Part shown: positions 1 through 64,000 of the stretch, piece by piece | Layout of the letters: every line of letters starts with the position of its first letter | Numbering within the stretch: the first letter of the stretch is position 1 | DNA from: Nocardia sp. BMG111209 | Lineage (GTDB): Bacteria; Actinomycetota; Actinomycetes; Mycobacteriales; Mycobacteriaceae | Reading direction: 5' to 3' | DNA length: 64,000 nucleotides | NCBI RefSeq assembly: GCF_000381925.1 | Contig: NZ_KB907307.1 | Coordinates: forward strand, 1,178,001-1,242,000 | Notes under the pieces: generated by a model | What the model was told of the DNA's origin: nothing | Database searches by the model: none | Seen by the model: the letters and a program-made list of their open reading frames with translations, nothing else | Program-made: the position numbers and the translations under genes

Positions 1-134
1 CCGCTCATCGGCCCGGGCTGACTCGGCCCGGCGGCGGGCGCCGGCGCGCTCACCGGTGTGGTGCTCGGCTTGCATCCGCTCAGCAGTGCGGCGACCGCCA
101 CAACACTCATGGACAGCTTGGTGACGGACCTCAT
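1..134 (-). CDS. Putative lipoprotein, N-terminal part; gene runs off the left edge
   Basis: Reading the minus strand from an ATG at 134 gives an open frame to the window edge. It opens with a basic start (MRSVTKL), a hydrophobic stretch (SVVAVAAL) and a lipobox Leu-Ser-Gly-Cys with Cys21 as the expected lipidated residue. A Pro/Ala/Thr/Ser-rich linker follows, as is usual in actinobacterial lipoproteins just after the signal peptide. A GAAGG sequence lies a few bases upstream as a possible ribosome site. The mature domain is outside the window, so function is unknown. The protein would be exported and anchored to the outer face of the membrane. It shares its strand with the zinc-ribbon gene upstream, 125 bp away. 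Confidence 0.6.
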   Translation of the reverse strand, partial: MRSVTKLSMSVVAVAALLSGCKPSTTPVSAPAPAAGPSQPGPMS

Positions 135-259
135 CGAACATCCTTCGGCGTGCAGCAATTCGGCTCCCGGAGCGCCTTTTTCGCAGCGCACTCCGAACAG
201 CTCCAATTGTGCATCACACCAGTGGGATTCGACCCATCGTTGCCCGATCCACCCCGGCC

Positions 260-1192
260 TCAGGCCGAACGCCGCCAGCCGGACTCCTCGAACACCCAGC
301 GTTCGCCGGATCCGTCGAGCGCGAGATAGGTGGCGCCGACCGGTAATTCGACCACTTCACCGGCGATTTCGGCGCGGCGCAGCGAGTCCGCTGCCAGCCA
401 GTAGGCGTGGTGCGCACCGTCGGACTCCCACTGCGCGGGTTCGATCGCGGCCGTGAAATGGTCGTCCCGCCGATACCCGTCGCCGCGGGCGCAGGTCCAG
501 TGCAGTACCCGGCGGGTGGTGCCGGGAGCCCAGCCGCGCGGCGCCAGTTCGCGCTCATCGCCGCACACCGGGCACGGCCCCACCGGCCGCGGCGCGTACC
601 GGAACAACAGCCAGTGCAGATCGATGACACTGTGCTCGGTGTCGGCGGCGGTGTCCGCGCCACCGGGACACAGGCAGTCCGGGCAGCGCAGATCCCGCAG
701 ACCGCTGCCGGTGCCCGGCCAGCCGCTGGGCCACTGCGCTCCGCAACGCCCGCAACCGTATTGGTGCCGGCCCGGCCCGGTCACATCGAATGCCGAACGG
801 AAATCCGGCCTTTCGCGCAACGGCCCGAGATAGCCGGGATACCGGCCGAGCCGCCGCGGCCACTGCCCGCGGCCCTCCGCCGGCCACAGCAGGCCGATGC
901 ACCGCATCGCCTCGCCCGCGTCCCAGACCGCACCCGCCCGCGGCGCCACACTCTCCTCGTTCAGCCGATCGGCGAGATCGGCCGGATCACCGGATGTTTC
1001 GGCGTCGAGCGCGGCCAGCCGCCGGGCCGCCGCGTCCTCGAATCCGGCCGCGCGGGCCGCCGGGAAATCCGCGCACTCCAGCGCCGCGTCCCTCCGCGCC
1101 CGCGCCAGCCGATCCCGCTCCGCGCGTACCGCCAGCGCCGCCCGCTCGTCCGCACTCCCGGGCCACCGCTCGATCGCGGGGTTCCCGTACAT
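260..1192 (-). CDS. Hypothetical protein with two zinc-ribbon-like Cys clusters
   Basis: This 310-residue protein of unknown function carries pairs of cysteines in its middle (CGRCGAQW, then CPDCLCPGG about 20 residues on, then CPVCGDE) that could bind zinc as ribbons. The N-terminal third is Arg/Ala/Glu-rich and probably helical; the C-terminal third is rich in Trp and charged residues. The frame is open up to a GTG at 1267, but third-base GC is low between 1267 and 1192 and high after it, so I chose the ATG at 1192. No convincing ribosome site is visible. The DUF6011 gene lies about 100 bp upstream on the same strand and the two may be co-transcribed. I do not recognise a named family. Confidence 0.65.
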   Translation of the reverse strand: MYGNPAIERWPGSADERAALAVRAERDRLARARRDAALECADFPAARAAGFEDAAARRLAALDAETSGDPADLADRLNEESVAPRAGAVWDAGEAMRCIGLLWPAEGRGQWPRRLGRYPGYLGPLRERPDFRSAFDVTGPGRHQYGCGRCGAQWPSGWPGTGSGLRDLRCPDCLCPGGADTAADTEHSVIDLHWLLFRYAPRPVGPCPVCGDERELAPRGWAPGTTRRVLHWTCARGDGYRRDDHFTAAIEPAQWESDGAHHAYWLAADSLRRAEIAGEVVELPVGATYLALDGSGERWVFEESGWRRSA

Positions 1193-1294
1193 TCGCCGTG
1201 GCACGACATCAGCATGCCAACAACCCCCGGATTGCGGAACCGGCGTACCGGTGGCGGGATCGTGCACCGCCGCAAGCGGTCCCGGGCGAGCGAC

Positions 1295-1477
1295 TCAGGC
1301 GGCGATGTCGAACAGGGTCAGCTCGGCGCGCGCGGCCGCGCGTTGTTCGGCCCGTTCGCGCATCGCGCAGGTCGGGCCGATGCCGTCGGCGACCGAGGCC
1401 GGCGAGACGAGCCAGCCGTGACAGCGGCGGCAGTGGGTGACCAGCCGGACCTCGGGGTGGTCTTCGGTGTCGGCCAT
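1295..1477 (-). CDS. DUF6011-type small zinc-binding protein
   Basis: This 60-residue protein has a CRRCHGWLVSP segment, then a Ser-Val-Ala-Asp-Gly-Ile-Gly-Pro-Thr-Cys segment. That is the pattern of DUF6011 domains (CxxC, then SxxxGxGPxC), found in actinobacteria and their phages and thought to bind a metal. The frame is open further upstream, but the ATG at 1477 has a strong GGAGGAG site about 6 bases before it, and the protein starts MADTEDHPEV. The function of the family is unknown. Confidence 0.75.
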   Translation of the reverse strand: MADTEDHPEVRLVTHCRRCHGWLVSPASVADGIGPTCAMRERAEQRAAARAELTLFDIAA

Positions 1478-1579
1478 GTCGATCTCCTCCGGCCGTGGTG
1501 CTACTTCCCGAAGGATCGCACACGGTACCGACATGTTTCCGGCGCCGATGCGACCGCGCGGGGCGCACCGGCGCGGGAC

Positions 1580-2758
1580 CTACAGCCGCTCGATGACGGT
1601 CGCGTTGGACATGCCCGCGCCCTCGCACATGGTTTGCAGCCCGTACCGGCCGCCGGTGGCCTCGAGGTGATTGAGCAGGGTGGTCAGCAGGCGGGCGCCG
1701 GACGCGCCGAGCGGGTGGCCCAGCGCGATCGCGCCACCGCGCGGGTTCAGCCGCTCCGGATCGGCGCCGAATTCGCGCTGCCACAGCAGCGGCACCGGCG
1801 CGAACGCCTCGTTCACCTCGTAGGCGTCGATATCGGCGATCGACAGGCCCGAACGGTCCAGCGCGCGGCGGGTCGCGGGGATCACGCCGTCGAGCATCAG
1901 CATCGGATCGCTGCCGGTCACGGCGAAGGTGTGGAACCGCGCCCGCGGGCGCAGACCCAGCGCGGCGGCCCGTTCCTCACTCATGATCAGCACCGCGGCG
2001 GCGCCGTCGGTGAGCGGGGAGGCGTTCCCGGCAGTGATCCGCCACTCGATCTCGGGAAACCGCTCGCCCAGCTCCGGATCCCGGAACGACGCCGGCAACC
2101 CCGCCAGGCCCGCCGCGGTGGTGCTCGGGCGGACCGTCTCGTCGACCGTGCGGGCGACGCCGTCCACCTCGACCGGCACGATCTCGGCGTCGAAACCACC
2201 GGCCGCAGTGGTGCTCGCGGCCCGCGCGTGCGAGCGGGCGGAGTACTCGTCGAGCGTCTCGCGGTCCAGCTTCCAGCGCGCGGCCAGCAACTCCGCCGAG
2301 ATGCCCTGATTGACCAGGCCCTCCGGATACCGGGACGCGACCAGCGGCCCGGCGGCGTCGCGGCCCATCGACGCGGTGCCCATCGGCACCCGGCTCATCG
2401 ACTCCACACCACAGGCGATCGCGACGTCGTAGGCGCCGGCGATGACACCCTGCGCGGCGAAATGGGCGGCCTGCTGGCTGGAACCGCACTGGCGGTCGAC
2501 CGTCGTGGCCGGCACGTGCTCGGGGAATCCGGCGCCGAGCACCGCGCTGCGGGCGATGTTCAGCGCCTGCTCACCGGCCTGCCCGACGCAGCCGCCGATG
2601 ACGTCGTCCACCAGGCCCGGATCGATGCCGGTGCGCGTGACCAGCGCGGTCAGCACATGCGACAGCAACGCGGCGGGATGGATACCGGACAACTGCCCGC
2701 CCGGCTTGCCTCTACCGGACGGCGTGCGCACGGCATCGACGATGACAGCGGTGGTCAT
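1580..2758 (-). CDS. Acetyl-CoA C-acyltransferase (thiolase, FadA-type)
   Basis: This 392-residue enzyme has the full length of a degradative thiolase, which cleaves 3-ketoacyl-CoA with CoA or condenses two acyl-CoAs. The nucleophilic Cys91 lies in DRQCGSSQQA. The other catalytic elements are present: NEAFA, the His348 loop (GGAIALGHPLGASG) and Cys378 in MCEGAGMSNA. The last motif has Ala where CEGGG is usual. An AGGAGGAG site precedes the ATG. It is divergent from the TetR gene at 2905, with two related palindromes between them, so it is very likely a target of that repressor. The substrate cannot be told from sequence; fatty-acid or steroid side-chain beta-oxidation is typical for this type in Nocardia and Mycobacterium. 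Confidence 0.92.
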   Translation of the reverse strand: MTTAVIVDAVRTPSGRGKPGGQLSGIHPAALLSHVLTALVTRTGIDPGLVDDVIGGCVGQAGEQALNIARSAVLGAGFPEHVPATTVDRQCGSSQQAAHFAAQGVIAGAYDVAIACGVESMSRVPMGTASMGRDAAGPLVASRYPEGLVNQGISAELLAARWKLDRETLDEYSARSHARAASTTAAGGFDAEIVPVEVDGVARTVDETVRPSTTAAGLAGLPASFRDPELGERFPEIEWRITAGNASPLTDGAAAVLIMSEERAAALGLRPRARFHTFAVTGSDPMLMLDGVIPATRRALDRSGLSIADIDAYEVNEAFAPVPLLWQREFGADPERLNPRGGAIALGHPLGASGARLLTTLLNHLEATGGRYGLQTMCEGAGMSNATVIERL

Positions 2759-2796
2759 GGACTCCTCCTCGAGTTCGGCAACACGCCGACAGTTCC

Positions 2797-2814
2797 CTAA
2801 CGATCGCTAGATAG
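2797..2814. promoter_or_regulatory. TetR operator, site 1 (thiolase side)
   Basis: The near-palindrome CTAACGATCGCTAG is extended on one side by ATAG. Its reverse complement (CTATCTAGCGATCGTTAG) matches site 2 at 14 of 18 positions. It lies 39 bp upstream of the thiolase start, consistent with repression by the adjacent TetR. Confidence 0.7.
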
Positions 2815-2862
2815 AACGGGAGGGTCAAGGCGTACGGTGGCGATCGAGAGATGGGTCACAAA

Positions 2863-2880
2863 CTATCTAACGCTCGCTAA
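2863..2880. promoter_or_regulatory. TetR operator, site 2 (regulator side)
   Basis: CTATCTAACGCTCGCTAA is an inverted second copy of site 1, 24 bp before the TetR start codon. Two matching sites in a divergent intergenic region suggest that the regulator controls itself and the thiolase. Confidence 0.7.
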
Positions 2881-2904
2881 ATTCCGGCTACTGTCCGGTG
2901 ATTG

Positions 2905-3528
2905 ATGACGCCGCACGAAACTCCCGCGCCGACCGTCGCCGACTGGCGGCGGTACGAGCCGCTGGAATTGACCCCGTTGCTGACCGCGGCGCTGGATGCG
3001 TTCTACGAGAACGGTTTCCACGGCACCACGGTCCGCGACATCGCCCGCCGGGTCGGGCTGACCGTGCCCTCGCTGTACTACCACCACGAGAGCAAGGAGG
3101 GGGCGTTCGTCACGCTGCTCGAGGTGGGCACCGGTGAGGCCGCCGGGCGGGTGCGCGCCGCCGCGGCGGCCGGTGCCGGCCCCCGGGAACAGTTCGCGAA
3201 CGTGATCGAGGCGCTGGTCCTGCACATGACGCACCGGACCCGCCTGGCGGCGCTGGACCAGGAACTGCGCCACCTGTCCCCCGACAATCGCAAGCGTTAC
3301 GCCGCCCGCCGCAAGGAGATCGAGACGGTCCTGCGCGACGTGCTGACCGCCGGCGTCGCCGACGGAACCTTCGCCACCCCCCATCCGGACGAGACGGCCC
3401 GGGCCCTGCTCGGCATGTGCCAGTCGATCGCCCGCTGGTATCAGCCCGACGGCCCGCTGGAGCCGCGCGAACTGGCCGGCCGCTACGTCGGCATCGCGCT
3501 GGCCGCCGCCCGCGCGGACGGCCTCTGA
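2905..3528 (+). CDS. TetR-family transcriptional regulator
   Basis: This 207-residue regulator has an N-terminal helix-turn-helix (FHGTTVRDIARRVGLTVPSLYYHHESKEG, residues about 39-67, typical TetR spacing) and an all-helical C-terminal ligand domain. The C-terminal part, with YRDELR-like charged helices and a conserved Trp near MCQSIARWY, resembles regulators of acyl-CoA metabolism. The ATG at 2905 is preceded by TACTGT, a plausible -10, about 10 bases upstream and no clear ribosome site, so the mRNA may be nearly leaderless. A TTG directly before it is a less likely start. It is divergent from the thiolase and likely represses it through the two palindromes between them. The ligand, probably an acyl-CoA, is inferred. 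Confidence 0.85.
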   Translation: MTPHETPAPTVADWRRYEPLELTPLLTAALDAFYENGFHGTTVRDIARRVGLTVPSLYYHHESKEGAFVTLLEVGTGEAAGRVRAAAAAGAGPREQFANVIEALVLHMTHRTRLAALDQELRHLSPDNRKRYAARRKEIETVLRDVLTAGVADGTFATPHPDETARALLGMCQSIARWYQPDGPLEPRELAGRYVGIALAAARADGL

Positions 3529-3535
3529 CACCGGC

Positions 3536-4495
3536 TCACGGCGTCACGATCAACCTCCTGCTGTTCGATGTGGTTCGCCGCCAAGCGGTTTCGATATCGC
3601 TGAGCGGGACCACGTCCACCGCGAAGACCAGCCGCCCCGACCGCGTCCAGTCCACGATCCGCTCGTACACCGTGCCCATCGTCGCCGCGTCCAGACCCTT
3701 TGCCGCGCCGTAGATCTCGACACCGGAGGTGCGCAGGCTGTCGGCGGTGACGGTGAGCGCGGATCCCGCCGCCTCACCCACCTGCACCAGCCGGGTCGGC
3801 CGCGGGAACGCGAACGACCCGGGAACCAGTGTGCGCAACAGGATCTCGGTGGGCCGCCCCCACAGATAGTCCAGCACCACGTCGTAGCCCTCGCCGCGCG
3901 CCGCGGTGAACGCCTGCGCCAGTTCGTCGTCGGGGACCGCGGTGTCGATCACGATGTCGGCGCCCAGTTCCCGCAGCGCCGCCAGCTTGCCCGGATCGCG
4001 GCCGGTCGCCACGATCCGGCCCGCGCCGAGCAACCGGGCCACCTGGACCGCCAGCCGCCCGGCCACCCCGGTCGCCCCCTGGATCAGCACCGTCTCCCCG
4101 GCCGTGAACCCCGCGGCGGTGACGATCGACATACCGGTGAAGGCCGAGGCGATCACCGGCGCGATCGTGGGCTCGATACCGTCGGCAATCGTGGCGTACG
4201 CCCCGACGGGCACCACGGTCCGCTCGGCGAGCGCACCGTAGGGCGCGCGCGGATTGCCGAAGCCGACCAGCGTGCCGTCCGGTAACGTGCCCACCCCGTC
4301 GAAGGCCGGGATCATCGGCAGCTGCCCGGTGAATGTCGCACTCGCATAATGGGTTCCGGCCGCGATCGCCCGGTCGACATTCTCGACGGCCACCGCCCGC
4401 ACCGTCACGATCACCTCCCCCTCGCCGGCCACCGGATCCGGGAAGTCCTCGTAGCGGGGCACACCCCCGAGCTCGTGCAGAACGGCTGCCTTCAC
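3536..4495 (-). CDS. Zinc-independent quinone oxidoreductase-like protein (MDR superfamily)
   Basis: This 319-residue protein of the medium-chain dehydrogenase/reductase superfamily starts MKAAVLHELG and has the nucleotide-binding segment LIQGATGVAGRLAVQVARLLGA, followed by an ATGRDP segment suited to NADPH. It lacks the cysteines of zinc alcohol dehydrogenases, which points to a quinone-oxidoreductase or enoyl-reductase-like role. The GTG start at 4495 overlaps the stop of the 79-aa gene upstream (GTGA), implying translational coupling. That pair diverges from the TetR gene at 4831 across two tetO-like palindromes and is probably repressed by it. The substrate is unknown; a detoxifying reduction of the TetR ligand is plausible inference. 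Confidence 0.85.
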   Translation of the reverse strand: MKAAVLHELGGVPRYEDFPDPVAGEGEVIVTVRAVAVENVDRAIAAGTHYASATFTGQLPMIPAFDGVGTLPDGTLVGFGNPRAPYGALAERTVVPVGAYATIADGIEPTIAPVIASAFTGMSIVTAAGFTAGETVLIQGATGVAGRLAVQVARLLGAGRIVATGRDPGKLAALRELGADIVIDTAVPDDELAQAFTAARGEGYDVVLDYLWGRPTEILLRTLVPGSFAFPRPTRLVQVGEAAGSALTVTADSLRTSGVEIYGAAKGLDAATMGTVYERIVDWTRSGRLVFAVDVVPLSDIETAWRRTTSNSRRLIVTP

Positions 4496-4731
4496 AGCTC
4501 CCGCCCGAAGAATGCCGCGATCCGGGCCTGCCACCCGGCGAGCACACGCGGCGGACGCGCCGGCGAATGGTTCCACCGCCCCTCGGCATGCCGACGCCGC
4601 TCGCCCGGCAGCCGCGTCTCGTGCCGGACCGTGCCCTGATGCCCCGGCCCCCGATCGACGTGCGCGGGTACCCCCGGAATGCGATGGGTCGCCCGATGCA
4701 GCCGGTCCGTCATCGACTGTCCTTGTGCCAT
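4492..4731 (-). CDS. Small Arg/His-rich hypothetical protein coupled to the oxidoreductase
   Basis: This 79-residue protein starts MAQGQSMTDRL. An excellent AGGAGA site lies 6 bases before the ATG at 4731, and its stop overlaps the GTG of the oxidoreductase by four bases. It is rich in Arg, His and Pro and ends in an amphipathic helix (ARIAAFFGREL). No known family is recognised. The ribosome site, the overlap and the position directly behind a divergent operator support a real first gene of a two-gene operon rather than a leader. A second ATG six codons in, also with a fair ribosome site, is an alternative start. Confidence 0.55.
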   Translation of the reverse strand: MAQGQSMTDRLHRATHRIPGVPAHVDRGPGHQGTVRHETRLPGERRRHAEGRWNHSPARPPRVLAGWQARIAAFFGREL

Positions 4732-4771
4732 AACCGTTCTCCTGTGCCGTGCGGCGACCGCGGCCGCCGCG

Positions 4772-4790
4772 TCCCTATCAGTGATAGGGA
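4772..4790. promoter_or_regulatory. tetO-like operator 1 (perfect 19-bp palindrome)
   Basis: TCCCTATCAGTGATAGGGA is a perfect palindrome. It differs from the classical tetO2 sequence of Tn10 (TCCCTATCAGTGATAGAGA) at one base. It lies between the divergent TetR gene and the small-protein/oxidoreductase operon. Its centre is 21 bp from that of operator 2, two helical turns. Confidence 0.9.
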
Positions 4791-4794
4791 AAAC

Positions 4795-4809
4795 TCTATC
4801 ACTGATAGA
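4795..4809. promoter_or_regulatory. tetO-like operator 2 (perfect 15-bp palindrome)
   Basis: TCTATCACTGATAGA is a perfect palindrome with the tetO half-site TCTATCA. It lies 21 bases before the preferred TTG start of the TetR gene. Together with operator 1 it reproduces the double-operator layout of tetracycline resistance loci. Confidence 0.9.
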
Positions 4810-4830
4810 CTGCCGGGGGAGGTGCGGAAT

Positions 4831-5460
4831 TTGGCATTGGATCGACAGCGGATCGTCGCCGAGGCGATCACCCTGCTGGACGCCGACGGACTCGAGGGCG
4901 TGACGCTGCGCAAACTCGCGGCCCGCCTCGGCGTGCAACAACCGACCCTGTACTGGCATCTGCCCAACAAGGCGGCCCTGATCACCGCGCTGGCCGACGA
5001 GATCCTGGCCCGCGAGTTCGGCGACCCGGCCCCGCCGGAGCCGGACCGGCCCTGGCAGGACTGGCTCACCGGCTTCGCCGAACGCCTGCGCCGGGCCCTG
5101 CTCGCCCACCCCGACGGCGCGCGCGTCTTGTCGGCGGCGCAACTGTCGCGCAAGATGGCCGAACTGTCCGAACTGGCGATGAGCACCCTGGTCGCCCGCG
5201 GCGTCCCGTTGCACCGCGCCCGCGTCATCGTCCTGACCGTGGAACGGTTCACCGTCGGCCACGTCCTCGAGGAACAGGCCCCCCGCCCCGACGCCGCCGC
5301 GCTGCAGGACTTCGACATGGCGACCTTCACCGCGCAGCACCCCACCGTCGTCGCGGCCATCACCGAATACTTCGCCCCCGGCCGCACCGTCGACGACCTG
5401 TTCCGCGACTGCCTGGAGGTGGTCGTCGCCGGCGCCGTGACCCGCTCCGGAACCGACTGA
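4831..5460 (+). CDS. TetR regulator with tetracycline-repressor-type C-terminal domain
   Basis: This 209-residue regulator starts MALDRQRIVAEAITLLDADG, the standard opening of Tet-type repressors. The helix-turn-helix is at residues about 25-48 (LRKLAARLGVQQPTLYWHLP). The C-terminal part carries the RxxLLxHPDGAR and FTVGHVLEEQ segments of the TetR_C_1 domain. I chose TTG 4831 because GGGGGAGG lies about 9 bases before it; the GTG at 4822 would sit on top of that site. Two near-classical tetO palindromes precede it. The gene faces an oxidoreductase rather than an efflux pump, so the inducer need not be tetracycline. Autoregulation and control of the divergent operon are inferred from operator placement. 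Confidence 0.88.
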   Translation: MALDRQRIVAEAITLLDADGLEGVTLRKLAARLGVQQPTLYWHLPNKAALITALADEILAREFGDPAPPEPDRPWQDWLTGFAERLRRALLAHPDGARVLSAAQLSRKMAELSELAMSTLVARGVPLHRARVIVLTVERFTVGHVLEEQAPRPDAAALQDFDMATFTAQHPTVVAAITEYFAPGRTVDDLFRDCLEVVVAGAVTRSGTD

Positions 5461-5631
5461 AAGCACGGGCGCCTGTGCTGTCGCCGGCTGTGACAGTCCC
5501 GGCGACCTGTGGCATGGTGGCGGTCGCGGCAGCGATCGCCGGTCGTTGCCGCGGACCCGCGGCCGCCGCACCCGTCGGTCCGGCACACGCGGCACAGGAT
5601 CGGCAATACCGAAGGCCGGGAAGAGGTTTCG

Positions 5632-6423
5632 ATGACATCGCGGACAGAGCACACCGGGCGCAGATATGTGGTGACCGGTGCCGCCTCCGGGATCGGCGCG
5701 GCGACGGCCGCCCTGCTGCGCGCCCGCGGTTTCGAGGTGATCGGCTGCGATCTCGACGACGCCGACGTGATCGCCGACCTGTCCACCCCCGACGGCCGCC
5801 GCACGCTGGTCGAGCGGGTGGCCGAGCGCGGGACCGTCGACGCGGTGCTCGCGATCGCCGGCGGCGGCCGGACCGGCCTGCTGGAAACGAACTACTTCGG
5901 CGCGGTGGCGACACTGGAAGGCTTGCGGCCGTTGCTGATCGGCAGCCCCGCCCCACGCGCGGTGGCCATCTCGTCGACCTCCTCGCTGGCCCCGGCCGAC
6001 GCGAAGATCGTGCAGGCCTGCCTCGACGGTGACGAGAGCACCGCGGTGGCCCTGCTCACCGCCGACCCCGCCCTCACCGAATCCGGCGCCGGATACGGCA
6101 TCGCGAAACGCGCACTCAACCGCTGGGTGCGCCGCACCGCACCGACCCCCGAATGGGCCGGCGCCGGAATCGCACTCAACGTCGTCGCCTCCGGCGTGGT
6201 CGACACCCCGGCCGCCGCCTGGATCCTCACCGACGACGACGTCCGGAAGGCAGTGGAAACCGCTGCGCCACAACCGTTCGGCGGATTTCCGGGCCGCCCG
6301 GAATGGATCGCCGAACTCGTCTGCTGGCTGGCCGGCCCCGACAACCACTTCGTCACCGGCCAGATCGTCTTCGCCGACGGCGGTTCGGAAGCCTCGTTGC
6401 TGAGCGACACACACTGGCGCTGA
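5632..6423 (+). CDS. Short-chain dehydrogenase, 3-alpha-hydroxysteroid dehydrogenase/carbonyl reductase-like
   Basis: This 263-residue SDR has the cofactor motif TGAASGIG near the start, then CDLDDADVIADLSTPDGR. The latter closely resembles the segment of 3-alpha-hydroxysteroid dehydrogenase/carbonyl reductase (HsdA type), in which an Asp and the IADLST stretch follow the second beta strand. The Ser (ISSTSS) and YGIAK catalytic elements are present, as is a late NVVASGVVDTP segment. It would oxidise or reduce a hydroxy/keto group on a steroid or similar lipid using NAD(P). The ATG at 5632 has a GAAGAGG site. It stands alone, 170 bp after the TetR gene. The steroid substrate is inferred from family resemblance. 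Confidence 0.85.
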   Translation: MTSRTEHTGRRYVVTGAASGIGAATAALLRARGFEVIGCDLDDADVIADLSTPDGRRTLVERVAERGTVDAVLAIAGGGRTGLLETNYFGAVATLEGLRPLLIGSPAPRAVAISSTSSLAPADAKIVQACLDGDESTAVALLTADPALTESGAGYGIAKRALNRWVRRTAPTPEWAGAGIALNVVASGVVDTPAAAWILTDDDVRKAVETAAPQPFGGFPGRPEWIAELVCWLAGPDNHFVTGQIVFADGGSEASLLSDTHWR

Positions 6424-6477
6424 GCGCACCGATTCCGTTGCACGCCAGGATATTCGGGACGACAGCCGCCCGGCCAG

Positions 6478-8488
<2,011 letters not shown>

Positions 8489-8804
8489 CCCGCCGGCACC
8501 CGCCGCCTGATCCGGCCGAGCCCGGCGGCCTGGTCCGGCCGAACCAGGCGGCTCATTCCGTCCGGACCGCGCTGCTCGTTCCAGTCGGACCTGCTCGCTC
8601 GTTCAGCCGAACCGGACCGCCCCGGTCCGGCTGAACCCGGCGGCCCGGCGTGCCGTCCCGCCCGAGGTGCATCCGTCGATACCCGACCGAACAGCGGGCC
8701 GATACCTACCGCAGACGCGCGCGGCGGAAGCGCCGGGCGGGTCCGGACCCGTAGTAGGTTGGCCCGGCGCGAGGGGAGTTCCGGTCGGCCGGTAGGAGGT
8801 GCGG
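8489..8804. other. Intergenic stretch with a hairpin terminator candidate
   Basis: This 316-bp gap holds no gene I can support. Bases 8602-8635 form a hairpin in which TTCAG plus CCGGACCG pairs with CGGTCCGG plus CTGAA. It could end transcription of the monooxygenase, although no T run follows. The first half is low-complexity GC-rich DNA with repeated CTCGTTC- and CCGGCCGA-like words. The last 50 bp presumably hold the promoter of the formylglycine-generating enzyme gene. Confidence 0.5.
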
Positions 8805-9716
8805 ATGGTTGCGCAGGGGTCGGTGGTGGTCCGCAAAGGGATGGTGCGGGTGCCCGGCGGGACGTTCGCCATGGGTTCGCCGGACTACTTCCCCGAGGAA
8901 CGTCCGGTGCGCGAGACGACCGTGGAACCGTTCTGGATCGACACCCATCCGGTGACGAACGCCGCCTACCACCGGTTCGTCCGCGAGACCGGGTATGTGA
9001 CGGTCGCCGAACGCGATCCGGATCCGGCCGAGTTCCCCGGCGCCGACCCCGCGGCGCTGGTCCCGGGCGCGCTGGTGTTCCGGCCCACGGCCGGGCCGGT
9101 GCCGCTGGACGACTTCCGGCGGTGGTGGGCCTACGTTCCCGGCGCGGACTGGCGGCATCCCGGCGGGCCGGGCACGACGCTGGACGGGCGGACCCGCCAC
9201 CCGGTCACCCAGCTCGCCTACCCGGACGTGCTCGCCTACGCGCAGTGGGCGGGCAAGGCGCTGCCGACCGAGGCGCAATGGGAGTTCGCCGCTCGCGGTG
9301 GCCTGCCCGCGGCGACCTACCCGTGGGGAGACGAGTTCGCGCCGCGCGGGCGGCGGATGGCCAACACCTGGCAGGGCCGGTTCCCGTGGGAATTCCTGCC
9401 CGGCCGCGGCCAGGCCGACCGCCCCGGCACCACCGTGGTCGGCGCCTACCCGCCCAACGGTTACGGGCTGTTCGACACGGCCGGCAACGTCTGGGAATGG
9501 ACCGCCGACCCCTACCGTCCCGGCCACGGCCCGGCGGACTCCTGCTGCGCCCCACGGCCGACAACCGACCCGCAACCACGCCGGGTGATCAAGGGCGGCT
9601 CGTATCTGTGTGCCCCCGACTACTGCCTGCGCTACCGGCCCGCGGCCCGGCAGGGCCAGGCCGAGGACACCGCCACCTGCCACCTCGGATTCCGGTGCGT
9701 GACACCCGATCAATAG
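8805..9716 (+). CDS. Formylglycine-generating enzyme (sulfatase-modifying factor)
   Basis: This 303-residue protein of the FGE-sulfatase family (SUMF1) converts the active-site cysteine of sulfatases to formylglycine with oxygen and copper. Family marks are VPGGTFAMGS at the N-terminus, PVTNAAY, the LPTEAQWEFAARGG block, DTAGNVWEWT and RVIKGGSYLC. The two copper-binding catalytic cysteines are Cys269 and Cys274 (YLCAPDYCLRYR), with the five-residue spacing of known FGEs. ATG 8805 follows a good AGGAGG site, so the GTG six bases upstream was not used. The next gene is a sulfatase with the CxPxR substrate motif, so the two form a functional pair. Confidence 0.95.
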   Translation: MVAQGSVVVRKGMVRVPGGTFAMGSPDYFPEERPVRETTVEPFWIDTHPVTNAAYHRFVRETGYVTVAERDPDPAEFPGADPAALVPGALVFRPTAGPVPLDDFRRWWAYVPGADWRHPGGPGTTLDGRTRHPVTQLAYPDVLAYAQWAGKALPTEAQWEFAARGGLPAATYPWGDEFAPRGRRMANTWQGRFPWEFLPGRGQADRPGTTVVGAYPPNGYGLFDTAGNVWEWTADPYRPGHGPADSCCAPRPTTDPQPRRVIKGGSYLCAPDYCLRYRPAARQGQAEDTATCHLGFRCVTPDQ

Positions 9717-9797
9717 TTGGCTGAATATTAGCCACGGTCGAGTAACGGCTCGCGCTATCCGATCCGGCGGCACCCACCGCCTGCCTAGCCTGCTGCC

Positions 9798-12305
9798 ATG
9801 ACGCCGTTCGAGGACGAACAGCTCGTGCCGCAGCAATCCCCCGCGCGCCACCATCGGGGCGGGCTGTCCCGGCGGTCGATACTCGGCGGTCTCGCCGCCG
9901 CCGGTGCGGGCGCCGCCACCGTCCCGCTGGCCGCCGGCTGCGCCTCCGGCGACCCGGCCGGTCCACCCGGCTACGGCACCGGCATCGACGACGGCTTCGA
10001 CGGCACGATCGCACTCGACGTCCGCGATTCGGCCCCCGACTGGAAACCCTTCCAGACCCCCACCGCCCCCGAGGGTGCCCCGAACATCCTGGTGGTGCTC
10101 TACGACGACACCGGGATGGCGGCCTGGTCCCCCTACGGCGGCCGCATCGAGATGCCGGTCATGCAACGTCTGGCCGACAACGGGCTCACCTACACCCAGT
10201 GGCACACCACCGCCCTGTGTTCCCCCACCCGCTCCTGCTTCCTGACCGGCCGCAACCACCACGTGAACCGCTTCGCGTCGATCGCGGAGGGCACCACCGG
10301 ATTCCCGGGTTCGGCGGGCCGGCTGCCCGCCCAGTGCGCGACCGTCGGACAGGTGTTGCAGGACAACGGCTACAGCACGTTCTGGGTCGGCAAGGACCAC
10401 AACGTGCCCGTCTCCGACGCCGCCGGCGGCGGCAGCCGATCGCAGTGGCCGTTGCAGATGGGTTTCGACCGGTTCTACGGATTCCTCGGCGGCGAGACCA
10501 ACCAGTGGTATCCCGCGTTGGCCCAGGACAACATGTTCATCGACCAGCCCTACGGTCCGGACCAGGGCTACCATCTGTCGAAAGATCTGGCGGACAACGC
10601 GATTCGGATGCTGCGCGATCAGCGTTCCAGCAATCCGTCCAAACCCTGGTTCCTCTGGTTCTGCCCCGGCGCCAACCACGCCCCGCACCACAGTCCCGCC
10701 GAATACGCCGACCGGTACCGCGGCCGGTTCGACGACGGCTACGAGGCCTACCGGGAATGGGTGCTGGCCCGCATGATCGACAAGGGCATCATGCCCGAGG
10801 GCACCGCCCTCACCCCGATCAACCCGCTGCCCGCGGATGTGGCGCTGCCCGCCGACATGGTCCGGCCCTGGGATTCGCTCGACGCCGACGAGAAGAAACT
10901 GTTCGCGCGGATGGCCGAGGTCTTCGCCGGTTTCTCCGAATACACCGACGCCCAGATCGGCCGCGTCGTCGAATTCCTGGAACACAGTGGGCAACTGGAC
11001 AATACGATCATCTTCTACTGCGCCGACAACGGCGCCTCCGGGGAGGGCTCCCCGAACGGCTCGGTCAACGAGAACAAATTCTTCAACGGCTATCCCGACG
11101 ATCTCGCCGAGAACATGCGCTACATCGACCGGCTCGGCAGCCCCGACACCTACAACCACTATCCGACCGGCTGGGCCACCGCGTTCTCCACGCCGTTCCA
11201 GATGTTCAAGCGCTACTCCCAGTTCTCCGGCGGCACCTGCGATCCGCTGGTCGTCCACTGGCCCAAGGGAATTCGCGCCAAGGGCCAGATCCGGCACCAA
11301 TATCACCACGCGGTCGACATCGTCCCGACCATTCTCGACGTCGCCGGTGTCACGATGCCGGAGGTCTATCGCGGCGTGAAACAGTATCCGCTGAACGGGA
11401 TTTCGATGCGCTACAGCTTCGACGACGGCGACGCGCCCACCACCCGCAAACGCCAGTACTACGCGATGCTCGGCACCCGCGGCATCTGGGCCGACGGCTG
11501 GAAGGCCTCCGCCCTGCACGCACCGATCAGCGGTAGAGGGCATTTCGACCGGGACGAATGGGAACTGTTCCACGTCGACGCGGACCGCTCCGAATCCGTG
11601 AACGTCGCGGACCGCCATCCGGAGAAACTGCGGGAACTGATCGCGGCGTGGGACGAGGAGGCCCGCGACAATTTCGTACTGCCACTGGACGATCGGGTCC
11701 CGGTGGAGATCCTGCTGTCGCCGCGGCCGCAGCCCGAACCGCCGCGCACCCGCTACCTCTACTATCCCGACGCGGCACCGGTGCCCGAGGCGGTGGCGGT
11801 GAACATCCGCGGCCGTTCCTACAAGATCCTCGCCAATGTCGATGTGGACCGGGACGCGCGGGGCGTGCTGTTCACCCAGGGCTCCCGGTTCGGCGGGCAC
11901 GTCCTGTTCATCACCGGCGGCGTGCTGCACTACGTCTACAACTTCCTCGGCATCGCGCCGGAACAGGATTTCGCCTCCCCGCAACTGACTCCCGGCAAGC
12001 ATTCCCTCGGCATGGAATTCGTCCGCGACCAGGCCGGGCCGCACGGCGAATCCCTCGGTACCACCACCCTGTACGTGGACGACCGGCCGGTCGCCACCGG
12101 ACCGATGCGCGCCCAGATCGGCCCGTTCGGCCTCGCCGGCGACGGGTTGTGCGTCGGCTACGCCGGCGGTGACCCGATCTCGCCGCAACTGCCGCAACCG
12201 GGACCGTTCACCGGCGGCACCGTGCAGGTGGTGATGGTCGACATCAGCCCGGAATCGTTCCTCGACCTGCAGCGCGAAGCCGCGGTCGCCCTCGCCCGGG
12301 ACTGA
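9798..12305 (+). CDS. Secreted sulfatase (arylsulfatase family), Tat lipoprotein
   Basis: This 835-residue sulfatase carries Cys141 in the CSPTR motif, which the adjacent FGE should convert to formylglycine. Metal-binding Asp residues lie in LYDDTG; other active-site elements include the GKDHN and CPGANHAPHH segments. The N-terminus has a twin-arginine signal (SRRSILGG, residues 24-31) followed by a lipobox LAAGC (Cys48), so it is probably exported folded and lipid-anchored. A C-terminal domain of about 200 residues extends beyond the catalytic core. ATG 9798 lies 6 bases after TAGCCT, so the mRNA may be leaderless. The substrate is not evident; it would release inorganic sulfate from a sulfate ester. 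Confidence 0.93.
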   Translation: MTPFEDEQLVPQQSPARHHRGGLSRRSILGGLAAAGAGAATVPLAAGCASGDPAGPPGYGTGIDDGFDGTIALDVRDSAPDWKPFQTPTAPEGAPNILVVLYDDTGMAAWSPYGGRIEMPVMQRLADNGLTYTQWHTTALCSPTRSCFLTGRNHHVNRFASIAEGTTGFPGSAGRLPAQCATVGQVLQDNGYSTFWVGKDHNVPVSDAAGGGSRSQWPLQMGFDRFYGFLGGETNQWYPALAQDNMFIDQPYGPDQGYHLSKDLADNAIRMLRDQRSSNPSKPWFLWFCPGANHAPHHSPAEYADRYRGRFDDGYEAYREWVLARMIDKGIMPEGTALTPINPLPADVALPADMVRPWDSLDADEKKLFARMAEVFAGFSEYTDAQIGRVVEFLEHSGQLDNTIIFYCADNGASGEGSPNGSVNENKFFNGYPDDLAENMRYIDRLGSPDTYNHYPTGWATAFSTPFQMFKRYSQFSGGTCDPLVVHWPKGIRAKGQIRHQYHHAVDIVPTILDVAGVTMPEVYRGVKQYPLNGISMRYSFDDGDAPTTRKRQYYAMLGTRGIWADGWKASALHAPISGRGHFDRDEWELFHVDADRSESVNVADRHPEKLRELIAAWDEEARDNFVLPLDDRVPVEILLSPRPQPEPPRTRYLYYPDAAPVPEAVAVNIRGRSYKILANVDVDRDARGVLFTQGSRFGGHVLFITGGVLHYVYNFLGIAPEQDFASPQLTPGKHSLGMEFVRDQAGPHGESLGTTTLYVDDRPVATGPMRAQIGPFGLAGDGLCVGYAGGDPISPQLPQPGPFTGGTVQVVMVDISPESFLDLQREAAVALARD

Positions 12306-12324
12306 AACCGGTACCATCAGCGGC

Positions 12325-13134
12325 GTGCCCGCCGGACAATCTCCGAGCTTCGACTACGCGGACTACCCCAGCATCGTCATCCCGCTGGAGGCCACCAGCG
12401 GCGTGACGGTGCACAGTCATCCCCAGCATCAGCTGACCTGGGCGCCGGACGGCGTGCTGACCATGGAGGTCGGTTCGTCGCGCTGGCTGGTGCAGCGGAT
12501 GCGCGCACTGTGGATTCCCGGCGGCGTCCCGCACACCGTGCTCCCGACCGCCGCCTGCGACATGGTGTCGCTGTATGTGGAGCCCGACCGCTGCCCGATG
12601 CGCTGGGAGGGCCCGACGGTCGTCGACGCCACCGGCCTGGTCGGCCCGCTGGTGACCTATCTGGCCGCCCTCGGCGACGCGGACGAGGAGCGCCGCCGCC
12701 GCGGCCAGGCCGTGCTGTGGGATCTGCTCACCCCGATGGCGGTCACCACGATCCCGACCGCGCTGCCCACCGACCCGCAGGCCCGCCAGGTCGCGCTCGC
12801 GATCCGCCGCGATCCGTCCGACACCCGGGGTATCGGGGACTGGGGCCGCACGGTCGGCGCCTCCACCCGCACCCTGTCGCGCCGGTTCCGCACCGAGACC
12901 GGGGTGAGCTTCGAGAGCTGGCGAACCTTCGAACGACTCAACGCCGCCCTCCCGCTACTGGGCACCGGCATGCCGATCTCCCGGGTCGCCCACCGCGTCG
13001 GCTACCGCACCGCCAGCGCCTTCATCACCGCGTTCCGGCGCGAGATCGGCACCACCCCCGCCGCATATTTCGGCGCGGGAGGTACCACGGGAACCCGGGC
13101 GGAACCGATCGGCTCACCGGAACCCACCGGTTGA
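12325..13134 (+). CDS. AraC-family regulator with N-terminal cupin domain
   Basis: This 269-residue regulator has a cupin-like sensor half (HSHPQHQLTWAP, then LWIPGGVPHTV) and a C-terminal AraC DNA-binding domain with two helix-turn-helix units (VGASTRTLSRRFRTETGVSF and ISRVAHRVGYRTASAFITAFRR). The GTG at 12325 lies 7 bases after TACCAT and has no ribosome site, suggesting a leaderless transcript that begins only 20 bp after the sulfatase stop. It may control the sulfatase/FGE pair, but its target is not shown by sequence. The last codons run into the tandem repeat at 13127. Confidence 0.88.
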   Translation: MPAGQSPSFDYADYPSIVIPLEATSGVTVHSHPQHQLTWAPDGVLTMEVGSSRWLVQRMRALWIPGGVPHTVLPTAACDMVSLYVEPDRCPMRWEGPTVVDATGLVGPLVTYLAALGDADEERRRRGQAVLWDLLTPMAVTTIPTALPTDPQARQVALAIRRDPSDTRGIGDWGRTVGASTRTLSRRFRTETGVSFESWRTFERLNAALPLLGTGMPISRVAHRVGYRTASAFITAFRREIGTTPAAYFGAGGTTGTRAEPIGSPEPTG

Positions 13135-13310
13135 CGAACCCGGCGGTCGGCTCGCCCGAGGTCAACCGGCTGACGAACTCGCCGGTCGGCTCACCCGCGT
13201 CGTCCGGCTGACGAACCTGCCGATCTGCTCGCCCAAGTCGACCGGCTGACGAACTCGCCGGTGGGCTCGTCCGAGTCGACCCGCTGACGAGCCCACCGGT
13301 GGACTCGGCG
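13127..13310. repeat. Tandem repeat, five units of 38-39 bp
   Basis: Units start at 13127, 13166, 13204, 13242 and 13280. Each opens CCGGCTGACGAAC (first and last diverged) and continues CGCCGGTCGGCTCGCCCGAG with small changes. The array begins in the last codons of the AraC gene and fills the gap to the convergent hotdog gene. There are no unique spacers, so it is not CRISPR. It may act as a transcription barrier between converging genes or simply be slippage-prone DNA. Confidence 0.85.
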
Positions 13311-13330
13311 CGCGCCGAACCCCGCCGGTA

Positions 13331-14194
13331 TCAGCCCGCCTGATCCACGATCTGAAGCAGGGCCGAGGCGGCGGTGATCCGCTTACCGCCGTTGCCCTCG
13401 TCGTGCAGGGTCAGCCGGACCGCGACGGTACCGCCGGGGCCCGCGTAGGCGTCGCCGTCGGCGCGGAACGGCCCGGTCTTGCCGCGAGCCAGGAACATCA
13501 CATGCCACGACCGCATCTGCAGCAGGTCCGTACCGGCGCGGGCGGCACCCAGGTCGATCGCCGCGGTCTCCAGCAGGACGTGCTGCGGCCCGATGTGCAG
13601 CGCGCCGTCCGGGGAGGCCACATCCGTGGACAGCGGCGGCAGCACCCAGTGTCCGTCCGCGCGGCGGGAAGCGCCGAACGCCTGCCACAGCGGCGGCAGA
13701 TCCGGGGAGTCGACGATCTCGAGCGGGTCCTCGTCCATCTTCCCCAGACCGCCCGGCGGGGTGCCGATCCGTACGCCCTGCCCCTCGGTGAGGGCGATCA
13801 CCCGGCTCGGATCGTCGGCGTCGACGATGCGGGATCGGCTGTAGCCCATGCGTGTTCCCGGATGCAGGATCTCCGCGTCGACCACCTCGATCCGGCGCAC
13901 CTCGGTGGCCGGGTCGAGGATCTGGCACGAGTGCACCACCGGATTGGGCACGGTCTCCAGATCGGAGCCGACATTGCCCTCCGGTGCGCTGATCGACAGC
14001 GGCGCCACCAGCAATCCGCCTGCGGCATTGCGCATGTCGCGGCGCAGGGTGACCGTGTTGTCCTCCGGCCCGGTGTTCATCGAGCCGTGGTTGCGGCCGA
14101 TGTAGCGGTAGCTGAGCAGACCGGTCCAGCGGGTGCGCAGCTCGGTCGCGTACGCCTCGGGATCGCCTGCCAGTTCTCGGATGTCGCGCACCAT
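13331..14194 (-). CDS. Hotdog-fold (thioesterase-like) hypothetical protein
   Basis: This 287-residue protein starts MVRDIRELAG. The middle segment RMGYSRSRIVDADDPSRVIALTEGQGVRIG resembles the last strands of PaaI-type hotdog acyl-CoA thioesterases, and the length would fit a double hotdog. No catalytic residue can be named with confidence. ATG 14194 lies 4 bases after the stop of the DapA-like gene; the frame is open 13 codons further but that part overlaps the upstream gene. Tight spacing makes it the second gene of an operon controlled by the promoter/operator at 15320-15371. A role in CoA-ester metabolism alongside an aldolase is inference. Confidence 0.6.
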   Translation of the reverse strand: MVRDIRELAGDPEAYATELRTRWTGLLSYRYIGRNHGSMNTGPEDNTVTLRRDMRNAAGGLLVAPLSISAPEGNVGSDLETVPNPVVHSCQILDPATEVRRIEVVDAEILHPGTRMGYSRSRIVDADDPSRVIALTEGQGVRIGTPPGGLGKMDEDPLEIVDSPDLPPLWQAFGASRRADGHWVLPPLSTDVASPDGALHIGPQHVLLETAAIDLGAARAGTDLLQMRSWHVMFLARGKTGPFRADGDAYAGPGGTVAVRLTLHDEGNGGKRITAASALLQIVDQAG

Positions 14195-14198
14195 CGGG

Positions 14199-15221
14199 TT
14201 ACACCGCCACGGATTTCCGTGCCATACCGGCATTCTCGAAGGCGCGCCGGATCTGCCGCTTACCCTCCTCGGGCAGCAGGCCCTGCGGTGCGCGGCTGTG
14301 CGGATAGTCGCCCAGCGGCAGCCCGAGCACCCCGGCGGCGTAGCGGAACGCCTCCCCCCAATGCGTGAAATAGCCGGGGCGGCCGGGATATCCGGTGTAC
14401 CAGGGGCCGAGTTCGGCCGACAGCCGGTCGTATCCGGAGTCCTCGGCGAACCGGGTCGCCTCGTCCAGGGCGCCGGCCCAGACCAGTTCCCAATATTCGC
14501 TGCACAGCCGCTTCTCCGGCGTCTCCTGGAGATATCCGGCGGTGCCCAGTTGCGCCGGGCCGAGGATGCCCTGCTGCAGCCAGCCCGCGCGGTAGGCGAT
14601 CAGATCGCATTCCCAGATCACCAGGCCCGGGGCCAGATCGTGGATCGCCCGGCTGGCCGCGTAGTGCATGGTGCCCTGTTTGATCGCGCACACCGCCGGC
14701 ACCTCCCGGTAGATGTCGGCGATCTCCGGTGGGGTCAGCACATAGCCCGACGACGGCGAATTGAACATGCCCAGTGCGATATCCGTGCGATCGGCCACGT
14801 AGCGGAAGAACCGCAGGGTGCCCTCGCCGCCGTGCACCTCCATCGGCGGGGTCTGCAGATAACAGATGTCCGCGCCGGATTCCTGGGCGTGCCGGGTGAG
14901 TTCGACCGCCTCCTTCGGCGACATCGCGCTGGTGCACACCTGGATCACCGTGTCCGGCGCGACCTTTCGCGCCTCGTCGACGGCGACCTCGACCAGCTGT
15001 CTACGCTCGCCGGCGGTCAGCGCCCACCATTCGGCCAGGCCGCTGGTGAGCCACAACATGGCGTGGCCGAGATCGCCGACGCAGTACCGGACCAGCGCCC
15101 GATAGGCGTCGAAGTCGATATCGTCGCCGTCGGTGCCGCTGAACGGCGTGTACAGCGAATCGCCGATGCCGTGCAGTCCGCCACCGGCGGCCCACTCACG
15201 CGCTTCCCGTGCAGATGGCAT
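14199..15221 (-). CDS. DapA-family aldolase/hydratase with Tyr-to-Phe change
   Basis: This 340-residue TIM-barrel protein belongs to the dihydrodipicolinate synthase/N-acetylneuraminate lyase superfamily, whose members form a Schiff base with a 2-keto acid. The Schiff-base lysine is Lys181 (CAIKQGT). The superfamily Tyr 28 residues before it is Phe153 here (GMFNSP), and the GTTGE loop is LTSGLAE. It is therefore unlikely to be a true DapA; an aldolase or hydratase-aldolase on another acid is more likely. ATG 15221 has a GGAGGA site. The first gene of the operon with the hotdog protein, it shares its promoter block with the DUF35-thiolase gene at 31-32.7 kb. Confidence 0.8.
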   Translation of the reverse strand: MPSAREAREWAAGGGLHGIGDSLYTPFSGTDGDDIDFDAYRALVRYCVGDLGHAMLWLTSGLAEWWALTAGERRQLVEVAVDEARKVAPDTVIQVCTSAMSPKEAVELTRHAQESGADICYLQTPPMEVHGGEGTLRFFRYVADRTDIALGMFNSPSSGYVLTPPEIADIYREVPAVCAIKQGTMHYAASRAIHDLAPGLVIWECDLIAYRAGWLQQGILGPAQLGTAGYLQETPEKRLCSEYWELVWAGALDEATRFAEDSGYDRLSAELGPWYTGYPGRPGYFTHWGEAFRYAAGVLGLPLGDYPHSRAPQGLLPEEGKRQIRRAFENAGMARKSVAV

Positions 15222-15319
15222 AACGGAATCCTCCGGTGTCGGAACAGGTACGGGGAGAACCGGATACGGCCGCGGTCCGACGCGGCGCGATGCGGTCGCC
15301 GACGGCGCTCATCCGGAGT

Positions 15320-15371
15320 AACGGGACGATACGGTTTCGTTTACTTTCGACCCCGGCGCGCCTAAAGTCAA
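15320..15371 (-). promoter_or_regulatory. Promoter and operator of the DapA-like operon (block A)
   Basis: On the minus strand TTGACT and AAAGTA are separated by 18 bp and followed at once by AACGAAAC-6 bp-GTCCCGTT, a near-palindrome. The same arrangement, with the same 18-bp spacing, occurs at 32691-32739 before the DUF35-thiolase gene. Confidence 0.7.
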
Positions 15372-15476
15372 GACCGCACAGCGGTCCGGAGCGCCTCCGG
15401 CGACCGTCGAAAACACTTGTGCCACAACCTGTTCGAGATATCCGGGAAGGCCGGGGCCACGCTGCCCCGGCGCGGA

Positions 15477-17258
15477 TCAGCGCGCGGTCACCTGTTCGCC
15501 GAGGAAGCCGCCGGACTGCCGCCGCCACAGTTGCGCGTAGTTCCCGTCGCCGCGCAGCAACTGCTCGTGGGTGCCCTGTTCGACGATGCGGCCCTGATCC
15601 AGCACCACCAGCCGGTCCATCCCCGCCACCGTGCTGAGCCGGTGCGCGACCACCAGCGCCGTGCGCCCGGACATCACCCGCCACAGCGCCTGCTGCACCA
15701 GCACCTCGCTCTCGGAGTCCAGCGCACTGGTCGCCTCGTCGAGCAGCAGGATCGGCGCGTCCCGCAGGATGGCGCGGGCCAGCGCGACCCGTTGGCGTTG
15801 CCCGCCGGACAATTTCACCCCGCGCTCGCCGATCGGCGTGTCCATGCCCTGCGGCAGCGCGTCGGCGAATTCGAGGACGTGGGCCGCCTCGGCCGCGGAC
15901 CGCACCTCGGCATCCGTGGCGCCGGGCCGCGCGAACCGGATGTTCTCGGCGAGGGTGCGGTGGAACATCGACGGATCCTGCGGCACATAGGCGATCAGGC
16001 CGCGCAGATCGGCCTGGCGCAGCCGCGCGATGTCCTGCCCGCCGACGGTGATGCGGCCCCCGCCGATATCCGCGGTCCGCAACAGCAATTGGGTCAGCGT
16101 GGTCTTGCCGCCGCCGGAGCGGCCGACCAGGCCCACCTTGGTGCCGTCGGCCACCTGCAACTCCAGCCCCCGGAACAGGGCCGGCGTGCCGGGATGGGCG
16201 AAGTCCACCTGCTCGAATCGGATCTCGGAACCGTTGGACCGCAACGGCTCCGGATCGGCCGGGTCCACCACGGCCGGCGGGGTGAGCAGCAGTTCGGTGA
16301 ACTGCGCGGCCTCGGTCAGCGCGCTCTCCAGCCGCCGGTAGATCATGTTGAACCGGAACATGATCGAGGTGGCGTTCCAGTAGTAGGTGAAGGCCACCAG
16401 CACCATCTCCACCCCCGCGTGCCGGCCGTGCGAGGCGAGCGCGACCGTGAGCCCCGCGACGTTGGTGACCGCTACCAGCGGCGTCACCAGTGTGTCGATG
16501 CGCAGATTCGCGTAGTCCCAGGAGCGCAGCGCCTTTCGCCGTTGATCGGCCACCCGGCGGCGATGTTCGCCCGCCTCCTGCTCCTCGGCGGCGAACGCGC
16601 GGACCACCGCCATATTGGTTACGCAGTCGGCCACGTGCCCGGAGACCGCGGCCACCGCGGCCTCGCGCTCGTCGACCAGGCGCTGACGGCGGCGGATCAA
16701 CGGCGCGATCAGCAGGCCCGTGAACACGATCAGCCCCAGCAGCACGGCCACCAGTACCGGGTCGTACCGCCACAGCATCACCGCCGCGAACGCCAGCGGC
16801 AGCACCGAGGCGACGAGATCGAAGGACAACGTGTCGACGAACTCCTCGAACCGGGAGGCGAAACTCAGCGACCGTTTCGTCAGCGATCCGGCGAAGTTGG
16901 TGTGGAAGAACGCCGCGTCCTTGGCCAGCAGCGCGTCCATCGCGATGATGTACAGACTTTCGATGCCGTAACAGTCCACCCGGTTCATACAGTGGAAGCC
17001 GATGCGCCAGAACACTTCCGCCAGCAACAGCAGCGCACCGAAGGTGATCAGGTACGGCGCCAGCTCACCGGGCCCCGCGGGCCCGCCGGTGGCCAGCCGC
17101 TGCACCACCGCCGCCACCACCAGCGGCGCCGCGTACAGCTGACAGGCGTTGCCCAGCGCCGGCGCCAGCAACGCCGGCACCGTGAGCCGTTTTCGGCGCG
17201 CCAGTTCCCTTCCGTAATAACGTAATACGAGCAGCAATGCAGAACCCCGCGATGGCAT
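15477..17258 (-). CDS. ABC exporter half-transporter (fused membrane and ATPase domains)
   Basis: This 593-residue ABC exporter has an N-terminal six-helix membrane domain (residues about 10-320) and a C-terminal ATPase. The ATPase has Walker A (GRSGGGKTTL), a Gln loop (YVPQDPS), the signature LSGGQRQRVALARAI, Walker B (ILLLDEATSALD) and the switch His (VAHRLST). It should work as a dimer in the cell membrane and export a lipid, peptide or drug. ATG 17258 follows GAGAGGGG; the frame is open 25 codons upstream but without a site. It stands alone between intergenic regions of about 230 bp on each side, so the neighbours give no hint of cargo. Confidence 0.93.
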   Translation of the reverse strand: MPSRGSALLLVLRYYGRELARRKRLTVPALLAPALGNACQLYAAPLVVAAVVQRLATGGPAGPGELAPYLITFGALLLLAEVFWRIGFHCMNRVDCYGIESLYIIAMDALLAKDAAFFHTNFAGSLTKRSLSFASRFEEFVDTLSFDLVASVLPLAFAAVMLWRYDPVLVAVLLGLIVFTGLLIAPLIRRRQRLVDEREAAVAAVSGHVADCVTNMAVVRAFAAEEQEAGEHRRRVADQRRKALRSWDYANLRIDTLVTPLVAVTNVAGLTVALASHGRHAGVEMVLVAFTYYWNATSIMFRFNMIYRRLESALTEAAQFTELLLTPPAVVDPADPEPLRSNGSEIRFEQVDFAHPGTPALFRGLELQVADGTKVGLVGRSGGGKTTLTQLLLRTADIGGGRITVGGQDIARLRQADLRGLIAYVPQDPSMFHRTLAENIRFARPGATDAEVRSAAEAAHVLEFADALPQGMDTPIGERGVKLSGGQRQRVALARAILRDAPILLLDEATSALDSESEVLVQQALWRVMSGRTALVVAHRLSTVAGMDRLVVLDQGRIVEQGTHEQLLRGDGNYAQLWRRQSGGFLGEQVTAR

Positions 17259-17492
17259 GGAACCCCTCTCGAAGCGCACGTGTTCGAGCAAGACGAGACA
17301 GCCATGGTGCCGGACCGGCACCGCCCGCGCCACCGAATTATCGTTCGGTACAGGGGGTTTCGTCCCGTCCGGCCGGTTCGTGCCGGATCCGCGCGCGTCC
17401 CCGGCCGGGCCGGGATGCGCGCGCGTCGGGGTCTCGCGTCAGGGTTGTGCTCCGGTCGCCGTGACCAGCCGGGTGGGCAGGAAGGGGCTGCC

Positions 17493-18230
17493 TCACCACA
17501 TGCGCGGGCCCAGGCCGCGCCGCCGGGCGTCGGTGAGCCCGAGTTCGCGCAGCCGGTCGCGGTATTCGCCGGTGTGCATCAGATCGCCGATCAGCACCCG
17601 GCCGCCCGGACGCAGGACCCGCACCGCCTTGTCGAGCGCGGCCCGCCGGGCGCCGGCGTCGGAGATGTTGTGCAGCACCAGATTACTGACCACCACGTCG
17701 AAGCTCGCGTCCGCGAACGGCAGTCGCGTGATGTCACCGGTCTCCAGCTCGACCCGGTCCGCCACGCCCTCGAGTTCGGCGTTGCGCCGGGTGGCCTCGG
17801 GCCCGTTCCCGGTCTGATCGGCGCGCCACACGTCGATACCGACCGCCCGGCCGCGCGGCAGCAGCGCCGCCACCATCAGCAGCAGGGCGCCGCGGCCGCA
17901 GCCCAGATCGAGCACCCGCTCGTCGCCGCGCAGCCCGAGCCCGGCGAGGACACCGGCCCACACCCGGAACTTCCCGATCAGCGTCGTGTACAGATACGAG
18001 CCCACGAACAGCGCCCAGGCCACGGCCAGCACCGCCGCGACCACCGCGCCGGCGTACGACCCGGCCACCGCGGCCCCGACGGCCACCGCGACCAGCACGA
18101 ACAGGATCGCCGCGACGATGACGGCCTGACCACGGGCCGACACGACCGCGAAGTCGCCGTCGACGCCGTAATCACCGCGGCGGTGGCGTAGATTGCGCAG
18201 GGTGTCGCTCGTCGGCGCGGTGTCATCCAT
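17493..18230 (-). CDS. Class I SAM-dependent methyltransferase with N-terminal membrane anchor
   Basis: This 245-residue protein has a hydrophobic region at residues about 34-85, two transmembrane helices, then a Rossmann methyltransferase domain with motif I VLDLGCGRGALLLM, an acidic IDVW after strand 2 and the FDVVVSNLVLHNI segment. It would methylate a small molecule or lipid at the inner face of the membrane. It is divergent from the S1-domain gene at 18389 across 158 bp. The substrate is unknown; ubiquinone/menaquinone-type or lipid methyltransferases look similar. Confidence 0.85.
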   Translation of the reverse strand: MDDTAPTSDTLRNLRHRRGDYGVDGDFAVVSARGQAVIVAAILFVLVAVAVGAAVAGSYAGAVVAAVLAVAWALFVGSYLYTTLIGKFRVWAGVLAGLGLRGDERVLDLGCGRGALLLMVAALLPRGRAVGIDVWRADQTGNGPEATRRNAELEGVADRVELETGDITRLPFADASFDVVVSNLVLHNISDAGARRAALDKAVRVLRPGGRVLIGDLMHTGEYRDRLRELGLTDARRRGLGPRMW

Positions 18231-18388
18231 GCATGCCTCCTGCTCTCGTCCACCATCGTTGCAGACATACCGGTAGCGTCGCCCGGTGTGCCACCGGGTG
18301 TCTTGGAGAAATGTTCCGCCGTGGCCGGATCGCGAATGTCGTTGGTGAATAACGCGGATCGGCCGGTAGACTGCGGGCGAGGGGAACT

Positions 18389-19642
18389 ATGACCTATCGC
18401 GATCAGAACGACCACATCGGCCACGACGGCCGGATCGAGCGGCCGCGCGCCGCCGAACCCGGCGATGTCGTCCCCGATGTCGAGCCGCCCACCGGGCGCG
18501 AGACGGATCCGCCTGCGGGCGGACCCGCGGATGCCGTTGCCGAGCCACCGGAGCAGGAGGCCGAGGGCGAGCAGGCGGACCCGGAGGCCAAGCCCGAGCC
18601 GGAGGCCAAGGGCGACAAGGAATCTCGTTCCGGGTCGGGTCGCAAACGGGTGCGCAACGAGCGGGTGTGGGGCGAGCTCGAGCAGCTGCACGAGAAGGGC
18701 GAGGCCGTCCGCGGCACCGTGACCGAGGTGGTCAAGGGCGGCCTGATCGTCGATGTCGGCCTGCGCGGCTTCCTGCCGGCCTCCCTGGTCGAGATGCGGC
18801 GGGTGCGCGATCTGCAGCCCTATGTGGGCCGGGAGATCGAGGCCAAGGTCATCGAGCTGGACAAGGCCCGCAACAACGTGGTGCTGTCCCGGCGGGCCTG
18901 GCTGGAGCAGAACCGCACCTCGGTGCGGGGCGAATTCCTGCAGCAGTTGCAGAAGGGCCAGGTCCGCAAGGGTGTGGTGTCCTCGATCGTGAATTTCGGC
19001 GCATTCGTCGATCTCGGCGGGCTGGACGGCCTGGTGAACGTCGCGGAACTGTCCTGGACCCACATCGAGCATCCGTCCGAGGTCGTCCAGGTGGGTATGG
19101 AGGTCACCGTCGAGGTGCTCGACGTCGACCTGGTCCGCGAGCGGGTCTCGTTGTCGCTGAAGGCCACTCAGGAAGATCCGTGGCGGCGGTTCGCCCGCAC
19201 GCACGCCATCGGGCAGATCGTGCCGGGCAAGGTCACCAAGCTGGTGCCGTTCGGCGCCTTCGTCCGCGTCGACGACGGATTCGAGGGTCTGGTCCACATC
19301 TCCGAACTGGCCGGGCACCGCATCGAGGTGCCGGATCAGGTGGTCGCGGTGGGCGACGACGCGGTGGTGAAGGTCATCGATATCGACCTGGACCGGCGGC
19401 GGATCTCGTTGTCGGTGCGGCAGGCCAACGAGGACTACTACGCCGAATTCGACCCGTCGCGCTACGGCATGGCCGACAGCTACGACGACGACGGCAACTA
19501 CATCTTCCCCGAGGGCTTCGATCCGGACACCAACGAGTGGCTGGAAGGGTACGACGAGCAGCGCGACGAATGGGAGTCGCGCTACGCGGAGGCGGAGCGG
19601 CGCTACCAGCTGCACACCGCTCAGGTCGAGAATCTGTCCTGA
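18389..19642 (+). CDS. S1-domain RNA-binding protein, short paralogue of ribosomal protein S1
   Basis: This 417-residue protein has an acidic, disordered N-terminus (about 95 residues) and three S1 domains (roughly 106-170, 190-258, 275-345). Its C-terminal stretch (YGMADSY, NYIFPEGFD, NEWLEGYDEQRDEWE, RYAEAERR) closely follows mycobacterial RpsA, but the protein stops soon after, before the last RpsA tail. It thus looks like RpsA with the first S1 domain replaced and the end removed. It probably binds single-stranded RNA and may modulate translation. The ATG at 18389 has a GAGGGGA site. A main rpsA elsewhere in the genome is expected, making this a second copy. Confidence 0.88.
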   Translation: MTYRDQNDHIGHDGRIERPRAAEPGDVVPDVEPPTGRETDPPAGGPADAVAEPPEQEAEGEQADPEAKPEPEAKGDKESRSGSGRKRVRNERVWGELEQLHEKGEAVRGTVTEVVKGGLIVDVGLRGFLPASLVEMRRVRDLQPYVGREIEAKVIELDKARNNVVLSRRAWLEQNRTSVRGEFLQQLQKGQVRKGVVSSIVNFGAFVDLGGLDGLVNVAELSWTHIEHPSEVVQVGMEVTVEVLDVDLVRERVSLSLKATQEDPWRRFARTHAIGQIVPGKVTKLVPFGAFVRVDDGFEGLVHISELAGHRIEVPDQVVAVGDDAVVKVIDIDLDRRRISLSVRQANEDYYAEFDPSRYGMADSYDDDGNYIFPEGFDPDTNEWLEGYDEQRDEWESRYAEAERRYQLHTAQVENLS

Positions 19643-19649
19643 CCACCGT

Positions 19650-19675
19650 CCGCCGGGGCCGACCCGCCCCGGCGG
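19650..19675. terminator. Bidirectional terminator hairpin
   Basis: CCGCCGGGGC and GCCCCGGCGG form a perfect 10-bp stem with a 6-base loop. It lies between the ends of the converging S1-protein gene (19642) and the 59-aa membrane-protein gene (19677). No T run follows, as is common in actinobacteria. Confidence 0.7.
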
Positions 19676-19676
19676 G

Positions 19677-19856
19677 TCACACGGATGCGCCGGAGGCGGC
19701 GTTCATGTCCTCCGGCCGGCGCATCGGTGTGACCTGCGCAGGCAGTCCACGGAACTGCCGGCGGATCCGGCGCCGATAGCGGACGGCCAGCACCGCCCAG
19801 GCCGCGACGGCGGCAGCGGCGGGAACAGCGACGAGGGAAATCAGAAGTGTGAGCAT
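19677..19856 (-). CDS. Small single-span membrane protein (59 aa)
   Basis: This frame starts MLTLLISLVAVPAAAAVAAW, a single hydrophobic helix, followed by a strongly basic RYRRRIRRQF stretch. This fits a small inner-membrane protein with its C-terminus in the cytoplasm. The short remainder holds PAQVTPMRRPEDMNAA. The ATG at 19856 lies 12 bases after the stop of the 51-aa gene, in the same direction, and a terminator hairpin follows the stop. The ribosome site is weak. No family is recognised; the helix, spacing and terminator position make a real gene more likely than not. Confidence 0.5.
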   Translation of the reverse strand: MLTLLISLVAVPAAAAVAAWAVLAVRYRRRIRRQFRGLPAQVTPMRRPEDMNAASGASV

Positions 19857-19868
19857 GCTCGATCTGGG

Positions 19869-20024
19869 TCAGGCGGCGTCGGCGCCGGCGGCCTTTCCGG
19901 ACATCACCTCGGCCCACCAGTCCTGCAGCGGGCTCGGGTCGGGCCAGTTCACCACCACGTCGTCCTCCGACGGAGTGGTCACGATCGCGGAAAGCGATGC
20001 GGTGGTGCGTGTTTCGTTGTTCAC
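19869..20024 (-). CDS. Small peptide gene (51 aa), unknown
   Basis: The GTG at 20024 follows a good GAGGAC site by about 7 bases and gives a 51-residue acidic peptide. Its middle is DDVVVNWPDPSPLQDWWAEV and its end is KAAGADAA. The frame is open to 20093, but only the GTG has a ribosome site. The peptide has no signal sequence and no cysteine. It lies 79 bp after the alpha/beta hydrolase stop and 12 bp before the small membrane-protein gene, all on one strand. A modified-peptide precursor or a small regulatory protein are possible; neither is shown. Confidence 0.55.
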   Translation of the reverse strand: MNNETRTTASLSAIVTTPSEDDVVVNWPDPSPLQDWWAEVMSGKAAGADAA

Positions 20025-20103
20025 GGGTTGTCCTCTCGCTGTGGTGCCGATCGTTACGGTCGCGAGATTCCCGAATTCCGGCCGATCAAACAATGTTCCG
20101 CGT

Positions 20104-20823
20104 TCAGGCGGCGGCGATCTCGAGCAGTGCGGCGGTCACCGCATCGGGTTCGCTGATCATGAGATCGTGGCCGGTGTCGATATCCCACAGTCGCCCTTCG
20201 GCTCTGGCGGTATCGATCAGTTCCGGGTCGCGGGTGGCGAGGGTGGTGGTGCAGACGATGTGGTACTGCGGGATCTGCCACAGCGCGTCCTCGTTGCGCA
20301 GGTCGAGTTTGTCCTCGAAGCAGCGCCAGGGATGTCCGGTCAGCCGCGCCGCCATCCACGCGCTGTCCGCGGGATCGGTGATTCCGTAGAGCAGCGGCGC
20401 CTCGGGGCCGGGCAGCAGGACCAGCTCCACACCGTCGGCGACCGTGCCGAACGGCCGGGCCGCCTCGATGATCGGGCCCGCGACGTCGACCAGCGACTGT
20501 CCGTTCACGGGATTGGCCGCGTCGAGGTACACCAACCGGCCGACCCGGTCGCTGACCTTGTCGGCGGCGCCGGTGATCACCATGCCGCCGTAGCTGTGGC
20601 CGACGAGGATCACCTCCTCGAGATCCTCGTAGTGCAGCAGCGAGGCGACATCCTGCAGATGGGTCTCGAGCCCGATGCCGGCGAGGTTCAGATGGGAGCG
20701 TTCGGCCAGTCCCGACAGGGTGGGGGTGTGGACCTCGTGCCCGGCGCGGCGGAGCCGCCGCGCCACCTTCTGATAACACCAGCCGCCGTGCCCGCCGCCG
20801 TGTACCAGTACGAACGTTGCCAT
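20104..20823 (-). CDS. Alpha/beta-fold hydrolase
   Basis: This 239-residue hydrolase has an oxyanion segment LVHGGGHGGWCYQ near the N-terminus, the nucleophile elbow GHSYGGM (Ser about 85) and a late TGHDLMISEP with the catalytic His. This is the hydroxynitrile-lyase/esterase (EstC-like) branch of small alpha/beta hydrolases. The ATG at 20823 has an AGGAG site. It is divergent from a TetR gene, with palindromes between them, and precedes two tiny genes on its own strand. An ester or lactone hydrolysis role is likely; the substrate is unknown. Confidence 0.9.
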   Translation of the reverse strand: MATFVLVHGGGHGGWCYQKVARRLRRAGHEVHTPTLSGLAERSHLNLAGIGLETHLQDVASLLHYEDLEEVILVGHSYGGMVITGAADKVSDRVGRLVYLDAANPVNGQSLVDVAGPIIEAARPFGTVADGVELVLLPGPEAPLLYGITDPADSAWMAARLTGHPWRCFEDKLDLRNEDALWQIPQYHIVCTTTLATRDPELIDTARAEGRLWDIDTGHDLMISEPDAVTAALLEIAAA

Positions 20824-20866
20824 GTCACTCCTGAAACGTGATTCTCGAGAATGAGAGTCGGATAGC

Positions 20867-20883
20867 GAGTAATCCGATTACTC
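20867..20883. promoter_or_regulatory. TetR operator, perfect 17-bp palindrome
   Basis: GAGTAATC-C-GATTACTC lies between the divergent hydrolase and TetR genes. It is probably the main site of the TetR protein encoded at 20908. Confidence 0.8.
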
Positions 20884-20884
20884 A

Positions 20885-20899
20885 AGTAATGAGATTACT
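20885..20899. promoter_or_regulatory. TetR operator, second site
   Basis: AGTAAT-GAG-ATTACT has the same arms as the neighbouring 17-bp palindrome and ends 8 bases before the TetR start, suggesting autoregulation. A separate perfect palindrome, ATTCTCGAGAAT, lies at 20841-20852 on the hydrolase side. Confidence 0.7.
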
Positions 20900-20907
20900 C
20901 TGGAGAG

Positions 20908-21537
20908 ATGGCGGGCGAGCAGGAATCGGAGACATCACAACGGATCCTGGCCGTGGTGCTCGAGGCACTCGAACGCGGCGGCTATCAGGGGGTCAATCTC
21001 CAGGAGGTGGCGCGTACCGCGCGGGTGTCGCTGGCGACGATGTACAAACTGTTCGGCACCCGCGACGAACTCATCGTCGCGGCGCTGGAACAGTGGATGG
21101 CCGGCGCCAGCTACGCCGACCTCACCGCCCCGGAACCCGGCGAATCCCTGTACGACGGGCTGATGCGCCTGTTCCGCCGGGTGTTCGAACCCTGGGAGCA
21201 CAGTCCCCGGATGCTCGAGGCCTTCCATCGCGCCCGCACCGGCCCCAGCGGGAACCGGCTCGACGCACAGGGTCTGGTGGCGGTGCTCCCGGCGGCCGCC
21301 GCGGTGCTCGACGGCGCCGACCCGCGATATCTGGAGGACATCGGCTATGTCCTCACCAATCTCAGCTACGGCCTGATCGGCCGCTACGTCGACGGCACCA
21401 TCGACATCACCGACATCCTCCCCACCCTCGACCGGGCCGTGTACCGGCTCACCGCCGACAACGCCGACCTGGCGACCGCCGCGGTGGTGCGGCGAGCGGA
21501 GACGGAACCCGGCGCGAGCACGCGGACGCGGCCGTAG
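20908..21537 (+). CDS. TetR-family transcriptional regulator
   Basis: This 209-residue regulator has its helix-turn-helix at residues about 28-52 (VNLQEVARTARVSLATMYKLF), followed by the usual helical ligand-binding part. GGAGAG precedes the ATG. It is divergent from the alpha/beta hydrolase and the two small genes behind it, and two palindromes with TAAT/ATTA arms sit in the 84-bp gap. It most likely represses both directions and is released by a substrate of the hydrolase; the ligand is not known. Confidence 0.87.
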   Translation: MAGEQESETSQRILAVVLEALERGGYQGVNLQEVARTARVSLATMYKLFGTRDELIVAALEQWMAGASYADLTAPEPGESLYDGLMRLFRRVFEPWEHSPRMLEAFHRARTGPSGNRLDAQGLVAVLPAAAAVLDGADPRYLEDIGYVLTNLSYGLIGRYVDGTIDITDILPTLDRAVYRLTADNADLATAAVVRRAETEPGASTRTRP

Positions 21538-21552
21538 CGCCGGATTCCCGAT

Positions 21553-22869
21553 TCAGGCCTCGAACAGGCGCTGTGCCCAGTACTCGTCCGTGCCGAGGCC
21601 CGGGGGGCAGGCGTACAGCGCCGAGCCGGTGTGGGTGATGTACTCCATCATCGCGTCCTTGGCGGCCAGCGCGCGCTGCATGGGCACGAACTGATTTCCG
21701 GCGTTGCGGCAGTAGGCCAGGAAGAACAGGCCGGCGTCCAGATGACCGAAACCGTCGGAGCCGTCGGTGAAGTTGTAGCCACGGCGCAGGATCTGCACGC
21801 CGCCGAGGTTGTCCGGATGCGCGAGCCGCACGTGCGCGGTCTTCGGGATCACCGGCGAGCCACTCGAGGTCATCACGAAATCGGGCTTGTCGAATTCCTT
21901 GTCCTTGCCCAGCGGCGCGCCGTCGCCCTTGCCGCGGCCGATCACCGCCTCCTGCTCCGACAGCGCGGCCCGGTCCCACGGCTCGATATTCATCCGGATC
22001 CGCCGCGCGACGAGATAGCTTCCGCCGGTGAGCCATTGGGCATCCGCGGGATTGTCCTCCGGCGCCACCCAGACCCAGTGGTCGAGCAGATCGGTCTGCT
22101 CCGCGGTCAGATTCGCGGTGCCGTCCTTGAACCCGAACATATTTCGCGGGGTCTGCTGACTGCGCGAGGTGCTCGAGGTGCGGCCGAACCCCAGCTGCGA
22201 CCAGCGGACGCTGACCACGCCGAAGCCCATCCGGGCCAGGTTGCGGATGGCGTGCACCGCCACCTGCGGGTCGTCGGCGCAGGCCTGGATGCACAGATCG
22301 CCGTCGCTGCGCGTGGTGTCGAGCGCGTCCTTGGCGAACACCGGCAGTTCCGTGAGCGCCGCCGGCCGGTGCTTGGCCAGCCCGAAGCGATCCTTGCGGT
22401 CGGGCGCGCCGGGGGGCGGGCCGAACAGGCTCGGCCCGAACCCGATCGTCAGCGTCAGCGAGGCCGGTGAAAGACCAAGGGCCTCACCGGTATCCGGCGG
22501 CGGCAGGTAGCGGCCGTGGCCGACCGCGCCGCCGTCGACGGTCTCCTGGCCGTGGGTCATCCGCTCCGCCGCGGCCGTCCAGCTCTTGAGCAGATTGACC
22601 AATTCGGTCCGGGAATCGGTGATCACGTCGAACGACGCGAAATGCAGCCGATCCTGGACCGGGGTGATGATGCCGGCCTGCCGCGTACCGCGGAAGGGGA
22701 CGATCCGGTCGGCGGTCGTGGCGCCGGCCGAGCCGGTGTCGGCGATCGTGACACCGGCGGCGACCCCCGCCACGACCCCCGCACTCGCGGCCGCGCCGCC
22801 GAACAGGGCGCGGCGGGACAGTCGGCCCCGCGGCGTGGACGCCGGGGCGGTGGCGAGTTCGTCGGTCAT
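21553..22869 (-). CDS. efeB: Dyp-type haem peroxidase, deferrochelatase EfeB
   Basis: This 438-residue secreted Dyp peroxidase has a twin-arginine signal (LSRRALFGG), the family GxxDG motif in GFKDGTANL, and the RRIRMNIEPWDR and HVRLAHPDN segments of EfeB proteins. A proximal haem His is expected in the second half. EfeB, the third part of the EfeUOB ferrous-iron uptake system, oxidises ferrous iron outside the membrane or takes iron from haem. It is the last gene of the efeU-efeO-efeB operon, 32 bp after efeO, under the iron box at 25121. Confidence 0.95.
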   Translation of the reverse strand: MTDELATAPASTPRGRLSRRALFGGAAASAGVVAGVAAGVTIADTGSAGATTADRIVPFRGTRQAGIITPVQDRLHFASFDVITDSRTELVNLLKSWTAAAERMTHGQETVDGGAVGHGRYLPPPDTGEALGLSPASLTLTIGFGPSLFGPPPGAPDRKDRFGLAKHRPAALTELPVFAKDALDTTRSDGDLCIQACADDPQVAVHAIRNLARMGFGVVSVRWSQLGFGRTSSTSRSQQTPRNMFGFKDGTANLTAEQTDLLDHWVWVAPEDNPADAQWLTGGSYLVARRIRMNIEPWDRAALSEQEAVIGRGKGDGAPLGKDKEFDKPDFVMTSSGSPVIPKTAHVRLAHPDNLGGVQILRRGYNFTDGSDGFGHLDAGLFFLAYCRNAGNQFVPMQRALAAKDAMMEYITHTGSALYACPPGLGTDEYWAQRLFEA

Positions 22870-22901
22870 GGCGGGTTCCGTTCTCGTCGCTGCGAATATC
22901 T

Positions 22902-24131
22902 CTACTTGCCCAGTACCAGGTCCGGGACCTGGCTCAGGCCGGCCGACAGCGCGTCGATCTTGTCCGACAGATCCTTGCGCTGGGCCGCGGTGACCGTGTT
23001 GTAGCCGACATAGCCGTCGCCCTGGCGATACTGGTTGATCGCGTCGCGCACGGCCTTGAACTGGGTGGTGATCTTGTCGGTCAGGCCCTGGTTCTTGGCC
23101 GCGATCATCGGCTGGAGTTCACCGATCAGGGCCTCGGAGCCGTCGATGTTGGCGGCGAAGTCCCACAGGTCGGTGCGCGAGTAGCGGTCCTCCTCGCCGC
23201 CGACCTTCGTCCGGGCGATCTCGTCGACCAACCCCTGCGGGCCCTTCACGAAGGACTGGTCCTCGAAGGCGAAATCGGGCTTCTTCACCTCGTCGCGCAG
23301 CGCGGTGACGTTCTTCAGCAGGGTGTCCGCCTCGGCCGCGATCGCGTCCTTGGTATCGGTCTTGATGTTGTCGAGGTCGGATTTGGTGATGTCGTCACCC
23401 TTCTCGCCGACCTGGCTCGGCTGCGGCGGCCACAGGAACCGCTCGATCCGGTGGAATCCGGTGAACGGCTGCTTCCCGTCCTCGGTGTCGTCCCAGCGCA
23501 TATCGATCGCGGGATCCAGATCGGCGAACGACTCGGCCACCGGCTCGACCCGCTCGTAGAAGGTGCGGGTCCGCGCGAACTGGGCACGCGCACCGTTCAG
23601 GTCACCGGATTTCACCGCCGCGGTGAAGGCGGTGGTCTGCGCGACCAGGCCGTCGAGCTGCCCGCGCACGTAGTCGAGGTAGCGGCCCTTGGCCTGGACC
23701 ACGTCCTCGGGCACCTCGGACTTCGCCTTCTTCGCGCCGGTGATGGTCAGCGCCTGGTGAATGCCGTTGCCCACCATGCCCGGTTTGCAGGCGGTGTCGT
23801 ACTGACCCGGATCGGAGACGTCGACCGCCAGCTTGCCGGTCACCCCCGGGCCGATGTTCTCCACCTCGCCGAGCACCCGGTTGTTCGCGCCGAACAGGTA
23901 GAACTCGGTGACCTTCGACCCGTTGTTGGTGACGTTGAACACCACCTGACCGGTCGAGGCCGTCGTCGCGCCGAGGCTGCACTCGGAATCGGTGGACGTC
24001 ACCGCGACGGCGCCGGCACCGGAATCGGATTTGGCCGTGCATGCCACCAGGGCCAGCGGCGTGGTCACCAGCACCCCGGCGACGATGCTCAGCCGGCGCG
24101 ACAACTTCGGTATCACTGTGTTTCCTCTCAT
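22902..24131 (-). CDS. efeO: Iron uptake lipoprotein EfeO (cupredoxin plus M75 domain)
   Basis: This 409-residue protein has a signal peptide with lipobox LVAC, an N-terminal cupredoxin-like domain (residues about 40-135) and an imelysin-type M75 domain with the HxxE metal motif in GFHRIERFLW. It is thought to pass iron between EfeB and the permease EfeU at the outer membrane face. I chose the ATG at 24131, 11 bases after the efeU stop. An upstream GTG overlapping that stop is possible. Confidence 0.94.
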   Translation of the reverse strand: MRGNTVIPKLSRRLSIVAGVLVTTPLALVACTAKSDSGAGAVAVTSTDSECSLGATTASTGQVVFNVTNNGSKVTEFYLFGANNRVLGEVENIGPGVTGKLAVDVSDPGQYDTACKPGMVGNGIHQALTITGAKKAKSEVPEDVVQAKGRYLDYVRGQLDGLVAQTTAFTAAVKSGDLNGARAQFARTRTFYERVEPVAESFADLDPAIDMRWDDTEDGKQPFTGFHRIERFLWPPQPSQVGEKGDDITKSDLDNIKTDTKDAIAAEADTLLKNVTALRDEVKKPDFAFEDQSFVKGPQGLVDEIARTKVGGEEDRYSRTDLWDFAANIDGSEALIGELQPMIAAKNQGLTDKITTQFKAVRDAINQYRQGDGYVGYNTVTAAQRKDLSDKIDALSAGLSQVPDLVLGK

Positions 24132-24142
24132 CCACCGGCTCT

Positions 24143-25051
24143 TCACGAGACCGGAGTTCCGTCCGGCGACCCGGCCGGAACCGTTTGCGCGGGGGCCGCG
24201 GCGGGCCCGCCGGTGGTCCGGCGCGGGCGCAGGAACAGCGCCAGCACCACGACCAGATACACCGCCCAGCCGCACAGCTGCAGCACCGTGGGATCCGGGC
24301 GCAGATTGAACAGACCGGCCAATGTCGTTCCATACCAAGAAGACTGGTCGTAATGGGCACTGGCGTCGAAGGCGAGCGTGCCACTGCCGGGCAGCCAGCC
24401 GACCATCTGCAACGCTCGCAGGCCGTAACCGAGAATGCCCGCGGCGACCAGCACCAGCAACGCGCCGGTGAAGGTGAAGAACTTCCGCAGGTCGATGCGG
24501 ATCGCGCCGAAGTACAGCGCGATGGTCACCACCACGGCGACCACGATGCCCAGCAGCAGGCCCACCAGCGGCCAGTTGCTGCCGGAGGTGTTCTCGGCGT
24601 AACCGACCATCAGCAACGCGGTTTCGACCCCCTCACGGCCGACCGCGAGAAATGACAGCGACACCACCGCGAACCCACCCATCTCGACCGCGTCGGCCAG
24701 GCCGCGCCGCAGGTCGGAGGAGATGTGCGCCGCCGCGCCCCGCATCCACAACACCATGCCGGTGACCACGCAGACCGCGACCAGCGAGGCGACCCCGGCG
24801 ACCGCCTCCGCGACCATGCCGCTGATCGTCGAGGTGCCGTAATGGATTCCGGCGAAGATCGCGACGACCATCACCACCGCCGCGGCAACGCCGAGCCACA
24901 ACCACTTGAGATTCTCGCGGCGACCGGATTTCACCAGGAAGGCCGCCAGAATCATCACCACGATCCCGGTCTCCAGGCCCTCGCGCAGTCCGATCAGCCC
25001 GCTGCCGAACAGCTGCGTCGTCACCGTGGGCGTCGACAGAGCGAGATACAC
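24143..25051 (-). CDS. efeU: Ferrous iron permease EfeU (FTR1 family)
   Basis: This 302-residue permease has about seven transmembrane helices and two REGxE iron-binding motifs (REGLETG in helix 1 and REGVETA in helix 4), as in FTR1/EfeU proteins. The last part is a proline/alanine tail. The start is taken as the GTG at 25051 (VYLALSTPTV), about 10 bases after GAGG; a GTG two codons upstream is also possible. It is the first gene of efeUOB. An IdeR-type box lies 70 bp upstream, so the operon should be switched off by iron. Confidence 0.93.
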   Translation of the reverse strand: MYLALSTPTVTTQLFGSGLIGLREGLETGIVVMILAAFLVKSGRRENLKWLWLGVAAAVVMVVAIFAGIHYGTSTISGMVAEAVAGVASLVAVCVVTGMVLWMRGAAAHISSDLRRGLADAVEMGGFAVVSLSFLAVGREGVETALLMVGYAENTSGSNWPLVGLLLGIVVAVVVTIALYFGAIRIDLRKFFTFTGALLVLVAAGILGYGLRALQMVGWLPGSGTLAFDASAHYDQSSWYGTTLAGLFNLRPDPTVLQLCGWAVYLVVVLALFLRPRRTTGGPAAAPAQTVPAGSPDGTPVS

Positions 25052-25120
25052 GCCCACACCACCTCGATCCACTCCTCGTCGCGAACCGGTCGGCCGCGAC
25101 ACTCGTTACCGGACGCCTAC

Positions 25121-25139
25121 TAAGGGTAGGCAATCCTTG
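25121..25139 (-). promoter_or_regulatory. IdeR/DtxR-type iron box
   Basis: TAAGGGTAGGCAATCCTTG matches the 19-bp mycobacterial iron-box consensus (TTAGGTTAGGCTAACCTAA) at 13 positions and keeps the AAGG/CCTT arms. It lies 70 bp before efeU, as expected for iron-dependent repression. Confidence 0.75.
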
Positions 25140-25172
25140 TGGTGTGAGAGTACCTGGGCGGCGGACCGAAAA

Positions 25173-25196
25173 CTACACGCTGCGTAGAATTTCTAC
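25173..25196. promoter_or_regulatory. BlaI-type operator, two overlapping palindromes
   Basis: CTAC-7 bp-GTAG at 25173-25187 overlaps the perfect palindrome GTAGAATTTCTAC at 25184-25196. The TAC/GTA arms are those of BlaI/MecI operators. TAGAAT inside it could be the -10 of the regulator gene, so binding would block it. Confidence 0.75.
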
Positions 25197-25214
25197 AGCA
25201 AACGTCGACGGTGC

Positions 25215-25676
25215 TTGAATGAGGCTGTGCGACAGGGAAACGACGACGGGTCACGCGGGGCCGACGGGTCCGGTCGCGGCCGCCGCCGCAGCGGCGAGTT
25301 GTCGGGCCTGATCCTCGGCGTGCTGCGCGCGGCCGGCGGCGAGCTGACTCCCGGCGAGGTGTGCGAACGCCTCGGCGCGGCCGGCGCCCCGGAACTCGCC
25401 TACACCACGGTCGTCACGATCCTGTCCCGCCTGCGCTCCCAGGGTTTGCTGGAGCGGCGGCGGGTCGGCCGCGCCTATGCCTATCGGGCCGTGGCCGATC
25501 CGGCCCGGCTGGCCGCGGGCCGGATGCGCCGGGTGCTCGACGCCGAGCACGACCGGGACGCGGTGCTGGCCAGCTTCGTCCGCGAGTTGTCCGCCGACGA
25601 CGAGCGACTGTTGCGCGAACTGCTCGACACCGATCTCACCGGCGACGGTGACGTCCCGGGCGAACGGCCGCGCTGA
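25215..25676 (+). CDS. BlaI/MecI/CopY-family repressor
   Basis: This protein of up to 153 residues has a winged-helix domain (ELTPGEVCERLG, then YTTVVTILSRLRSQGLLERRRVGRAYAYRAV) that is the hallmark of BlaI/MecI repressors, and a C-terminal dimerisation helix ending in LLRELLDTD. The N-terminal 20 residues are low-complexity. The start is uncertain: TTG 25215 or GTG 25227. Its stop overlaps the ATG of the membrane peptidase, so the two are co-translated. Such pairs sense cell-wall stress, with the peptidase thought to trigger cleavage of the repressor. An operator lies just upstream. Confidence 0.9.
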   Translation: MNEAVRQGNDDGSRGADGSGRGRRRSGELSGLILGVLRAAGGELTPGEVCERLGAAGAPELAYTTVVTILSRLRSQGLLERRRVGRAYAYRAVADPARLAAGRMRRVLDAEHDRDAVLASFVRELSADDERLLRELLDTDLTGDGDVPGERPR

Positions 25677-26611
25677 TGCATGTCGCCGTCTATCTGCCCC
25701 TGATCGTGCCGATCCTGGCCGCCGGATCGGCGCGCCGGCTGGCGATGTGGCTGCCCCCGCGCCTGGCGAGCTGGCTGTTGACCTGTGCCGCAACGGTTCT
25801 GGCGGCCACCAGCGCGCTGGCGCTGGCCGCGCTGACCGCCGTGCCGATCGGCCGGATGCCCGCCGTGGCGCGCTGGGGCCGATGGTCCACCCACCTGCCC
25901 GACCACGACGGCCCGATCTCGCTGCTGGTGGGACTCGCGGCGGCCGGAGCCTTGTGCGCCGGGGTGTGCGCGGCCGGGTGGACGCTGGTCCGGCGGACCC
26001 GGGCCGTGCGGGCCGCCGCCCGGTTCGCCCGGACCATGCCCGGCACGGAACTCGTTGTGGTGCTGGACGATCCGAATCCCGAGGCCTACGCGATCCCCGG
26101 TTCGCCCGGCCGCATCGTGGTCACCACGGGGATGCTGGCCGCCCTGGACGAGAGCGAGCGGCGGGCACTGCTGGCCCACGAGCGCGCCCATCTGACCGGC
26201 CGTCACCATCTGTTCGTCGCGGCCGCCGATCTGGCGGCGGCGGCCAATCCGCTGTTGCGCCCGCTGGCCGCCGGGGTCCGGTACACGACCGAGCGCTGGG
26301 CCGACGAATCGGCCGCCACCGGTATCGGCGACCGCCGGGTGGTCGCCCGCGCCATCGGCAAGGCGGCCCTGCGGACCCGCCACGCGCCCGGCGGCCCGGC
26401 CCTCGCGCTGGCCGTGACCGGCCGCGATCCGCTCCGCGGCGGCCCCGTCCCGCGCCGGGTCGCGGCCCTGCTCGCCCCCGGTCCCGAAGTCCGCCGCACC
26501 CGCGGACTCGCCGCCGCGGCCGTGGGTGTCGTCGGATTCGCGGCCGCGAGCTGTCTGCACGCGATCTACGACCTGAACATTCTGCTCGAACACGCCCGGC
26601 TTTCGCACTGA
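25676..26611 (+). CDS. M56-family membrane metallopeptidase (BlaR1-like, no sensor domain)
   Basis: This 311-residue protein has three or four membrane helices (residues about 2-20, 33-55, 82-105 and one near 280) around a cytoplasmic metallopeptidase domain with HERAH (HExxH zinc motif) and a later ERWADESAA glutamate. It lacks a penicillin-binding sensor domain, which is typical of actinobacterial M56 proteins. It is translationally coupled to the BlaI-type repressor and probably inactivates it on an unknown signal. No beta-lactamase or other obvious target is next to it. Confidence 0.88.
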   Translation: MHVAVYLPLIVPILAAGSARRLAMWLPPRLASWLLTCAATVLAATSALALAALTAVPIGRMPAVARWGRWSTHLPDHDGPISLLVGLAAAGALCAGVCAAGWTLVRRTRAVRAAARFARTMPGTELVVVLDDPNPEAYAIPGSPGRIVVTTGMLAALDESERRALLAHERAHLTGRHHLFVAAADLAAAANPLLRPLAAGVRYTTERWADESAATGIGDRRVVARAIGKAALRTRHAPGGPALALAVTGRDPLRGGPVPRRVAALLAPGPEVRRTRGLAAAAVGVVGFAAASCLHAIYDLNILLEHARLSH

Positions 26612-26685
26612 GCCGAAAACCGCTCACACCCAGCCGAATCCGGGCCCGCGCACCCGGGTGCACCCGCCGGATCCCGTCGCCGGGC

Positions 26686-26710
26686 GATAGATCCGCGCTC
26701 GGGCGGGTAG
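26686..26710 (+). promoter_or_regulatory. SigB/SigF-type promoter of dps copy 1
   Basis: GATA, 15 bp, GGGTAG. The -10 lies 37 bp before the Dps start. The same layout occurs before the second Dps gene (GATT, 15 bp, GGGTAG). Confidence 0.7.
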
Positions 26711-26747
26711 GTCCCGTAGAGGCAACGTTCTACGAAGGAGGCGGACA

Positions 26748-27221
26748 ATGGCTCATCCCATCACCACCGAACTCGATCAGGAGCAGCAGCGACTGGCCGG
26801 TGACGCGTTGCGCGACACCGTGGTCGACCTGACCGATCTCGCCCTGATCGGAAAACAGGCCCACTGGAACGTGATCGGGCCGCGATTCCGGTCCCTGCAT
26901 CTCGCCCTCGACGAATTGGTCGACGCGGCAAGGGAGTTCACCGATTCCGCGGCGGAGCGCGCCACCGCGATCGGGGTCAGCCCCGACGGGCGGGTGCGCA
27001 CGGTCGCCGATCGCTCCGGCATCGACGCGTTCCCGGCCGGATGGCAGCGCGACGACGACGTCAGCGTCACGATCGCCACGGATCTGGCCATCGTGATCCG
27101 GCGGCTGCGACGTCGTATCGAGGTCACGGACAAGGCCGATCCGGTCACCCAGGACCTGTTGATCGAGATCACGGCCCGGCTGGAGCAGTTGCACTGGATG
27201 TGGCAGGCGCAAACGTCCTGA
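26748..27221 (+). CDS. dps: Dps-family ferritin-like protein, copy 1
   Basis: This 157-residue four-helix protein of the Dps family stores iron and protects DNA under stress as a dodecamer. The ferroxidase residues are visible: His in KQAHWNV and the Asp/Glu pair in LALDELVDAAREF. It ends EQLHWMWQAQ. A strong AGGAGG site precedes the ATG. A paralogue at 50246, about four-fifths identical by eye, has the same type of promoter. Dps proteins are standard targets of stress sigma factors and this gene stands alone, 25 kb from the main stress cluster. Confidence 0.95.
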   Translation: MAHPITTELDQEQQRLAGDALRDTVVDLTDLALIGKQAHWNVIGPRFRSLHLALDELVDAAREFTDSAAERATAIGVSPDGRVRTVADRSGIDAFPAGWQRDDDVSVTIATDLAIVIRRLRRRIEVTDKADPVTQDLLIEITARLEQLHWMWQAQTS

Positions 27222-27302
27222 GACCGGCACGCGCCGCGCCGGAATTGCGCGCCGTGGAACAACTTTCGCACGGCATGCTCGGCCTGGCCTATGGTATCGG
27301 AC

Positions 27303-27722
27303 GTGACTGACTACGACCGCGAGATCGTCGACCGGTTCCGGGCCGGCGGCGGCCGCCCCGACGCGGCGTTCGGCGGCGCGCCGATGCTGCTGCTCCACCA
27401 CGTGGGGGCCCGCTCGGGCCGCGAACGGGTCACCCCGTTGTTGTACGTTCCGCGGGAGAGCGGCGATTTCGTGATCGTCGCCGCCAACGGTGGTTCGCCG
27501 CGGCATCCGGGCTGGTACCACAATCTGGTGGCGCATCCGGAGACCACGGTCGAGGTGGGTGCGGACACGGTCGCGGTACGGGCCGAGGAGCTGATCGGCG
27601 CGGCCCGCGAGCCGCTCTGGTCGACCATGCTGTCGGCGTCGCCGGGGCTGGCCGCGTTCGCGGGCCGGGCCGGCCGGGTGATCCCGTTGCTGATGCTGCA
27701 CCGGCTCGATCCGGCCGGCTGA
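27303..27722 (+). CDS. F420-dependent nitroreductase-family (Ddn-like) protein
   Basis: This protein of about 139 residues has the Ddn/DUF385 pattern: MLLLHHVGARSGRERVTPLLY, ANGGSPRHPGWYHNLVAHPETTVEVG and a late PLLMLHRL. Such proteins bind the deazaflavin F420 and reduce quinones or nitro-compounds. No ribosome site is present. TATGGT ends 7 bases before GTG 27303, so a leaderless mRNA starting there is likely; an ATG at 27291 would sit inside that -10. Its role may be quinone reduction under oxidative stress; the substrate is unknown. Confidence 0.85.
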   Translation: MTDYDREIVDRFRAGGGRPDAAFGGAPMLLLHHVGARSGRERVTPLLYVPRESGDFVIVAANGGSPRHPGWYHNLVAHPETTVEVGADTVAVRAEELIGAAREPLWSTMLSASPGLAAFAGRAGRVIPLLMLHRLDPAG

Positions 27723-27788
27723 ATCGTCGCTGTTCGGTAGCCACCGCGCCGCCGTCCGGTAGTGGTCCCGGCGAACGAGTGCGGTGGG

Positions 27789-28646
27789 TCACATCCCGGA
27801 CTGGGAGGCCGCGGCGACCTGTCCGAGATCGGCGAGCGAAAGCCGGTGGCGCGGTGGCGCGTCCAGGACGATCTCGGATCGGGTCCGCAGCCGGTCGTCG
27901 ACGTGCAGCAGTTCCCCGGAGCGCAGCGGCCGCCAGGCCGGATCACCGTCCATCCGCTCGCTGGCGACCACCACGGCCGGCAGCTCGGCGAGGTGGGCGC
28001 TGTGCGCGTGGACGGTACCGCCGTGGCCGATGTGGTCGAGGTGGTCACCGGCCGCCGGGCGCTCCAGGACGAACAGCTCGTGGGTGTCCGGGTAGCGCAG
28101 CGCCCACAGTTCGGTGGCGGTGGTGAGGATCAGGTTGAGGGCGTAGACCGGGAGCCGGTCGGCGATCCAGGTCACCGCATCGGCGAGACCCGCGGTGACA
28201 TCGCCGCCGTGCCGGTCGGTGCGCGCGGTGATCAGGGCGAAGACCCGTTCGGAGTCGGTGTCACCGGCGACGAGCCGCCGATAGTCGCCCAGTTCGGCCT
28301 CCAGCTCGGCCAGCCCGTGCACCACGCCGTTGTGCGCGAACAACCGATCGTGCTGTTGGAACGGGTGCGTATTGCGATCGCTGAGGCCGCCGGTGGAGGC
28401 GTAGCGGATGTGCGCGACGAAGGTCGCCGACTCCCGCTCCCGGGCCTCCCGCGCGAAGGCGGTATCCGTGTAGGCCGCGATCGGCTGCTTCTCGACCAGC
28501 GGGGAACCGTCGGGACCGAAGGTGCCGAGTCCGGTACCGTCGGGCTCGCGGTGGCTCTGCGCCGCCAGACTGTCCGGAGCATCCAGTAACCAGAAGGTGG
28601 CCCGCACCCGATGCGGGCCGGCCGACAAACCGAACAGACGACACAT
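27789..28646 (-). CDS. Class II glutamine amidotransferase domain protein
   Basis: This 285-residue protein begins Met-Cys, so Cys2 becomes the N-terminal nucleophile of an Ntn-type glutamine amidotransferase. The pattern CRLFGL, then HREPDGTGLGTF, HIRYAS, THPFQ and FAHNGVVHG is that of YafJ/EgtC-like proteins. EgtC removes a glutamyl group in ergothioneine synthesis, but no other egt gene is nearby, so that role is not supported here. The ATG has a GGAGAG site. It is transcribed alone. Confidence 0.88.
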   Translation of the reverse strand: MCRLFGLSAGPHRVRATFWLLDAPDSLAAQSHREPDGTGLGTFGPDGSPLVEKQPIAAYTDTAFAREARERESATFVAHIRYASTGGLSDRNTHPFQQHDRLFAHNGVVHGLAELEAELGDYRRLVAGDTDSERVFALITARTDRHGGDVTAGLADAVTWIADRLPVYALNLILTTATELWALRYPDTHELFVLERPAAGDHLDHIGHGGTVHAHSAHLAELPAVVVASERMDGDPAWRPLRSGELLHVDDRLRTRSEIVLDAPPRHRLSLADLGQVAAASQSGM

Positions 28647-28686
28647 GGCACTCTCCGGGATTCGGTGGTGCGCGGCCGGGAAGGGT

Positions 28687-28708
28687 CAGGCGGTTGGGAA
28701 CCCGCCTG
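28687..28708 (-). terminator. Hairpin after the antitoxin-like gene
   Basis: CAGGCGG pairs with CCGCCTG around an 8-base loop, immediately beyond the antitoxin stop at 28713. It probably ends transcription of the toxin-antitoxin pair. Confidence 0.55.
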
Positions 28709-28712
28709 CTGG

Positions 28713-29030
28713 TCAGGCGGTTGGACGCAGACTGCTGAGGACCCGGATGGCGTCCGAGAGCGGGATCATCCGCTGCGGCTGTTCGGCGGCCAGGCCCATC
28801 TCGATGTACTGCCGGACCAGCATGCTGGACGTGACGCAGTGATCGGCCGCGGTGTCGCGCAATCGTTCCCGCAACTCCGCCGGCAACTTGAACGTCATGG
28901 TCACCATGCCGCGTTCGATCTCCTCGGCCGTCGGCGGCAGCGCGGGCACCGCCGCGGTGTCGTCGAACACCAGCGAATCGAGGATATCGGCCGGATCCAG
29001 GTCAGGCTGCGGCTCGTAGTTCCTGCTCAT
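28713..29030 (-). CDS. Antitoxin-like ribbon-helix-helix protein
   Basis: This 105-residue protein has an acidic N-terminal half (DLDPADILDSLVFDD) and a C-terminal ribbon-helix-helix region (MVTMTFKLPAELRERLRDTA, then SSMLVRQYIEMGL). That suits a DNA-binding antitoxin with a flexible toxin-neutralising arm. The order is reversed from the usual case, as the DNA-binding part is C-terminal. Its ATG overlaps the stop of the 95-aa gene upstream (ATGA), so the two are co-translated. The perfect palindrome at 29327 is a good candidate for its operator. Confidence 0.75.
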   Translation of the reverse strand: MSRNYEPQPDLDPADILDSLVFDDTAAVPALPPTAEEIERGMVTMTFKLPAELRERLRDTAADHCVTSSMLVRQYIEMGLAAEQPQRMIPLSDAIRVLSSLRPTA

Positions 29031-29314
29031 CGTTCCGCCTCCCATGCGGTGTATTCCTCCAGCTGATGCGGCCGCATCTCCGCCGCCAGCAGGATCTGCC
29101 AGGTGTCGAGATCCGTGTGCAGCCGGCGCAGCAGCACCACCAACGGGCGGCCCTCCTCGGTCCGCCCCCACACGGTGAGTGCGGGCGCACCCTCCGGCGT
29201 CGTCACCGGCCGTGGCCAGCGATCGGACGAGTACAACACGTCCATCACCTCCCACCGCCGCACCCCGGCCCGATCGAAGAATCGGCCCGAGCCGATCCAC
29301 CACTCGTACTCCAC
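29027..29314 (-). CDS. Putative toxin of a toxin-antitoxin pair
   Basis: This 95-residue protein starts with GTG (EYEWWIGSGRFFDRAG) and has the beta-strand-rich pattern WGRTEEGRPLVVLLRR, then DTWQILLAAEMRPHQLEEYTAWEAE. It overlaps a ribbon-helix-helix gene and has a palindromic promoter. The layout and the short RxLxVLL-type strands resemble BrnT or RelE-like ribonuclease toxins, but I cannot place it in one family. The toxin gene lies first, as in brnT-brnA. TATTAT lies 11 bases before the GTG, so the leader is very short. Confidence 0.6.
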   Translation of the reverse strand: MEYEWWIGSGRFFDRAGVRRWEVMDVLYSSDRWPRPVTTPEGAPALTVWGRTEEGRPLVVLLRRLHTDLDTWQILLAAEMRPHQLEEYTAWEAER

Positions 29315-29326
29315 GGGGTCACACGA

Positions 29327-29342
29327 TAATACCCGGGTATTA
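29327..29342. promoter_or_regulatory. Perfect 16-bp palindrome at the toxin-antitoxin promoter
   Basis: TAATACCCGGGTATTA lies between the GTG of the toxin-like gene and the divergent small gene at 29359. It overlaps TATTAT (minus strand) and TATTAC (plus strand), possible -10 boxes, so binding would shut off both directions. Confidence 0.75.
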
Positions 29343-29358
29343 CCCGAGGCGTCCCCCG

Positions 29359-29577
29359 TTGCTCCGGTACGGGCCGGACGGGTCTCTCCGGGCGTGCGGA
29401 TCGGACGCCGGGATCGCCCGCGACCTCCCGGACGAACTGCGCGGCCTGTTGTCCCGGCTGCGGGCCACCGGGGTGGGCGATGCGACCGCGTCGCGGGTCG
29501 AACAGGCTGTGCTGCAACGGTATCGAGCGGGCCGCGTGCTGACCGGGGACCGGGTCGAGGTCATCGACGAGTCGTGA
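29359..29577 (+). CDS. Small hypothetical protein divergent from the toxin-antitoxin pair
   Basis: A frame of about 72 residues has coding-like composition in its second half: DLPDELRGLLSRLRATGVG, then ATASRVEQAVLQRYRAG and a VEVIDES end. The start is uncertain. TTG 29359, 10 bases after GAGG, is the best choice and no ATG is available. Its 3' end overlaps the end of the convergent methyltransferase gene by 17 bases. No family is recognised. A GGGTAT with GGGT 15 bp upstream also occurs here, but it coincides with the palindrome and may be chance. Confidence 0.4.
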   Translation: MLRYGPDGSLRACGSDAGIARDLPDELRGLLSRLRATGVGDATASRVEQAVLQRYRAGRVLTGDRVEVIDES

Positions 29578-30136
29578 CCGGGGTGGTGGCGGAGAACCGG
29601 AAATGGTGTTCGTCGTGCGGGGTGACGACGATGTGCTCGAAACCGGCGGCGGTGAGCCGGGCCGGGAGGGTGTCCGGATCGACGGGGACGAAGGTGTCGT
29701 CGTGGTGGGCCTGCCGCAGGACCGGCGAGTCGATCGCGTCGGTGCCGACCAGCGAGGCGCCGGGTCGCAGCACCTGCCGCAGCCGGGTGAACAGCCGGTC
29801 CTGGTGTTGCGGGGACGGCATGTGGTGCAGCATCGCGAAGCAGGTCGCGGTGGTGAAGCGGTGGGCCGGGAGGTCCGCGGTGACCGCGTCGCCGTGGATC
29901 ACCGTGGCCTCGGGCAGGCGCCGGCGTAGGTCGCGGGCCAGGTCCGCGTCGATCTCGACCGCGGTGACGGTGGCGCCCAGTTCCAGCAGCAGGTCGGTGG
30001 TGCGGCCGGGGCCGGGACCGATCTCGAGGACGTCGCCGAGGTCGGTCACCCGGTCGCGCAGCCAGGGCAGCAGCCGGGTGCGCAGGGTGTCCGCCCAGGC
30101 CGGGCTCGCCAGGTAGGTCAGATGGGACTGGTTCAC
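29561..30136 (-). CDS. Class I SAM-dependent methyltransferase
   Basis: This 191-residue methyltransferase has motif I VLEIGPGPGRTTDLLLELGA, the acidic VEIDADLA, then GDAVTADLP and TATCFAMLHHMPSPQ. It resembles phospholipid or small-molecule methyltransferases. The GTG start at 30136 (VNQSHLTYL) has a GGAG site; a longer open frame upstream lies in the AraC gene on the other strand and is rejected. It is divergent from the AraC gene at 30221, which probably controls it. The substrate is unknown. Confidence 0.87.
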   Translation of the reverse strand: MNQSHLTYLASPAWADTLRTRLLPWLRDRVTDLGDVLEIGPGPGRTTDLLLELGATVTAVEIDADLARDLRRRLPEATVIHGDAVTADLPAHRFTTATCFAMLHHMPSPQHQDRLFTRLRQVLRPGASLVGTDAIDSPVLRQAHHDDTFVPVDPDTLPARLTAAGFEHIVVTPHDEHHFRFSATTPVTTRR

Positions 30137-30220
30137 GGGATGTGCTCCGTTCGGGTGGAAGCCGGTGTGCGCCGGTGAATTTCGTGTCGGTGGGCCCGAT
30201 TCCATTGGTACGCTCGGGCG

Positions 30221-31042
30221 GTGGTGACCGGCTCTGCCGCATCGGCCGAATCCTTGCTCGCGGCGGCCGAATCGAGGATCGTCGGCCTGCGCGGCGGGTC
30301 CGCGGTCCGCGCCGGGTCGTACACGTTCGCGGGCACGATCGCCGACGCCGCGTGGCACCGGCACGATCTGCATCAGCTGGAGTACGCCGTCGAGGGCGTG
30401 ATCGAGGTCGAGACGCCGGTGGCCCGGTATCGTTCGCCGTCGCGGCAGGCGGTGTGGATCCCGGCGGGCCTGGCCCATCGGTCGATCCTGCACGAGGTGC
30501 GCACGGTGTCGGTGTTCTTCGATCCGGTTCTGGTGCGCGACAACGCCGCGCGCGCCCGGGTGCTGCACGCGCCACCGCTGTTGCGGGAGATGATGATCCA
30601 CGCCACCCGCTGGCCCCTCGACCGGCCCGCCACCGAGGCCGGCGGTGAGGTCTACTTCGAGGCGATGGCGCATCTGGCGCTGGAATGGCTCGGCGACGAG
30701 CAGCCGTTCCGGCTGCCGGTCGGCCGGGATCCGTTGAGCGCGGAGATCATGCGCTGGACCGACGCGCATCTGGCGTCGGCGACGCTGCCGCAGGTGTGCC
30801 GGGCCGTCGCCGTCTCGGAGCGCACACTGCGCCGCCGGTTCCACGCGGCGACCGGGATGACCTGGCAGCAGTATCTGCGGCAGAGCCGCCTGCTGCACGC
30901 GACCACCCTGCTGGTGCAGACCACCGACACCGTCATGAGCATCGCCACCGCCGTCGGCTTCGACAGTGCCGCGGCGTTCACCCGCGCCTTCGAGAAGTAT
31001 TGCGGCCGAACGCCGTCCGCGTTCCGCCGGGAACGCCGGTAG
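30221..31042 (+). CDS. AraC-family regulator with N-terminal cupin domain
   Basis: This 273-residue regulator has a cupin-like half (AWHRHDLHQLEYAVEGVIEVE, then AVWIPAGLAHRS) and a C-terminal AraC domain (ATLPQVCRAVAVSERTLRRRF and VMSIATAVGFDSAAAFTRAFEK). GTG 30221 lies 6 bases after TACGCT with no ribosome site, which suggests a leaderless mRNA. It faces the methyltransferase gene across 84 bp and likely regulates it. Confidence 0.87.
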   Translation: MVTGSAASAESLLAAAESRIVGLRGGSAVRAGSYTFAGTIADAAWHRHDLHQLEYAVEGVIEVETPVARYRSPSRQAVWIPAGLAHRSILHEVRTVSVFFDPVLVRDNAARARVLHAPPLLREMMIHATRWPLDRPATEAGGEVYFEAMAHLALEWLGDEQPFRLPVGRDPLSAEIMRWTDAHLASATLPQVCRAVAVSERTLRRRFHAATGMTWQQYLRQSRLLHATTLLVQTTDTVMSIATAVGFDSAAAFTRAFEKYCGRTPSAFRRERR

Positions 31043-31045
31043 GCG

Positions 31046-32671
31046 TCAGGCGTCGCGCTGCATCAGGAACACGCCCGACGGGGTGCCACCGCCGGTGGAG
31101 ACCACCGCGGTCCGCACGTCCGGCACCTGCCGGTCCCCCGCCTCGTGCCGCAGCTGCGCGACCGCCTCGTACAGGAAGCCGAAGCCGTGGGTACGGCCCT
31201 CGGAGAGCTGGCCGCCGTGCGGATTCAGCGGCAGCCGGCCGTCCGGGGCGATGCTGCGGCCCCCGTCCAGCCAGTCCTGCGTCTCGCCGAACCCGCAGAA
31301 ACCCAGGCCCTCCAGCCAGGAGACGGCGTTGAAGCTGAAGCCGTCGTACAGCAGGGCCAGGTCGACATCGTCGGGCCGCAATTCGGTGCGGCTCCACAGA
31401 TGTTCGGACTGGCCCAGCACCTGCGGTTCGTGGGTCAGCACGCCCTGATCCCAGGAGGTGCGCTCGAGGATCTGGGTGCCCGCGGCCACCACCCGCACCG
31501 CGGGCTTCGGCAGATCCGCGGCGGCGTCGGCGGCCGAGACGATCACCGCGATCGACCCGTCGCACGGCACGTCGCAGTCGTAGAGGCCGAACGGGGAGGA
31601 GACCATCCGCGCGGACAGGTAGTCGTCCATGGTGAGCGGATCACGATAGATCGCCGCCGGATTGCGCGCGGCGTTGGCGCGGCCGTTGATCGCGATGGCG
31701 CCCAGCATCTCTCGCGTGGCGCCGTAGCGGTGCAGATATCGGGTGGCGTTCATCCCGATCCAGTTCGCGGCCGACATCGCCCCGAACGGCAAGCGCCAGG
31801 CCATCATCGAGCCGGCGGCGCGGCCACCGGATCCGCCGAGCCGCAGGGTGCGGTACGTCGATTCCCACACCGTCCGGAAACACAGGACGTGCCGGCACAG
31901 TCCGGCCGAGACGGCCAGCATCGCCGCGACCAGCGCGCCGCCGGGCCCGGGCAGATCACCGCCGCCGTTGTGCCAGGTGGGATGGATGCGCAGCGCCTCC
32001 TCGAGCGCGGTGACCCCGCCCTCGCTCATCCCCGCACCGGCGAAACCGCCCGGATACGTGGACAATCCGTCGATGTCGTCGAGGCGCAGCCCGGCGTCGG
32101 CGACCGCCTCGAGGCAGGCGTCCACGGTCAATTCCAGCGGATCCACCAGCAACCGGCGGCCCAGCCGCGAGCGTCCGATCCCCGACAACACCGAATCGTG
32201 TTCGAATCGCTTGTCGCTCACCGGTTTGCGCGGGGTGTACCGGATCGGGTCGCCGACGTCGATATCGTCGTCCGGCGCGCCGGTGGGGGCGAACACCGGC
32301 AGCCACACGTCCTCGTGCGGGTCGAACCGGACGGCGACCTGCTGCCCGATCCGCACCTCCGCCGGCTCGCAGCCGACGATGTTGGTGGTGAGCCGGACAT
32401 CGGGATCCTCGGCGAGCGCGACCGTCGCGATCACGTACGGCGGCGGCAGATCCGGCGACCACTGCTGTGCGTTGATCGTGTATCCGGCCACCGTCGCCAG
32501 GCCCGACACCACGGCCGGGGCGTGCGAGCGGCTGCGGCAGCGCGGGCAGATCGGCGCCGGCGGATGGACGAGCTTCCCGCAGTCCGTGCAGCCCTGGATC
32601 CGGAGTTTCCCGTCGGCTCCGGCGCGCCAGAACCATTCGGTCGCGGGCGTCAGTTCGGGCAGCGGTGGCAT
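31046..32671 (-). CDS. DUF35 (zinc ribbon/OB-fold) and lipid-transfer thiolase fusion
   Basis: This 541-residue protein has two parts. Residues about 1-150 form a DUF35 domain: a zinc ribbon (CTDCGKLVHPPAPICPRCRS) and an OB fold ending in VRFDPHED. Residues about 165-541 are an SCP2/Ltp2-type thiolase-like domain with the late HGGQLSEGRTHGFGFLYEAV segment. In steroid side-chain degradation Ltp2 works as an aldolase together with a separate DUF35 protein; here both are one chain. ATG 32671 has a GAGG site; the open frame upstream covers the promoter. It shares its promoter and operator block with the DapA-like operon at 15.3 kb. Confidence 0.88.
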   Translation of the reverse strand: MPPLPELTPATEWFWRAGADGKLRIQGCTDCGKLVHPPAPICPRCRSRSHAPAVVSGLATVAGYTINAQQWSPDLPPPYVIATVALAEDPDVRLTTNIVGCEPAEVRIGQQVAVRFDPHEDVWLPVFAPTGAPDDDIDVGDPIRYTPRKPVSDKRFEHDSVLSGIGRSRLGRRLLVDPLELTVDACLEAVADAGLRLDDIDGLSTYPGGFAGAGMSEGGVTALEEALRIHPTWHNGGGDLPGPGGALVAAMLAVSAGLCRHVLCFRTVWESTYRTLRLGGSGGRAAGSMMAWRLPFGAMSAANWIGMNATRYLHRYGATREMLGAIAINGRANAARNPAAIYRDPLTMDDYLSARMVSSPFGLYDCDVPCDGSIAVIVSAADAAADLPKPAVRVVAAGTQILERTSWDQGVLTHEPQVLGQSEHLWSRTELRPDDVDLALLYDGFSFNAVSWLEGLGFCGFGETQDWLDGGRSIAPDGRLPLNPHGGQLSEGRTHGFGFLYEAVAQLRHEAGDRQVPDVRTAVVSTGGGTPSGVFLMQRDA

Positions 32672-32690
32672 CTTCGGCACCTCACGTTGT

Positions 32691-32739
32691 GAGACGAAAC
32701 TGTCTCGTTTACTTTCGCCGCGCGACCGTCCGCAGTCAA
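32691..32739 (-). promoter_or_regulatory. Promoter and operator of the DUF35-thiolase gene (block B)
   Basis: Minus strand: TTGACT, 18 bp, AAAGTA, then GAGAC-AGTTTC-GTCTC, a perfect 5-bp inverted repeat. The same promoter with a related operator lies at 15320-15371. The shared bases extend over AAAGTAAACG and CTTGACT. Confidence 0.7.
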
Positions 32740-32886
32740 GTCCGCCGTCGGCCGCCGCTGCCGATCCGATTGCGATGCAGGGCAATTCGAGGACCGTCCG
32801 GGCATTATCAGGATTCCTGTATTATGCGTGCATCGTTCGAGGGCACGCATCGCATCGTGGCGGCGCGGACCCGGCAAGGAGACGTC

Positions 32887-34560
32887 ATGACCACGCTGCG
32901 GCAGCGGCTGACCCGGGTGCTCGACGCCCGTATGCGCAATATCGAACCCGGCCCGTACCAGGTCGAGATCGACCGGGATCTGCGCGTGCCGATGGCCGAC
33001 GGCGTGGAGTTGCTCGGCGACCTGTACCGGCCCGTCGGCGCGGACGGGAGCCTGCCGACGATCGTGATCCGCGGCCCCTACGGCCGCCGCGGGGCGCTGG
33101 GCGGGGCCGCCCGCGTGCTCGCCTACGAGGGTTTCCCGGTGTTCTTCCAGAGCTGCCGGGGCACCTGGGGTTCGCAGGGCGTGTTCACCCCGCAGATCGA
33201 CGATCAGCGCGACGGTATCGCGACGCATCATTGGGTGCGCGCGCAGCCGTGGTTCACCGGCCGGCTCGCGACCTTCGGCGAGAGCTATATGGGCTACACC
33301 CAGTGGGCGGTGGCCGGCGCGATGTCGCGCGACGATCCGGACAACGCGCCGGAGGCGCTGGTCCTGCAGATCACGATGCCCGATTTCGGCGCGATCACCT
33401 GGGACAACGGCGCGTTCTCGCTGCGCAACGCGCTCGGCTGGAGCCGCATGATGGATCGGATGTCGCGCGGCGGTATCGCGCTGGCGGGCATCCTGCTGCC
33501 CGATCCGAAACTGCGGCGCGCCTTCGGCGCGCTGCCGCTGAGCCGGGGCGACTCGGCCGCGACCGGCCATCCGATCCACTGGTATCAGGACTGGGTGCGG
33601 CACGAGCGGCTCACCGACGACTACTGGACCCGGCAGTCGCACACCGCGTCGGTGCCCGAGGTGACCGCCCCGGTGCTGATGGTCGCCGGCTGGTACGACA
33701 TCTTCCAGCCCTGGCAGTTGCGCACCTACCGGCAGCTGGTCGAGGCGGGTAATCCACCGCGGCTGACCATCGGGCCGTGGGGTCATCTCTCGCGCGGGAA
33801 AGCCGTTCCGGCGCACACCGATTCGATCGCCTTCCTGAAGGAGGTCTTCGCGGGCGTGGATTCCGCGCGCGCCACGCCGGTCCGCGCGTACGAGACCGGC
33901 GCGCGGCAATGGCACGATCTCGAGGTGTGGCCGCCGGCGGACGCGGCCGCGCAGGGCTGGTCGCTGCACACCGGCGGCGGGCTCGCGGCCACGCCCGGCC
34001 CCGAGGGCGCCACCACCTACACCTACGACCCGCAGCGGCCCACTCCCGCGCTGGGCGGCCCGAGCCTGCTGCCCGACACCGACCCGGTCGACAACGCCGC
34101 GCACGAACGGCGCCCGGACGTCGTGGTCTTCCGCTCCGCACCGCTGACCGCCGCGGTCGGCATCGCCGGGGAACCGGTCGCCCGCATCCGGATCCGATCG
34201 AGTGCGCCGAGCTACGACGTGTTCGTCCGGCTGACCGACGTCCATCCCGACGGCCGCGCGATGACCGTCTGCGACGGCATCCGCCGGATCGGCTCGGTCG
34301 CCACCACCGCGACCGAGCCCGCGCCGGACGCCGACGGGTTCCGGGTGGTGGACGTGCCGCTGTGGCAGGCGTTCCACCGGTTCGCCGCCGGGCATCGGAT
34401 CGGCGTGCAGATCAGCTCCGGCGCGCATCCGCGCTACGCGCGCAATCCGGGCACCGGCGAGCCCGCCTTCGACGCGACGACCACAGTGGTGGCGCACCAA
34501 GAGATCTCGCATACCGGACCGGATGCCTCGCGCATCGATCTGCCCGTCCGGCCGGACTGA
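32887..34560 (+). CDS. CocE/NonD-type serine hydrolase (X-Pro dipeptidyl-peptidase family)
   Basis: This 557-residue enzyme has an alpha/beta hydrolase core with nucleophile Ser in FGESYMGYTQW, Asp in GWYDIFQPW and His in GPWGHLS, then a C-terminal jelly-roll domain (residues about 340-557). That is the layout of cocaine esterase and related acyl-hydrolases. It starts at ATG 32887 after AAGGAG and has no signal peptide. It is divergent from the DUF35-thiolase gene. It should hydrolyse an ester or amide; the substrate is not evident. The frame upstream of 32887 is rejected because it covers the divergent promoter. Confidence 0.93.
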   Translation: MTTLRQRLTRVLDARMRNIEPGPYQVEIDRDLRVPMADGVELLGDLYRPVGADGSLPTIVIRGPYGRRGALGGAARVLAYEGFPVFFQSCRGTWGSQGVFTPQIDDQRDGIATHHWVRAQPWFTGRLATFGESYMGYTQWAVAGAMSRDDPDNAPEALVLQITMPDFGAITWDNGAFSLRNALGWSRMMDRMSRGGIALAGILLPDPKLRRAFGALPLSRGDSAATGHPIHWYQDWVRHERLTDDYWTRQSHTASVPEVTAPVLMVAGWYDIFQPWQLRTYRQLVEAGNPPRLTIGPWGHLSRGKAVPAHTDSIAFLKEVFAGVDSARATPVRAYETGARQWHDLEVWPPADAAAQGWSLHTGGGLAATPGPEGATTYTYDPQRPTPALGGPSLLPDTDPVDNAAHERRPDVVVFRSAPLTAAVGIAGEPVARIRIRSSAPSYDVFVRLTDVHPDGRAMTVCDGIRRIGSVATTATEPAPDADGFRVVDVPLWQAFHRFAAGHRIGVQISSGAHPRYARNPGTGEPAFDATTTVVAHQEISHTGPDASRIDLPVRPD

Positions 34561-34568
34561 GCCCGGAA

Positions 34569-34593
34569 CCGGACGGTCTCCACCACCGTCCGG
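34569..34593 (+). terminator. Terminator hairpin after the CocE-type gene
   Basis: CCGGACGGT and ACCGTCCGG form a perfect 9-bp stem with a 7-base loop, 9 bases after the stop at 34560. The rest of the 314-bp gap to 34875 holds the promoter of the cholesterol oxidase-like gene. Confidence 0.7.
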
Positions 34594-34734
34594 CTCCCGG
34601 ACGACGATATCGGCTGCGGCCGGGCCGGATCGAGCGAATTTCTCCGGATTGGGATGTCCGACAAAAGCGTTCACCACCGCTGCGCTTCCGATCACATCCC
34701 GTCGTGATAGAACGGTGATAGCGCTTCCGCATGC

Positions 34735-34763
34735 TTGACACAATTTCCGGGACTGTTTAATTT
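34735..34763 (+). promoter_or_regulatory. Consensus-like housekeeping promoter of the cholesterol oxidase-like gene
   Basis: TTGACA and TAATTT are separated by 17 bp, about 110 bp before the start codon. It is unusually close to the sigma-70 consensus for this genome. Two GTGATAG words 11 bp apart lie just upstream (34704-34721) and could bind a regulator. Confidence 0.75.
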
Positions 34764-34874
34764 CGAATTGCCCGACCTGTCGTTCGAGTGCTCCACCCAC
34801 CGGACGGTGTCATGCGATGCGGCGGAATTCCGCCGTATGGAGACATTCGCTCGAATGTGGTACGGAGGCTTTTC

Positions 34875-36467
34875 ATGTCCGCAATTCCTCGTCGTTCCTT
34901 CCTGGGCGGAGCGCTGGCCGCGGGAATCACCGCGACCGGCGCCGGACGCGCCGCGGCCGGCGGTGTCGCCGCCCGTATCGGGCGGATACGGGTGGTCCGG
35001 GAGGATCACCGGGTGATCGTGATCGGCTCCGGTTTCGGCGGTGGCGTCGCCGCGCTGCGCCTGGCCCGGGCCGGGGTTCCGGTCCTGGTCCTGGAACGCG
35101 GGCGCCGCTGGCCGACCGGCCCGGACTCGCAGACCTTCCCGCACGCGTCCTCGCCCGACAAACGCATGCTCTGGTACAAATCGGCCCCCGAACTGTTCGG
35201 CCGGTCGGTGGGATTCGACCCGTATCCGGGATTGCTGGAGACCGTACTCGGCGACAATATGACGGCATTGTGCGCGGCCGGTGTCGGCGGCGGGTCGCTG
35301 ATCTATCAGGGTATGACCCTGCAACCCGCGAAGGAGGTGTTCGAATCCCAGCTCCCGGCGGAATTGGACTGGGACACGATGAACCGCGTGCACTATCCGC
35401 GGGTGGCCCGAATGCTGGGAATCGAGGTCGCCCCCGACGAACTGATCGAAACCCCCAACTACACCGCCGTGCGGGTGTTCGCCGATCATGTCCGCCGGGC
35501 CGGGCTGCCGCTGTCGAAAATTCCGATGCCGATCGACTGGAACTATGCGCTGGACGAGATCCACGGCCGGATGGCGCCGTCGTACACCAACGGCGACGGT
35601 GCGCTGGGAGTCAACAACGGCGGCAAACATTCCGTCGACGTGACCTATCTGGCGGCGGCCGAGGCCACCGGTCTGGCCGAGGTGGCGCCGCTGCACCACG
35701 TGACCGATATCGAGCGGGCCCCGGACGGCCGCTGGACCGTGCACGTGGAACGCATCGATACCGCGGGCACGGTGGTGGAGAACAAGATCCTCACCACCCC
35801 GGCGCTGATCCTCGCGGCCGGCAGCCTCAACACCACCCGGTTGCTGATGCGGGCCGGCGCCAAGGGCCGGATCCCGGATCTGCCCGACGGTCTCGGCGCC
35901 GGCTGGGGCACCAACGCCGACCGCATCTACACCTGGACCTGCCTGGACGCCGATCTCGGTGCGGTACAGGGCGGTCCGGTCGTGTACGGCAGCCTGAACT
36001 GGGACGACCCGGCCCGAGCGGCCACCGTCATCCAGGCGTCGATCCCGCCGATGGGTATGGACGCGCACACCACGATGCTGGTCGGCTACGGCGTGAGCGA
36101 CGCCCGCGGCCGCTTCGTCTACGACGCCGCCGCCGACGATGCGACATTGCAGTGGACGCACGAAGGCGATGCCGTGGCCCAGGAGGGCTGGATCGGGCCG
36201 CTGGTGCGACAGGTGGCCGGACCGGCCGGACTGCTGTTCGACACCAATACCGTGATGCCGTCGACCTGGCATCCGCTGGGCGGGGCGAATATGGGCCCGG
36301 TATGCGATCAGGTGGGCCGGGTGCACGGGCAGCGCGGCCTCTACGTCCTCGACGGCGCGCTGATCCCCGGCAACTGCGGGGCCTGCAACCCGTCGATGAC
36401 CATCGCCGCGGTCGCCGAGCGCGCACTGGACGAACTGGTGCGCACCGATGTCGGCAGCCTCATCTGA
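34875..36467 (+). CDS. Secreted cholesterol oxidase-like GMC flavoprotein
   Basis: This 530-residue GMC oxidoreductase has a twin-arginine signal (PRRSFLGG), the FAD motif GSGFGGGVAALRLARAG, VGGGSLIYQGM and a C-terminal block with His466 (TWHPLGGANMG) and Asn505 (GACNPSMT). The 39-residue spacing and LIPGNCG context match the His/Asn pair of secreted cholesterol oxidases. These oxidise cholesterol to cholest-4-en-3-one outside the cell, producing peroxide. ATG 34875 follows GGAGG. A strong promoter lies upstream. The convergent PucR gene may not be its regulator. The steroid role is inferred from the family. Confidence 0.9.
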   Translation: MSAIPRRSFLGGALAAGITATGAGRAAAGGVAARIGRIRVVREDHRVIVIGSGFGGGVAALRLARAGVPVLVLERGRRWPTGPDSQTFPHASSPDKRMLWYKSAPELFGRSVGFDPYPGLLETVLGDNMTALCAAGVGGGSLIYQGMTLQPAKEVFESQLPAELDWDTMNRVHYPRVARMLGIEVAPDELIETPNYTAVRVFADHVRRAGLPLSKIPMPIDWNYALDEIHGRMAPSYTNGDGALGVNNGGKHSVDVTYLAAAEATGLAEVAPLHHVTDIERAPDGRWTVHVERIDTAGTVVENKILTTPALILAAGSLNTTRLLMRAGAKGRIPDLPDGLGAGWGTNADRIYTWTCLDADLGAVQGGPVVYGSLNWDDPARAATVIQASIPPMGMDAHTTMLVGYGVSDARGRFVYDAAADDATLQWTHEGDAVAQEGWIGPLVRQVAGPAGLLFDTNTVMPSTWHPLGGANMGPVCDQVGRVHGQRGLYVLDGALIPGNCGACNPSMTIAAVAERALDELVRTDVGSLI

Positions 36468-36476
36468 GGCGGGTCC

Positions 36477-37592
36477 TCAGCCGGGATCGGGCTCGATCGG
36501 CCGGGTCGTGCGGGCCACCAGCGCGGCGTGCAGCCGCCAGAGCCCGAACACGTCGTTGGGTTCGAACCCGGTCAGCTCCCGGATGCGCCGCATCCGCCGG
36601 GTGATGGTCGCCGGATGCAGTCCCAGCAACTGCGCGGTCCGGGTGCCGATACCGCCGGCCCGGATGTGCCGGTCGAGCGCGACGAGCAGTTCGGGTTCCG
36701 CCTCGAGCGGATCGAGGATCGCGGCGAGCCGGTCGCGGGCGAATCCGCCGTGCGCGAGTTGATGTTCGAAGGCCAGATCGGCGAAGCGGTACAGGCCGGA
36801 ACCGAGGCCGAGTTGTTCGACGAGATCGAGCAGTTCGTGCGCGTGCTGCCGGGCCGCGGGTAGTTCGGGGATGCCCGCCCGGACCGCTGTCGCGGTGAAG
36901 GTGAGGTCCGCGGCGGTCGCCGCCGCCGCCAGCAGGCCGTCGAGTTCGCGTTCCGGTTCGTGGGGCGCGGCCGGAATCAGGACGGTACCGGCGGATTCGG
37001 CGACGACCGACAGGACGGCGTCCCGGCGGGCCTGCACCTCGCGCAGCAGCCGCCGCATCGGCGTCAGTGTGGCGGGTGCTGCGGAGTCGAGTTGTACGGC
37101 GACGACCTCGTAGGTGGCGACGGCCCGCACCTCCCCCGCCGGGCCGGCGGTGAGCTCGGCCGGGGTGCCGAGGCCGAGCACCGAGGCGGCCAGCGACCGG
37201 CTCGTCTCCGGTGGCGCCGCGAAATATGTTCGCAGCCAAGGATAGTAGGCCCGCAGCACCTCGCGCGGCAGATCGTCGGCGGTGGCGACGATCACCCGGA
37301 GTTGGTGCGACAGAGCCGCGGTCGGCTCGGCGGCGAGCCGCTCGATCACTTCGTGTAGAGCGTCCTGCAGCGCGTGGTGCGCGTCCAGATGGGTCAGGCC
37401 CGCGTCGGCCCACCGCTTGGCCGCGGCGTATACGAGATCGGCCAATTCGCCGGTGGTGGTGTCGTTTCCGATCGACGCGACGAATCGCCGGTACAACTGC
37501 CGGGCCTCGCCGCGGGCATCCGGTGGCGGCGACCCGGCTCGCCGGCGGGCCGGTACGCGGCGGGGTTCGTTGCCGGGTGGGGTGTTATCCAT
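36477..37592 (-). CDS. PucR/CdaR-type helix-turn-helix regulator
   Basis: This 371-residue regulator has an N-terminal helical domain, a middle GGDEF-like region and a C-terminal PucR helix-turn-helix (RTAQLLGLHPATITRRMRRI, then ELTGFEPNDVFGLWRLHAALV). PucR-type proteins control catabolic genes. It converges on the cholesterol oxidase-like gene with 9 bp between stops, and no obvious target is divergent from it. The 192-bp upstream gap holds its promoter. Confidence 0.88.
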   Translation of the reverse strand: MDNTPPGNEPRRVPARRRAGSPPPDARGEARQLYRRFVASIGNDTTTGELADLVYAAAKRWADAGLTHLDAHHALQDALHEVIERLAAEPTAALSHQLRVIVATADDLPREVLRAYYPWLRTYFAAPPETSRSLAASVLGLGTPAELTAGPAGEVRAVATYEVVAVQLDSAAPATLTPMRRLLREVQARRDAVLSVVAESAGTVLIPAAPHEPERELDGLLAAAATAADLTFTATAVRAGIPELPAARQHAHELLDLVEQLGLGSGLYRFADLAFEHQLAHGGFARDRLAAILDPLEAEPELLVALDRHIRAGGIGTRTAQLLGLHPATITRRMRRIRELTGFEPNDVFGLWRLHAALVARTTRPIEPDPG

Positions 37593-37784
37593 ACTGACTC
37601 GGCCGGTTCGCGACTCGGGCCGGCCGGGTTCCGCGGCCGGTGTCGGACGCCGGGATCAGCGACGGGAGCCGATCCTGGGCGAGTGCACAATCTCACGGTC
37701 GCGCAGGTGCACCGGCACTGTCAAGGGTTCCCGGTGGATCGGCGCAGAGAAGCAGATGTCGCTGCCGCGCCGACGAATTCGCGT

Positions 37785-38681
37785 TCAGGCCGTGGCGCGG
37801 ACGACGATCTCGGTGACCGCCGGTTGGGTCTGCCCCATCGGCAGGCCCAGGACGTCGCGGCCGGCCCGCCGGCCGTAGGTGTGGGTGTCGATGCGGACGG
37901 TGGTCAGGGCGGGCCGCCGCAGCGCACCGGCCACCGAATCGCCGAGGCCGATGACGGCCGGAGCCGGGACGCCGCGGTCGGCCAGGCCCGCCAGCACCGC
38001 CAGCGCGAGCTCGTCGGTCAGCGCCGCGACCGCGGTCACCTCCGGGGGCAGGTCCGCACCCGGCGGCTCGTGGTCCGGGCCGAGCGCCAGGACGGTGACC
38101 ACTTCCATGTCGAGAGCCGTTGCGGCGGAACGGATATGCTCGGTCATCAGGGCCAGTTGCCGATCCTCGGGCGGTCCGGCCGCGACCGCGATGCGGCGGT
38201 GGCCGCGGCCGTGCAGGTAGCCGATCTGGGTGGCGTAGTGCGCGGCCATCCCGTCGATCCAGCCGCCGTCGGCGGTGGCGCGGTCCGGGCGTTCGTACAG
38301 GGCGGGCAGGTCGATCACGGCCCGGGGGTTCAGGGATTCGATCGCCGCCCGGCGGCCGGCCTCGCCGGGTCCGGTGAACGAGACCAGCAGGGTGTGCCCG
38401 TGACTCGCCAGTTCCTCGCCGAGTCCGCGGATGAAATCCTCCAGCAGCCGCGCCCAGAGGAACCCGCCCGCCTCCACCACCACCAGCCGCGAATTGCCCT
38501 CGCGCAGTGCGCGAGCCAGCGAATGCGGTACGTAGCCGAGTTCGGCGGCGGCCTGCCGCACCCGATCCCGGGTGGTCGCGGAGATGCTCTGACCGGGGGC
38601 CGCGTTCAGCACGAAACTCACGGTCGCCGGTGACACCCCGGCACGCGCCGCGACATCGCGCAATGTGACGCGTGTGGCCAT
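37785..38681 (-). CDS. LacI-family transcriptional regulator
   Basis: This 298-residue regulator has an N-terminal LacI helix-turn-helix (VTLRDVAARAGVSPATVSFVLN) and hinge (YVPHSLARALREG), then a periplasmic-binding-type ligand domain. It is shorter than the 330-340 residues usual for the family. ATG 38681 begins MATRVTL; an upstream ATG two codons earlier is possible. It is divergent from the alcohol dehydrogenase gene, with a perfect 16-bp operator between. It should repress that gene until an alcohol, polyol or sugar binds. Confidence 0.92.
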   Translation of the reverse strand: MATRVTLRDVAARAGVSPATVSFVLNAAPGQSISATTRDRVRQAAAELGYVPHSLARALREGNSRLVVVEAGGFLWARLLEDFIRGLGEELASHGHTLLVSFTGPGEAGRRAAIESLNPRAVIDLPALYERPDRATADGGWIDGMAAHYATQIGYLHGRGHRRIAVAAGPPEDRQLALMTEHIRSAATALDMEVVTVLALGPDHEPPGADLPPEVTAVAALTDELALAVLAGLADRGVPAPAVIGLGDSVAGALRRPALTTVRIDTHTYGRRAGRDVLGLPMGQTQPAVTEIVVRATA

Positions 38682-38724
38682 GAACACCCCTCGATTTTCG
38701 CCGGCAGCCGATGCTAGCCTACCA

Positions 38725-38740
38725 ACTAAATCGATTTAGT
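38725..38740. promoter_or_regulatory. LacI operator, perfect 16-bp palindrome
   Basis: ACTAAATCGATTTAGT, with the central CG of LacI-type operators, lies 16 bases before the dehydrogenase ATG and 43 bp from the LacI start. It presumably blocks both promoters. Confidence 0.85.
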
Positions 38741-38756
38741 AACCCAGGAGGCGTCG

Positions 38757-39773
38757 ATGAAGACGGTGGTCGTGACCGCACCGGACCGGACCGAGATCCA
38801 CGAGGTCGAGCAGCCCGAGGTGGGCCCCGCGGACGTCGTGGTGCGGATGAAGGCGTGCGGGATCTGCGGATCGGACACGCTCTACATCCACGTCGGCGGC
38901 ATCCCGCCGCGTCAGGGCGACACCCGGCTCGGCCACGAGCCCGCCGGTGAGGTGGTGTCGGTCGGTGCCGCGGTCGAGGGCGTGCAGGTCGGCGACCACG
39001 TGGTGATCAACCCGATGGCCGCGGTCGACGGCATGATCGGCAACGGCGGCGCGCAGGGCGGGCTGTCGGATGTGCTGGTGCTGCGCGAGGCGCGCGCCGG
39101 CGTCCAGTTCCGCGTCGTGCCGAAGGAGATCCCCTGGCACGTCGTCGCGCTGAACGAGCCGATGGCCGTCGCCTATCACGGCGTCAACCGGTCCGGCGCC
39201 GGCGTGGGGACCAAGGCCGTGGTGTTCGGCGCCGGCCCGGTCGGCCTCGGCACCGCCATCGGCCTGAAGTCCAAGGGCGCCGACCATGTCGTGGTGGTCG
39301 ACGTGGTGCCGAACCGGCTCGAGAAGGCCCTGAAGGTCGGCGCCGACGCGGTGATCAACTCCGCCGAGGAGGACGTGATCGAGCGGCTGAAGCAACTGCA
39401 CGGCGAGGTACCCGGATTCATGGGCCGGCCGAACCGCCCGGCCACCGACGTCTACATCGACGCCGCGGGCGTCCCGGCGGTGATCGAGACCGCGCTGCGC
39501 GCGATGCGGCACCGCGGCGTGCTGACCGTCATTGCCGTGCACAAGAAGCCGGTGCCGATCGACTTCCAGGAGATCCTGACCACCGAGGTCGACATCCGGA
39601 TGTCGATGGGCTACCCGACGGAGATCTTCGAGGTGACCGATTCGATCATCGCGGACTGGGACAAGTATCAGCACATCGTCAGCGATGTCGTCCCCTTCGC
39701 CGAGGTCGAGCGCGGTATCGCCCTCGCGGCGACCCCGGGCGCCACCGACAAGGTCGTCATCACGTTCGACTGA
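38757..39773 (+). CDS. Zinc-dependent alcohol dehydrogenase (sorbitol/threonine dehydrogenase-like)
   Basis: This 338-residue medium-chain dehydrogenase has the catalytic zinc ligands Cys (KACGICGSD) and His/Glu (LGHEPAGEV), and a nucleotide-binding FGAGPVGLGTAIGL motif with VVVDVVPNRL after it. The four-cysteine structural zinc lobe is missing and replaced by MAAVDGMIGNGG, so only one zinc is expected. The ATG follows AGGAGG. It is controlled by the divergent LacI regulator. Its substrate is probably a polyol or sugar alcohol; its stop overlaps the end of the convergent gene by 14 bases. Confidence 0.93.
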   Translation: MKTVVVTAPDRTEIHEVEQPEVGPADVVVRMKACGICGSDTLYIHVGGIPPRQGDTRLGHEPAGEVVSVGAAVEGVQVGDHVVINPMAAVDGMIGNGGAQGGLSDVLVLREARAGVQFRVVPKEIPWHVVALNEPMAVAYHGVNRSGAGVGTKAVVFGAGPVGLGTAIGLKSKGADHVVVVDVVPNRLEKALKVGADAVINSAEEDVIERLKQLHGEVPGFMGRPNRPATDVYIDAAGVPAVIETALRAMRHRGVLTVIAVHKKPVPIDFQEILTTEVDIRMSMGYPTEIFEVTDSIIADWDKYQHIVSDVVPFAEVERGIALAATPGATDKVVITFD

Positions 39774-41229
39774 GCGCGCGCTGTTGCTCGGCGGCGCCGG
39801 TGATGTTGCGGGCCATGCCGCCGAAGACGATCGCGTGGAACGGGACGATCGCCTTCCAGTACAGATGCCCGGCCAGGCCGTGCGGTTCGAACAGGGCCCG
39901 CTGGTGGTAGACCGCACCGGCGCCGTCCGGCGCCACCGCGAGTTCGAGCCAGGCCCGGCCGGGCACCCGCATCTCCGCGCGCAGCCGCAGCACGCGGGGG
40001 CGCTCGAGATGTTCGACCCGCCACCAGTCCAGCGCCTCACCCTCGTGCAGCCGGCGCGGGTCGCGGCGGCCGCGCCGCAACCCCACCCCGCCGACGAAGC
40101 GGTCGATCCAGCCGCGCAGCGACCAGGCCAGCGGGAACGAGTACCAGCCGTGCTCGCCGCCGATCGCCTCCACCACCGACCACAGGGTGGCCGGATCGGC
40201 GGTGGTGTGGCGGCTGCGCACATCGCGGTACAGCGAGCCGCCGGACCAGTCCGGATCGGTGGGCAGCGAATCCGACGGCGCGCCCGGCACATTCGCGTCC
40301 GACCACCGGGTCGGCACATCCAGATCGCGAATTCGCCGCAGCGCCAGCGCGACCGCGCGACGGTAGCCGGTGAGCCCGCCGGGCGGATCCGGAATGTGTT
40401 GCGCGATATCGTGTTCCCGGCACACGGCATCGTTGATCAGCGATTCGATCAGCGGCACGGCGATCGACCGCGGGACCGGCGTCACCAGGTTGACCCATTG
40501 GGCCGACAGCCACGGCGTCAGCACGGGTACCGGCACGATGCCGCGGCGCGGCAGCCCGGCCACCTCCGCGTACCCGCGCATCATCCCGGCGTAGGTCAGC
40601 ACGTCCGGGCCGCCGATGTCGAAGAACCCCGCGAAATCGCCGGGCACGTCCGCGGCCCGGGTCAGGTAGTACAGCACGTCGCGCACCGCGATGGGCTGGA
40701 TCGCGTTGCGCACCCAGCGCGGGGTGACCATCACCGGCAGCCGCTCGGTGAGATAGCGCAGGATCTCGAAACTGGCCGAACCGGAACCGATGATCACCGC
40801 CGCCTGGAACACCACCGCCGGCACCGGCCCCGACGCGAGGATCCGGCCGACCTCGGCCCGGGAGGCCAGATGCCGGGACATGCGCTGCCCCACCGGCACG
40901 ATGCCGCCCAGATAGACCAGCCGCCGCACGCCGGCCGCCGCGGCCTCGGCGGCCAGCGATTCGGCCGCGAGCCGGTCCACGGCGACGAAATCGGATCGGT
41001 GCAGCGAGTGCACGAGGTAATAGGCGACCTCCTGCCCGTCCACCGCGGCGCGCAGATCCTCCGCCGAGGTCACGTCCCCGCGCACGATCTCGACCCGATC
41101 GCGCCACGGCGCGTCGGCGAGTTTGCCCGGCGTGCGGGCGACCACGCGCACCTCGTGGCCCGCCGCCAGCAACTCCGGTACCAGTCGTCCCCCGATGTAG
41201 CCGGTCGCCCCGAATACGACGCACCGCAC
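39760..41229 (-). CDS. NAD(P)-binding (atypical SDR) protein with DUF2867 domain
   Basis: This 489-residue protein has an N-terminal Rossmann fold (VVFGATGYIGGRLVPELLAAGHEV, residues about 1-300) of the atypical SDR type and a C-terminal DUF2867 domain (DWSGGSLYRDVRSRHTTADP, WWRVEHLERPRVLRLRAEM and HAIVFGGMARNI). Such proteins are common in actinobacteria and annotated as NAD-dependent epimerase/dehydratase. GTG 41229 has an AGGAGG site. It converges with the dehydrogenase gene. Its function is not known; an oxidoreductase role on a lipid or quinone is a guess. Confidence 0.88.
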   Translation of the reverse strand: MRCVVFGATGYIGGRLVPELLAAGHEVRVVARTPGKLADAPWRDRVEIVRGDVTSAEDLRAAVDGQEVAYYLVHSLHRSDFVAVDRLAAESLAAEAAAAGVRRLVYLGGIVPVGQRMSRHLASRAEVGRILASGPVPAVVFQAAVIIGSGSASFEILRYLTERLPVMVTPRWVRNAIQPIAVRDVLYYLTRAADVPGDFAGFFDIGGPDVLTYAGMMRGYAEVAGLPRRGIVPVPVLTPWLSAQWVNLVTPVPRSIAVPLIESLINDAVCREHDIAQHIPDPPGGLTGYRRAVALALRRIRDLDVPTRWSDANVPGAPSDSLPTDPDWSGGSLYRDVRSRHTTADPATLWSVVEAIGGEHGWYSFPLAWSLRGWIDRFVGGVGLRRGRRDPRRLHEGEALDWWRVEHLERPRVLRLRAEMRVPGRAWLELAVAPDGAGAVYHQRALFEPHGLAGHLYWKAIVPFHAIVFGGMARNITGAAEQQRALSRT

Positions 41230-41385
41230 CCGAACCACCTCCTGCCGCACGGCTTCGTGGTCCGCCCACCCTAACCGCCCCCGCCGGGCCGCGGGCAGCG
41301 TAGCTACCGTTCAGCAATGATCGGGACTATCGTGGTGTCGCAGGTCCGGATCGCCGATGATCCGCTCGCACACTATGAGAAATTG

Positions 41386-44300
41386 ATGGCCGACATCGAC
41401 ATCGCCGCTACACAGCGGGACGTGTCCACCGGGGTCCGCGGGGAACTGGTGGCCGGTGGTTTCGACGGCCCGGAGGAGGTCGGCCACGGTGGATTCGGCG
41501 TCGTGTACCGCTGCCGGGAACCCGAGCTCGAGCGCATGGTGGCGGTCAAACTGCTGCAATCCGAGGTGCACGGCGACGAGCGGGGACGATTCGTCCGGGA
41601 ACAGCGTGCGCTGGGCCGGTTGTCCGGCCATCCGCACATCGTCCAGGTGCTCCGGATCGACCTCACGGCCACCGGCCGGCCGTTCATCGTGATGCCCTAT
41701 TTCACCCGCGGATCGCTGGATCGGGTGGTGCGCGCGAGCGGTCCGCTGCGCTGGCCCGACGCGGTCTCGATCGGGGTGCGGATGGCCGGGGCGCTGGCCG
41801 CGGCGCACGCGGTCGGCATCGTGCACGGCGACGTCAAACCGGGCAACATCCTGCTCACCGACTACGGGGAACCGCAGCTGTCGGATTTCGGCATCGCCCG
41901 CTTCGGGGACGAGACGCTCGGCACGGCCTCGCTGGTCCAGGGCACTCCCGCCTACACCGCGCCGGAGGTACTGCGCGGCGCGGTGCAGAACGCGGTCGCG
42001 GACGTGTACGGCCTCGGCGCCACGCTGTACTACCTGACCACCGGCCACTCCCCGATGTCCCGGCCCGGTGGTGACACGGGCGACCTCGGCGCCGACCTGC
42101 ACACCTACGGCGTCCCGGAGGAGGCCCGCGACGCGATCGTCGCCGCCCTGTCCCCCGATCCCGAGGACCGGCCGGGTTCGGCGGTCGAATTCGGCGAACT
42201 GCTGCGCGAGGTGCAGCGCGACACCGGGCAGGCGATCGACACGATGGCGATGCCGGTCGACGGGGCCGATGCCACGCCGACGGTCCTGCCCGCCCACGCG
42301 GTCGCGCCGGTGACCCCGCCACCGCCGCCCATCGCGGCCACCAAATTCCGCCCGCCGGCCTCGGCCCGCTCGCTGGTCGAGCGCACCCGCCTGCTGGAGG
42401 TCATCCGCGCCGCCGGTGAGCGGCGGCTGATCCTGGTCGACGGGCCGGCCGGATTCGGCAAGACCACATTGGTGGTGCAGTGGGCCCGCGAACTGCGGGC
42501 AACCGGCGTGCCGGTGGCCTGGCTGACCGTCGATTCCGACGACGACAACGTGGTCTGGTTCCTCAGCCATCTGATCGAGGCGATCCGCCGGGTGCGCCCC
42601 GAACTGGCCGGCGAACTCGGTGACCTGCTGGAGGCGCGATCCTCCAACGCCACCCGCTCGGTGCTGACGGCGCTGATCGACGAGATCCACGACAGCGGTC
42701 AGCGGATCGTGCTCGTCATCGACGACTGGCATCAGGTGAACGGCCGCAAGACCTTCGCCGCGGTCGACTACCTGCTCGAGCACGGCTGCCACCACCTGCA
42801 ACTGGTGGTGGCCGGCCGCACGCGCGCGGGCCTGCCGCTGAGCAAACTGCTGGTCGAGGACGAACTGGTCGAAATCGACACCGCCGCACTGCGTTTCGAT
42901 CCCGAGGAATCCGGCACCTTCCTGGTCGGGGTCAGCAATCTGCCGTTGAGCGGTGCGGATGTGACCCGGATCCGGGAGTCGACCGAAGGCTGGCCCGCCG
43001 GGCTGCGGCTGGCGCAGCTGTCGCTGTCCGGTCGCGACGATCCCGCCGGCTTCATCGACAATCTCAGCGGCCGCCACCACGCCATCGGCGACTATCTCAC
43101 CGAGAACGTGCTGGACTCGCTGGATCCGCCGCTGCTGGACTTCCTGATGGCGACCACGATCACCAACCGGATCTGCGCGAGCCTGGCCGCCGCGCTGTCC
43201 GGCCGCGCCGACGCCCGGGTCCTGCTGGACCAGATCGCCGACCGGAACCTGTTCCTGCACCGGGTGGAGGAGAACGCGAGCGGCGAATGGTTCCGCTACC
43301 ACCGGCTGTTCGCCGATCATCTGCAACGCCGGCTCGGCTATTGGGATCCGGACCGGGCGCAGGTGCTGCACGCGCGCGCCTCGGCCTGGTTCGCCGATCA
43401 CGATCGGCTGATCGAGGCGGTCGATCACGCGCTGGCCGCGGGCGATCCGGAGGGCGCGGTGGATCTGGTCGAATCGCAGTCCGTGCGGCTGATCGAGACG
43501 ACCCGGATGGCGACCATCCTGGGTCTGCTCGCCAAACTGCCCGCCTCCCTCACCGATGTCCGGCCGCGGTTGCAGCTGTGCGCGGCGTGGGCGAACGTCG
43601 GGCTGGAACGCGGCGTGCGGGTGTACACCGCGGCCCGGAAGGTCGAATCCGCGATCGTGGCCTCCGGTGTGCCCGAACCGCAGGCCACCGCGTACCGGGT
43701 GGAGGCCGCGCTGGTGACCGGGATGGAGGAGTACATCGGGGACCGGCTGGAGAATCTCTCGGCGCTGATTCCCGAGCACATCACCGCGCTGGACAACACG
43801 CTCATCGCGGTGAACGCCGCCGATCTCGCCGCGGTCGACGCGCTGAACCGGTTCGACTTCGACGGGGTGCGGCACTGGCACGAGCGGGCGCTGCACTACG
43901 GCCGCGACCTGCCCTCGCTGGCCGTGATGCACAGCCACTGCATCGCCGGACTGGCCGAGGTGGAGCAGGTGCATCCGTGGGTGGCGGAGGAGCATTTCAC
44001 CACCGCGACCGCGTCGGTGGCCCCGGAATCGGAGGTGGTGGTCCGGGTCACGGAGCTGGCCGGCGCCTTCCTGGGCGATCTGCGATATCGGCAGGATCGG
44101 CTGGCGGAGGCCGAGCAACGGCTGGACACGGCGCTGGGCCGGCACTGTGAACCGCGCAGCGCCGAGGTCGCGCTCGCCGGATTCGGCACCGGCGCCCGGA
44201 TCGCGATGATCCGCGGCGACCGCGACGGCGCGGAACGACTGCTGGGCATGGGGGAACAGATGGCGCAGGAGCGGTCACTGCCCCGGCTGGCCGCGCGGAT

Positions 44301-44736
44301 GATCAACGAGCGGTTGCGCATCGGCCTGCCGATCCCGGACGACGTCCGCACCCGGCTGCTGAACCTTCCGCTGTATCGCAAGCAGCACATCAGGATTCGG
44401 GCCGCACTGGCCGAACTCGCGCAGGAGTCGGCGATCCGGATGCTGCTGACCGACGGGACCCCGGCCGCGATCGCCGCCGCCTGCGAACGGGCGGAGGTCA
44501 TGTACCGGGAGATCCGGACCCTGAATCGCCCACGCGCCCGGGTCGATTCGGCCCTGCTGTACGCCTGCTGCCGGTGGGCCGCCGGCGAGTACGACGCCGC
44601 CTGCGCGATCGCGCGGCCCGCGCTGACGATGTGCGTCGAACGCGGCGTGCCCCGCCTGGCCCAGGACGCGGGCCCGGGGATGACCGAGATCAGTGCCGCG
44701 GTGGGCCCGAACTGCTTGCCGCACTTGCATTCCTGA
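41386..44736 (+). CDS. PknK-type serine/threonine kinase with MalT-like ATPase (copy 1)
   Basis: This 1116-residue protein follows the layout of M. tuberculosis PknK: an N-terminal kinase domain (residues about 25-290; glycine loop GHGGFGVVY and VAVKLL lysine), a P-loop ATPase of the STAND class (GPAGFGKTTL near residue 353, IDDWHQVNGR) and a long helical MalT/TPR-like C-terminus. The catalytic loop is H147-G-D-V-K-P-G-N, so the usual Arg is Gly (a non-RD kinase), with DFG at 167-169. I chose ATG 41386 because MADIDIAATQRD aligns with PknK; an ATG at 41317 lacks such support. It converges with copy 2. Confidence 0.92.
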   Translation: MADIDIAATQRDVSTGVRGELVAGGFDGPEEVGHGGFGVVYRCREPELERMVAVKLLQSEVHGDERGRFVREQRALGRLSGHPHIVQVLRIDLTATGRPFIVMPYFTRGSLDRVVRASGPLRWPDAVSIGVRMAGALAAAHAVGIVHGDVKPGNILLTDYGEPQLSDFGIARFGDETLGTASLVQGTPAYTAPEVLRGAVQNAVADVYGLGATLYYLTTGHSPMSRPGGDTGDLGADLHTYGVPEEARDAIVAALSPDPEDRPGSAVEFGELLREVQRDTGQAIDTMAMPVDGADATPTVLPAHAVAPVTPPPPPIAATKFRPPASARSLVERTRLLEVIRAAGERRLILVDGPAGFGKTTLVVQWARELRATGVPVAWLTVDSDDDNVVWFLSHLIEAIRRVRPELAGELGDLLEARSSNATRSVLTALIDEIHDSGQRIVLVIDDWHQVNGRKTFAAVDYLLEHGCHHLQLVVAGRTRAGLPLSKLLVEDELVEIDTAALRFDPEESGTFLVGVSNLPLSGADVTRIRESTEGWPAGLRLAQLSLSGRDDPAGFIDNLSGRHHAIGDYLTENVLDSLDPPLLDFLMATTITNRICASLAAALSGRADARVLLDQIADRNLFLHRVEENASGEWFRYHRLFADHLQRRLGYWDPDRAQVLHARASAWFADHDRLIEAVDHALAAGDPEGAVDLVESQSVRLIETTRMATILGLLAKLPASLTDVRPRLQLCAAWANVGLERGVRVYTAARKVESAIVASGVPEPQATAYRVEAALVTGMEEYIGDRLENLSALIPEHITALDNTLIAVNAADLAAVDALNRFDFDGVRHWHERALHYGRDLPSLAVMHSHCIAGLAEVEQVHPWVAEEHFTTATASVAPESEVVVRVTELAGAFLGDLRYRQDRLAEAEQRLDTALGRHCEPRSAEVALAGFGTGARIAMIRGDRDGAERLLGMGEQMAQERSLPRLAARMINERLRIGLPIPDDVRTRLLNLPLYRKQHIRIRAALAELAQESAIRMLLTDGTPAAIAAACERAEVMYREIRTLNRPRARVDSALLYACCRWAAGEYDAACAIARPALTMCVERGVPRLAQDAGPGMTEISAAVGPNCLPHLHS

Positions 44737-44751
44737 GCGCTCGGGCAGCGG

Positions 44752-47700
44752 TCAGTGCGCCATCGGGTGGGTGGCGCGGAACTGTTCCAGCATCCGCTGC
44801 AGGAACCGCCGCGGCGGTGTCCCCGGCGATTCCGGTGCGCCGTACAGGGTTTCCACGACGGCGGCGATGACCGGGCAGCCGGCGTCGATCGCGAACCGGA
44901 TCAGCCCGAGATCCGCACAGGTGGACAGGGCCGGCAGCGCGAGATCGGCGGCCGCCCGGGTCCGGCCGGCGGCGGCCAGGCAGCAGGCGTACAACAGCTG
45001 CGCCTGCAACTGCGCCCGGGGCCGGCGCTGGCGGCGCAACTGTTCGAACATCGTCTCCGACCGCTCCAGCGCCCGCCGGATCGCACCCGGGGACTGTTCC
45101 GCCAGCGACAGCCGGATGATCGAATCCTGATCGAATTCCGCTGCGGCCGCACGCAAGTGGTCGGGCTGGCGGAGGTAGGGGCCGAGTCGTTCCAGCCGGC
45201 GGCGCTCGTCGCCGCCGATCGGCAGGCCGAGCCGGATCCGCTCGTTGAGCATCCGGGCCGTCATCCGGGGCAGCGAAAGCCGCTGTGCGACAGCGCGTCC
45301 GTCGGCGATGGCCTGTTCCGCGGCGGCCAGGTCACCGCGGACGGCGGCCAGCCGGACCGCGGTGCCGTAGGCGGTGATCAGTACCTCGGCGATCGCGGTG
45401 TCCAGTTCGTCGCCGGTCGGGACGAGTTCCCCGGCCTCGGCGAATTGCCCGGTGTAATAGAGCAATTCGGCAAGCTGGGCGGCGGTGATGAAGCGGGCCG
45501 CGTGTGGCCGCAGGCCGGCCTCCAGCGCCTTCGCCAGCGCGCCGCGCAGCACCGACTCGGCCCCCTCGATATCGAGCTGTTCGAACGCGGCCATGGCCGC
45601 GGTCACATCGCTGAGCACCACGTTGAACGTCCCGCTGCGGACCCGGCGGGCCGTGGTCCGCTGATGCCAGCGGCGGACCTCGTCGAAATCGAAGCGGTAG
45701 AAGGCCAGTGAGGCCGCGCACGCCGCACCGACATCGGCCAGGAACGGCCGCACCGGGCCCTGCACCCGCCACCGCGCCACCACGGACAGATCGTCGAACC
45801 GGTCGCACTGCAACGCGTGCACCGACCGGATGAGTTCGGCCTCCACCGCGAGATCGGTACTGTGCGCATCCGGCGGCCGGGCGGCGAGCAGGGTATCGAT
45901 CCGGCACCGCGTCCGGCGCATCACATCGTGGTGGAACAGCGGCATATTGGCCCACGCGACCGCCAGTTGCAGTTCCGCGTCGGACTCGGCGAGCGCCGGG
46001 GGCAGTTTGTCCACCAGCGCCAGGAAGGTGGACATCCGGGATTCGGCGAGCAGCGCGTCGGCGCTGTCCAGGACCAGGCGCAGCGCGCGGTCGGGCCGAT
46101 CCGCCGCCAGCGCGTGATCGACTGCCTCCGTGAGCATGTCGTGCGCGGCGAACCAGTCCGAGGCCAGTCCGTGCAGCCGCTCCGGCAGGCCGGGATGCTG
46201 CCGGGCCAGCCGGTTGCGCAGGAAGCCGGCGAACAGGCTGTGGTACCGGAACCAGCGCAGGTCGTCATCCATACCGCGCAGGAACAGATTCCGGGAGCGG
46301 ACCTCCTCGAGCAGGTCCTGGGTCCCGGATCGTTCGGTCAGCACGGTCGCGAGATCCGCGCAGACCGTCTCGGTCACCGCCGTGCGCATCAGGAATTCGA
46401 GCAGATCCGGTTCGAGTTCGCCGACCACATCGTCCATCAGATATTCGCCGATGGCGCCGTGCAGCCCCGAGAGCCGGCCCAGGTGCGCGGCCGGATCCTG
46501 CTTACCCGGCAGCGACAGGCAGACCAGTTGCAGTGCGGCGGCCCAGCCCTCGGTGGTGCGCCGGACGTGTTCCACCTCCGGACGGTCCAGCGGCAGGCCA
46601 CCCACGTCGCGCAGCAGCCGGTCGGCCTCGGGATCGTCGAAACGCAGTGCGGTCTCGTCGATCTCGACCAGTTCGTCGCGGACGCGCATATGCCCCAACG
46701 GAAGTCCGGCCGTGGTCCGGCTGGTCACGATGATCCGCAGATGGTGGCAGCCGTTGTCCAGCAGGAACCGGATCGCCTCGCACACCTGCGGGTTGCGGAT
46801 GCGGTGCCAGTCGTCCAGGACGATCGCCACGGTCCGCCCGCCCGTGTGGATCTCGTTGATCAGCGTCGTGACGACCTGATGCACCGCCTCGCCGGCCCCC
46901 TCCTCGAGCATCTGGGCCAGTTCGCCGGCCAGATTCGGCTGCACCCGGCGGACCGCGTCGGTGAGGCGGGTCAGGCACCGGACCAGGTTGTTGTCGTCGG
47001 GTACCAGGCTCAGCCAGGCGACCGGGATGTCGTCGGCGGCCAGTTCGGCGGCCCACTGCGCGGCCAGGGTGCTCTTGCCGTAGCCGGCTGGCGCGTGGAT
47101 GAGGACCAGCCGCCGCTGGCCCCCCGCGCGCAGCGCTCGGATCAGCCGCGGGCGGGCGACGAGGCGATGGGAGGAGGTCGGCGGCCGCAACCGGGTGTTC
47201 GGCGTCGCCACCGGGCCGGGCCGGGCGGCCGACCGGCGCGCCGAGGCCGGTGGGTCCGCGGTCGGGACCAGGGCGTCGACCGGCAGTCCGGCGGCGAATT
47301 GGATATCGCGCAGGACGGTCCCGAATTCCCGGGCCGAGCCGGGCCGATCCTCCGGCCGATGTTCCATCGCGGCCTCGATCGCCGAGCACAGCTGCGCCGG
47401 TACACCCGTCGCGCGCAGATCCGGTACGCCCTCGGCGCCGATCCGGACGAACTGCGCGACGATGGTCTCGCCGTCGCGGCGGGCGAAGGCGGCGTGGCCG
47501 GTCAGGGCCGTGAACAGGGTGGCGCCGAGGCCGTACAGATCGGCGGCCGCGGCGGGCGGGCGGCCCTGCAGCACCTCCGGCGCGGTGTAGGCGGGGGTCC
47601 CGGCGATGATCCCGTCGGCGGTCCGGAAGGCGTCGGCCGTGCGGGCCAGGCCGAAATCGGCGAGCTGCGGTTCGCCGTAGTCGGTGATCAGGATGTTGGC

Positions 47701-48156
47701 CGGATTCACGTCGCGGTGCAGCACCCCGGCGGTATGGGCCGTGGTCAGCGCGCCGGCGAGCTTGATGCCCAGCGACAGCACCTCCGGCCACGGCAGCGCG
47801 CCCCGGTCGCGGATGTGGCGATCCAGCGTGCCGCGCTCGTGGAAGGGCATCACCAGGAACGGATGGCCGTGCGCGGTGACGTCGACCCGCAGCACCTGGA
47901 CGATGTTCGGATGCGCGGCGAACCGCCCACAGGCGCGCTGTTCCCGGACGAACCGGGCCCGGCCGTCGGCACCGAGATCGGCGGTGAGCACCTTGACCGC
48001 CACCACCCGGTCCAGGGCCTGCTCCCGGCACCGGTACACCGTCCCGAAACCACCGCGCCCGATCACCTCGGCCTCCCCGAAGCCGAACTCCAGCAACTCG
48101 GCGGCAATTTCATTGTCTGCCGGGGAGGCATTCAGCACGGCAGTGTGAGCGGCCAT
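44752..48156 (-). CDS. PknK-type serine/threonine kinase with MalT-like ATPase (copy 2)
   Basis: This 1134-residue paralogue of copy 1 has the same order: kinase (glycine loop GRGGFGTVY, VAVKVL), ATPase (HAPAGYGKSTL, LDDWHRIRNP) and helical repeats. The catalytic loop reads H147-R-D-V-N-P-A-N, so the lysine that contacts phosphate is Asn151; DFG at 167-169 is intact. It may have weak or no kinase activity. ATG 48156 has a GAAGGTGA site. The two genes end 15 bp apart, tail to tail. PknK regulates transcription in mycobacteria; targets here are unknown. Confidence 0.92.
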   Translation of the reverse strand: MAAHTAVLNASPADNEIAAELLEFGFGEAEVIGRGGFGTVYRCREQALDRVVAVKVLTADLGADGRARFVREQRACGRFAAHPNIVQVLRVDVTAHGHPFLVMPFHERGTLDRHIRDRGALPWPEVLSLGIKLAGALTTAHTAGVLHRDVNPANILITDYGEPQLADFGLARTADAFRTADGIIAGTPAYTAPEVLQGRPPAAAADLYGLGATLFTALTGHAAFARRDGETIVAQFVRIGAEGVPDLRATGVPAQLCSAIEAAMEHRPEDRPGSAREFGTVLRDIQFAAGLPVDALVPTADPPASARRSAARPGPVATPNTRLRPPTSSHRLVARPRLIRALRAGGQRRLVLIHAPAGYGKSTLAAQWAAELAADDIPVAWLSLVPDDNNLVRCLTRLTDAVRRVQPNLAGELAQMLEEGAGEAVHQVVTTLINEIHTGGRTVAIVLDDWHRIRNPQVCEAIRFLLDNGCHHLRIIVTSRTTAGLPLGHMRVRDELVEIDETALRFDDPEADRLLRDVGGLPLDRPEVEHVRRTTEGWAAALQLVCLSLPGKQDPAAHLGRLSGLHGAIGEYLMDDVVGELEPDLLEFLMRTAVTETVCADLATVLTERSGTQDLLEEVRSRNLFLRGMDDDLRWFRYHSLFAGFLRNRLARQHPGLPERLHGLASDWFAAHDMLTEAVDHALAADRPDRALRLVLDSADALLAESRMSTFLALVDKLPPALAESDAELQLAVAWANMPLFHHDVMRRTRCRIDTLLAARPPDAHSTDLAVEAELIRSVHALQCDRFDDLSVVARWRVQGPVRPFLADVGAACAASLAFYRFDFDEVRRWHQRTTARRVRSGTFNVVLSDVTAAMAAFEQLDIEGAESVLRGALAKALEAGLRPHAARFITAAQLAELLYYTGQFAEAGELVPTGDELDTAIAEVLITAYGTAVRLAAVRGDLAAAEQAIADGRAVAQRLSLPRMTARMLNERIRLGLPIGGDERRRLERLGPYLRQPDHLRAAAAEFDQDSIIRLSLAEQSPGAIRRALERSETMFEQLRRQRRPRAQLQAQLLYACCLAAAGRTRAAADLALPALSTCADLGLIRFAIDAGCPVIAAVVETLYGAPESPGTPPRRFLQRMLEQFRATHPMAH

Positions 48157-48288
48157 TATTCACCTTCGAGACGGACGCCGAGCCTTCACGGCAAGTCTAG
48201 CCAGCGAACGAACCGCATACCACGCGAGCGAAGGAAATACGGCCGGGTATCCGCCTCCCGCCACCGTGGCTGCCGGACCGGCGCGACG

Positions 48289-48846
48289 TCAGACGGTGAG
48301 CTCCCGGGTGATGGCGTCGACGAAGTCCGGCAGATCCGCCGGCTCGCGGGAGGTGATCAGGGTCCAGCCGTCACTGTCGTCGCGGACCACCGGCCGGTCC
48401 ACCCAATCACCGCGCGCGTTGCGGATATCGGTGCTCAGCGACGGATAGGACGTCAGCCGCTTGCCGGGCAGTACCTCGGCGTCGACCAGCAGCCAGGGGC
48501 CGTGGCAGACGGCCGCGACCGGTTTCCACGCGGCGGTGGTGGCCCGGACCAGCCGTTGCGCGGCGTCGTTGGCCCGCAGCCGATCGGCGTTGACGGTACC
48601 GCCGGGCACGATCAGCATGTCGATCCGGCTCGCGTCCACGGCGTCGATGGTGGTGTCGGGCTGTATCTCCTCGTCGGGCTCCAGATCGTGGCGGTAGGTC
48701 CGCACGGGCGCGTCCTGTTCCGCCGCGTGGATCACCAGCGCGCCGCGCTCCCGCAGCCGGTCGCGCGGTACCACCAGCTCGTCGTGCTCCACGCCGGTGT
48801 TGGACGTGACGATGAGGACACGGGCATTCTGCAGCTCTCCGGACAT
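48289..48846 (-). CDS. DJ-1/PfpI-family stress protein
   Basis: This 185-residue protein of the DJ-1/PfpI class I amidotransferase-like fold has the nucleophile-elbow cysteine in AVCHGPWLL and an upstream MLIVPGGTVN. General-stress proteins of this group act as glyoxalases or deglycases. ATG 48846 follows an AGGAAGGAA site; another ATG six codons upstream lies on that site and is unlikely. It follows the DoxX-LEA gene by 14 bp and should be transcribed with it from the SigB-type promoter at 50104-50128. Confidence 0.9.
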   Translation of the reverse strand: MSGELQNARVLIVTSNTGVEHDELVVPRDRLRERGALVIHAAEQDAPVRTYRHDLEPDEEIQPDTTIDAVDASRIDMLIVPGGTVNADRLRANDAAQRLVRATTAAWKPVAAVCHGPWLLVDAEVLPGKRLTSYPSLSTDIRNARGDWVDRPVVRDDSDGWTLITSREPADLPDFVDAITRELTV

Positions 48847-48860
48847 GGACGTTTCCTTCC

Positions 48861-50036
48861 TCATCGGGACTGTGCGCGGCGGTGGGCCGCATCGGACAGC
48901 TGGTCGCGGCGGTCGCGGGCCAGCTCGCGGAGTTCCGCGCTGCGATCACGAGCGGTGCCCAGGAGATCGCCGCCGCGGTCGCGAGCGTTGTCGAACAGGT
49001 CCTCGCCGCGGTCCCGGGCGGAATCGAACAGATTCCCGCCCCGATCGCGCGCGGTGTCGACCAGACCGGCCCCCCGGTCGCGGGCGGTGCCGAACAGATC
49101 GCCGCCGCGGTCCCGGGCCGTGTCGAAGAGGTCCTCGCCGCGACCCCGGGCGGTGCCGAACAGGTGCCCGCCGCGACCACGGGCGTTGCCGAGGAGGTCT
49201 TCGCCGCGGTCCCGCGCGTCGTCGAACAGGTTCCCGCCGCGCTCCCGGGCGGAATCGAACAGGTCTCCGCCCCGATCCCGGGCCGTGTCGAGCAGGTCTC
49301 CGCCCCGATCGCGTGCCGTGTCGAGCAGGGCCGGACGGTGGTCGCGGGCGCTGTCGGCGAGTTCGGCGCCGCGGTCGCGGGCGACGTCGAGCAGATGTGT
49401 GCCTCGGCGCGTCGCGGCCGAGCCGGCCCGCGTCCCGAATTCGCGGGTGGAATCGGCGAGGTGGTGGGTGGTGTCGGCGAGGTGTTCGCCCCGATCCCGC
49501 AGTGCCGCACCGAGTTCCGGCCCGCGCTCGCGGACGGTCTCCGCGGTCTCGGCCAGCTGGGCGCGCAGCGGCCCGGTCTCGCCCCGGCGCCGGGCCAACG
49601 CCCGCCGGCCGCGCCACGCCAGCGACGGCCGGCCCTCGCGGTCGGTCGAGGCGATCAGCAGGCCGCCGAGCAGGCTGGCATCGGTCAGGAATCCGGCCCG
49701 CTTGACGCTGCGGCGCTCGGGATCCTTCTCGTTCCAGAAATCGTGTTCGGTCATCGTCGTCGGCACGGCCGTCGCGGCCAGCGCCAGCGCCGACAATCGC
49801 GGGAACCGGCCCAGTGCGAGCAGGACACCCCCGCCGACGCGGATCGCCGCGTTGATCTCGACGATCCGCGCGGGGTTCTCCCGCAGATAGCCGGCGACAC
49901 CGCGCGGCAGCACGTGTTCACCACGCCGGACCAGCCGGGTGGCGGCCTCGGTCCGGGACGACGGATCGGTGAAGGCGGCGATGCCGTCGGCGACGAAGGT
50001 GGTGGCCAACAACGGGCGTGCGATGCGCCGGAGCAT
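48861..50036 (-). CDS. DoxX-family membrane protein with fifteen LEA-like 11-residue repeats
   Basis: This 391-residue protein has a DoxX-type membrane domain (residues about 1-140, with FWNEKDP and several helices). The second half is built of 11-residue repeats with consensus D-T-A-R-D-R-G-G-D-L-F. Fifteen complete units run from residue 217 to 381, with decayed units before them. Hendecad repeats of this charged-and-small type are the pattern of group 3 LEA and apolipoprotein-like proteins, which fold into amphipathic helices on membranes or upon drying. It is the first gene of an operon with the PfpI protein, behind a SigB-type promoter. ATG 50036 has a GAAAGGA site. Confidence 0.85.
   Translation of the reverse strand: MLRRIARPLLATTFVADGIAAFTDPSSRTEAATRLVRRGEHVLPRGVAGYLRENPARIVEINAAIRVGGGVLLALGRFPRLSALALAATAVPTTMTEHDFWNEKDPERRSVKRAGFLTDASLLGGLLIASTDREGRPSLAWRGRRALARRRGETGPLRAQLAETAETVRERGPELGAALRDRGEHLADTTHHLADSTREFGTRAGSAATRRGTHLLDVARDRGAELADSARDHRPALLDTARDRGGDLLDTARDRGGDLFDSARERGGNLFDDARDRGEDLLGNARGRGGHLFGTARGRGEDLFDTARDRGGDLFGTARDRGAGLVDTARDRGGNLFDSARDRGEDLFDNARDRGGDLLGTARDRSAELRELARDRRDQLSDAAHRRAQSR
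48894..49388 (-). repeat. 33-bp tandem repeats coding for hendecads
   Basis: Fifteen in-frame 33-bp units encode the 11-residue repeats of the DoxX-LEA protein. Units vary at the DNA level but keep their length exactly, so selection acts on an 11-residue helical period. Long open frames on the other strand here are shadows of this repeat. Confidence 0.9.
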
Positions 50037-50103
50037 GACGGGATCCTTTCGGTGGTACGCGATGGCGTCCGAGGGCGTCGTGGACGGGCTGTTCGAAGCG
50101 CGG

Positions 50104-50128
50104 CTACCCCGATTCCGGCCGCCTACGC
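50104..50128 (-). promoter_or_regulatory. SigB/SigF-type promoter of the DoxX-LEA/PfpI operon
   Basis: Minus strand GCGT, 15 bp, GGGTAG; 67 bp before the ATG at 50036. It is back to back with the promoter of the second Dps gene. Confidence 0.6.
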
Positions 50129-50178
50129 ACCCGGGTGTCGACCTGCAATCGCCGCCGCCGGGCCGGTGGCCCGTACCT

Positions 50179-50203
50179 GATTCGCCGCCCCGAATACGGG
50201 TAG
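50179..50203 (+). promoter_or_regulatory. SigB/SigF-type promoter of dps copy 2
   Basis: GATT, 15 bp, GGGTAG, with the -10 42 bp before the Dps ATG. It nearly repeats the arrangement at the first Dps gene. Confidence 0.75.
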
Positions 50204-50245
50204 CTCGCCCTGCGTACGAACTCGATCAGAGAGGAGACCGCCGAG

Positions 50246-50719
50246 ATGGCTCATCCGATCACCACGGAGCTGGACCGGGAACAACAGCGCATCGCCGGTG
50301 ACGCCTTGTGCGACACCGTCATCGATCTCATCGATCTGGCGTTGATCGGTAAACAGGCGCATTGGAACGTCATCGGCCCGCGGTTCCGCTCGGTCCATCT
50401 GGCGCTGGACGAATTGGTCTTCGCGGTAAGGGAATTCACCGATTCCGCCGCCGAGCGCGCGACCGCCGTCGGGGTGAGCCCGGACGGCCGCGCCCGCACG
50501 GTCGCCGAACGCACCGGCGCCGAGGGCTTCCCGGTCGGCTGGCAGCGCGACGACGAGGTCACCACCGCGATCGTCGCGAACCTCACGGCGGTGATCCGCC
50601 GGTTGCGCAAGCGCAGCGAGGCCGTCGAGAAGGCGGACCCGGTCACCCAGGATCTCCTGCTCGGCATCATCGCCCGTCTGGAGCAACTGCACTGGATGTG
50701 GCAGGCCCAATCGGCCTAG
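50246..50719 (+). CDS. dps: Dps-family ferritin-like protein, copy 2
   Basis: This 157-residue Dps protein is about four-fifths identical by eye to copy 1 at 26748, with the same ferroxidase residues (KQAHWNV and LALDELVFAVREF). One change is the extra Cys22 (DALCDT), absent from copy 1. AGAGGAG precedes the ATG. The UsfY-like membrane gene follows 25 bp on and may be co-transcribed. Two near-duplicate copies could form mixed dodecamers or answer to different stresses. Confidence 0.95.
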   Translation: MAHPITTELDREQQRIAGDALCDTVIDLIDLALIGKQAHWNVIGPRFRSVHLALDELVFAVREFTDSAAERATAVGVSPDGRARTVAERTGAEGFPVGWQRDDEVTTAIVANLTAVIRRLRKRSEAVEKADPVTQDLLLGIIARLEQLHWMWQAQSA

Positions 50720-50744
50720 TACGGCTACCCGGAAGGACGTCGAC

Positions 50745-51050
50745 ATGACGAGACCCGACGCACGACCCTTCGCCCGGATCCCCGCCACCTATCGGGCCCG
50801 GCGCACCGACCCTGCCCGGACCCACACCGGCCAGGGCCTCGAGGACAACCGGAACATCCCCGCATTCGTCCTGTGCTTCCTCGGCGTGGTGGCCCTGGGA
50901 GCGGCGCTGACCGCGGCGGGCTACGGCTTCGCCGGCTGGGCGGTGATCGCCGGGATCGTCTGCGCGGTCTGCCTCGTCGGCGGCGTCGCCTGGCTGCTGA
51001 TCGAACGCCGCCGCATCCGGGCCACCGAATTCGACCGCCAGGGGCACTGA
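50745..51050 (+). CDS. Small two-helix membrane protein, UsfY-like
   Basis: This 101-residue protein has a polar N-terminus (TRPDARPFARIPATYRARR), then two transmembrane helices at residues about 40-62 and 66-88 and a basic end (IERRRIRATEFDRQ). The size, helix pair and Arg-rich end recall UsfY, a small protein encoded next to rsbW-sigF in mycobacteria; I am only moderately sure. It follows the second Dps gene by 25 bp with an AAGGA site and probably shares its stress promoter. Function unknown. Confidence 0.6.
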   Translation: MTRPDARPFARIPATYRARRTDPARTHTGQGLEDNRNIPAFVLCFLGVVALGAALTAAGYGFAGWAVIAGIVCAVCLVGGVAWLLIERRRIRATEFDRQGH

Positions 51051-51121
51051 CCGCCGTCCCGGCGAATACGGTGTGCGTCGCCGACCCTGCGGTGACGCAC
51101 ACCGTCCACCGGATGCAGAAT

Positions 51122-52918
51122 TCAGCGCCGCACCGCGGTGACGAACTCCTGCGCCTTGGTTTTCGCGCCCTGGAGCATCAGATGCCAGGCATCGGGGTCG
51201 CCGTGCAGCACGGCCTGGGCGGTCGACTCCAGCTGATCCCAGGTGGCGTGCGGCGGGATCGGCGGCACCTCCGGATCGCAGCGCACATCCAGCAGCATCG
51301 GCCCGTCGGCGGCGAAGGCCTGCTGCCAGGCGTCGGCGAGTTGATCGGGATGGTCGACGGCGATCGACGGCACGCCGAAGCCGCGCGCGACGTCCGCGTA
51401 GGAGATGTCCGGAAGAGACTGGGACTCTTCGAATTTCGGCGCGCCGCCCATCGCGCGCAGCTCCCAGGTGACCTGGTTGAGATCGTTGTTGTGGAAGACG
51501 CAGATCACCAGCCGCGGATCGCTCCAGCGGTCGCGATAGCGCGCGATGGTCATCAGTTCGGCCAGGCCGTTCATCTGCATGGCGCCGTCGCCGACCAGGG
51601 CGACCGCGGGCCGGTCCGGGTGGGCGAACTTCGCGCCGATCGCGTACGGCACACCGGGACCCATCGTGGCCAGCGTGCCCGACAGCGAGCCGCGCATCCG
51701 GCCGCGGAAGCGCAGGCAGCGGGCATACCAGTTGGTGGACGAGCCGGAATCCGCTGTGACGATGGCGTTCTCGGGGATGCAGCGCGACAGCTCCCACACC
51801 ACCCGCATCGGGTTGACCGGTTTCGCGTCGAGCATCGACTGCCGTTCGACGGTTTTCCACCAGCGGGCGACGTTCGCCTCGATCGTCTCGCGCCAGGAGC
51901 CGTCCGTCTTGGCGGTCAGCAACGGAATCAGTTCCGTCAGAGTGGCTTTCGCGTCACCGAGCAGGGTCACCTCGGTCGGGTAGCGCATGCCGATCATGGC
52001 GCCGTCGATATCGATCTGGACGGCCCGCGCCTGATCCAGATCGGGCAGGAACTGGGTGTAGGGGAAGCTCGAGCCGATCATCAGCAGCGTGTCGCAATCG
52101 CGCATCATCTCGTAGCTGGGCCGGGTGCCCAGCAGGCCGATCGACCCGGTCACGAACGGCAGATCGTCGGCGAGCACATCCTTGCCCAGCAACGCCTTCG
52201 CCACACCCGCGCCGGTGAGGTCCGCGACCTCCACCACGAGATCCGCGGCGTCGCGCGCGCCCTGGCCGATCAGGATCGCCACCCTGGATCCGGCGTTGAG
52301 CACCGCCGCGGCGCGCTCGATCTCGGACCGGGCGGGCACCACCGTCGGGTGCATCACCTGCGGCGGGCTCGACGGCACCTGTTTGAAGGCGTGTTCCGGC
52401 GGCCGATACGGCTCCTCCTGCAGATCCGACGGGACGATCACCGCCGTCGGCGCGCGGCGTGCGCGGGCGATCCGGAAGGCGCGGTCCAGCGCGTTGGGCA
52501 GCTGGCTGGCGACGTTCACCTCGACGAGATATTCGCTGGCCACATCCTTGAACAGCGACTGGAGATCGACCTCCTGCTGATAACTGCCGCCCATCGCGCT
52601 GCGCGCGGTCTGGCCGACGATCGCCACCACCGGCACATGGTCCAGTTTGGCGTCGTACAACCCGTTCAGCAGATGGATCGCGCCCGGACCGGACGTCGCC
52701 GCGCACACCCCGACCTCGCCGCTGAACTTCGCGTAGCCGGTCGCCTCGAACGCCGCCATCTCCTCGTGCCGCGCCTGGACGAAGGCCGGACCCTCGCCGG
52801 CGGCCCGCCCGAACGCCGCGATCAAACCGTTGATGCCGTCACCGGGGTAGCCGAACACCTGCCGGACACCCCACTCCCGCAGGCGCTGCAGGACATAGTC
52901 ACCCACTTGCTGTGTCAT
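51122..52918 (-). CDS. PoxB-like thiamine-diphosphate-dependent pyruvate oxidase/dehydrogenase
   Basis: This 598-residue ThDP enzyme has the N-terminal Glu motif RHEEMAAFEATGYAK, a central domain and a C-terminal ThDP/Mg motif GDGAMQMNG...NNDLNQV. The overall pattern matches PoxB/pyruvate dehydrogenase (cytochrome)-like proteins, close to acetolactate-synthase relatives. It would decarboxylate pyruvate, giving acetate or acetyl phosphate, as in stationary-phase metabolism. ATG 52918 begins MTQQVGDYV. It is divergent from the 42-aa/enolase genes, and both directions have SigB-type promoters whose -35 boxes are 4 bp apart. Confidence 0.9.
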   Translation of the reverse strand: MTQQVGDYVLQRLREWGVRQVFGYPGDGINGLIAAFGRAAGEGPAFVQARHEEMAAFEATGYAKFSGEVGVCAATSGPGAIHLLNGLYDAKLDHVPVVAIVGQTARSAMGGSYQQEVDLQSLFKDVASEYLVEVNVASQLPNALDRAFRIARARRAPTAVIVPSDLQEEPYRPPEHAFKQVPSSPPQVMHPTVVPARSEIERAAAVLNAGSRVAILIGQGARDAADLVVEVADLTGAGVAKALLGKDVLADDLPFVTGSIGLLGTRPSYEMMRDCDTLLMIGSSFPYTQFLPDLDQARAVQIDIDGAMIGMRYPTEVTLLGDAKATLTELIPLLTAKTDGSWRETIEANVARWWKTVERQSMLDAKPVNPMRVVWELSRCIPENAIVTADSGSSTNWYARCLRFRGRMRGSLSGTLATMGPGVPYAIGAKFAHPDRPAVALVGDGAMQMNGLAELMTIARYRDRWSDPRLVICVFHNNDLNQVTWELRAMGGAPKFEESQSLPDISYADVARGFGVPSIAVDHPDQLADAWQQAFAADGPMLLDVRCDPEVPPIPPHATWDQLESTAQAVLHGDPDAWHLMLQGAKTKAQEFVTAVRR

Positions 52919-52958
52919 CTGGTCTCCCGTCCGGTCCGTTGCTCGTGTCGGCGGGCGG

Positions 52959-52983
52959 ATACCCGGCGGCCGCGCACCCAATC
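52959..52983 (-). promoter_or_regulatory. SigB/SigF-type promoter of the PoxB-like gene
   Basis: Minus strand GATT, 15 bp, GGGTAT; about 40 bp before the ATG at 52918. Confidence 0.75.
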
Positions 52984-52987
52984 AGCT

Positions 52988-53012
52988 GTGTGTGCCGGTC
53001 CGGACGGGGTAG
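52988..53012 (+). promoter_or_regulatory. SigB/SigF-type promoter of the 42-aa/enolase genes
   Basis: GTGT, 15 bp, GGGTAG; 44 bp before the ATG at 53057. It is back to back with the PoxB promoter. Confidence 0.75.
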
Positions 53013-53056
53013 TCGCCGCACATTCCCCGGCTCCACCTCGTACGAAGGGTCAGGTC

Positions 53057-53185
53057 ATGACACGTTCCGATTCCGTACCGTCCACTCGGGCCGTCGATCT
53101 GCCGGACCCGATGCCGCCGCGTGGCCCGAAGGCCACGAATCGGTTGCGGCCTGTCGCGCAGAGCCCGGCCGGCGGTGCGCGTTGA
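53057..53185 (+). CDS. Small hypothetical protein (42 aa)
   Basis: ATG 53057 follows GAAGGGTCAG and gives a 42-residue Arg/Pro-rich peptide (DLPDPMPPRGPKATNRLRP). Its stop overlaps the TTG of the enolase-superfamily gene (TTGA). It lies 44 bp behind a SigB-type promoter. The length and overlap suggest a translated leader gene that couples translation of the enolase. No family is recognised. Confidence 0.5.
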   Translation: MTRSDSVPSTRAVDLPDPMPPRGPKATNRLRPVAQSPAGGAR

Positions 53186-54273
53186 CCACCCGGGAGGTCC
53201 GGCTCGAGGATCCGGGTTCCGTTGCGGTGTACCGGTTTCCGACACCCGGACCGGAATCCGACGGCACCCTGGCCTGGACCTCGACCACCGCCGTCACCGT
53301 GCGGCTCGAGGCCGGTGGCCGCAGCGGTCTGGGCTGGACCTACAGCACCCCCGCGGCGGCCGCGATCATCCGGGACGAACTGCTGCCGATCCTGATCGGC
53401 CGCTCGCCCTGGGACATTCCGCAGTGCCGGCTCGAAATGCGCCGGGCCTGCCGCGATTTCGGCACCACCGGGGTCGTCGCGCAGGCGCTCAGCGCCGTCG
53501 ACATCGCGTTGTGGGATCTGAAGGCGCGGTTGCTGGACACCTCACTGGCACGGCTGCTGGGGGGCGTGCGCGCCGCCGCGCCGGTCTACGGCTCCGGCGG
53601 CTTCACCAATCTGCCCGACGAGGATCTCGACGAACAGATCACCTCCTGGCTGGCCGCCGGCTGTACCGCGGTCAAGATCAAGATCGGCCGCGACACCGCC
53701 CGCGACCTGGACCGCCTGGTGCGCGCCGCCGACCTCGTCACCGGCCGGGCCGAACTCATGGTCGACGCCGCCGGCGCCTACCCCACCGGATATGCCCGCC
53801 GGGTCGGGACCGCGCTGGACGAACTGGGTGTGACCTGGTTCGAGGAACCGGTGCGCAGCGAGGACCCGGCAGGCCTGGCGGTGGTCCGCGACGGTGTCGA
53901 ATGTGATGTCGCCGCAGGCGAATACATCTACGATCCGATGGGCGCCGCGGCCCTGCTCGACGTGGTGGACTGCCTGCAACTGGACGTCACCCGCTGCGGC
54001 GGGTACAGCGGATTCCTGGAATGCGCCGCACTGGCCGCCGCGCACGGCCTCGAGGTCTCCGCCCACTGCGCGCCCGCGCTGCACGCGCCGGTGGCCGCGG
54101 CCGTGCCCAATCTCCGGCACGTGGAATGGTTCATCGACCACGCCCGGCTCGAGCCGCTGCTCGTCGACGGCGTCCCCGAGGTCGTCGACGGCCTGCTGCC
54201 GCGCGCGGGCGAGCACGGTGACTGCGGTCACGGCATGACCATCGCGGCCAGTGCGGCGGAATTCCGGATCTGA
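53182..54273 (+). CDS. Enolase-superfamily (mandelate racemase/muconate lactonizing type) enzyme
   Basis: This 363-residue protein is a TIM-barrel of the enolase superfamily. The KxK base motif is TAVKIKIG, the metal ligands are Asp in LMVDAAGAY, Glu in WFEEPV and Glu in AAGEYI, and a His base candidate is in AHCAPALHAP. These enzymes abstract a proton next to a carboxylate; dehydration or racemisation of a sugar acid is typical. The start is TTG 53182, overlapping the stop of the 42-aa gene. The substrate cannot be told. Stress-promoter control of such an enzyme is unusual. Confidence 0.85.
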   Translation: MTTREVRLEDPGSVAVYRFPTPGPESDGTLAWTSTTAVTVRLEAGGRSGLGWTYSTPAAAAIIRDELLPILIGRSPWDIPQCRLEMRRACRDFGTTGVVAQALSAVDIALWDLKARLLDTSLARLLGGVRAAAPVYGSGGFTNLPDEDLDEQITSWLAAGCTAVKIKIGRDTARDLDRLVRAADLVTGRAELMVDAAGAYPTGYARRVGTALDELGVTWFEEPVRSEDPAGLAVVRDGVECDVAAGEYIYDPMGAAALLDVVDCLQLDVTRCGGYSGFLECAALAAAHGLEVSAHCAPALHAPVAAAVPNLRHVEWFIDHARLEPLLVDGVPEVVDGLLPRAGEHGDCGHGMTIAASAAEFRI

Positions 54274-54440
54274 GCCCGGCGCGGTCGCGGCGCCGATACC
54301 CGTGCCGGGCGTTCACGGATATCTCGGCCGCGGGCAGGCGTGCCGCGAGCATGGCTGGGTATCCTGACGAAAGTGTGGAAGAGCGATGTTCGCGATGTCC
54401 GTCCGGCGGGAGGGTCCGGGCAGCGAGGAGCGCAAGCGGT

Positions 54441-55400
54441 ATGAGCATCGAGTTCGACAGCACCAGCCTGGCGGCGACCGAGGAGTTCCTCAACCGGAAC
54501 TACACCACCATGCGGATCGGCAACGACACATCCGGCCCGGTCCGCAGCACGGTCGTCCGGGAGCGGCTGGGCGATGTGAACCTGGATCGGCTGGACCTCG
54601 GCTTCGACATGAGTTACGACGCCGAGCCGCTGGGCCGGATCTGCCTGTGCGAGGTCGAAACCGGCTGGGTGGAGGAGAACTACCACGACGCCGGCACCGA
54701 TTACTTCGGATCGGGTGAGATCGCCGTCCTGACCCCGCCGGATCTGCCGTATTCCGGGGTGATCCACACCGCTCGTTATCGCATCACCATGTTCGATCCG
54801 GCCGATCTCACGCGCGTCGCCGAGGTCGAGGCGGGCATTCCGGTGGAGTTGACCGGCCACCGGCCCGTCTCGGTCGCGGCCGGTCGGCGGCTGGCCGCGA
54901 CGCTCGCGCACCTGCGGCAGCTCGTCGGCGACTACAACGGGCAGGTGCCGCCGCTGGTGGCGGCGACCGCCACGCAGTTCCTCGCCGCCACCGTGCTGGA
55001 CACCTTCCCGAACACCGCGTCCGCGGAGCTGACCGCCACCGACCGGGCCGACGCGCATCCGGCCGCCCTGCGCCGGGCGCTGGCGTACATGGAGGGCCGG
55101 GTGCACGACGACATCGCGGTCGGCGATATCGCCGCGGCCGCCTACATCTCGGTGCGCGCCCTGCAATTGGCGTTCCGCCGCCATCTCGGCACCACGCCGA
55201 TGGCCCATCTGGCCCGCTTGCGGCTACAGGGCGCGCACGAACAACTCACCGACGGCAAGGGCGCGACCGTCTCGGCGATCGCGACCGACTGGGGATTCGG
55301 CCACCCCGGCCGGTTCGCCGCGCTGTACCGGCGGCACTACGGCCGCTCACCCGCCGCCACCCTCGGCGACCGGCCGGATCCGCCCGATACCGCCGGCTAG
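54441..55400 (+). CDS. AraC-family regulator (AraC-like ligand-binding N-terminus)
   Basis: This 319-residue regulator has a long N-terminal region (FDMSYDAEPLG, then GSGEIAVLTPPDLPYSG) of the AraC-binding-like type and a C-terminal AraC domain (VGDIAAAAYISVRALQLAFRRHLG and VSAIATDWGFGHPGRFAALYRR). ATG 54441 follows a GAGGAG site; the frame is open upstream but lower in third-base GC. Its likely target is not adjacent; it follows the enolase gene and converges with the aldo/keto reductase. Confidence 0.88.
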   Translation: MSIEFDSTSLAATEEFLNRNYTTMRIGNDTSGPVRSTVVRERLGDVNLDRLDLGFDMSYDAEPLGRICLCEVETGWVEENYHDAGTDYFGSGEIAVLTPPDLPYSGVIHTARYRITMFDPADLTRVAEVEAGIPVELTGHRPVSVAAGRRLAATLAHLRQLVGDYNGQVPPLVAATATQFLAATVLDTFPNTASAELTATDRADAHPAALRRALAYMEGRVHDDIAVGDIAAAAYISVRALQLAFRRHLGTTPMAHLARLRLQGAHEQLTDGKGATVSAIATDWGFGHPGRFAALYRRHYGRSPAATLGDRPDPPDTAG

Positions 55401-55409
55401 GTCCGCGCC

Positions 55410-56410
<1,001 letters not shown>

Positions 56411-56436
56411 ACCGTACGCGTCCCCCTCGCGACCGT

Positions 56437-56457
56437 CAAACCGAACAGTTCGGTTTG
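56437..56457. promoter_or_regulatory. TetR operator, site 2, perfect 21-bp palindrome
   Basis: CAAACCGAAC-A-GTTCGGTTTG. It ends 13 bases before the TetR start and its centre is 47 bp from that of site 1. The -10 (TAGACT) of the regulator gene follows directly. Confidence 0.9.
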
Positions 56458-56470
56458 CTAGACTGCCCGG

Positions 56471-57070
56471 ATGACCCCTCCGACCGGCCCGGACTCCACC
56501 CGCGATCGCATCCTGGCCGCGGCCAAGACCGAGTTCGCCGCGTACGGGATCGCCGGGGCGCGGGTGGATCGGATCGCCAAGGCGGCGAAGACGAGCAAGG
56601 AACGCGTCTACGCGTATTTCCGCAGCAAGGAGAACCTCTACCAGTACGTCGCCGCCCAGGAGCTGGCCGCGATCGCCGAGGCCACCCGGATGGATCCCAC
56701 CGATCTGCCGGCGTACGCGGGCCGCGTGCACGACTATTTCGCGGCCCACCCCGACAACCACCGCCTGATGCAGTGGGGGCAGCTGGAACTCACCGCCGAC
56801 GGTCCCGGCAATGCCACCACGGATACCGTGCACCGCAAGACCGAGCAGTTGCGCGAGGCGCAGCGGGCCGGGCACCTCGATCCCGCCTGGGATCCGCTCG
56901 ACATCCTGATGTTCGTCAACCAGCTCGCCACCGCCTGGGCGGGCCGGCCGGATCTGCTGCACCGGCCGGGTGCGGCGGCGCAACCCGCCGCCCGGCGGGC
57001 CGCGGTCGTCGCCGCGGTGCGCACCCTGTTCCCGCCCGCAGGGCCGGATTCCGGCCCCGACCTGGATTGA
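56471..57070 (+). CDS. TetR-family transcriptional regulator
   Basis: This 199-residue regulator has a helix-turn-helix at residues about 28-52 (ARVDRIAKAAKTSKERVYAYF) and a short TetR_C-type helical end. TAGACT ends 6 bases before the ATG and there is no ribosome site, so a leaderless mRNA is likely. A perfect 21-bp palindrome is just upstream and a second lies on the reductase side. It probably represses itself and the aldo/keto reductase. The MarR gene follows 4 bp on. Confidence 0.9.
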   Translation: MTPPTGPDSTRDRILAAAKTEFAAYGIAGARVDRIAKAAKTSKERVYAYFRSKENLYQYVAAQELAAIAEATRMDPTDLPAYAGRVHDYFAAHPDNHRLMQWGQLELTADGPGNATTDTVHRKTEQLREAQRAGHLDPAWDPLDILMFVNQLATAWAGRPDLLHRPGAAAQPAARRAAVVAAVRTLFPPAGPDSGPDLD

Positions 57071-57074
57071 GCCC

Positions 57075-57512
57075 ATGGTGATGGACGATGCGGGCACGGC
57101 CCGCGAACTGCGCCTGGTGACCGGACGGCTGGCGCGCCGGATCCGCCGGCTGGTGGTCGACGCCGACGAGGGGGTGGCCTTCCTCGAGCTGGCCGTCCTG
57201 CACCGGCTCGACCGCGACGGCCCGGCCTCCCCGGGATCACTGTCCTCGGACGAGGAGGTCACCACGCCCGCGATCGCCATGGTGCTGCGCCACCTCGAGG
57301 AACTGGGCCTGGTCGAGCGGACCCGGGATCCGGCCGACGGCCGCCGGGTCGTGGTGACCATCACCGAAACCGGCCGCCGCGGGCTGCGGACCCGCAACGA
57401 GGCCGTGGTCGCCCGCCTGCACGCGGTCCTGCGCGACGACCTCGACGAGGCCGAGTGCGCGGCGCTCGCCGCCGCCCTGCCGGTGCTCGGCAAGGTGGCC
57501 GGCCTGCTGTGA
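57075..57512 (+). CDS. MarR-family transcriptional regulator
   Basis: This 145-residue winged-helix protein has the MarR pattern EEVTTPAIAMVLRHLEELGLVERTRDPADGRRVVVTITETGR, residues about 60-102, and a C-terminal dimer helix ending in VLGKVAGLL. The start may be ATG 57075 or ATG 57081, 4-10 bp after the TetR stop, so the two regulators are co-transcribed. The palindromes at 57523-57551 lie directly after its stop and before the NTF2-like gene, which is a likely target. Confidence 0.9.
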   Translation: MVMDDAGTARELRLVTGRLARRIRRLVVDADEGVAFLELAVLHRLDRDGPASPGSLSSDEEVTTPAIAMVLRHLEELGLVERTRDPADGRRVVVTITETGRRGLRTRNEAVVARLHAVLRDDLDEAECAALAAALPVLGKVAGLL

Positions 57513-57522
57513 AAGCATTTGC

Positions 57523-57551
57523 CTAATCTGGATTAGATAACCTAATTTAGG
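57523..57551. promoter_or_regulatory. Candidate MarR operator pair
   Basis: CTAATC-TG-GATTAG (57523-57536) and CCTAATTTAGG (57541-57551) are two palindromes sharing CTAAT, in the 87 bp between the MarR gene and the NTF2-like gene. They probably control the latter. Confidence 0.65.
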
Positions 57552-57599
57552 TGCCGGTGCCGGATCTCCGGCGCCACCGTTCGCGAGAAAGTAGCCGCA

Positions 57600-58016
57600 G
57601 TGATCACCGCTACCTGGAAGCCGCTGGATCCCGACCTGGCCGCATTCCTCACCGCATTCGAAAGTAGTTCCGCCACACCGGAATCCGATCAGGGCGAGCA
57701 GTTCGCCGAACAGTTCGTCACCGCGGACCCCAACCGGGCGATCGTGGTCACCCGGGAGGCCCTCGTCGGTTCCCTGCCGATGCGCCGCCGCCTGTTCGAA
57801 TCGGCGGGGCTGGGGCACGCGGTCTGCGTGGCCTCCGCTCAGCTCGATCTCGACGAACACCACGCCCTCGTCACGACGGACTGGGACACCCCGCGCGCCG
57901 GGGCCGAACCGATCCGGCTCGAATCCACCTATCTGATCCGCCGCGACGACGAGGGCCCGCGAATCCTGGTCTACCTCAACCACCGTGACATCGTCGCCGT
58001 GCTCGGCGCACTGTGA
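57600..58016 (+). CDS. NTF2-like (SnoaL-type) hypothetical protein
   Basis: This 138-residue protein has an N-terminal helix, the FVTADPNRAIVVTREALVG pattern, and a beta-rich second half (DEHHALVTTDWDTPR, ESTYLIRRDDEGPRILVYLNHRD) that fits an NTF2-like fold, as seen in SnoaL and nuclear-transport-factor domains. GTG 57600 is used. Its role is unknown; it may bind or convert the small molecule that induces the MarR/TetR pair. Confidence 0.7.
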   Translation: MITATWKPLDPDLAAFLTAFESSSATPESDQGEQFAEQFVTADPNRAIVVTREALVGSLPMRRRLFESAGLGHAVCVASAQLDLDEHHALVTTDWDTPRAGAEPIRLESTYLIRRDDEGPRILVYLNHRDIVAVLGAL

Positions 58017-58076
58017 CCACGGTGCTCGGCGCACGGTGACCGGCCCGGCGCCGCATGACATTCCGGAAACGACGGT

Positions 58077-58101
58077 GGGTGGTGGCGCCGGGAGCGGGTA
58101 G
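58077..58101 (+). promoter_or_regulatory. SigB/SigF-type promoter of the 95-aa gene
   Basis: GGGT, 15 bp, GGGTAG; only 9 bases separate the -10 from the ATG at 58111, so the mRNA is probably leaderless. The downstream TCGCCGGAC is nearly repeated before the methyltransferase ATG at 61130. Confidence 0.6.
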
Positions 58102-58110
58102 TCGCCGGAC

Positions 58111-58398
58111 ATGCCGGAAATTCGAGAAGTAGTGCGATGCCGCCCGGGTCAGAACGCCCTGGCCCGCGGGTACTACGAATGCGATTGCGGCCGCGGTCAC
58201 TGGTGCCTCACCGAGGGCGGCGGACGGGAGATGCCGGCGTTGCCCGGGGAATGCCCCGGCGCCGAGTGGGTATTGCAACGCCTGACCCCGCACCCACCGC
58301 CGGACGCCGCGGTGCGGCCCGAGAACCCCTGGTATCCGGGCAGTTTCGACTCGAACGGAGGAAGGCATGCCCCAGCAGCAATGGAGCGACAAGCGTGA
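58111..58398 (+). CDS. Small Cys-containing hypothetical protein
   Basis: This 95-residue protein has Cys and Trp near its N-terminus (YYECDCGRGHWCLTEGG), a possible metal site, and a Pro-rich second half (RLTPHPPPDAAVRPENPWYPG). No family is recognised. It starts at ATG 58111 directly behind a SigB-type promoter and overlaps the next gene by 32 bases. It is probably a stress-induced small protein co-expressed with the Rho_N protein. Confidence 0.65.
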   Translation: MPEIREVVRCRPGQNALARGYYECDCGRGHWCLTEGGGREMPALPGECPGAEWVLQRLTPHPPPDAAVRPENPWYPGSFDSNGGRHAPAAMERQA

Positions 58399-58696
58399 GC
58401 GTCAGTACGAGCACATCAAGGATTCCGCGGAGGAGCGCGGGGCGAGCACCCGCCGCGCCGAGGAGATCGCCGCCCGGACGGTGAACAAGAATCGCGCCCG
58501 CAGCGGCGAATCGAAGACCGCGAGCCGCACGTCCGTCGAGGACATGTCGCCGCAGCGCCGCGGTGGTCTGCGCTCGGGGACCGACCGGCCCAAGGGACCG
58601 ACCCGCGACCAGCTCTACAACGAGGCCCGGCAGCGCAACATCGAGGGCCGATCGAAGATGACCAAGGGCGAACTGGCCCGCGCGCTCGGACGATAA
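58367..58696 (+). CDS. Small basic protein with Rho_N-like C-terminal domain
   Basis: This 109-residue protein has an N-terminal charged helix (WSDKRERQYEHIKDSAEERG), the TRRAEEIAARTVNKNRARSGE region common in actinobacterial plasmid-stabilisation-type proteins, and a C-terminal Rho_N/SAP-like segment (PTRDQLYNEARQRNIEGRSKMTKGELARALGR). It likely binds nucleic acid. The ATG at 58367 follows GGAGGAAGG and lies within the previous gene. The terminator hairpin at 58711 follows. Confidence 0.85.
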   Translation: MPQQQWSDKRERQYEHIKDSAEERGASTRRAEEIAARTVNKNRARSGESKTASRTSVEDMSPQRRGGLRSGTDRPKGPTRDQLYNEARQRNIEGRSKMTKGELARALGR

Positions 58697-58710
58697 CGCG
58701 GACGACACAC

Positions 58711-58742
58711 GGGGCCGGGTGGCATATTCGCCACCCGGCCCC
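58711..58742. terminator. Strong terminator hairpin between converging genes
   Basis: GGGGCCGGGTGGC and GCCACCCGGCCCC form a perfect 13-bp stem with loop ATATTC. It separates the Rho_N gene (ends 58696) from the convergent 103-aa gene (ends 58795) and can work in both directions. Confidence 0.85.
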
Positions 58743-58794
58743 GTTCCGTCCGCTCGCCGATCCCGCGCGGCGGTGCGCGGAATCGGCGAGCGCC

Positions 58795-59106
58795 TCAGCG
58801 GCGGCGCTGCACCCGGACCATCCGCCGGGCGGCCGGCCGCCGGCGGCGCGGCGCCCGGGATACGGGGGTGACGGATACCGGCTGCCCGCCGACCGGACTC
58901 CCGGCGGCGATCGCCGATCCCGGTTCCACCGGTTCGGGGAACTGCCGTTCCAGCTCCGCGAGCAGAATCGAGCGCCGATTCCCGTCGGGCTCGTCCGAGA
59001 TCTCCGCGTACGGCAACGGCCCGTACCGGACCGCGTGGACGAGCACGATATCGGCTACTCCGTCCGCGGTCGTGCGCATGAGACGCATACCCGGGTGGAT
59101 GTTCAT
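58795..59106 (-). CDS. Small basic hypothetical protein
   Basis: This 103-residue protein starts MNIHPGMRLMRTT. A small SH3-like beta domain is suggested by ADIVLVHAVRYGPLPYAEISD. The C-terminal third is very Arg-rich (RAPRRRRPAARRMVRVQRRR) and could bind nucleic acid. ATG 59106 has a GGAGAGGTGA site; the longer frame upstream is rejected because it covers the promoter. A SigB-like promoter lies at 59160-59184. Function unknown. Confidence 0.65.
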   Translation of the reverse strand: MNIHPGMRLMRTTADGVADIVLVHAVRYGPLPYAEISDEPDGNRRSILLAELERQFPEPVEPGSAIAAGSPVGGQPVSVTPVSRAPRRRRPAARRMVRVQRRR

Positions 59107-59159
59107 CGAGTCACCTCTCCTCGGGCCGAACAGCTCGGGCGTTCGATCACGTGCGCGGT

Positions 59160-59184
59160 TTACCCCGGTCCGCCGCGGACATGC
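59160..59184 (-). promoter_or_regulatory. SigB/SigF-type promoter of the 103-aa gene
   Basis: Minus strand GCAT, 15 bp, GGGTAA; 53 bp before the ATG. The remaining DNA up to 59403 holds the sigma-factor promoter, where I see no GGGTA motif. Confidence 0.5.
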
Positions 59185-59403
59185 GGAACGAGCAGGACAC
59201 GAGATCGTTGCGATGCCCCACCGGCGTGCCGCCGGGTGCCATGCTGGTGGTGCTGGTTGAACAGTCAGCCGCTGCTCGGGGCCGTACCGCTCTCGCACCG
59301 GCCCATACCGCCTTCCCGATCGTGCACGACCCTGCGGCGACTCCGCACTCTCGTGACAGTCAGGGGTTCGGGCGATCGGCCGGAGAAGGGACTCCCGGTC
59401 ACT

Positions 59404-60237
59404 ATGAACACCGGACGTAACGAGGGTCCGGCCGCACATCCCGCCCGCGGCCGCGACCCCTACGATCACCTCGAACCCGACCTGATCGCCCTGCACGCCA
59501 TGCCGTGGGAGCATCCGGACCGGGCCCGGTTACGTGCGCACGTCATCGACCGCTGTCTGCCGCTGGCCGACCATCTCGCCGCCCGGTATCGCGGCCGTGG
59601 CCAATCCTTCGACGATCTGCAACAGGTCGCGCGGGTCGGACTGGTCCTGGCCGTCGACCGCTACGACCCCGCGCGCGGCGATTCCTTCCTCGCCTTCGCG
59701 ATCCCCACCGTCACCGGGGAGTTGCGGCGCTACTTCCGCGACTACGGCTGGACCGTCCGGGTCCCGCGCCGGTTGCAGGATCTCCAGCAGAAGATCACCA
59801 CCGCCACCCCGCGCCTGGCCCAGCAACTGCGCCGCACCCCGACCCGTGAGGATCTCGCCGTCGACCTCGAGATCACCGCCGACGACGTGGATCAGGCGGC
59901 CCTCGGCGCCTACTGCTACCGCACCGAATCCCTCGAGGCGTTCGCCACCGACGACGAGGGCGTCGGCCCGCTGCCCGTCGGCGGCACACTCGCCGTCGAC
60001 GAGGACGGATACCAGCTGCTGGAGGACGCGCTCGCGGTCGCACCCCATCTGGAGACGTTGTCCGCCGACGACCGGCACGTGCTCATCCTGCGGTTCTACG
60101 CGCGGCTGTCCCAGCAGCAGATCGGCGAGATGCTGGGGATGTCCCAGGTCAAGGTGTCGCGCATCCTCGCCCGCATCCTCGGCGAGCTGCGCGACAACGC
60201 GCTCGCCGAGGTCGGCGCCGCGGAGGACGCGCCCTGA
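59404..60237 (+). CDS. SigB/SigF-family alternative sigma factor
   Basis: This 277-residue sigma factor of the SigF/SigB/SigG group has region 2 (LADHLAARYRGRGQSFDDLQQVARVGLVLAVDRYDP and FLAFAIPTVTGELRRYFRDYGW), region 3 (RLAQQLRRTPTREDLAVDL) and region 4 (VLILRFYARLSQQQIGEMLGMSQVKVSRILARIL). Members recognise GNNT, 14-16 bp, GGGTA promoters, which is the motif before many genes nearby. ATG 59404 is used; the frame upstream is not coding-like. No anti-sigma or anti-anti-sigma gene is adjacent, so its control must lie elsewhere. Confidence 0.93.
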   Translation: MNTGRNEGPAAHPARGRDPYDHLEPDLIALHAMPWEHPDRARLRAHVIDRCLPLADHLAARYRGRGQSFDDLQQVARVGLVLAVDRYDPARGDSFLAFAIPTVTGELRRYFRDYGWTVRVPRRLQDLQQKITTATPRLAQQLRRTPTREDLAVDLEITADDVDQAALGAYCYRTESLEAFATDDEGVGPLPVGGTLAVDEDGYQLLEDALAVAPHLETLSADDRHVLILRFYARLSQQQIGEMLGMSQVKVSRILARILGELRDNALAEVGAAEDAP

Positions 60238-60259
60238 ACGGGGCCGTCACCGGATCCGC

Positions 60260-60499
60260 TCATCCGGCCTCCGGGTCGGCGCGGCGCCGGCGGCGGTGGC
60301 TGGTGTCGCACAGGGGATAGCTGCCCGACCGGTGACAGGTGCAGATCGCGACCAGGAAACGGTCGCAACACAATTCGCGGCCGTCGGGGGCGATCAACCG
60401 TACCGGTCCCTCGATCAGGATCGGGCCGTCGGCGGTCATCGTCACCCGGCGCCGGGCCGAATCGGCCACGGCCGGTGACTCATCGGGGGTGGCCGGCAC
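60260..60499 (-). CDS. CDGSH iron-sulfur domain protein
   Basis: This 79-residue protein has the CDGSH [2Fe-2S] ligand pattern: CTCHRSGSYPLCDTSH, that is CxC, then Cys and His with the YPLCDTSH end. An N-terminal region (GPVRLIAPDGREL) adds beta strands. Such proteins carry electrons or clusters. It overlaps the methyltransferase gene by 20 bases and is the third gene of the oxygenase-methyltransferase-CDGSH operon. The tail is Arg-rich. Confidence 0.9.
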   Translation of the reverse strand: MPATPDESPAVADSARRRVTMTADGPILIEGPVRLIAPDGRELCCDRFLVAICTCHRSGSYPLCDTSHRRRRRADPEAG

Positions 60500-61130
60500 G
60501 GATCACCACCAATTCCTCGGCGCACTGGCCGGGTTCGATCACACCGGCCGCCGCCAGCCAGGCCGACCGGGAGCGCAGCACCGGACCGAAGGCGACCGTG
60601 CTGCGCGCCGCCACCACCGCGTCCAGTCCCCCGGCGGTGAGCATCTCGACCGTCAGCGCGGGATCCGCCAGGGCGGACTGCACGATGAGGCCCGCGCCGG
60701 ATTCCCGCAACAGCCGAGGTAGCAAGCGGCACAGCGGATCCAGCACCGATCGCCCGGTCGGCCCGGCCGCCCAGGCCCGCGCGGCGCGCCGGACGTCGTC
60801 GGCGGCGCAGGCGGGCACATAGGGCGGGTTGGCGAGCACCAGATCGTAGCGACCGCGGGGGTGGGTGTGCCGAATATCGCCGTGCAGCAACTCGACTCGG
60901 CCCCACCACCGCAGACTGTTCAGCCACACCGACAGCAGCGCCCGGCGCGAGATGTCCATCGCCGTCACCCGTCCGGCGCCGGACCGCAGCGCGGCGACGG
61001 TCAGCACACCGGAACCGGTACCCACGTCCAGGACCCGCCCACCCGCGGGGACGGCTGCGCCCGCGGCGGTCAGCAACATCGCGGTATCCGACTGTGGCCG
61101 GTAGACCCCCGGCGCACGAAACACGATCAT
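60480..61130 (-). CDS. HemK/MTQ2-like class I methyltransferase
   Basis: This 216-residue methyltransferase has motif I VLDVGTGSGVLTVAALRSG, the acidic MDISRRAL and NPPY (VLANPPYVPA), the motif of N-methyltransferases acting on glutamine or adenine amino groups. HemK-type enzymes methylate Gln in release factors, but it lacks their N-terminal domain and is short, like MTQ2. The ATG overlaps the stop of the oxygenase-like gene (ATGA). The overlap with a CDGSH gene suggests a dedicated partner substrate rather than a release factor. Confidence 0.88.
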   Translation of the reverse strand: MIVFRAPGVYRPQSDTAMLLTAAGAAVPAGGRVLDVGTGSGVLTVAALRSGAGRVTAMDISRRALLSVWLNSLRWWGRVELLHGDIRHTHPRGRYDLVLANPPYVPACAADDVRRAARAWAAGPTGRSVLDPLCRLLPRLLRESGAGLIVQSALADPALTVEMLTAGGLDAVVAARSTVAFGPVLRSRSAWLAAAGVIEPGQCAEELVVIRAGHPR

Positions 61131-62149
61131 GGTCGGCGACTACCCTGTGCCGCGGCATCCACCGCGGGCAGCGGTTCCCGCAGCGAACTGCGGCCCGCCG
61201 CCCAATGGTCCAGTAATTGCCGCGCCACCCGGCCCTCCAGTAATTCGGTGGCCTGAATTCCGAAGACCACCGAATCGAGCAGGCCCGGATCCTGCCGGAG
61301 CAGATCACCGATCACCGCGCGCATGACCTGTTCGTGCACGGCGTCCGCCACCACATGCTCGGCGTAGAACCGCACACAGGCGGGTGCGGCATCCCATCGC
61401 CGCAGGGTGTCGACCATGCGTTTCGACGCCGGGGAGGAGGTGATCTCGGTCGACGCGAAATGCCCGACCAGCGCACCCCGCCACCGCCGGTGCAATCCGA
61501 ACAGCGACATCATGTTCACCAGCGCGAGCATCGGCGCGGGAACGATATCCAGATAATGCAGATAGCCGGACTCCAGCCCGGCCCCGTCGAGCAGATCGGC
61601 GTACAACCGGGAATGCACCCGCTCCCCGTGCCCGCCGCCGAATTCGTCGAATTCCACCGCGACCAGCGCCGCCTTGGCGTCACCGTGCAGCCGGGGAATC
61701 ACCCAGGCATACGGATCCGCCTCCTTGAGGTGATAGATCGAGCGGTGCACGAAATATTCACGCAGCTGCCACCATTGCCCGTCCCGCCGGAGAAATGCGC
61801 CGACTCCCGTGGGTTCGGCGGGTTCGGACAACAATGCGGCGAGTTCCCGATCGAGATCGGCGCCCCCGGTCACGTCCCGGCGCAGGGCGTCGAGAAATCG
61901 TTGTTCCAGCCGGGCCCGAATCGTCAGCACCCGGATATCCCATTCCCGCTCCGGATCCACCGCCGCGAAACCGTGATAGTGCAATTCGTAACACAGGTGC
62001 AGCGCCAGGTGCAGATCGTCGCCGTAGGGATCCGCGTCCGGCACGGCAGGGTCCGCGGCGGCGGCCGTACCGTCGCGCAGCAGCGCCACGACCGCGGCGG
62101 ACAGCGGGCCGCGTGGGGCCGGCAGCGAAATCGGTGCAAACGTCGGCAT
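61127..62149 (-). CDS. Iron-containing redox enzyme, haem-oxygenase-like fold
   Basis: This 340-residue protein belongs to the haem-oxygenase-like diiron oxidase/oxygenase (HDO) group. Likely diiron ligands lie in VEFDEFGGGHGERVHS and in FYAEHVVADAVHEQ; another Glu/His set may be in the N-terminal HLCYELHYHG. Such enzymes use oxygen on amino acids or lipids. ATG 62149 lies 9 bases after a GGGTAG, so it is probably leaderless. It is the first of three overlapping genes. The substrate is unknown. Confidence 0.85.
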   Translation of the reverse strand: MPTFAPISLPAPRGPLSAAVVALLRDGTAAAADPAVPDADPYGDDLHLALHLCYELHYHGFAAVDPEREWDIRVLTIRARLEQRFLDALRRDVTGGADLDRELAALLSEPAEPTGVGAFLRRDGQWWQLREYFVHRSIYHLKEADPYAWVIPRLHGDAKAALVAVEFDEFGGGHGERVHSRLYADLLDGAGLESGYLHYLDIVPAPMLALVNMMSLFGLHRRWRGALVGHFASTEITSSPASKRMVDTLRRWDAAPACVRFYAEHVVADAVHEQVMRAVIGDLLRQDPGLLDSVVFGIQATELLEGRVARQLLDHWAAGRSSLREPLPAVDAAAQGSRRP

Positions 62150-62158
62150 ATCGCCCGA

Positions 62159-62183
62159 CTACCCCGCCGCACGCCGCCGACAC
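62159..62183 (-). promoter_or_regulatory. SigB/SigF-type promoter of the oxygenase-methyltransferase-CDGSH operon
   Basis: Minus strand GTGT, 15 bp, GGGTAG; 9 bases before the ATG at 62149. Confidence 0.75.
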
Positions 62184-62190
62184 AGGCCGC

Positions 62191-63372
62191 TCACGGCGTC
62201 GGGACCTCGGGTGGCGGCTGCTTGTCCAGGCCGGGGAACACGATTTCCCGGACCAGCAGCAACACCGCGGCCGCCAGCGGAATCGCGAGCAGCGCGCCCA
62301 ATATCCCGAGCAGCGATCCCCCGATCAGCACCGCGACGACCGTGACCACCCCGGGCACCTCGACCGTGCGGCCCATGATCCGGGGTGCGAGCAGATAGTC
62401 CTCGACCAGCCGCAGCACCAGGAAGAATCCCACGGTCGCCAGGCAGACCGGCATCGAGACGGTCAGCGCCACCACCGCGATCACGATCCCGGCCAGCGTG
62501 GACCCCACCAGCGGGATCAGGTCGAGGACGGCCACCAGCACCGCGAGCACCAGCGGATACGGCACCCCGAACGCCGCGAGCCAGATGAAGGTCAGCACAC
62601 CCGTGATTAGCGAGATCAGCAGATTGCCCAGGACGTATCCGCCGACCTTGGCGAAGATGGCATCCCCGATCAGGATCGCGCGCGGCCGCCGATGCTGCGG
62701 GAACAATCGGTACAGATTCGCGCGCAGGCTCGGGAAACAGGCCGAGAAATAGGCCGTGAGCACGAAGACCACGACGGTGCCGGTCACCGCGCCGAACACG
62801 ACCTTGCCCGCACCGACCAGCCCGTGGGCCAGATCGGCGGATTTCGTGTCGATACCCTGCTGGACCTTCTCGTCCAGATGCAGCCGGTCGGCGGCCGACC
62901 GGAAGGCCGGATACGAATTCTCCAGCTGATGCAGCCGATCGGGTGCGTGGTCGACCAGGGCCTGTCCCTGATCGACCAGTGGCGTGATCAGGGCCGCGAG
63001 AAATCCCGCGAGCGCGGCGACGATCACCAGCAGCACCAGCGTGACCGCCGGTCCGCGACCGATCCGGTGGCGGGCCAGCCACGACACCGCCGGTTCCATC
63101 CCGATGGCCAGGAACAGCGCCGCGACGACCAGCAGCAGCGCCTCGTGGGCCGCGAACACCACCTTCACCGCGCACACCGTCGCCAGCACCCCGCCCGCCC
63201 CCGCGACGCCGATCATGAACGGCGAGCGCCGATCGAACCGCCGGCCCGGCGTGCCGAGCGGATGGTCCGCGTCGCTGAGTTCGGCCGCCGCGGCCTCCGC
63301 GGCGGTGATGGGTTCGGGCTCCCCCTGCGGATGCGGCTGGCCCACCCATTCGCTGTGTTCGCTATCGCTCAT
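62191..63372 (-). CDS. AI-2E/PerM-family membrane permease
   Basis: This 393-residue permease has an N-terminal hydrophilic stretch (residues 1-45) and seven or eight membrane helices, including the family segment FAKVGGYVLGNLLISLITGVL, then LVAVLDLIPLVGSTLAGIVI. PerM/AI-2E proteins are putative exporters of small molecules or ions; some work as sodium/proton antiporters. ATG 63372 (MSDSEHSEW) has a GAAGGTGG site. A SigB-type promoter is 36 bp upstream, so it is stress-induced. It is divergent from the catalase. Confidence 0.9.
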   Translation of the reverse strand: MSDSEHSEWVGQPHPQGEPEPITAAEAAAAELSDADHPLGTPGRRFDRRSPFMIGVAGAGGVLATVCAVKVVFAAHEALLLVVAALFLAIGMEPAVSWLARHRIGRGPAVTLVLLVIVAALAGFLAALITPLVDQGQALVDHAPDRLHQLENSYPAFRSAADRLHLDEKVQQGIDTKSADLAHGLVGAGKVVFGAVTGTVVVFVLTAYFSACFPSLRANLYRLFPQHRRPRAILIGDAIFAKVGGYVLGNLLISLITGVLTFIWLAAFGVPYPLVLAVLVAVLDLIPLVGSTLAGIVIAVVALTVSMPVCLATVGFFLVLRLVEDYLLAPRIMGRTVEVPGVVTVVAVLIGGSLLGILGALLAIPLAAAVLLLVREIVFPGLDKQPPPEVPTP

Positions 63373-63407
63373 ATCCACCTTCGAGAACGGGTTCCGGCAC
63401 GGCGGCA

Positions 63408-63432
63408 ATACCCACGCCGACCATTTCGACAC
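63408..63432 (-). promoter_or_regulatory. SigB/SigF-type promoter of the PerM-like gene
   Basis: Minus strand GTGT, 15 bp, GGGTAT; about 35 bp before the ATG at 63372. Confidence 0.7.
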
Positions 63433-63509
63433 CGGCAATTCCGGCGGCGGTCGGCGGGCCACCGCACGGCATCCGATCGGACACGATGCGTCCCCGGGCA
63501 GCGCGGCGT

Positions 63510-63534
63510 GATTGACCTTCGAATCCACGGGTAG
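63510..63534 (+). promoter_or_regulatory. SigB/SigF-type promoter of the catalase gene
   Basis: GATT, 15 bp, GGGTAG; 39 bp before the GTG at 63574. Confidence 0.75.
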
Positions 63535-63573
63535 CACGCGGTTGCGCAGCCACCTGGATCGGGAGGATGAATC

Positions 63574-64000
63574 GTGGACGATGTCTCGGACCCCAAGCAG
63601 CAACAGCTGGACCGGTATCGCGTCGATCGGGAGCAGGGCCGGCTCACCACCCAGCAGGGTGTGCCGGTGGAAAGCACCGACGACGCGCTGTCGGTCGGTC
63701 AGCGCGGCCCGACGCTGCTGGAGGACTTCCACGCCCGGGAGAAGATCACCCACTTCGACCACGAACGCATCCCGGAGCGGGTGGTGCACGCCCGCGGCGC
63801 CGGCGCGTACGGCCGGTTCAAGCCGTACGACGATCGGCTCGCGCAGTACACCGCGGCCCGGTTCCTGACCGATCCGTCGGTGGAAACGCCTGTGTTCGTG
63901 CGCTTCTCGACGGTCGGCGGCTCCCGCGGATCCGCGGACACGGTCCGCGACGTCCGCGGTTTCGCGACGAAATTCTATACCGCGCAAGGTAATTACGATC
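63574..64000 (+). CDS. Monofunctional haem catalase, N-terminal part; runs off the right edge
   Basis: The first 142 residues of a catalase are present. The frame starts with GTG 63574 after a GGGAGGATG site and reads [16 protein letters not shown]. Catalase landmarks are [23 protein letters not shown], with the essential His of the VVHARG motif, [29 protein letters not shown], and an Asn near the end (QGNYD). The N-terminal extension before the core suggests the large-subunit, HPII-like class. It detoxifies hydrogen peroxide. It has its own SigB-type promoter and faces the PerM gene. Confidence 0.95.

Follow-up and report, generated by a model that had tools for sequence, protein, structure and literature searches.

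Candidate SigB/SigF-type promoters with a fixed 15-bp spacing in Nocardia sp. BMG111209 and their conservation within the genus

Described SigB/F systems and the Nocardia window

A Mycobacterium smegmatis strain lacking sigF shows lowered expression of genes annotated as Dps, KatA and DoxX, together with many genes carrying GTTT-N15/16-GGGTA, and the SigF consensus is given as GTTT-N(14-19)-GGGTA (PMC4694148). Further sigF-lowered annotations are hemerythrin, FAD-linked oxidoreductase, cytochrome P450, arginine decarboxylase, molybdopterin-binding oxidoreductase and a putative methylase. Many of the lowered genes are numbered near sigF (MSMEG_1758-1804), and some SigF sites lie 8-11 nt from the start codon (PMC4694148). 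Streptomyces coelicolor has nine SigB homologues, with a GNNT-type -35 element in the osmotic-stress group (PMC8346170), and at least two SigB-like sigma factors use the SigB-like promoter of its dpsA gene (PMC3184153). The SigB/F-type stress regulon is of an already known kind. A full-text literature search, judged by title and start of the abstract, found no dedicated study of such a regulon in Nocardia, and a literature search for SigF-dependent plus CDGSH found nothing.

The window studied here, the whole 64-kb stretch analysed, overlaps with the M. smegmatis SigF regulon at the level of annotation, for Dps, KatA and DoxX (Table 1 of PMC4694148). However, the corresponding -10 elements in M. 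smegmatis read GGGCA, GGGAA and GGGAA, respectively, whereas the Nocardia sites read GGGTA, with a spacing peak at 15 and seven SigB/F-family sigma genes in the genome. GTTT is rare as a -35 element, found at one of 15 independent sites of this genome versus 13 of 39 in other Nocardia; at P 0.08, a lineage shift away from GTTT is not claimed. With S. coelicolor, the likeness consists of paralogous SigB-family sigma factors with overlapping promoters (PMC8346170) and of a dps gene served by a SigB-like promoter, although the dpsA -10 element is GGGCAT there and GGGTAG in Nocardia (PMC3184153). Moreover, promoter spacings vary in S. coelicolor, and a promoter island around sigma genes is a Nocardia feature of which the available text of PMC8346170 describes none.

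We consider it very probable that the sites in Table 1 are, as a set, promoters of the SigB/SigF/SigG class, read by SigB/F-family sigma factors and forming a stress regulon. RNA polymerase with such a factor would bind GNNT and GGGTA across a 15-bp gap, and transcription would start a few bases downstream under stress. Elements, spacing, position and conservation can be read from the DNA; that the promoters fire, and do so under stress, is what we infer from them. Where a product can be recognised, the target is mostly a protective or metabolic gene: Dps, catalase, DoxX, PfpI, the poxB-like enzyme and the operon of a haem-oxygenase-like enzyme and a CDGSH protein (redox operon).

Table 1. Predicted promoter sites and associated genes (positions within the window; matrix rank, rank within the window)
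Feature	Position	Strand	Remarks
dps1 site GATA-N15-GGGTAG	26686..26709	+	dps1 gene 26748-27221; matrix rank 12
PfpI gene	48289-48864	-	Pfam DJ-1_PfpI; follows DoxX gene, overlapping it by 4 bp; cotranscription probable
DoxX domain with repeat tail, 391 aa	48861..50036	-	Pfam DoxX; tail called LEA-like in the preliminary description
DoxX gene, GCGT-N15-GGGTAG	50105..50128	-	both elements kept in N. aurantia; matrix rank 7
dps2, GATT-N15-GGGTAG	50179..50202	+	dps2 gene 50246-50719; N. aurantia footprint; matrix rank 2
poxB-like thiamine-pyrophosphate enzyme, 598 aa	51122..52918	-	NCBIfam PRK08273, 983.7 bits (cut-off 724)
poxB, GATT-N15-GGGTAT	52960..52983	-	matrix rank 1
GTGT-N15-GGGTAG, divergent from poxB	52988..53011	+	precedes 42-aa ORF and enolase-superfamily gene (53182-54273); kept in N. 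aurantia
42-aa ORF	53057..53185	+	probable 5' stub of FAD-linked oxidase gene
AraC-type regulator, GCGT-N15-GGGTAT	54338..54361	+	ORF 54351-55400; HTH_18; matrix rank 14
95-aa gene, GGGT-N15-GGGTAG	58077..58100	+	gene 58111-58398; GGGTA ends 10 nt before ATG
GAAT-N15-GGGTAT	58249..58272	+	inside 95-aa gene, 94 bp before 109-aa gene; doubtful
103-aa gene, GCAT-N15-GGGTAA	59161..59184	-	gene 58795-59106; N. aurantia footprint
SigB/F-family sigma factor, 277 aa	59404..60237	+	lineage-specific paralog (tree)
CGGT-N15-GGGTAG	61141..61164	-	before methyltransferase gene (60480-61130); first base off consensus
Redox operon	61127-62149, 60480-61130, 60260-60499	-	haem-oxygenase-like enzyme, methyltransferase, CDGSH
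Redox operon, GTGT-N15-GGGTAG	62160..62183	-	N. aurantia footprint
GTGT-N15-GGGTAT	63409..63432	-	before AI-2E/PerM gene (62191-63372); N. aurantia footprint
Catalase site GATT-N15-GGGTAG	63510..63533	+	gene 63574 to window end; N. aurantia footprint; matrix rank 3

Spacing and orientation of the sites

A preliminary description of this DNA had listed ten such sites, each placed in the correct orientation before a gene. All ten are present with a gap of exactly 15 bp, nine with GNNT and that of dps1 (26686) with GATA; the minus-strand coordinates given there differ by one from ours, the base after GGGTA being counted. Three further exact matches, at 54338, 58249 and 29316, were absent from that list. 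In total, the window contains 12 exact GNNT-N15-GGGTA matches versus 2.69 (sd 1.56) in dinucleotide shuffles, none of 100 reaching 12 (maximum 7), so that the motif exceeds shuffled-sequence expectation. Pairs of GNNT and GGGTA between 48001 and 64000 occur 11 times at N15 and 0-3 times at each of 14 other spacings (8-22), and a single exact match lies in positions 1-48000. In an unbiased dyad scan, GGGTA at N15 after G..T ranked top among all 5-mer/spacing pairs tried.

The excess is local, with about ten conserved sites, mostly ahead of protective genes, in a 14-kb stretch, and genome-wide the motif stays near background. Counted over the whole genome, as the preliminary description had proposed, GNNT-N15-GGGTA shows a modest surplus (444 versus 380 for the reversed-pattern control), and the stricter GHDT-N15-GGGTAG none (72 versus 77). 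Because background matches dominate, we rejected the consensus search as a regulon list. This strict count, together with 360 kb of flanking chromosome without a clear N15 peak (18 versus a mean of 14.9 over 14 other spacings), is the pattern that would fit chance matches in a GC-rich genome, chosen by eye. Against this stand the local spacing control, the dyad scan, a matrix from other Nocardia and the footprints described below; spacing control, footprints and dyad scan reject chance for the whole set, and we regard it as hardly credible. Individually, the dps1, 58249 and 29316 sites could be chance matches. The match at 29316 sits in a palindrome, with no gene found downstream in its orientation. 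Scans of the window with Rfam (gathering threshold) and for tRNAs yielded nothing.

The sites agree with the promoter class, which is defined by -35 GNNT/GTTT and -10 GGGTA elements 14-16 bp apart. A two-part motif with fixed spacing could also be the dimer site of a transcription factor. However, the motif is asymmetric, and ten of the 11 N15 sites in 48-64 kb precede a gene on the same strand, which bears out the orientation initially described; only the intragenic 58249 site does not. GGGTA often ends about 10 nt ahead of the start codon, and the letters match published SigB/F promoters (PMC8346170, PMC4694148, PMC6448022). A transcription-factor site is thus very improbable, and the sigma promoter remains our preferred reading. 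The 54338 site overlaps the longest reading of its own ORF, whose start is likely the GTG at 54375; the site is conserved and likely a real member of the promoter set. The 58249 site is conserved too, but the surrounding coding sequence equally so, and as a promoter it is doubtful.

Conservation in N. aurantia and other Nocardia

Compared with N. aurantia, ten sites keep 89 of 90 letters of the -35 and -10 elements and 104 of 150 spacer letters, always at 15 bp. This footprint comprises the G and T of the -35 element (20/20), its middle bases (19/20) and GGGTA (50/50). The AraC-type site reads GAGT-N15-GGGTAT in N. aurantia with a largely different spacer, and at the 61141 site CGGT, GGGTA and the following GTCG are all kept.

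For other relatives, the interval in which sites were counted ran from 170 bp upstream to 30 bp downstream of the gene start, as extrapolated from the protein match. N15 sites precede 23 of 27 poxB orthologs (27 of 29 loci, two at 63% identity being left out) and 21 of 26 dps orthologs in Nocardia (26 of 29 loci, three dropped by the match-position filter), as well as six of seven relatives of the 103-aa gene (seven of eight compared, out of nine relatives) and three of four of the 95-aa gene (four of eight, the left-out four having E above 1e-4), with counts of 0-7 at other spacings. The redox operon promoter is less uniform: 12 of 29 Nocardia orthologs (29 of 100 other Nocardia genomes with a match) show N15, several others 14 or 16 bp, and in other genera ten of 27 orthologs (27 of 59 genomes with a match) show G..T-N16-GGGTA. 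The PerM and catalase promoters, both kept in N. aurantia, are weakly conserved (three and four of 12 other Nocardia orthologs, respectively, the 12 closest of 29 loci each), and a divergent N15 site occurs at just two of 27 other Nocardia poxB loci. The promoter class and stress regulon originally suggested draw support from the spacing controls, from the footprints in N. aurantia, from conservation across the genus (poxB, dps, 103-aa and 95-aa genes) and from annotation overlap with the M. smegmatis SigF regulon (PMC4694148).

The same suggestion extended a stress role to small genes without other clues. It gains support for the 95-aa gene, whose promoter keeps spacing and start distance in those three of four relatives, down to 44% protein identity, and for the 103-aa gene, whose promoter is kept down to 39%. 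It does not extend to the 42-aa ORF, which looks like the remnant of an FAD-linked oxidase gene, matching at 79% over 39 aa the first residues of a 980-aa oxidase (C1:578315-581257). The intact oxidase gene belongs to a second island (C1:566-616 kb), where poxB2 and a copy of the enolase gene flank it. This Nocardia has at least two islands of such promoters, the one in the window among them. The GTGT-N15-GGGTAG site facing away from poxB is also kept in the second island, where three of nine strict sites are intragenic or without a called gene downstream. Residues 840-905 of the oxidase weakly match the N. aurantia DNA that separates promoter and enolase gene; we set this match aside as probably due to chance in arginine-rich sequence.

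The sigma gene at 59404 and its paralogs

As previously described, a SigB/F-type sigma factor is encoded at 59404. It passes NCBIfam TIGR02980 at 234.8 bits (cut-off 234.35), the lowest of seven SigB/F-family paralogs; the other six score 256 to 313.6 bits. On the model for SigF proper (PRK07122, cut-off 372) it scores 252.5 bits, and none of the six other paralogs reaches the cut-off; L179 (C1:2243925) comes closest, at 360.2 bits for a reading truncated at its start. The four neighbour genes 58111, 58367, 58795 and 60260 gave no Pfam match to an RsbW-like anti-sigma factor. Autoregulation was rejected, with no motif site within 300 bp before the gene; for paralog L174, an N15 site begins 71 bp upstream of the gene start.

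The motif and the genes for SigB/F-family sigma factors occur together. An N15 site lies within 1.5 kb of five of the seven SigB/F genes of this genome and of neither of two other sigma genes. Around SigB/F-family sigma genes at 29 loci in other Nocardia (one per genome, drawn from 58 other genomes), N15 sites number 42 versus a mean of 8.4 at other spacings (31 versus 6.4 with alike contexts merged), while 17 control loci show hardly any peak (4 versus 2.3). This co-location, the position of the 59404 gene inside the island and the presence of its ortholog with the cluster in N. aurantia favour the 59404 sigma factor as regulator of island and promoters, the link drawn at the outset. However, among the matches listed from the 58 other Nocardia genomes none exceeds 53% identity, and the tree places the gene in a clade with a long branch and just three members, observed solely in the N. 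aurantia lineage. The poxB and dps promoters, in contrast, are conserved in genomes belonging to these 58. Its model score is the lowest of the seven, and Streptomyces SigB homologues cross-recognise promoters (PMC8346170). We therefore consider this link improbable: being lineage-limited and lowest-scoring, with core promoters found genus-wide, the 59404 sigma factor need not be their reader.

The core consists of poxB and dps, joined less uniformly by the redox operon and the 103-aa and 95-aa genes. Since this core is found again in other Nocardia, its reader would most likely be a widely distributed SigB/F paralog, or more than one with overlapping preferences, and the lineage-specific 59404 paralog may share promoters. 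As a tentative and rather doubtful extension, stress-promoter islands in Nocardia might duplicate and shed genes while their internal SigB/F sigma genes turn over. Core promoters and 15-bp spacing would then predate the adjoining sigma gene, regulon and regulator would evolve separately, and the 59404 sigma factor would be a recent arrival, changed in its region 2.4 letters, that is taking control of, or insulating, some of a regulon that is old and shared.

Our findings provide a sequence-testable SigB/F regulon for Nocardia. They tie two uncharacterised small protein families (95-aa and 103-aa) and the haem-oxygenase-like/methyltransferase/CDGSH operon to this candidate regulon, and they advise caution in that a sigma gene within a regulon island need not encode the sigma factor reading that island.

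Spacing and conservation of the GNNT-N15-GGGTA sites

The preliminary description had read ten promoters of the window, those of dps1, DoxX, dps2, poxB, the 42-aa/enolase pair, the 95-aa gene, the 103-aa gene, the redox enzyme operon, PerM and catalase, as a sigma-B/F stress regulon in which GNNT (-35) and GGGTA (-10) are exactly 15 bp apart (N15). Motif frequency bears out the spacing: the window holds 12 exact GNNT-N15-GGGTA matches versus 2.69 in shuffled sequences, and none of 100 shuffles reaches 12. In positions 48001-64000, spacers of 8 to 22 bp reveal counts of 1, 1, 1, 2, 0, 1, 0, 11, 1, 1, 1, 3, 2, 0 and 1, while positions 1-48000 contain a single match at N15; the 360 kb flanks give 18 at N15 versus a mean of 14.9 over 14 other spacings. 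A dyad scan of the last 16 kb counted 5-mers at each of 28 distances from G..T; among the pairs with four or more occurrences, GGGTA at 15 stands out most (11 versus 1.01 expected, Poisson P 1e-8; runner-up 2.7e-5). A matrix derived from 39 independent upstream sites found in other Nocardia and scanned over the 64 kb ranks nine of the ten sites 1 to 9, with dps1 twelfth, although part of its training sites precede orthologs of window genes, so that the test is not wholly independent. At a matrix score of 12, the flanks yield 13 hits and the window 12. One N15 match, at 29316, arises from inverted GGGTA elements, and no gene downstream of it in matching orientation was found.

Nocardia aurantia is the nearest relative found by an exact-short-word scan of 84,980 species' genomes. 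Its contig NZ_WEGI01000007.1 carries the cluster, interrupted by insertions, in the order dps2, 101-aa, poxB, enolase, an extra sigma gene, AraC-type, MarR, 95-aa, 109-aa, 103-aa, sigma, CDGSH, methyltransferase, redox enzyme (haem-oxygenase-like), PerM, catalase. For ten aligned promoters (DoxX, dps2, poxB, 42-aa/enolase, AraC-type, 95-aa, 103-aa, redox, PerM and catalase), the -35 G and T are kept in 20/20 positions, the -35 middle bases in 19/20, GGGTA in 50/50 and the spacer letters in 104/150; spacer length is 15 bp in all ten. The AraC-type site, absent from the initial list, keeps both elements with a largely different spacer. As a side observation, the DoxX gene product has no match to an LEA family in Pfam or NCBIfam.

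Across other Nocardia, N15 sites lie close to and upstream of orthologs of poxB (23/27), dps (21/26), the 103-aa gene (6/7), the 95-aa gene (3/4), the redox enzyme (12/29), PerM (3/12) and catalase (4/12). Non-15 spacings occur 0 to 7 times each, the top count of 7 (dps at N14) partly because GGTTT is readable in two ways. By eye, many redox relatives show GGGTA about 10 bases ahead of ATG and a spacing of 14 or 15 to the -35; in 27 redox orthologs outside Nocardia but within its family, the peak is at 16 (10/27; three at 15, four at 17). The 95-aa and 103-aa genes are thinly spread, with matches in 9/116 and 10/116 genomes, own included. For the 95-aa gene, the distance from the GGGTA end to ATG is exactly 10 nt here and in three motif-bearing relatives, down to 44% identity, and its transcripts are therefore likely leaderless. 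Since its relatives in N. aurantia and in another genome (G086) have open frames of just 72 aa, the last ~23 residues of the window protein may be a shifted tail.

Islands of N15 sites and a second island with gene copies

In general, clusters of N15 sites surround SigB/F-family sigma genes. At 29 such loci of other Nocardia, 42 occur at N15 versus a mean of 8.4 over 14 other spacings (31 versus 6.4 with alike contexts merged; 23/29 loci); 17 control loci around distant AI-2E paralogs give 4 versus 2.3. In 19 other Nocardia, the ~20 kb surrounding the redox gene hold 63 versus 17.1 (merged, 47 versus 13.4). In the own genome (9.14 Mb, 5 contigs), the total of 72 strict sites (GHDT-N15-GGGTAG) is not above the reversed control (77); 14 of the 72 fall in ~0.7% of the genome, five in the window and nine in a second island, where one of them is intragenic and two lack a called gene downstream.

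The second island encodes the SigB/F gene L177 and copies of poxB (poxB2, 97%), enolase (95%), 101-aa (77%), 109-aa (93%) and methyltransferase (77%) genes. Its N15 sites precede genes for an FAD-linked oxidase, a short-chain dehydrogenase, a CBS protein, a hemerythrin, a DUF6480 protein and an Orn/Lys/Arg decarboxylase; a molybdopterin oxidoreductase and a P450 are nearby. Judged by sequence, the poxB2 cassette is probably a recent duplication.

The promoter of the 42-aa ORF has a copy there that opens the 980-aa oxidase gene, followed by enolase with overlapping stop and start, and the ORF is a 79% match to the first 39 oxidase residues. DNA similarity between the two islands ends at window 53147 and restarts at 53171, just ahead of the enolase start. 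The simplest interpretation is a loss of the oxidase gene on the window side, after which its promoter and a stub remained attached to the enolase gene; the alternative is an insertion in the second island. N. aurantia has a comparable short arrangement with a diverged stub.

Coordinates of the features (window positions unless a prefix is given; C1, contig prefix of the own genome)
Feature	Location	Observation
Window	C1:1178001-1242000	
Second island	C1:566-614 kb	
GTTT-N15-GGGAA	20091 (-)	Matrix rank ten
Small minus-strand gene	29027-29314	
Overlapping inverted GGGTA elements	29310-29370	GGGTAATACCCGGGTATTA; directly upstream of the small gene
Two large convergent genes	41317-44736, 44752-48156	Apparently ~67% alike (DNA, inverted), judged via cross-matches through N. 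aurantia stretch L164
DoxX gene	48861-50036	DoxX domain, long repeat tail; several overlapping matches to N. aurantia copy
AraC-type N15 site	54338	
95-aa gene	58111-58398	
Second sigma gene, N. aurantia	L061:5307-6050	63% alike; between enolase and AraC-type genes, <80 bp in the window
FAD-linked oxidase gene	C1:578315-581257	
poxB2	C1:581398-583185	Both divergent promoters copied
SigB/F paralog L174	G000:C2:725 kb	GATT-N15-GGGTAA begins 71 bp ahead of start codon

Candidate sigma factors and relation to known regulons

The own genome has seven SigB/F-family genes (TIGR02980); two further sigma-70 genes (31 and 29% identity) are set apart in the tree. The preliminary description had linked the promoters to the sigma gene at 59404, which has the lowest TIGR02980 score (234.8; the six others 256 to 313.6) and reads RDYGWTVRVPRR where its six paralogs read RD.TWA.RVPR, a stretch we take to be sigma region 2.4. 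Among the matches listed by E-value from 58 other Nocardia genomes, none exceeds 53% identity; the exact-short-word scan of 84,980 species' genomes gave one close relative, in N. aurantia, and in the tree the gene sits on a long branch with two N. aurantia genes as only partners (support 99/100). The link as stated is not supported: among the matches listed this factor is confined to the N. aurantia lineage, whereas poxB and dps promoters recur in the wider genus, including genomes among the 58. Of 24 promoters tested in Streptomyces, nearly all were recognised by at least two of nine SigB homologues (PMC8346170). Given this cross-recognition and the retention of core promoters in genomes where no match to the 59404 factor above 53% identity was listed, their reader would be a widespread paralog, with L179, the paralog nearest SigF (360.2 bits, cut-off 372), as a candidate, or several paralogs together. 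The site ahead of paralog L174 suggests that this gene may be auto- or cross-regulated.

M. smegmatis is known to have both this promoter class and a stress regulon that includes genes annotated dps, katA and DoxX (PMC4694148); there the sites of these three genes read GGGCA, GGGAA and GGGAA, so that agreement with the Nocardia island lies in genes, not letters. In its SigF table some sites lie 8-11 nt from the start codon, comparable to the 10 nt of the Nocardia 95-aa gene, and several second-island product names recur in its Table 1. A GGGTA SigF -10 also emerged from mapped hypoxia starts (PMC6448022), and the class is established in Streptomyces, too. A search by title and abstract start, with most subscription papers outside its coverage, found no study of a Nocardia SigB/F regulon. 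The island thus represents a further case, in Nocardia, of an already known promoter class and stress regulon.
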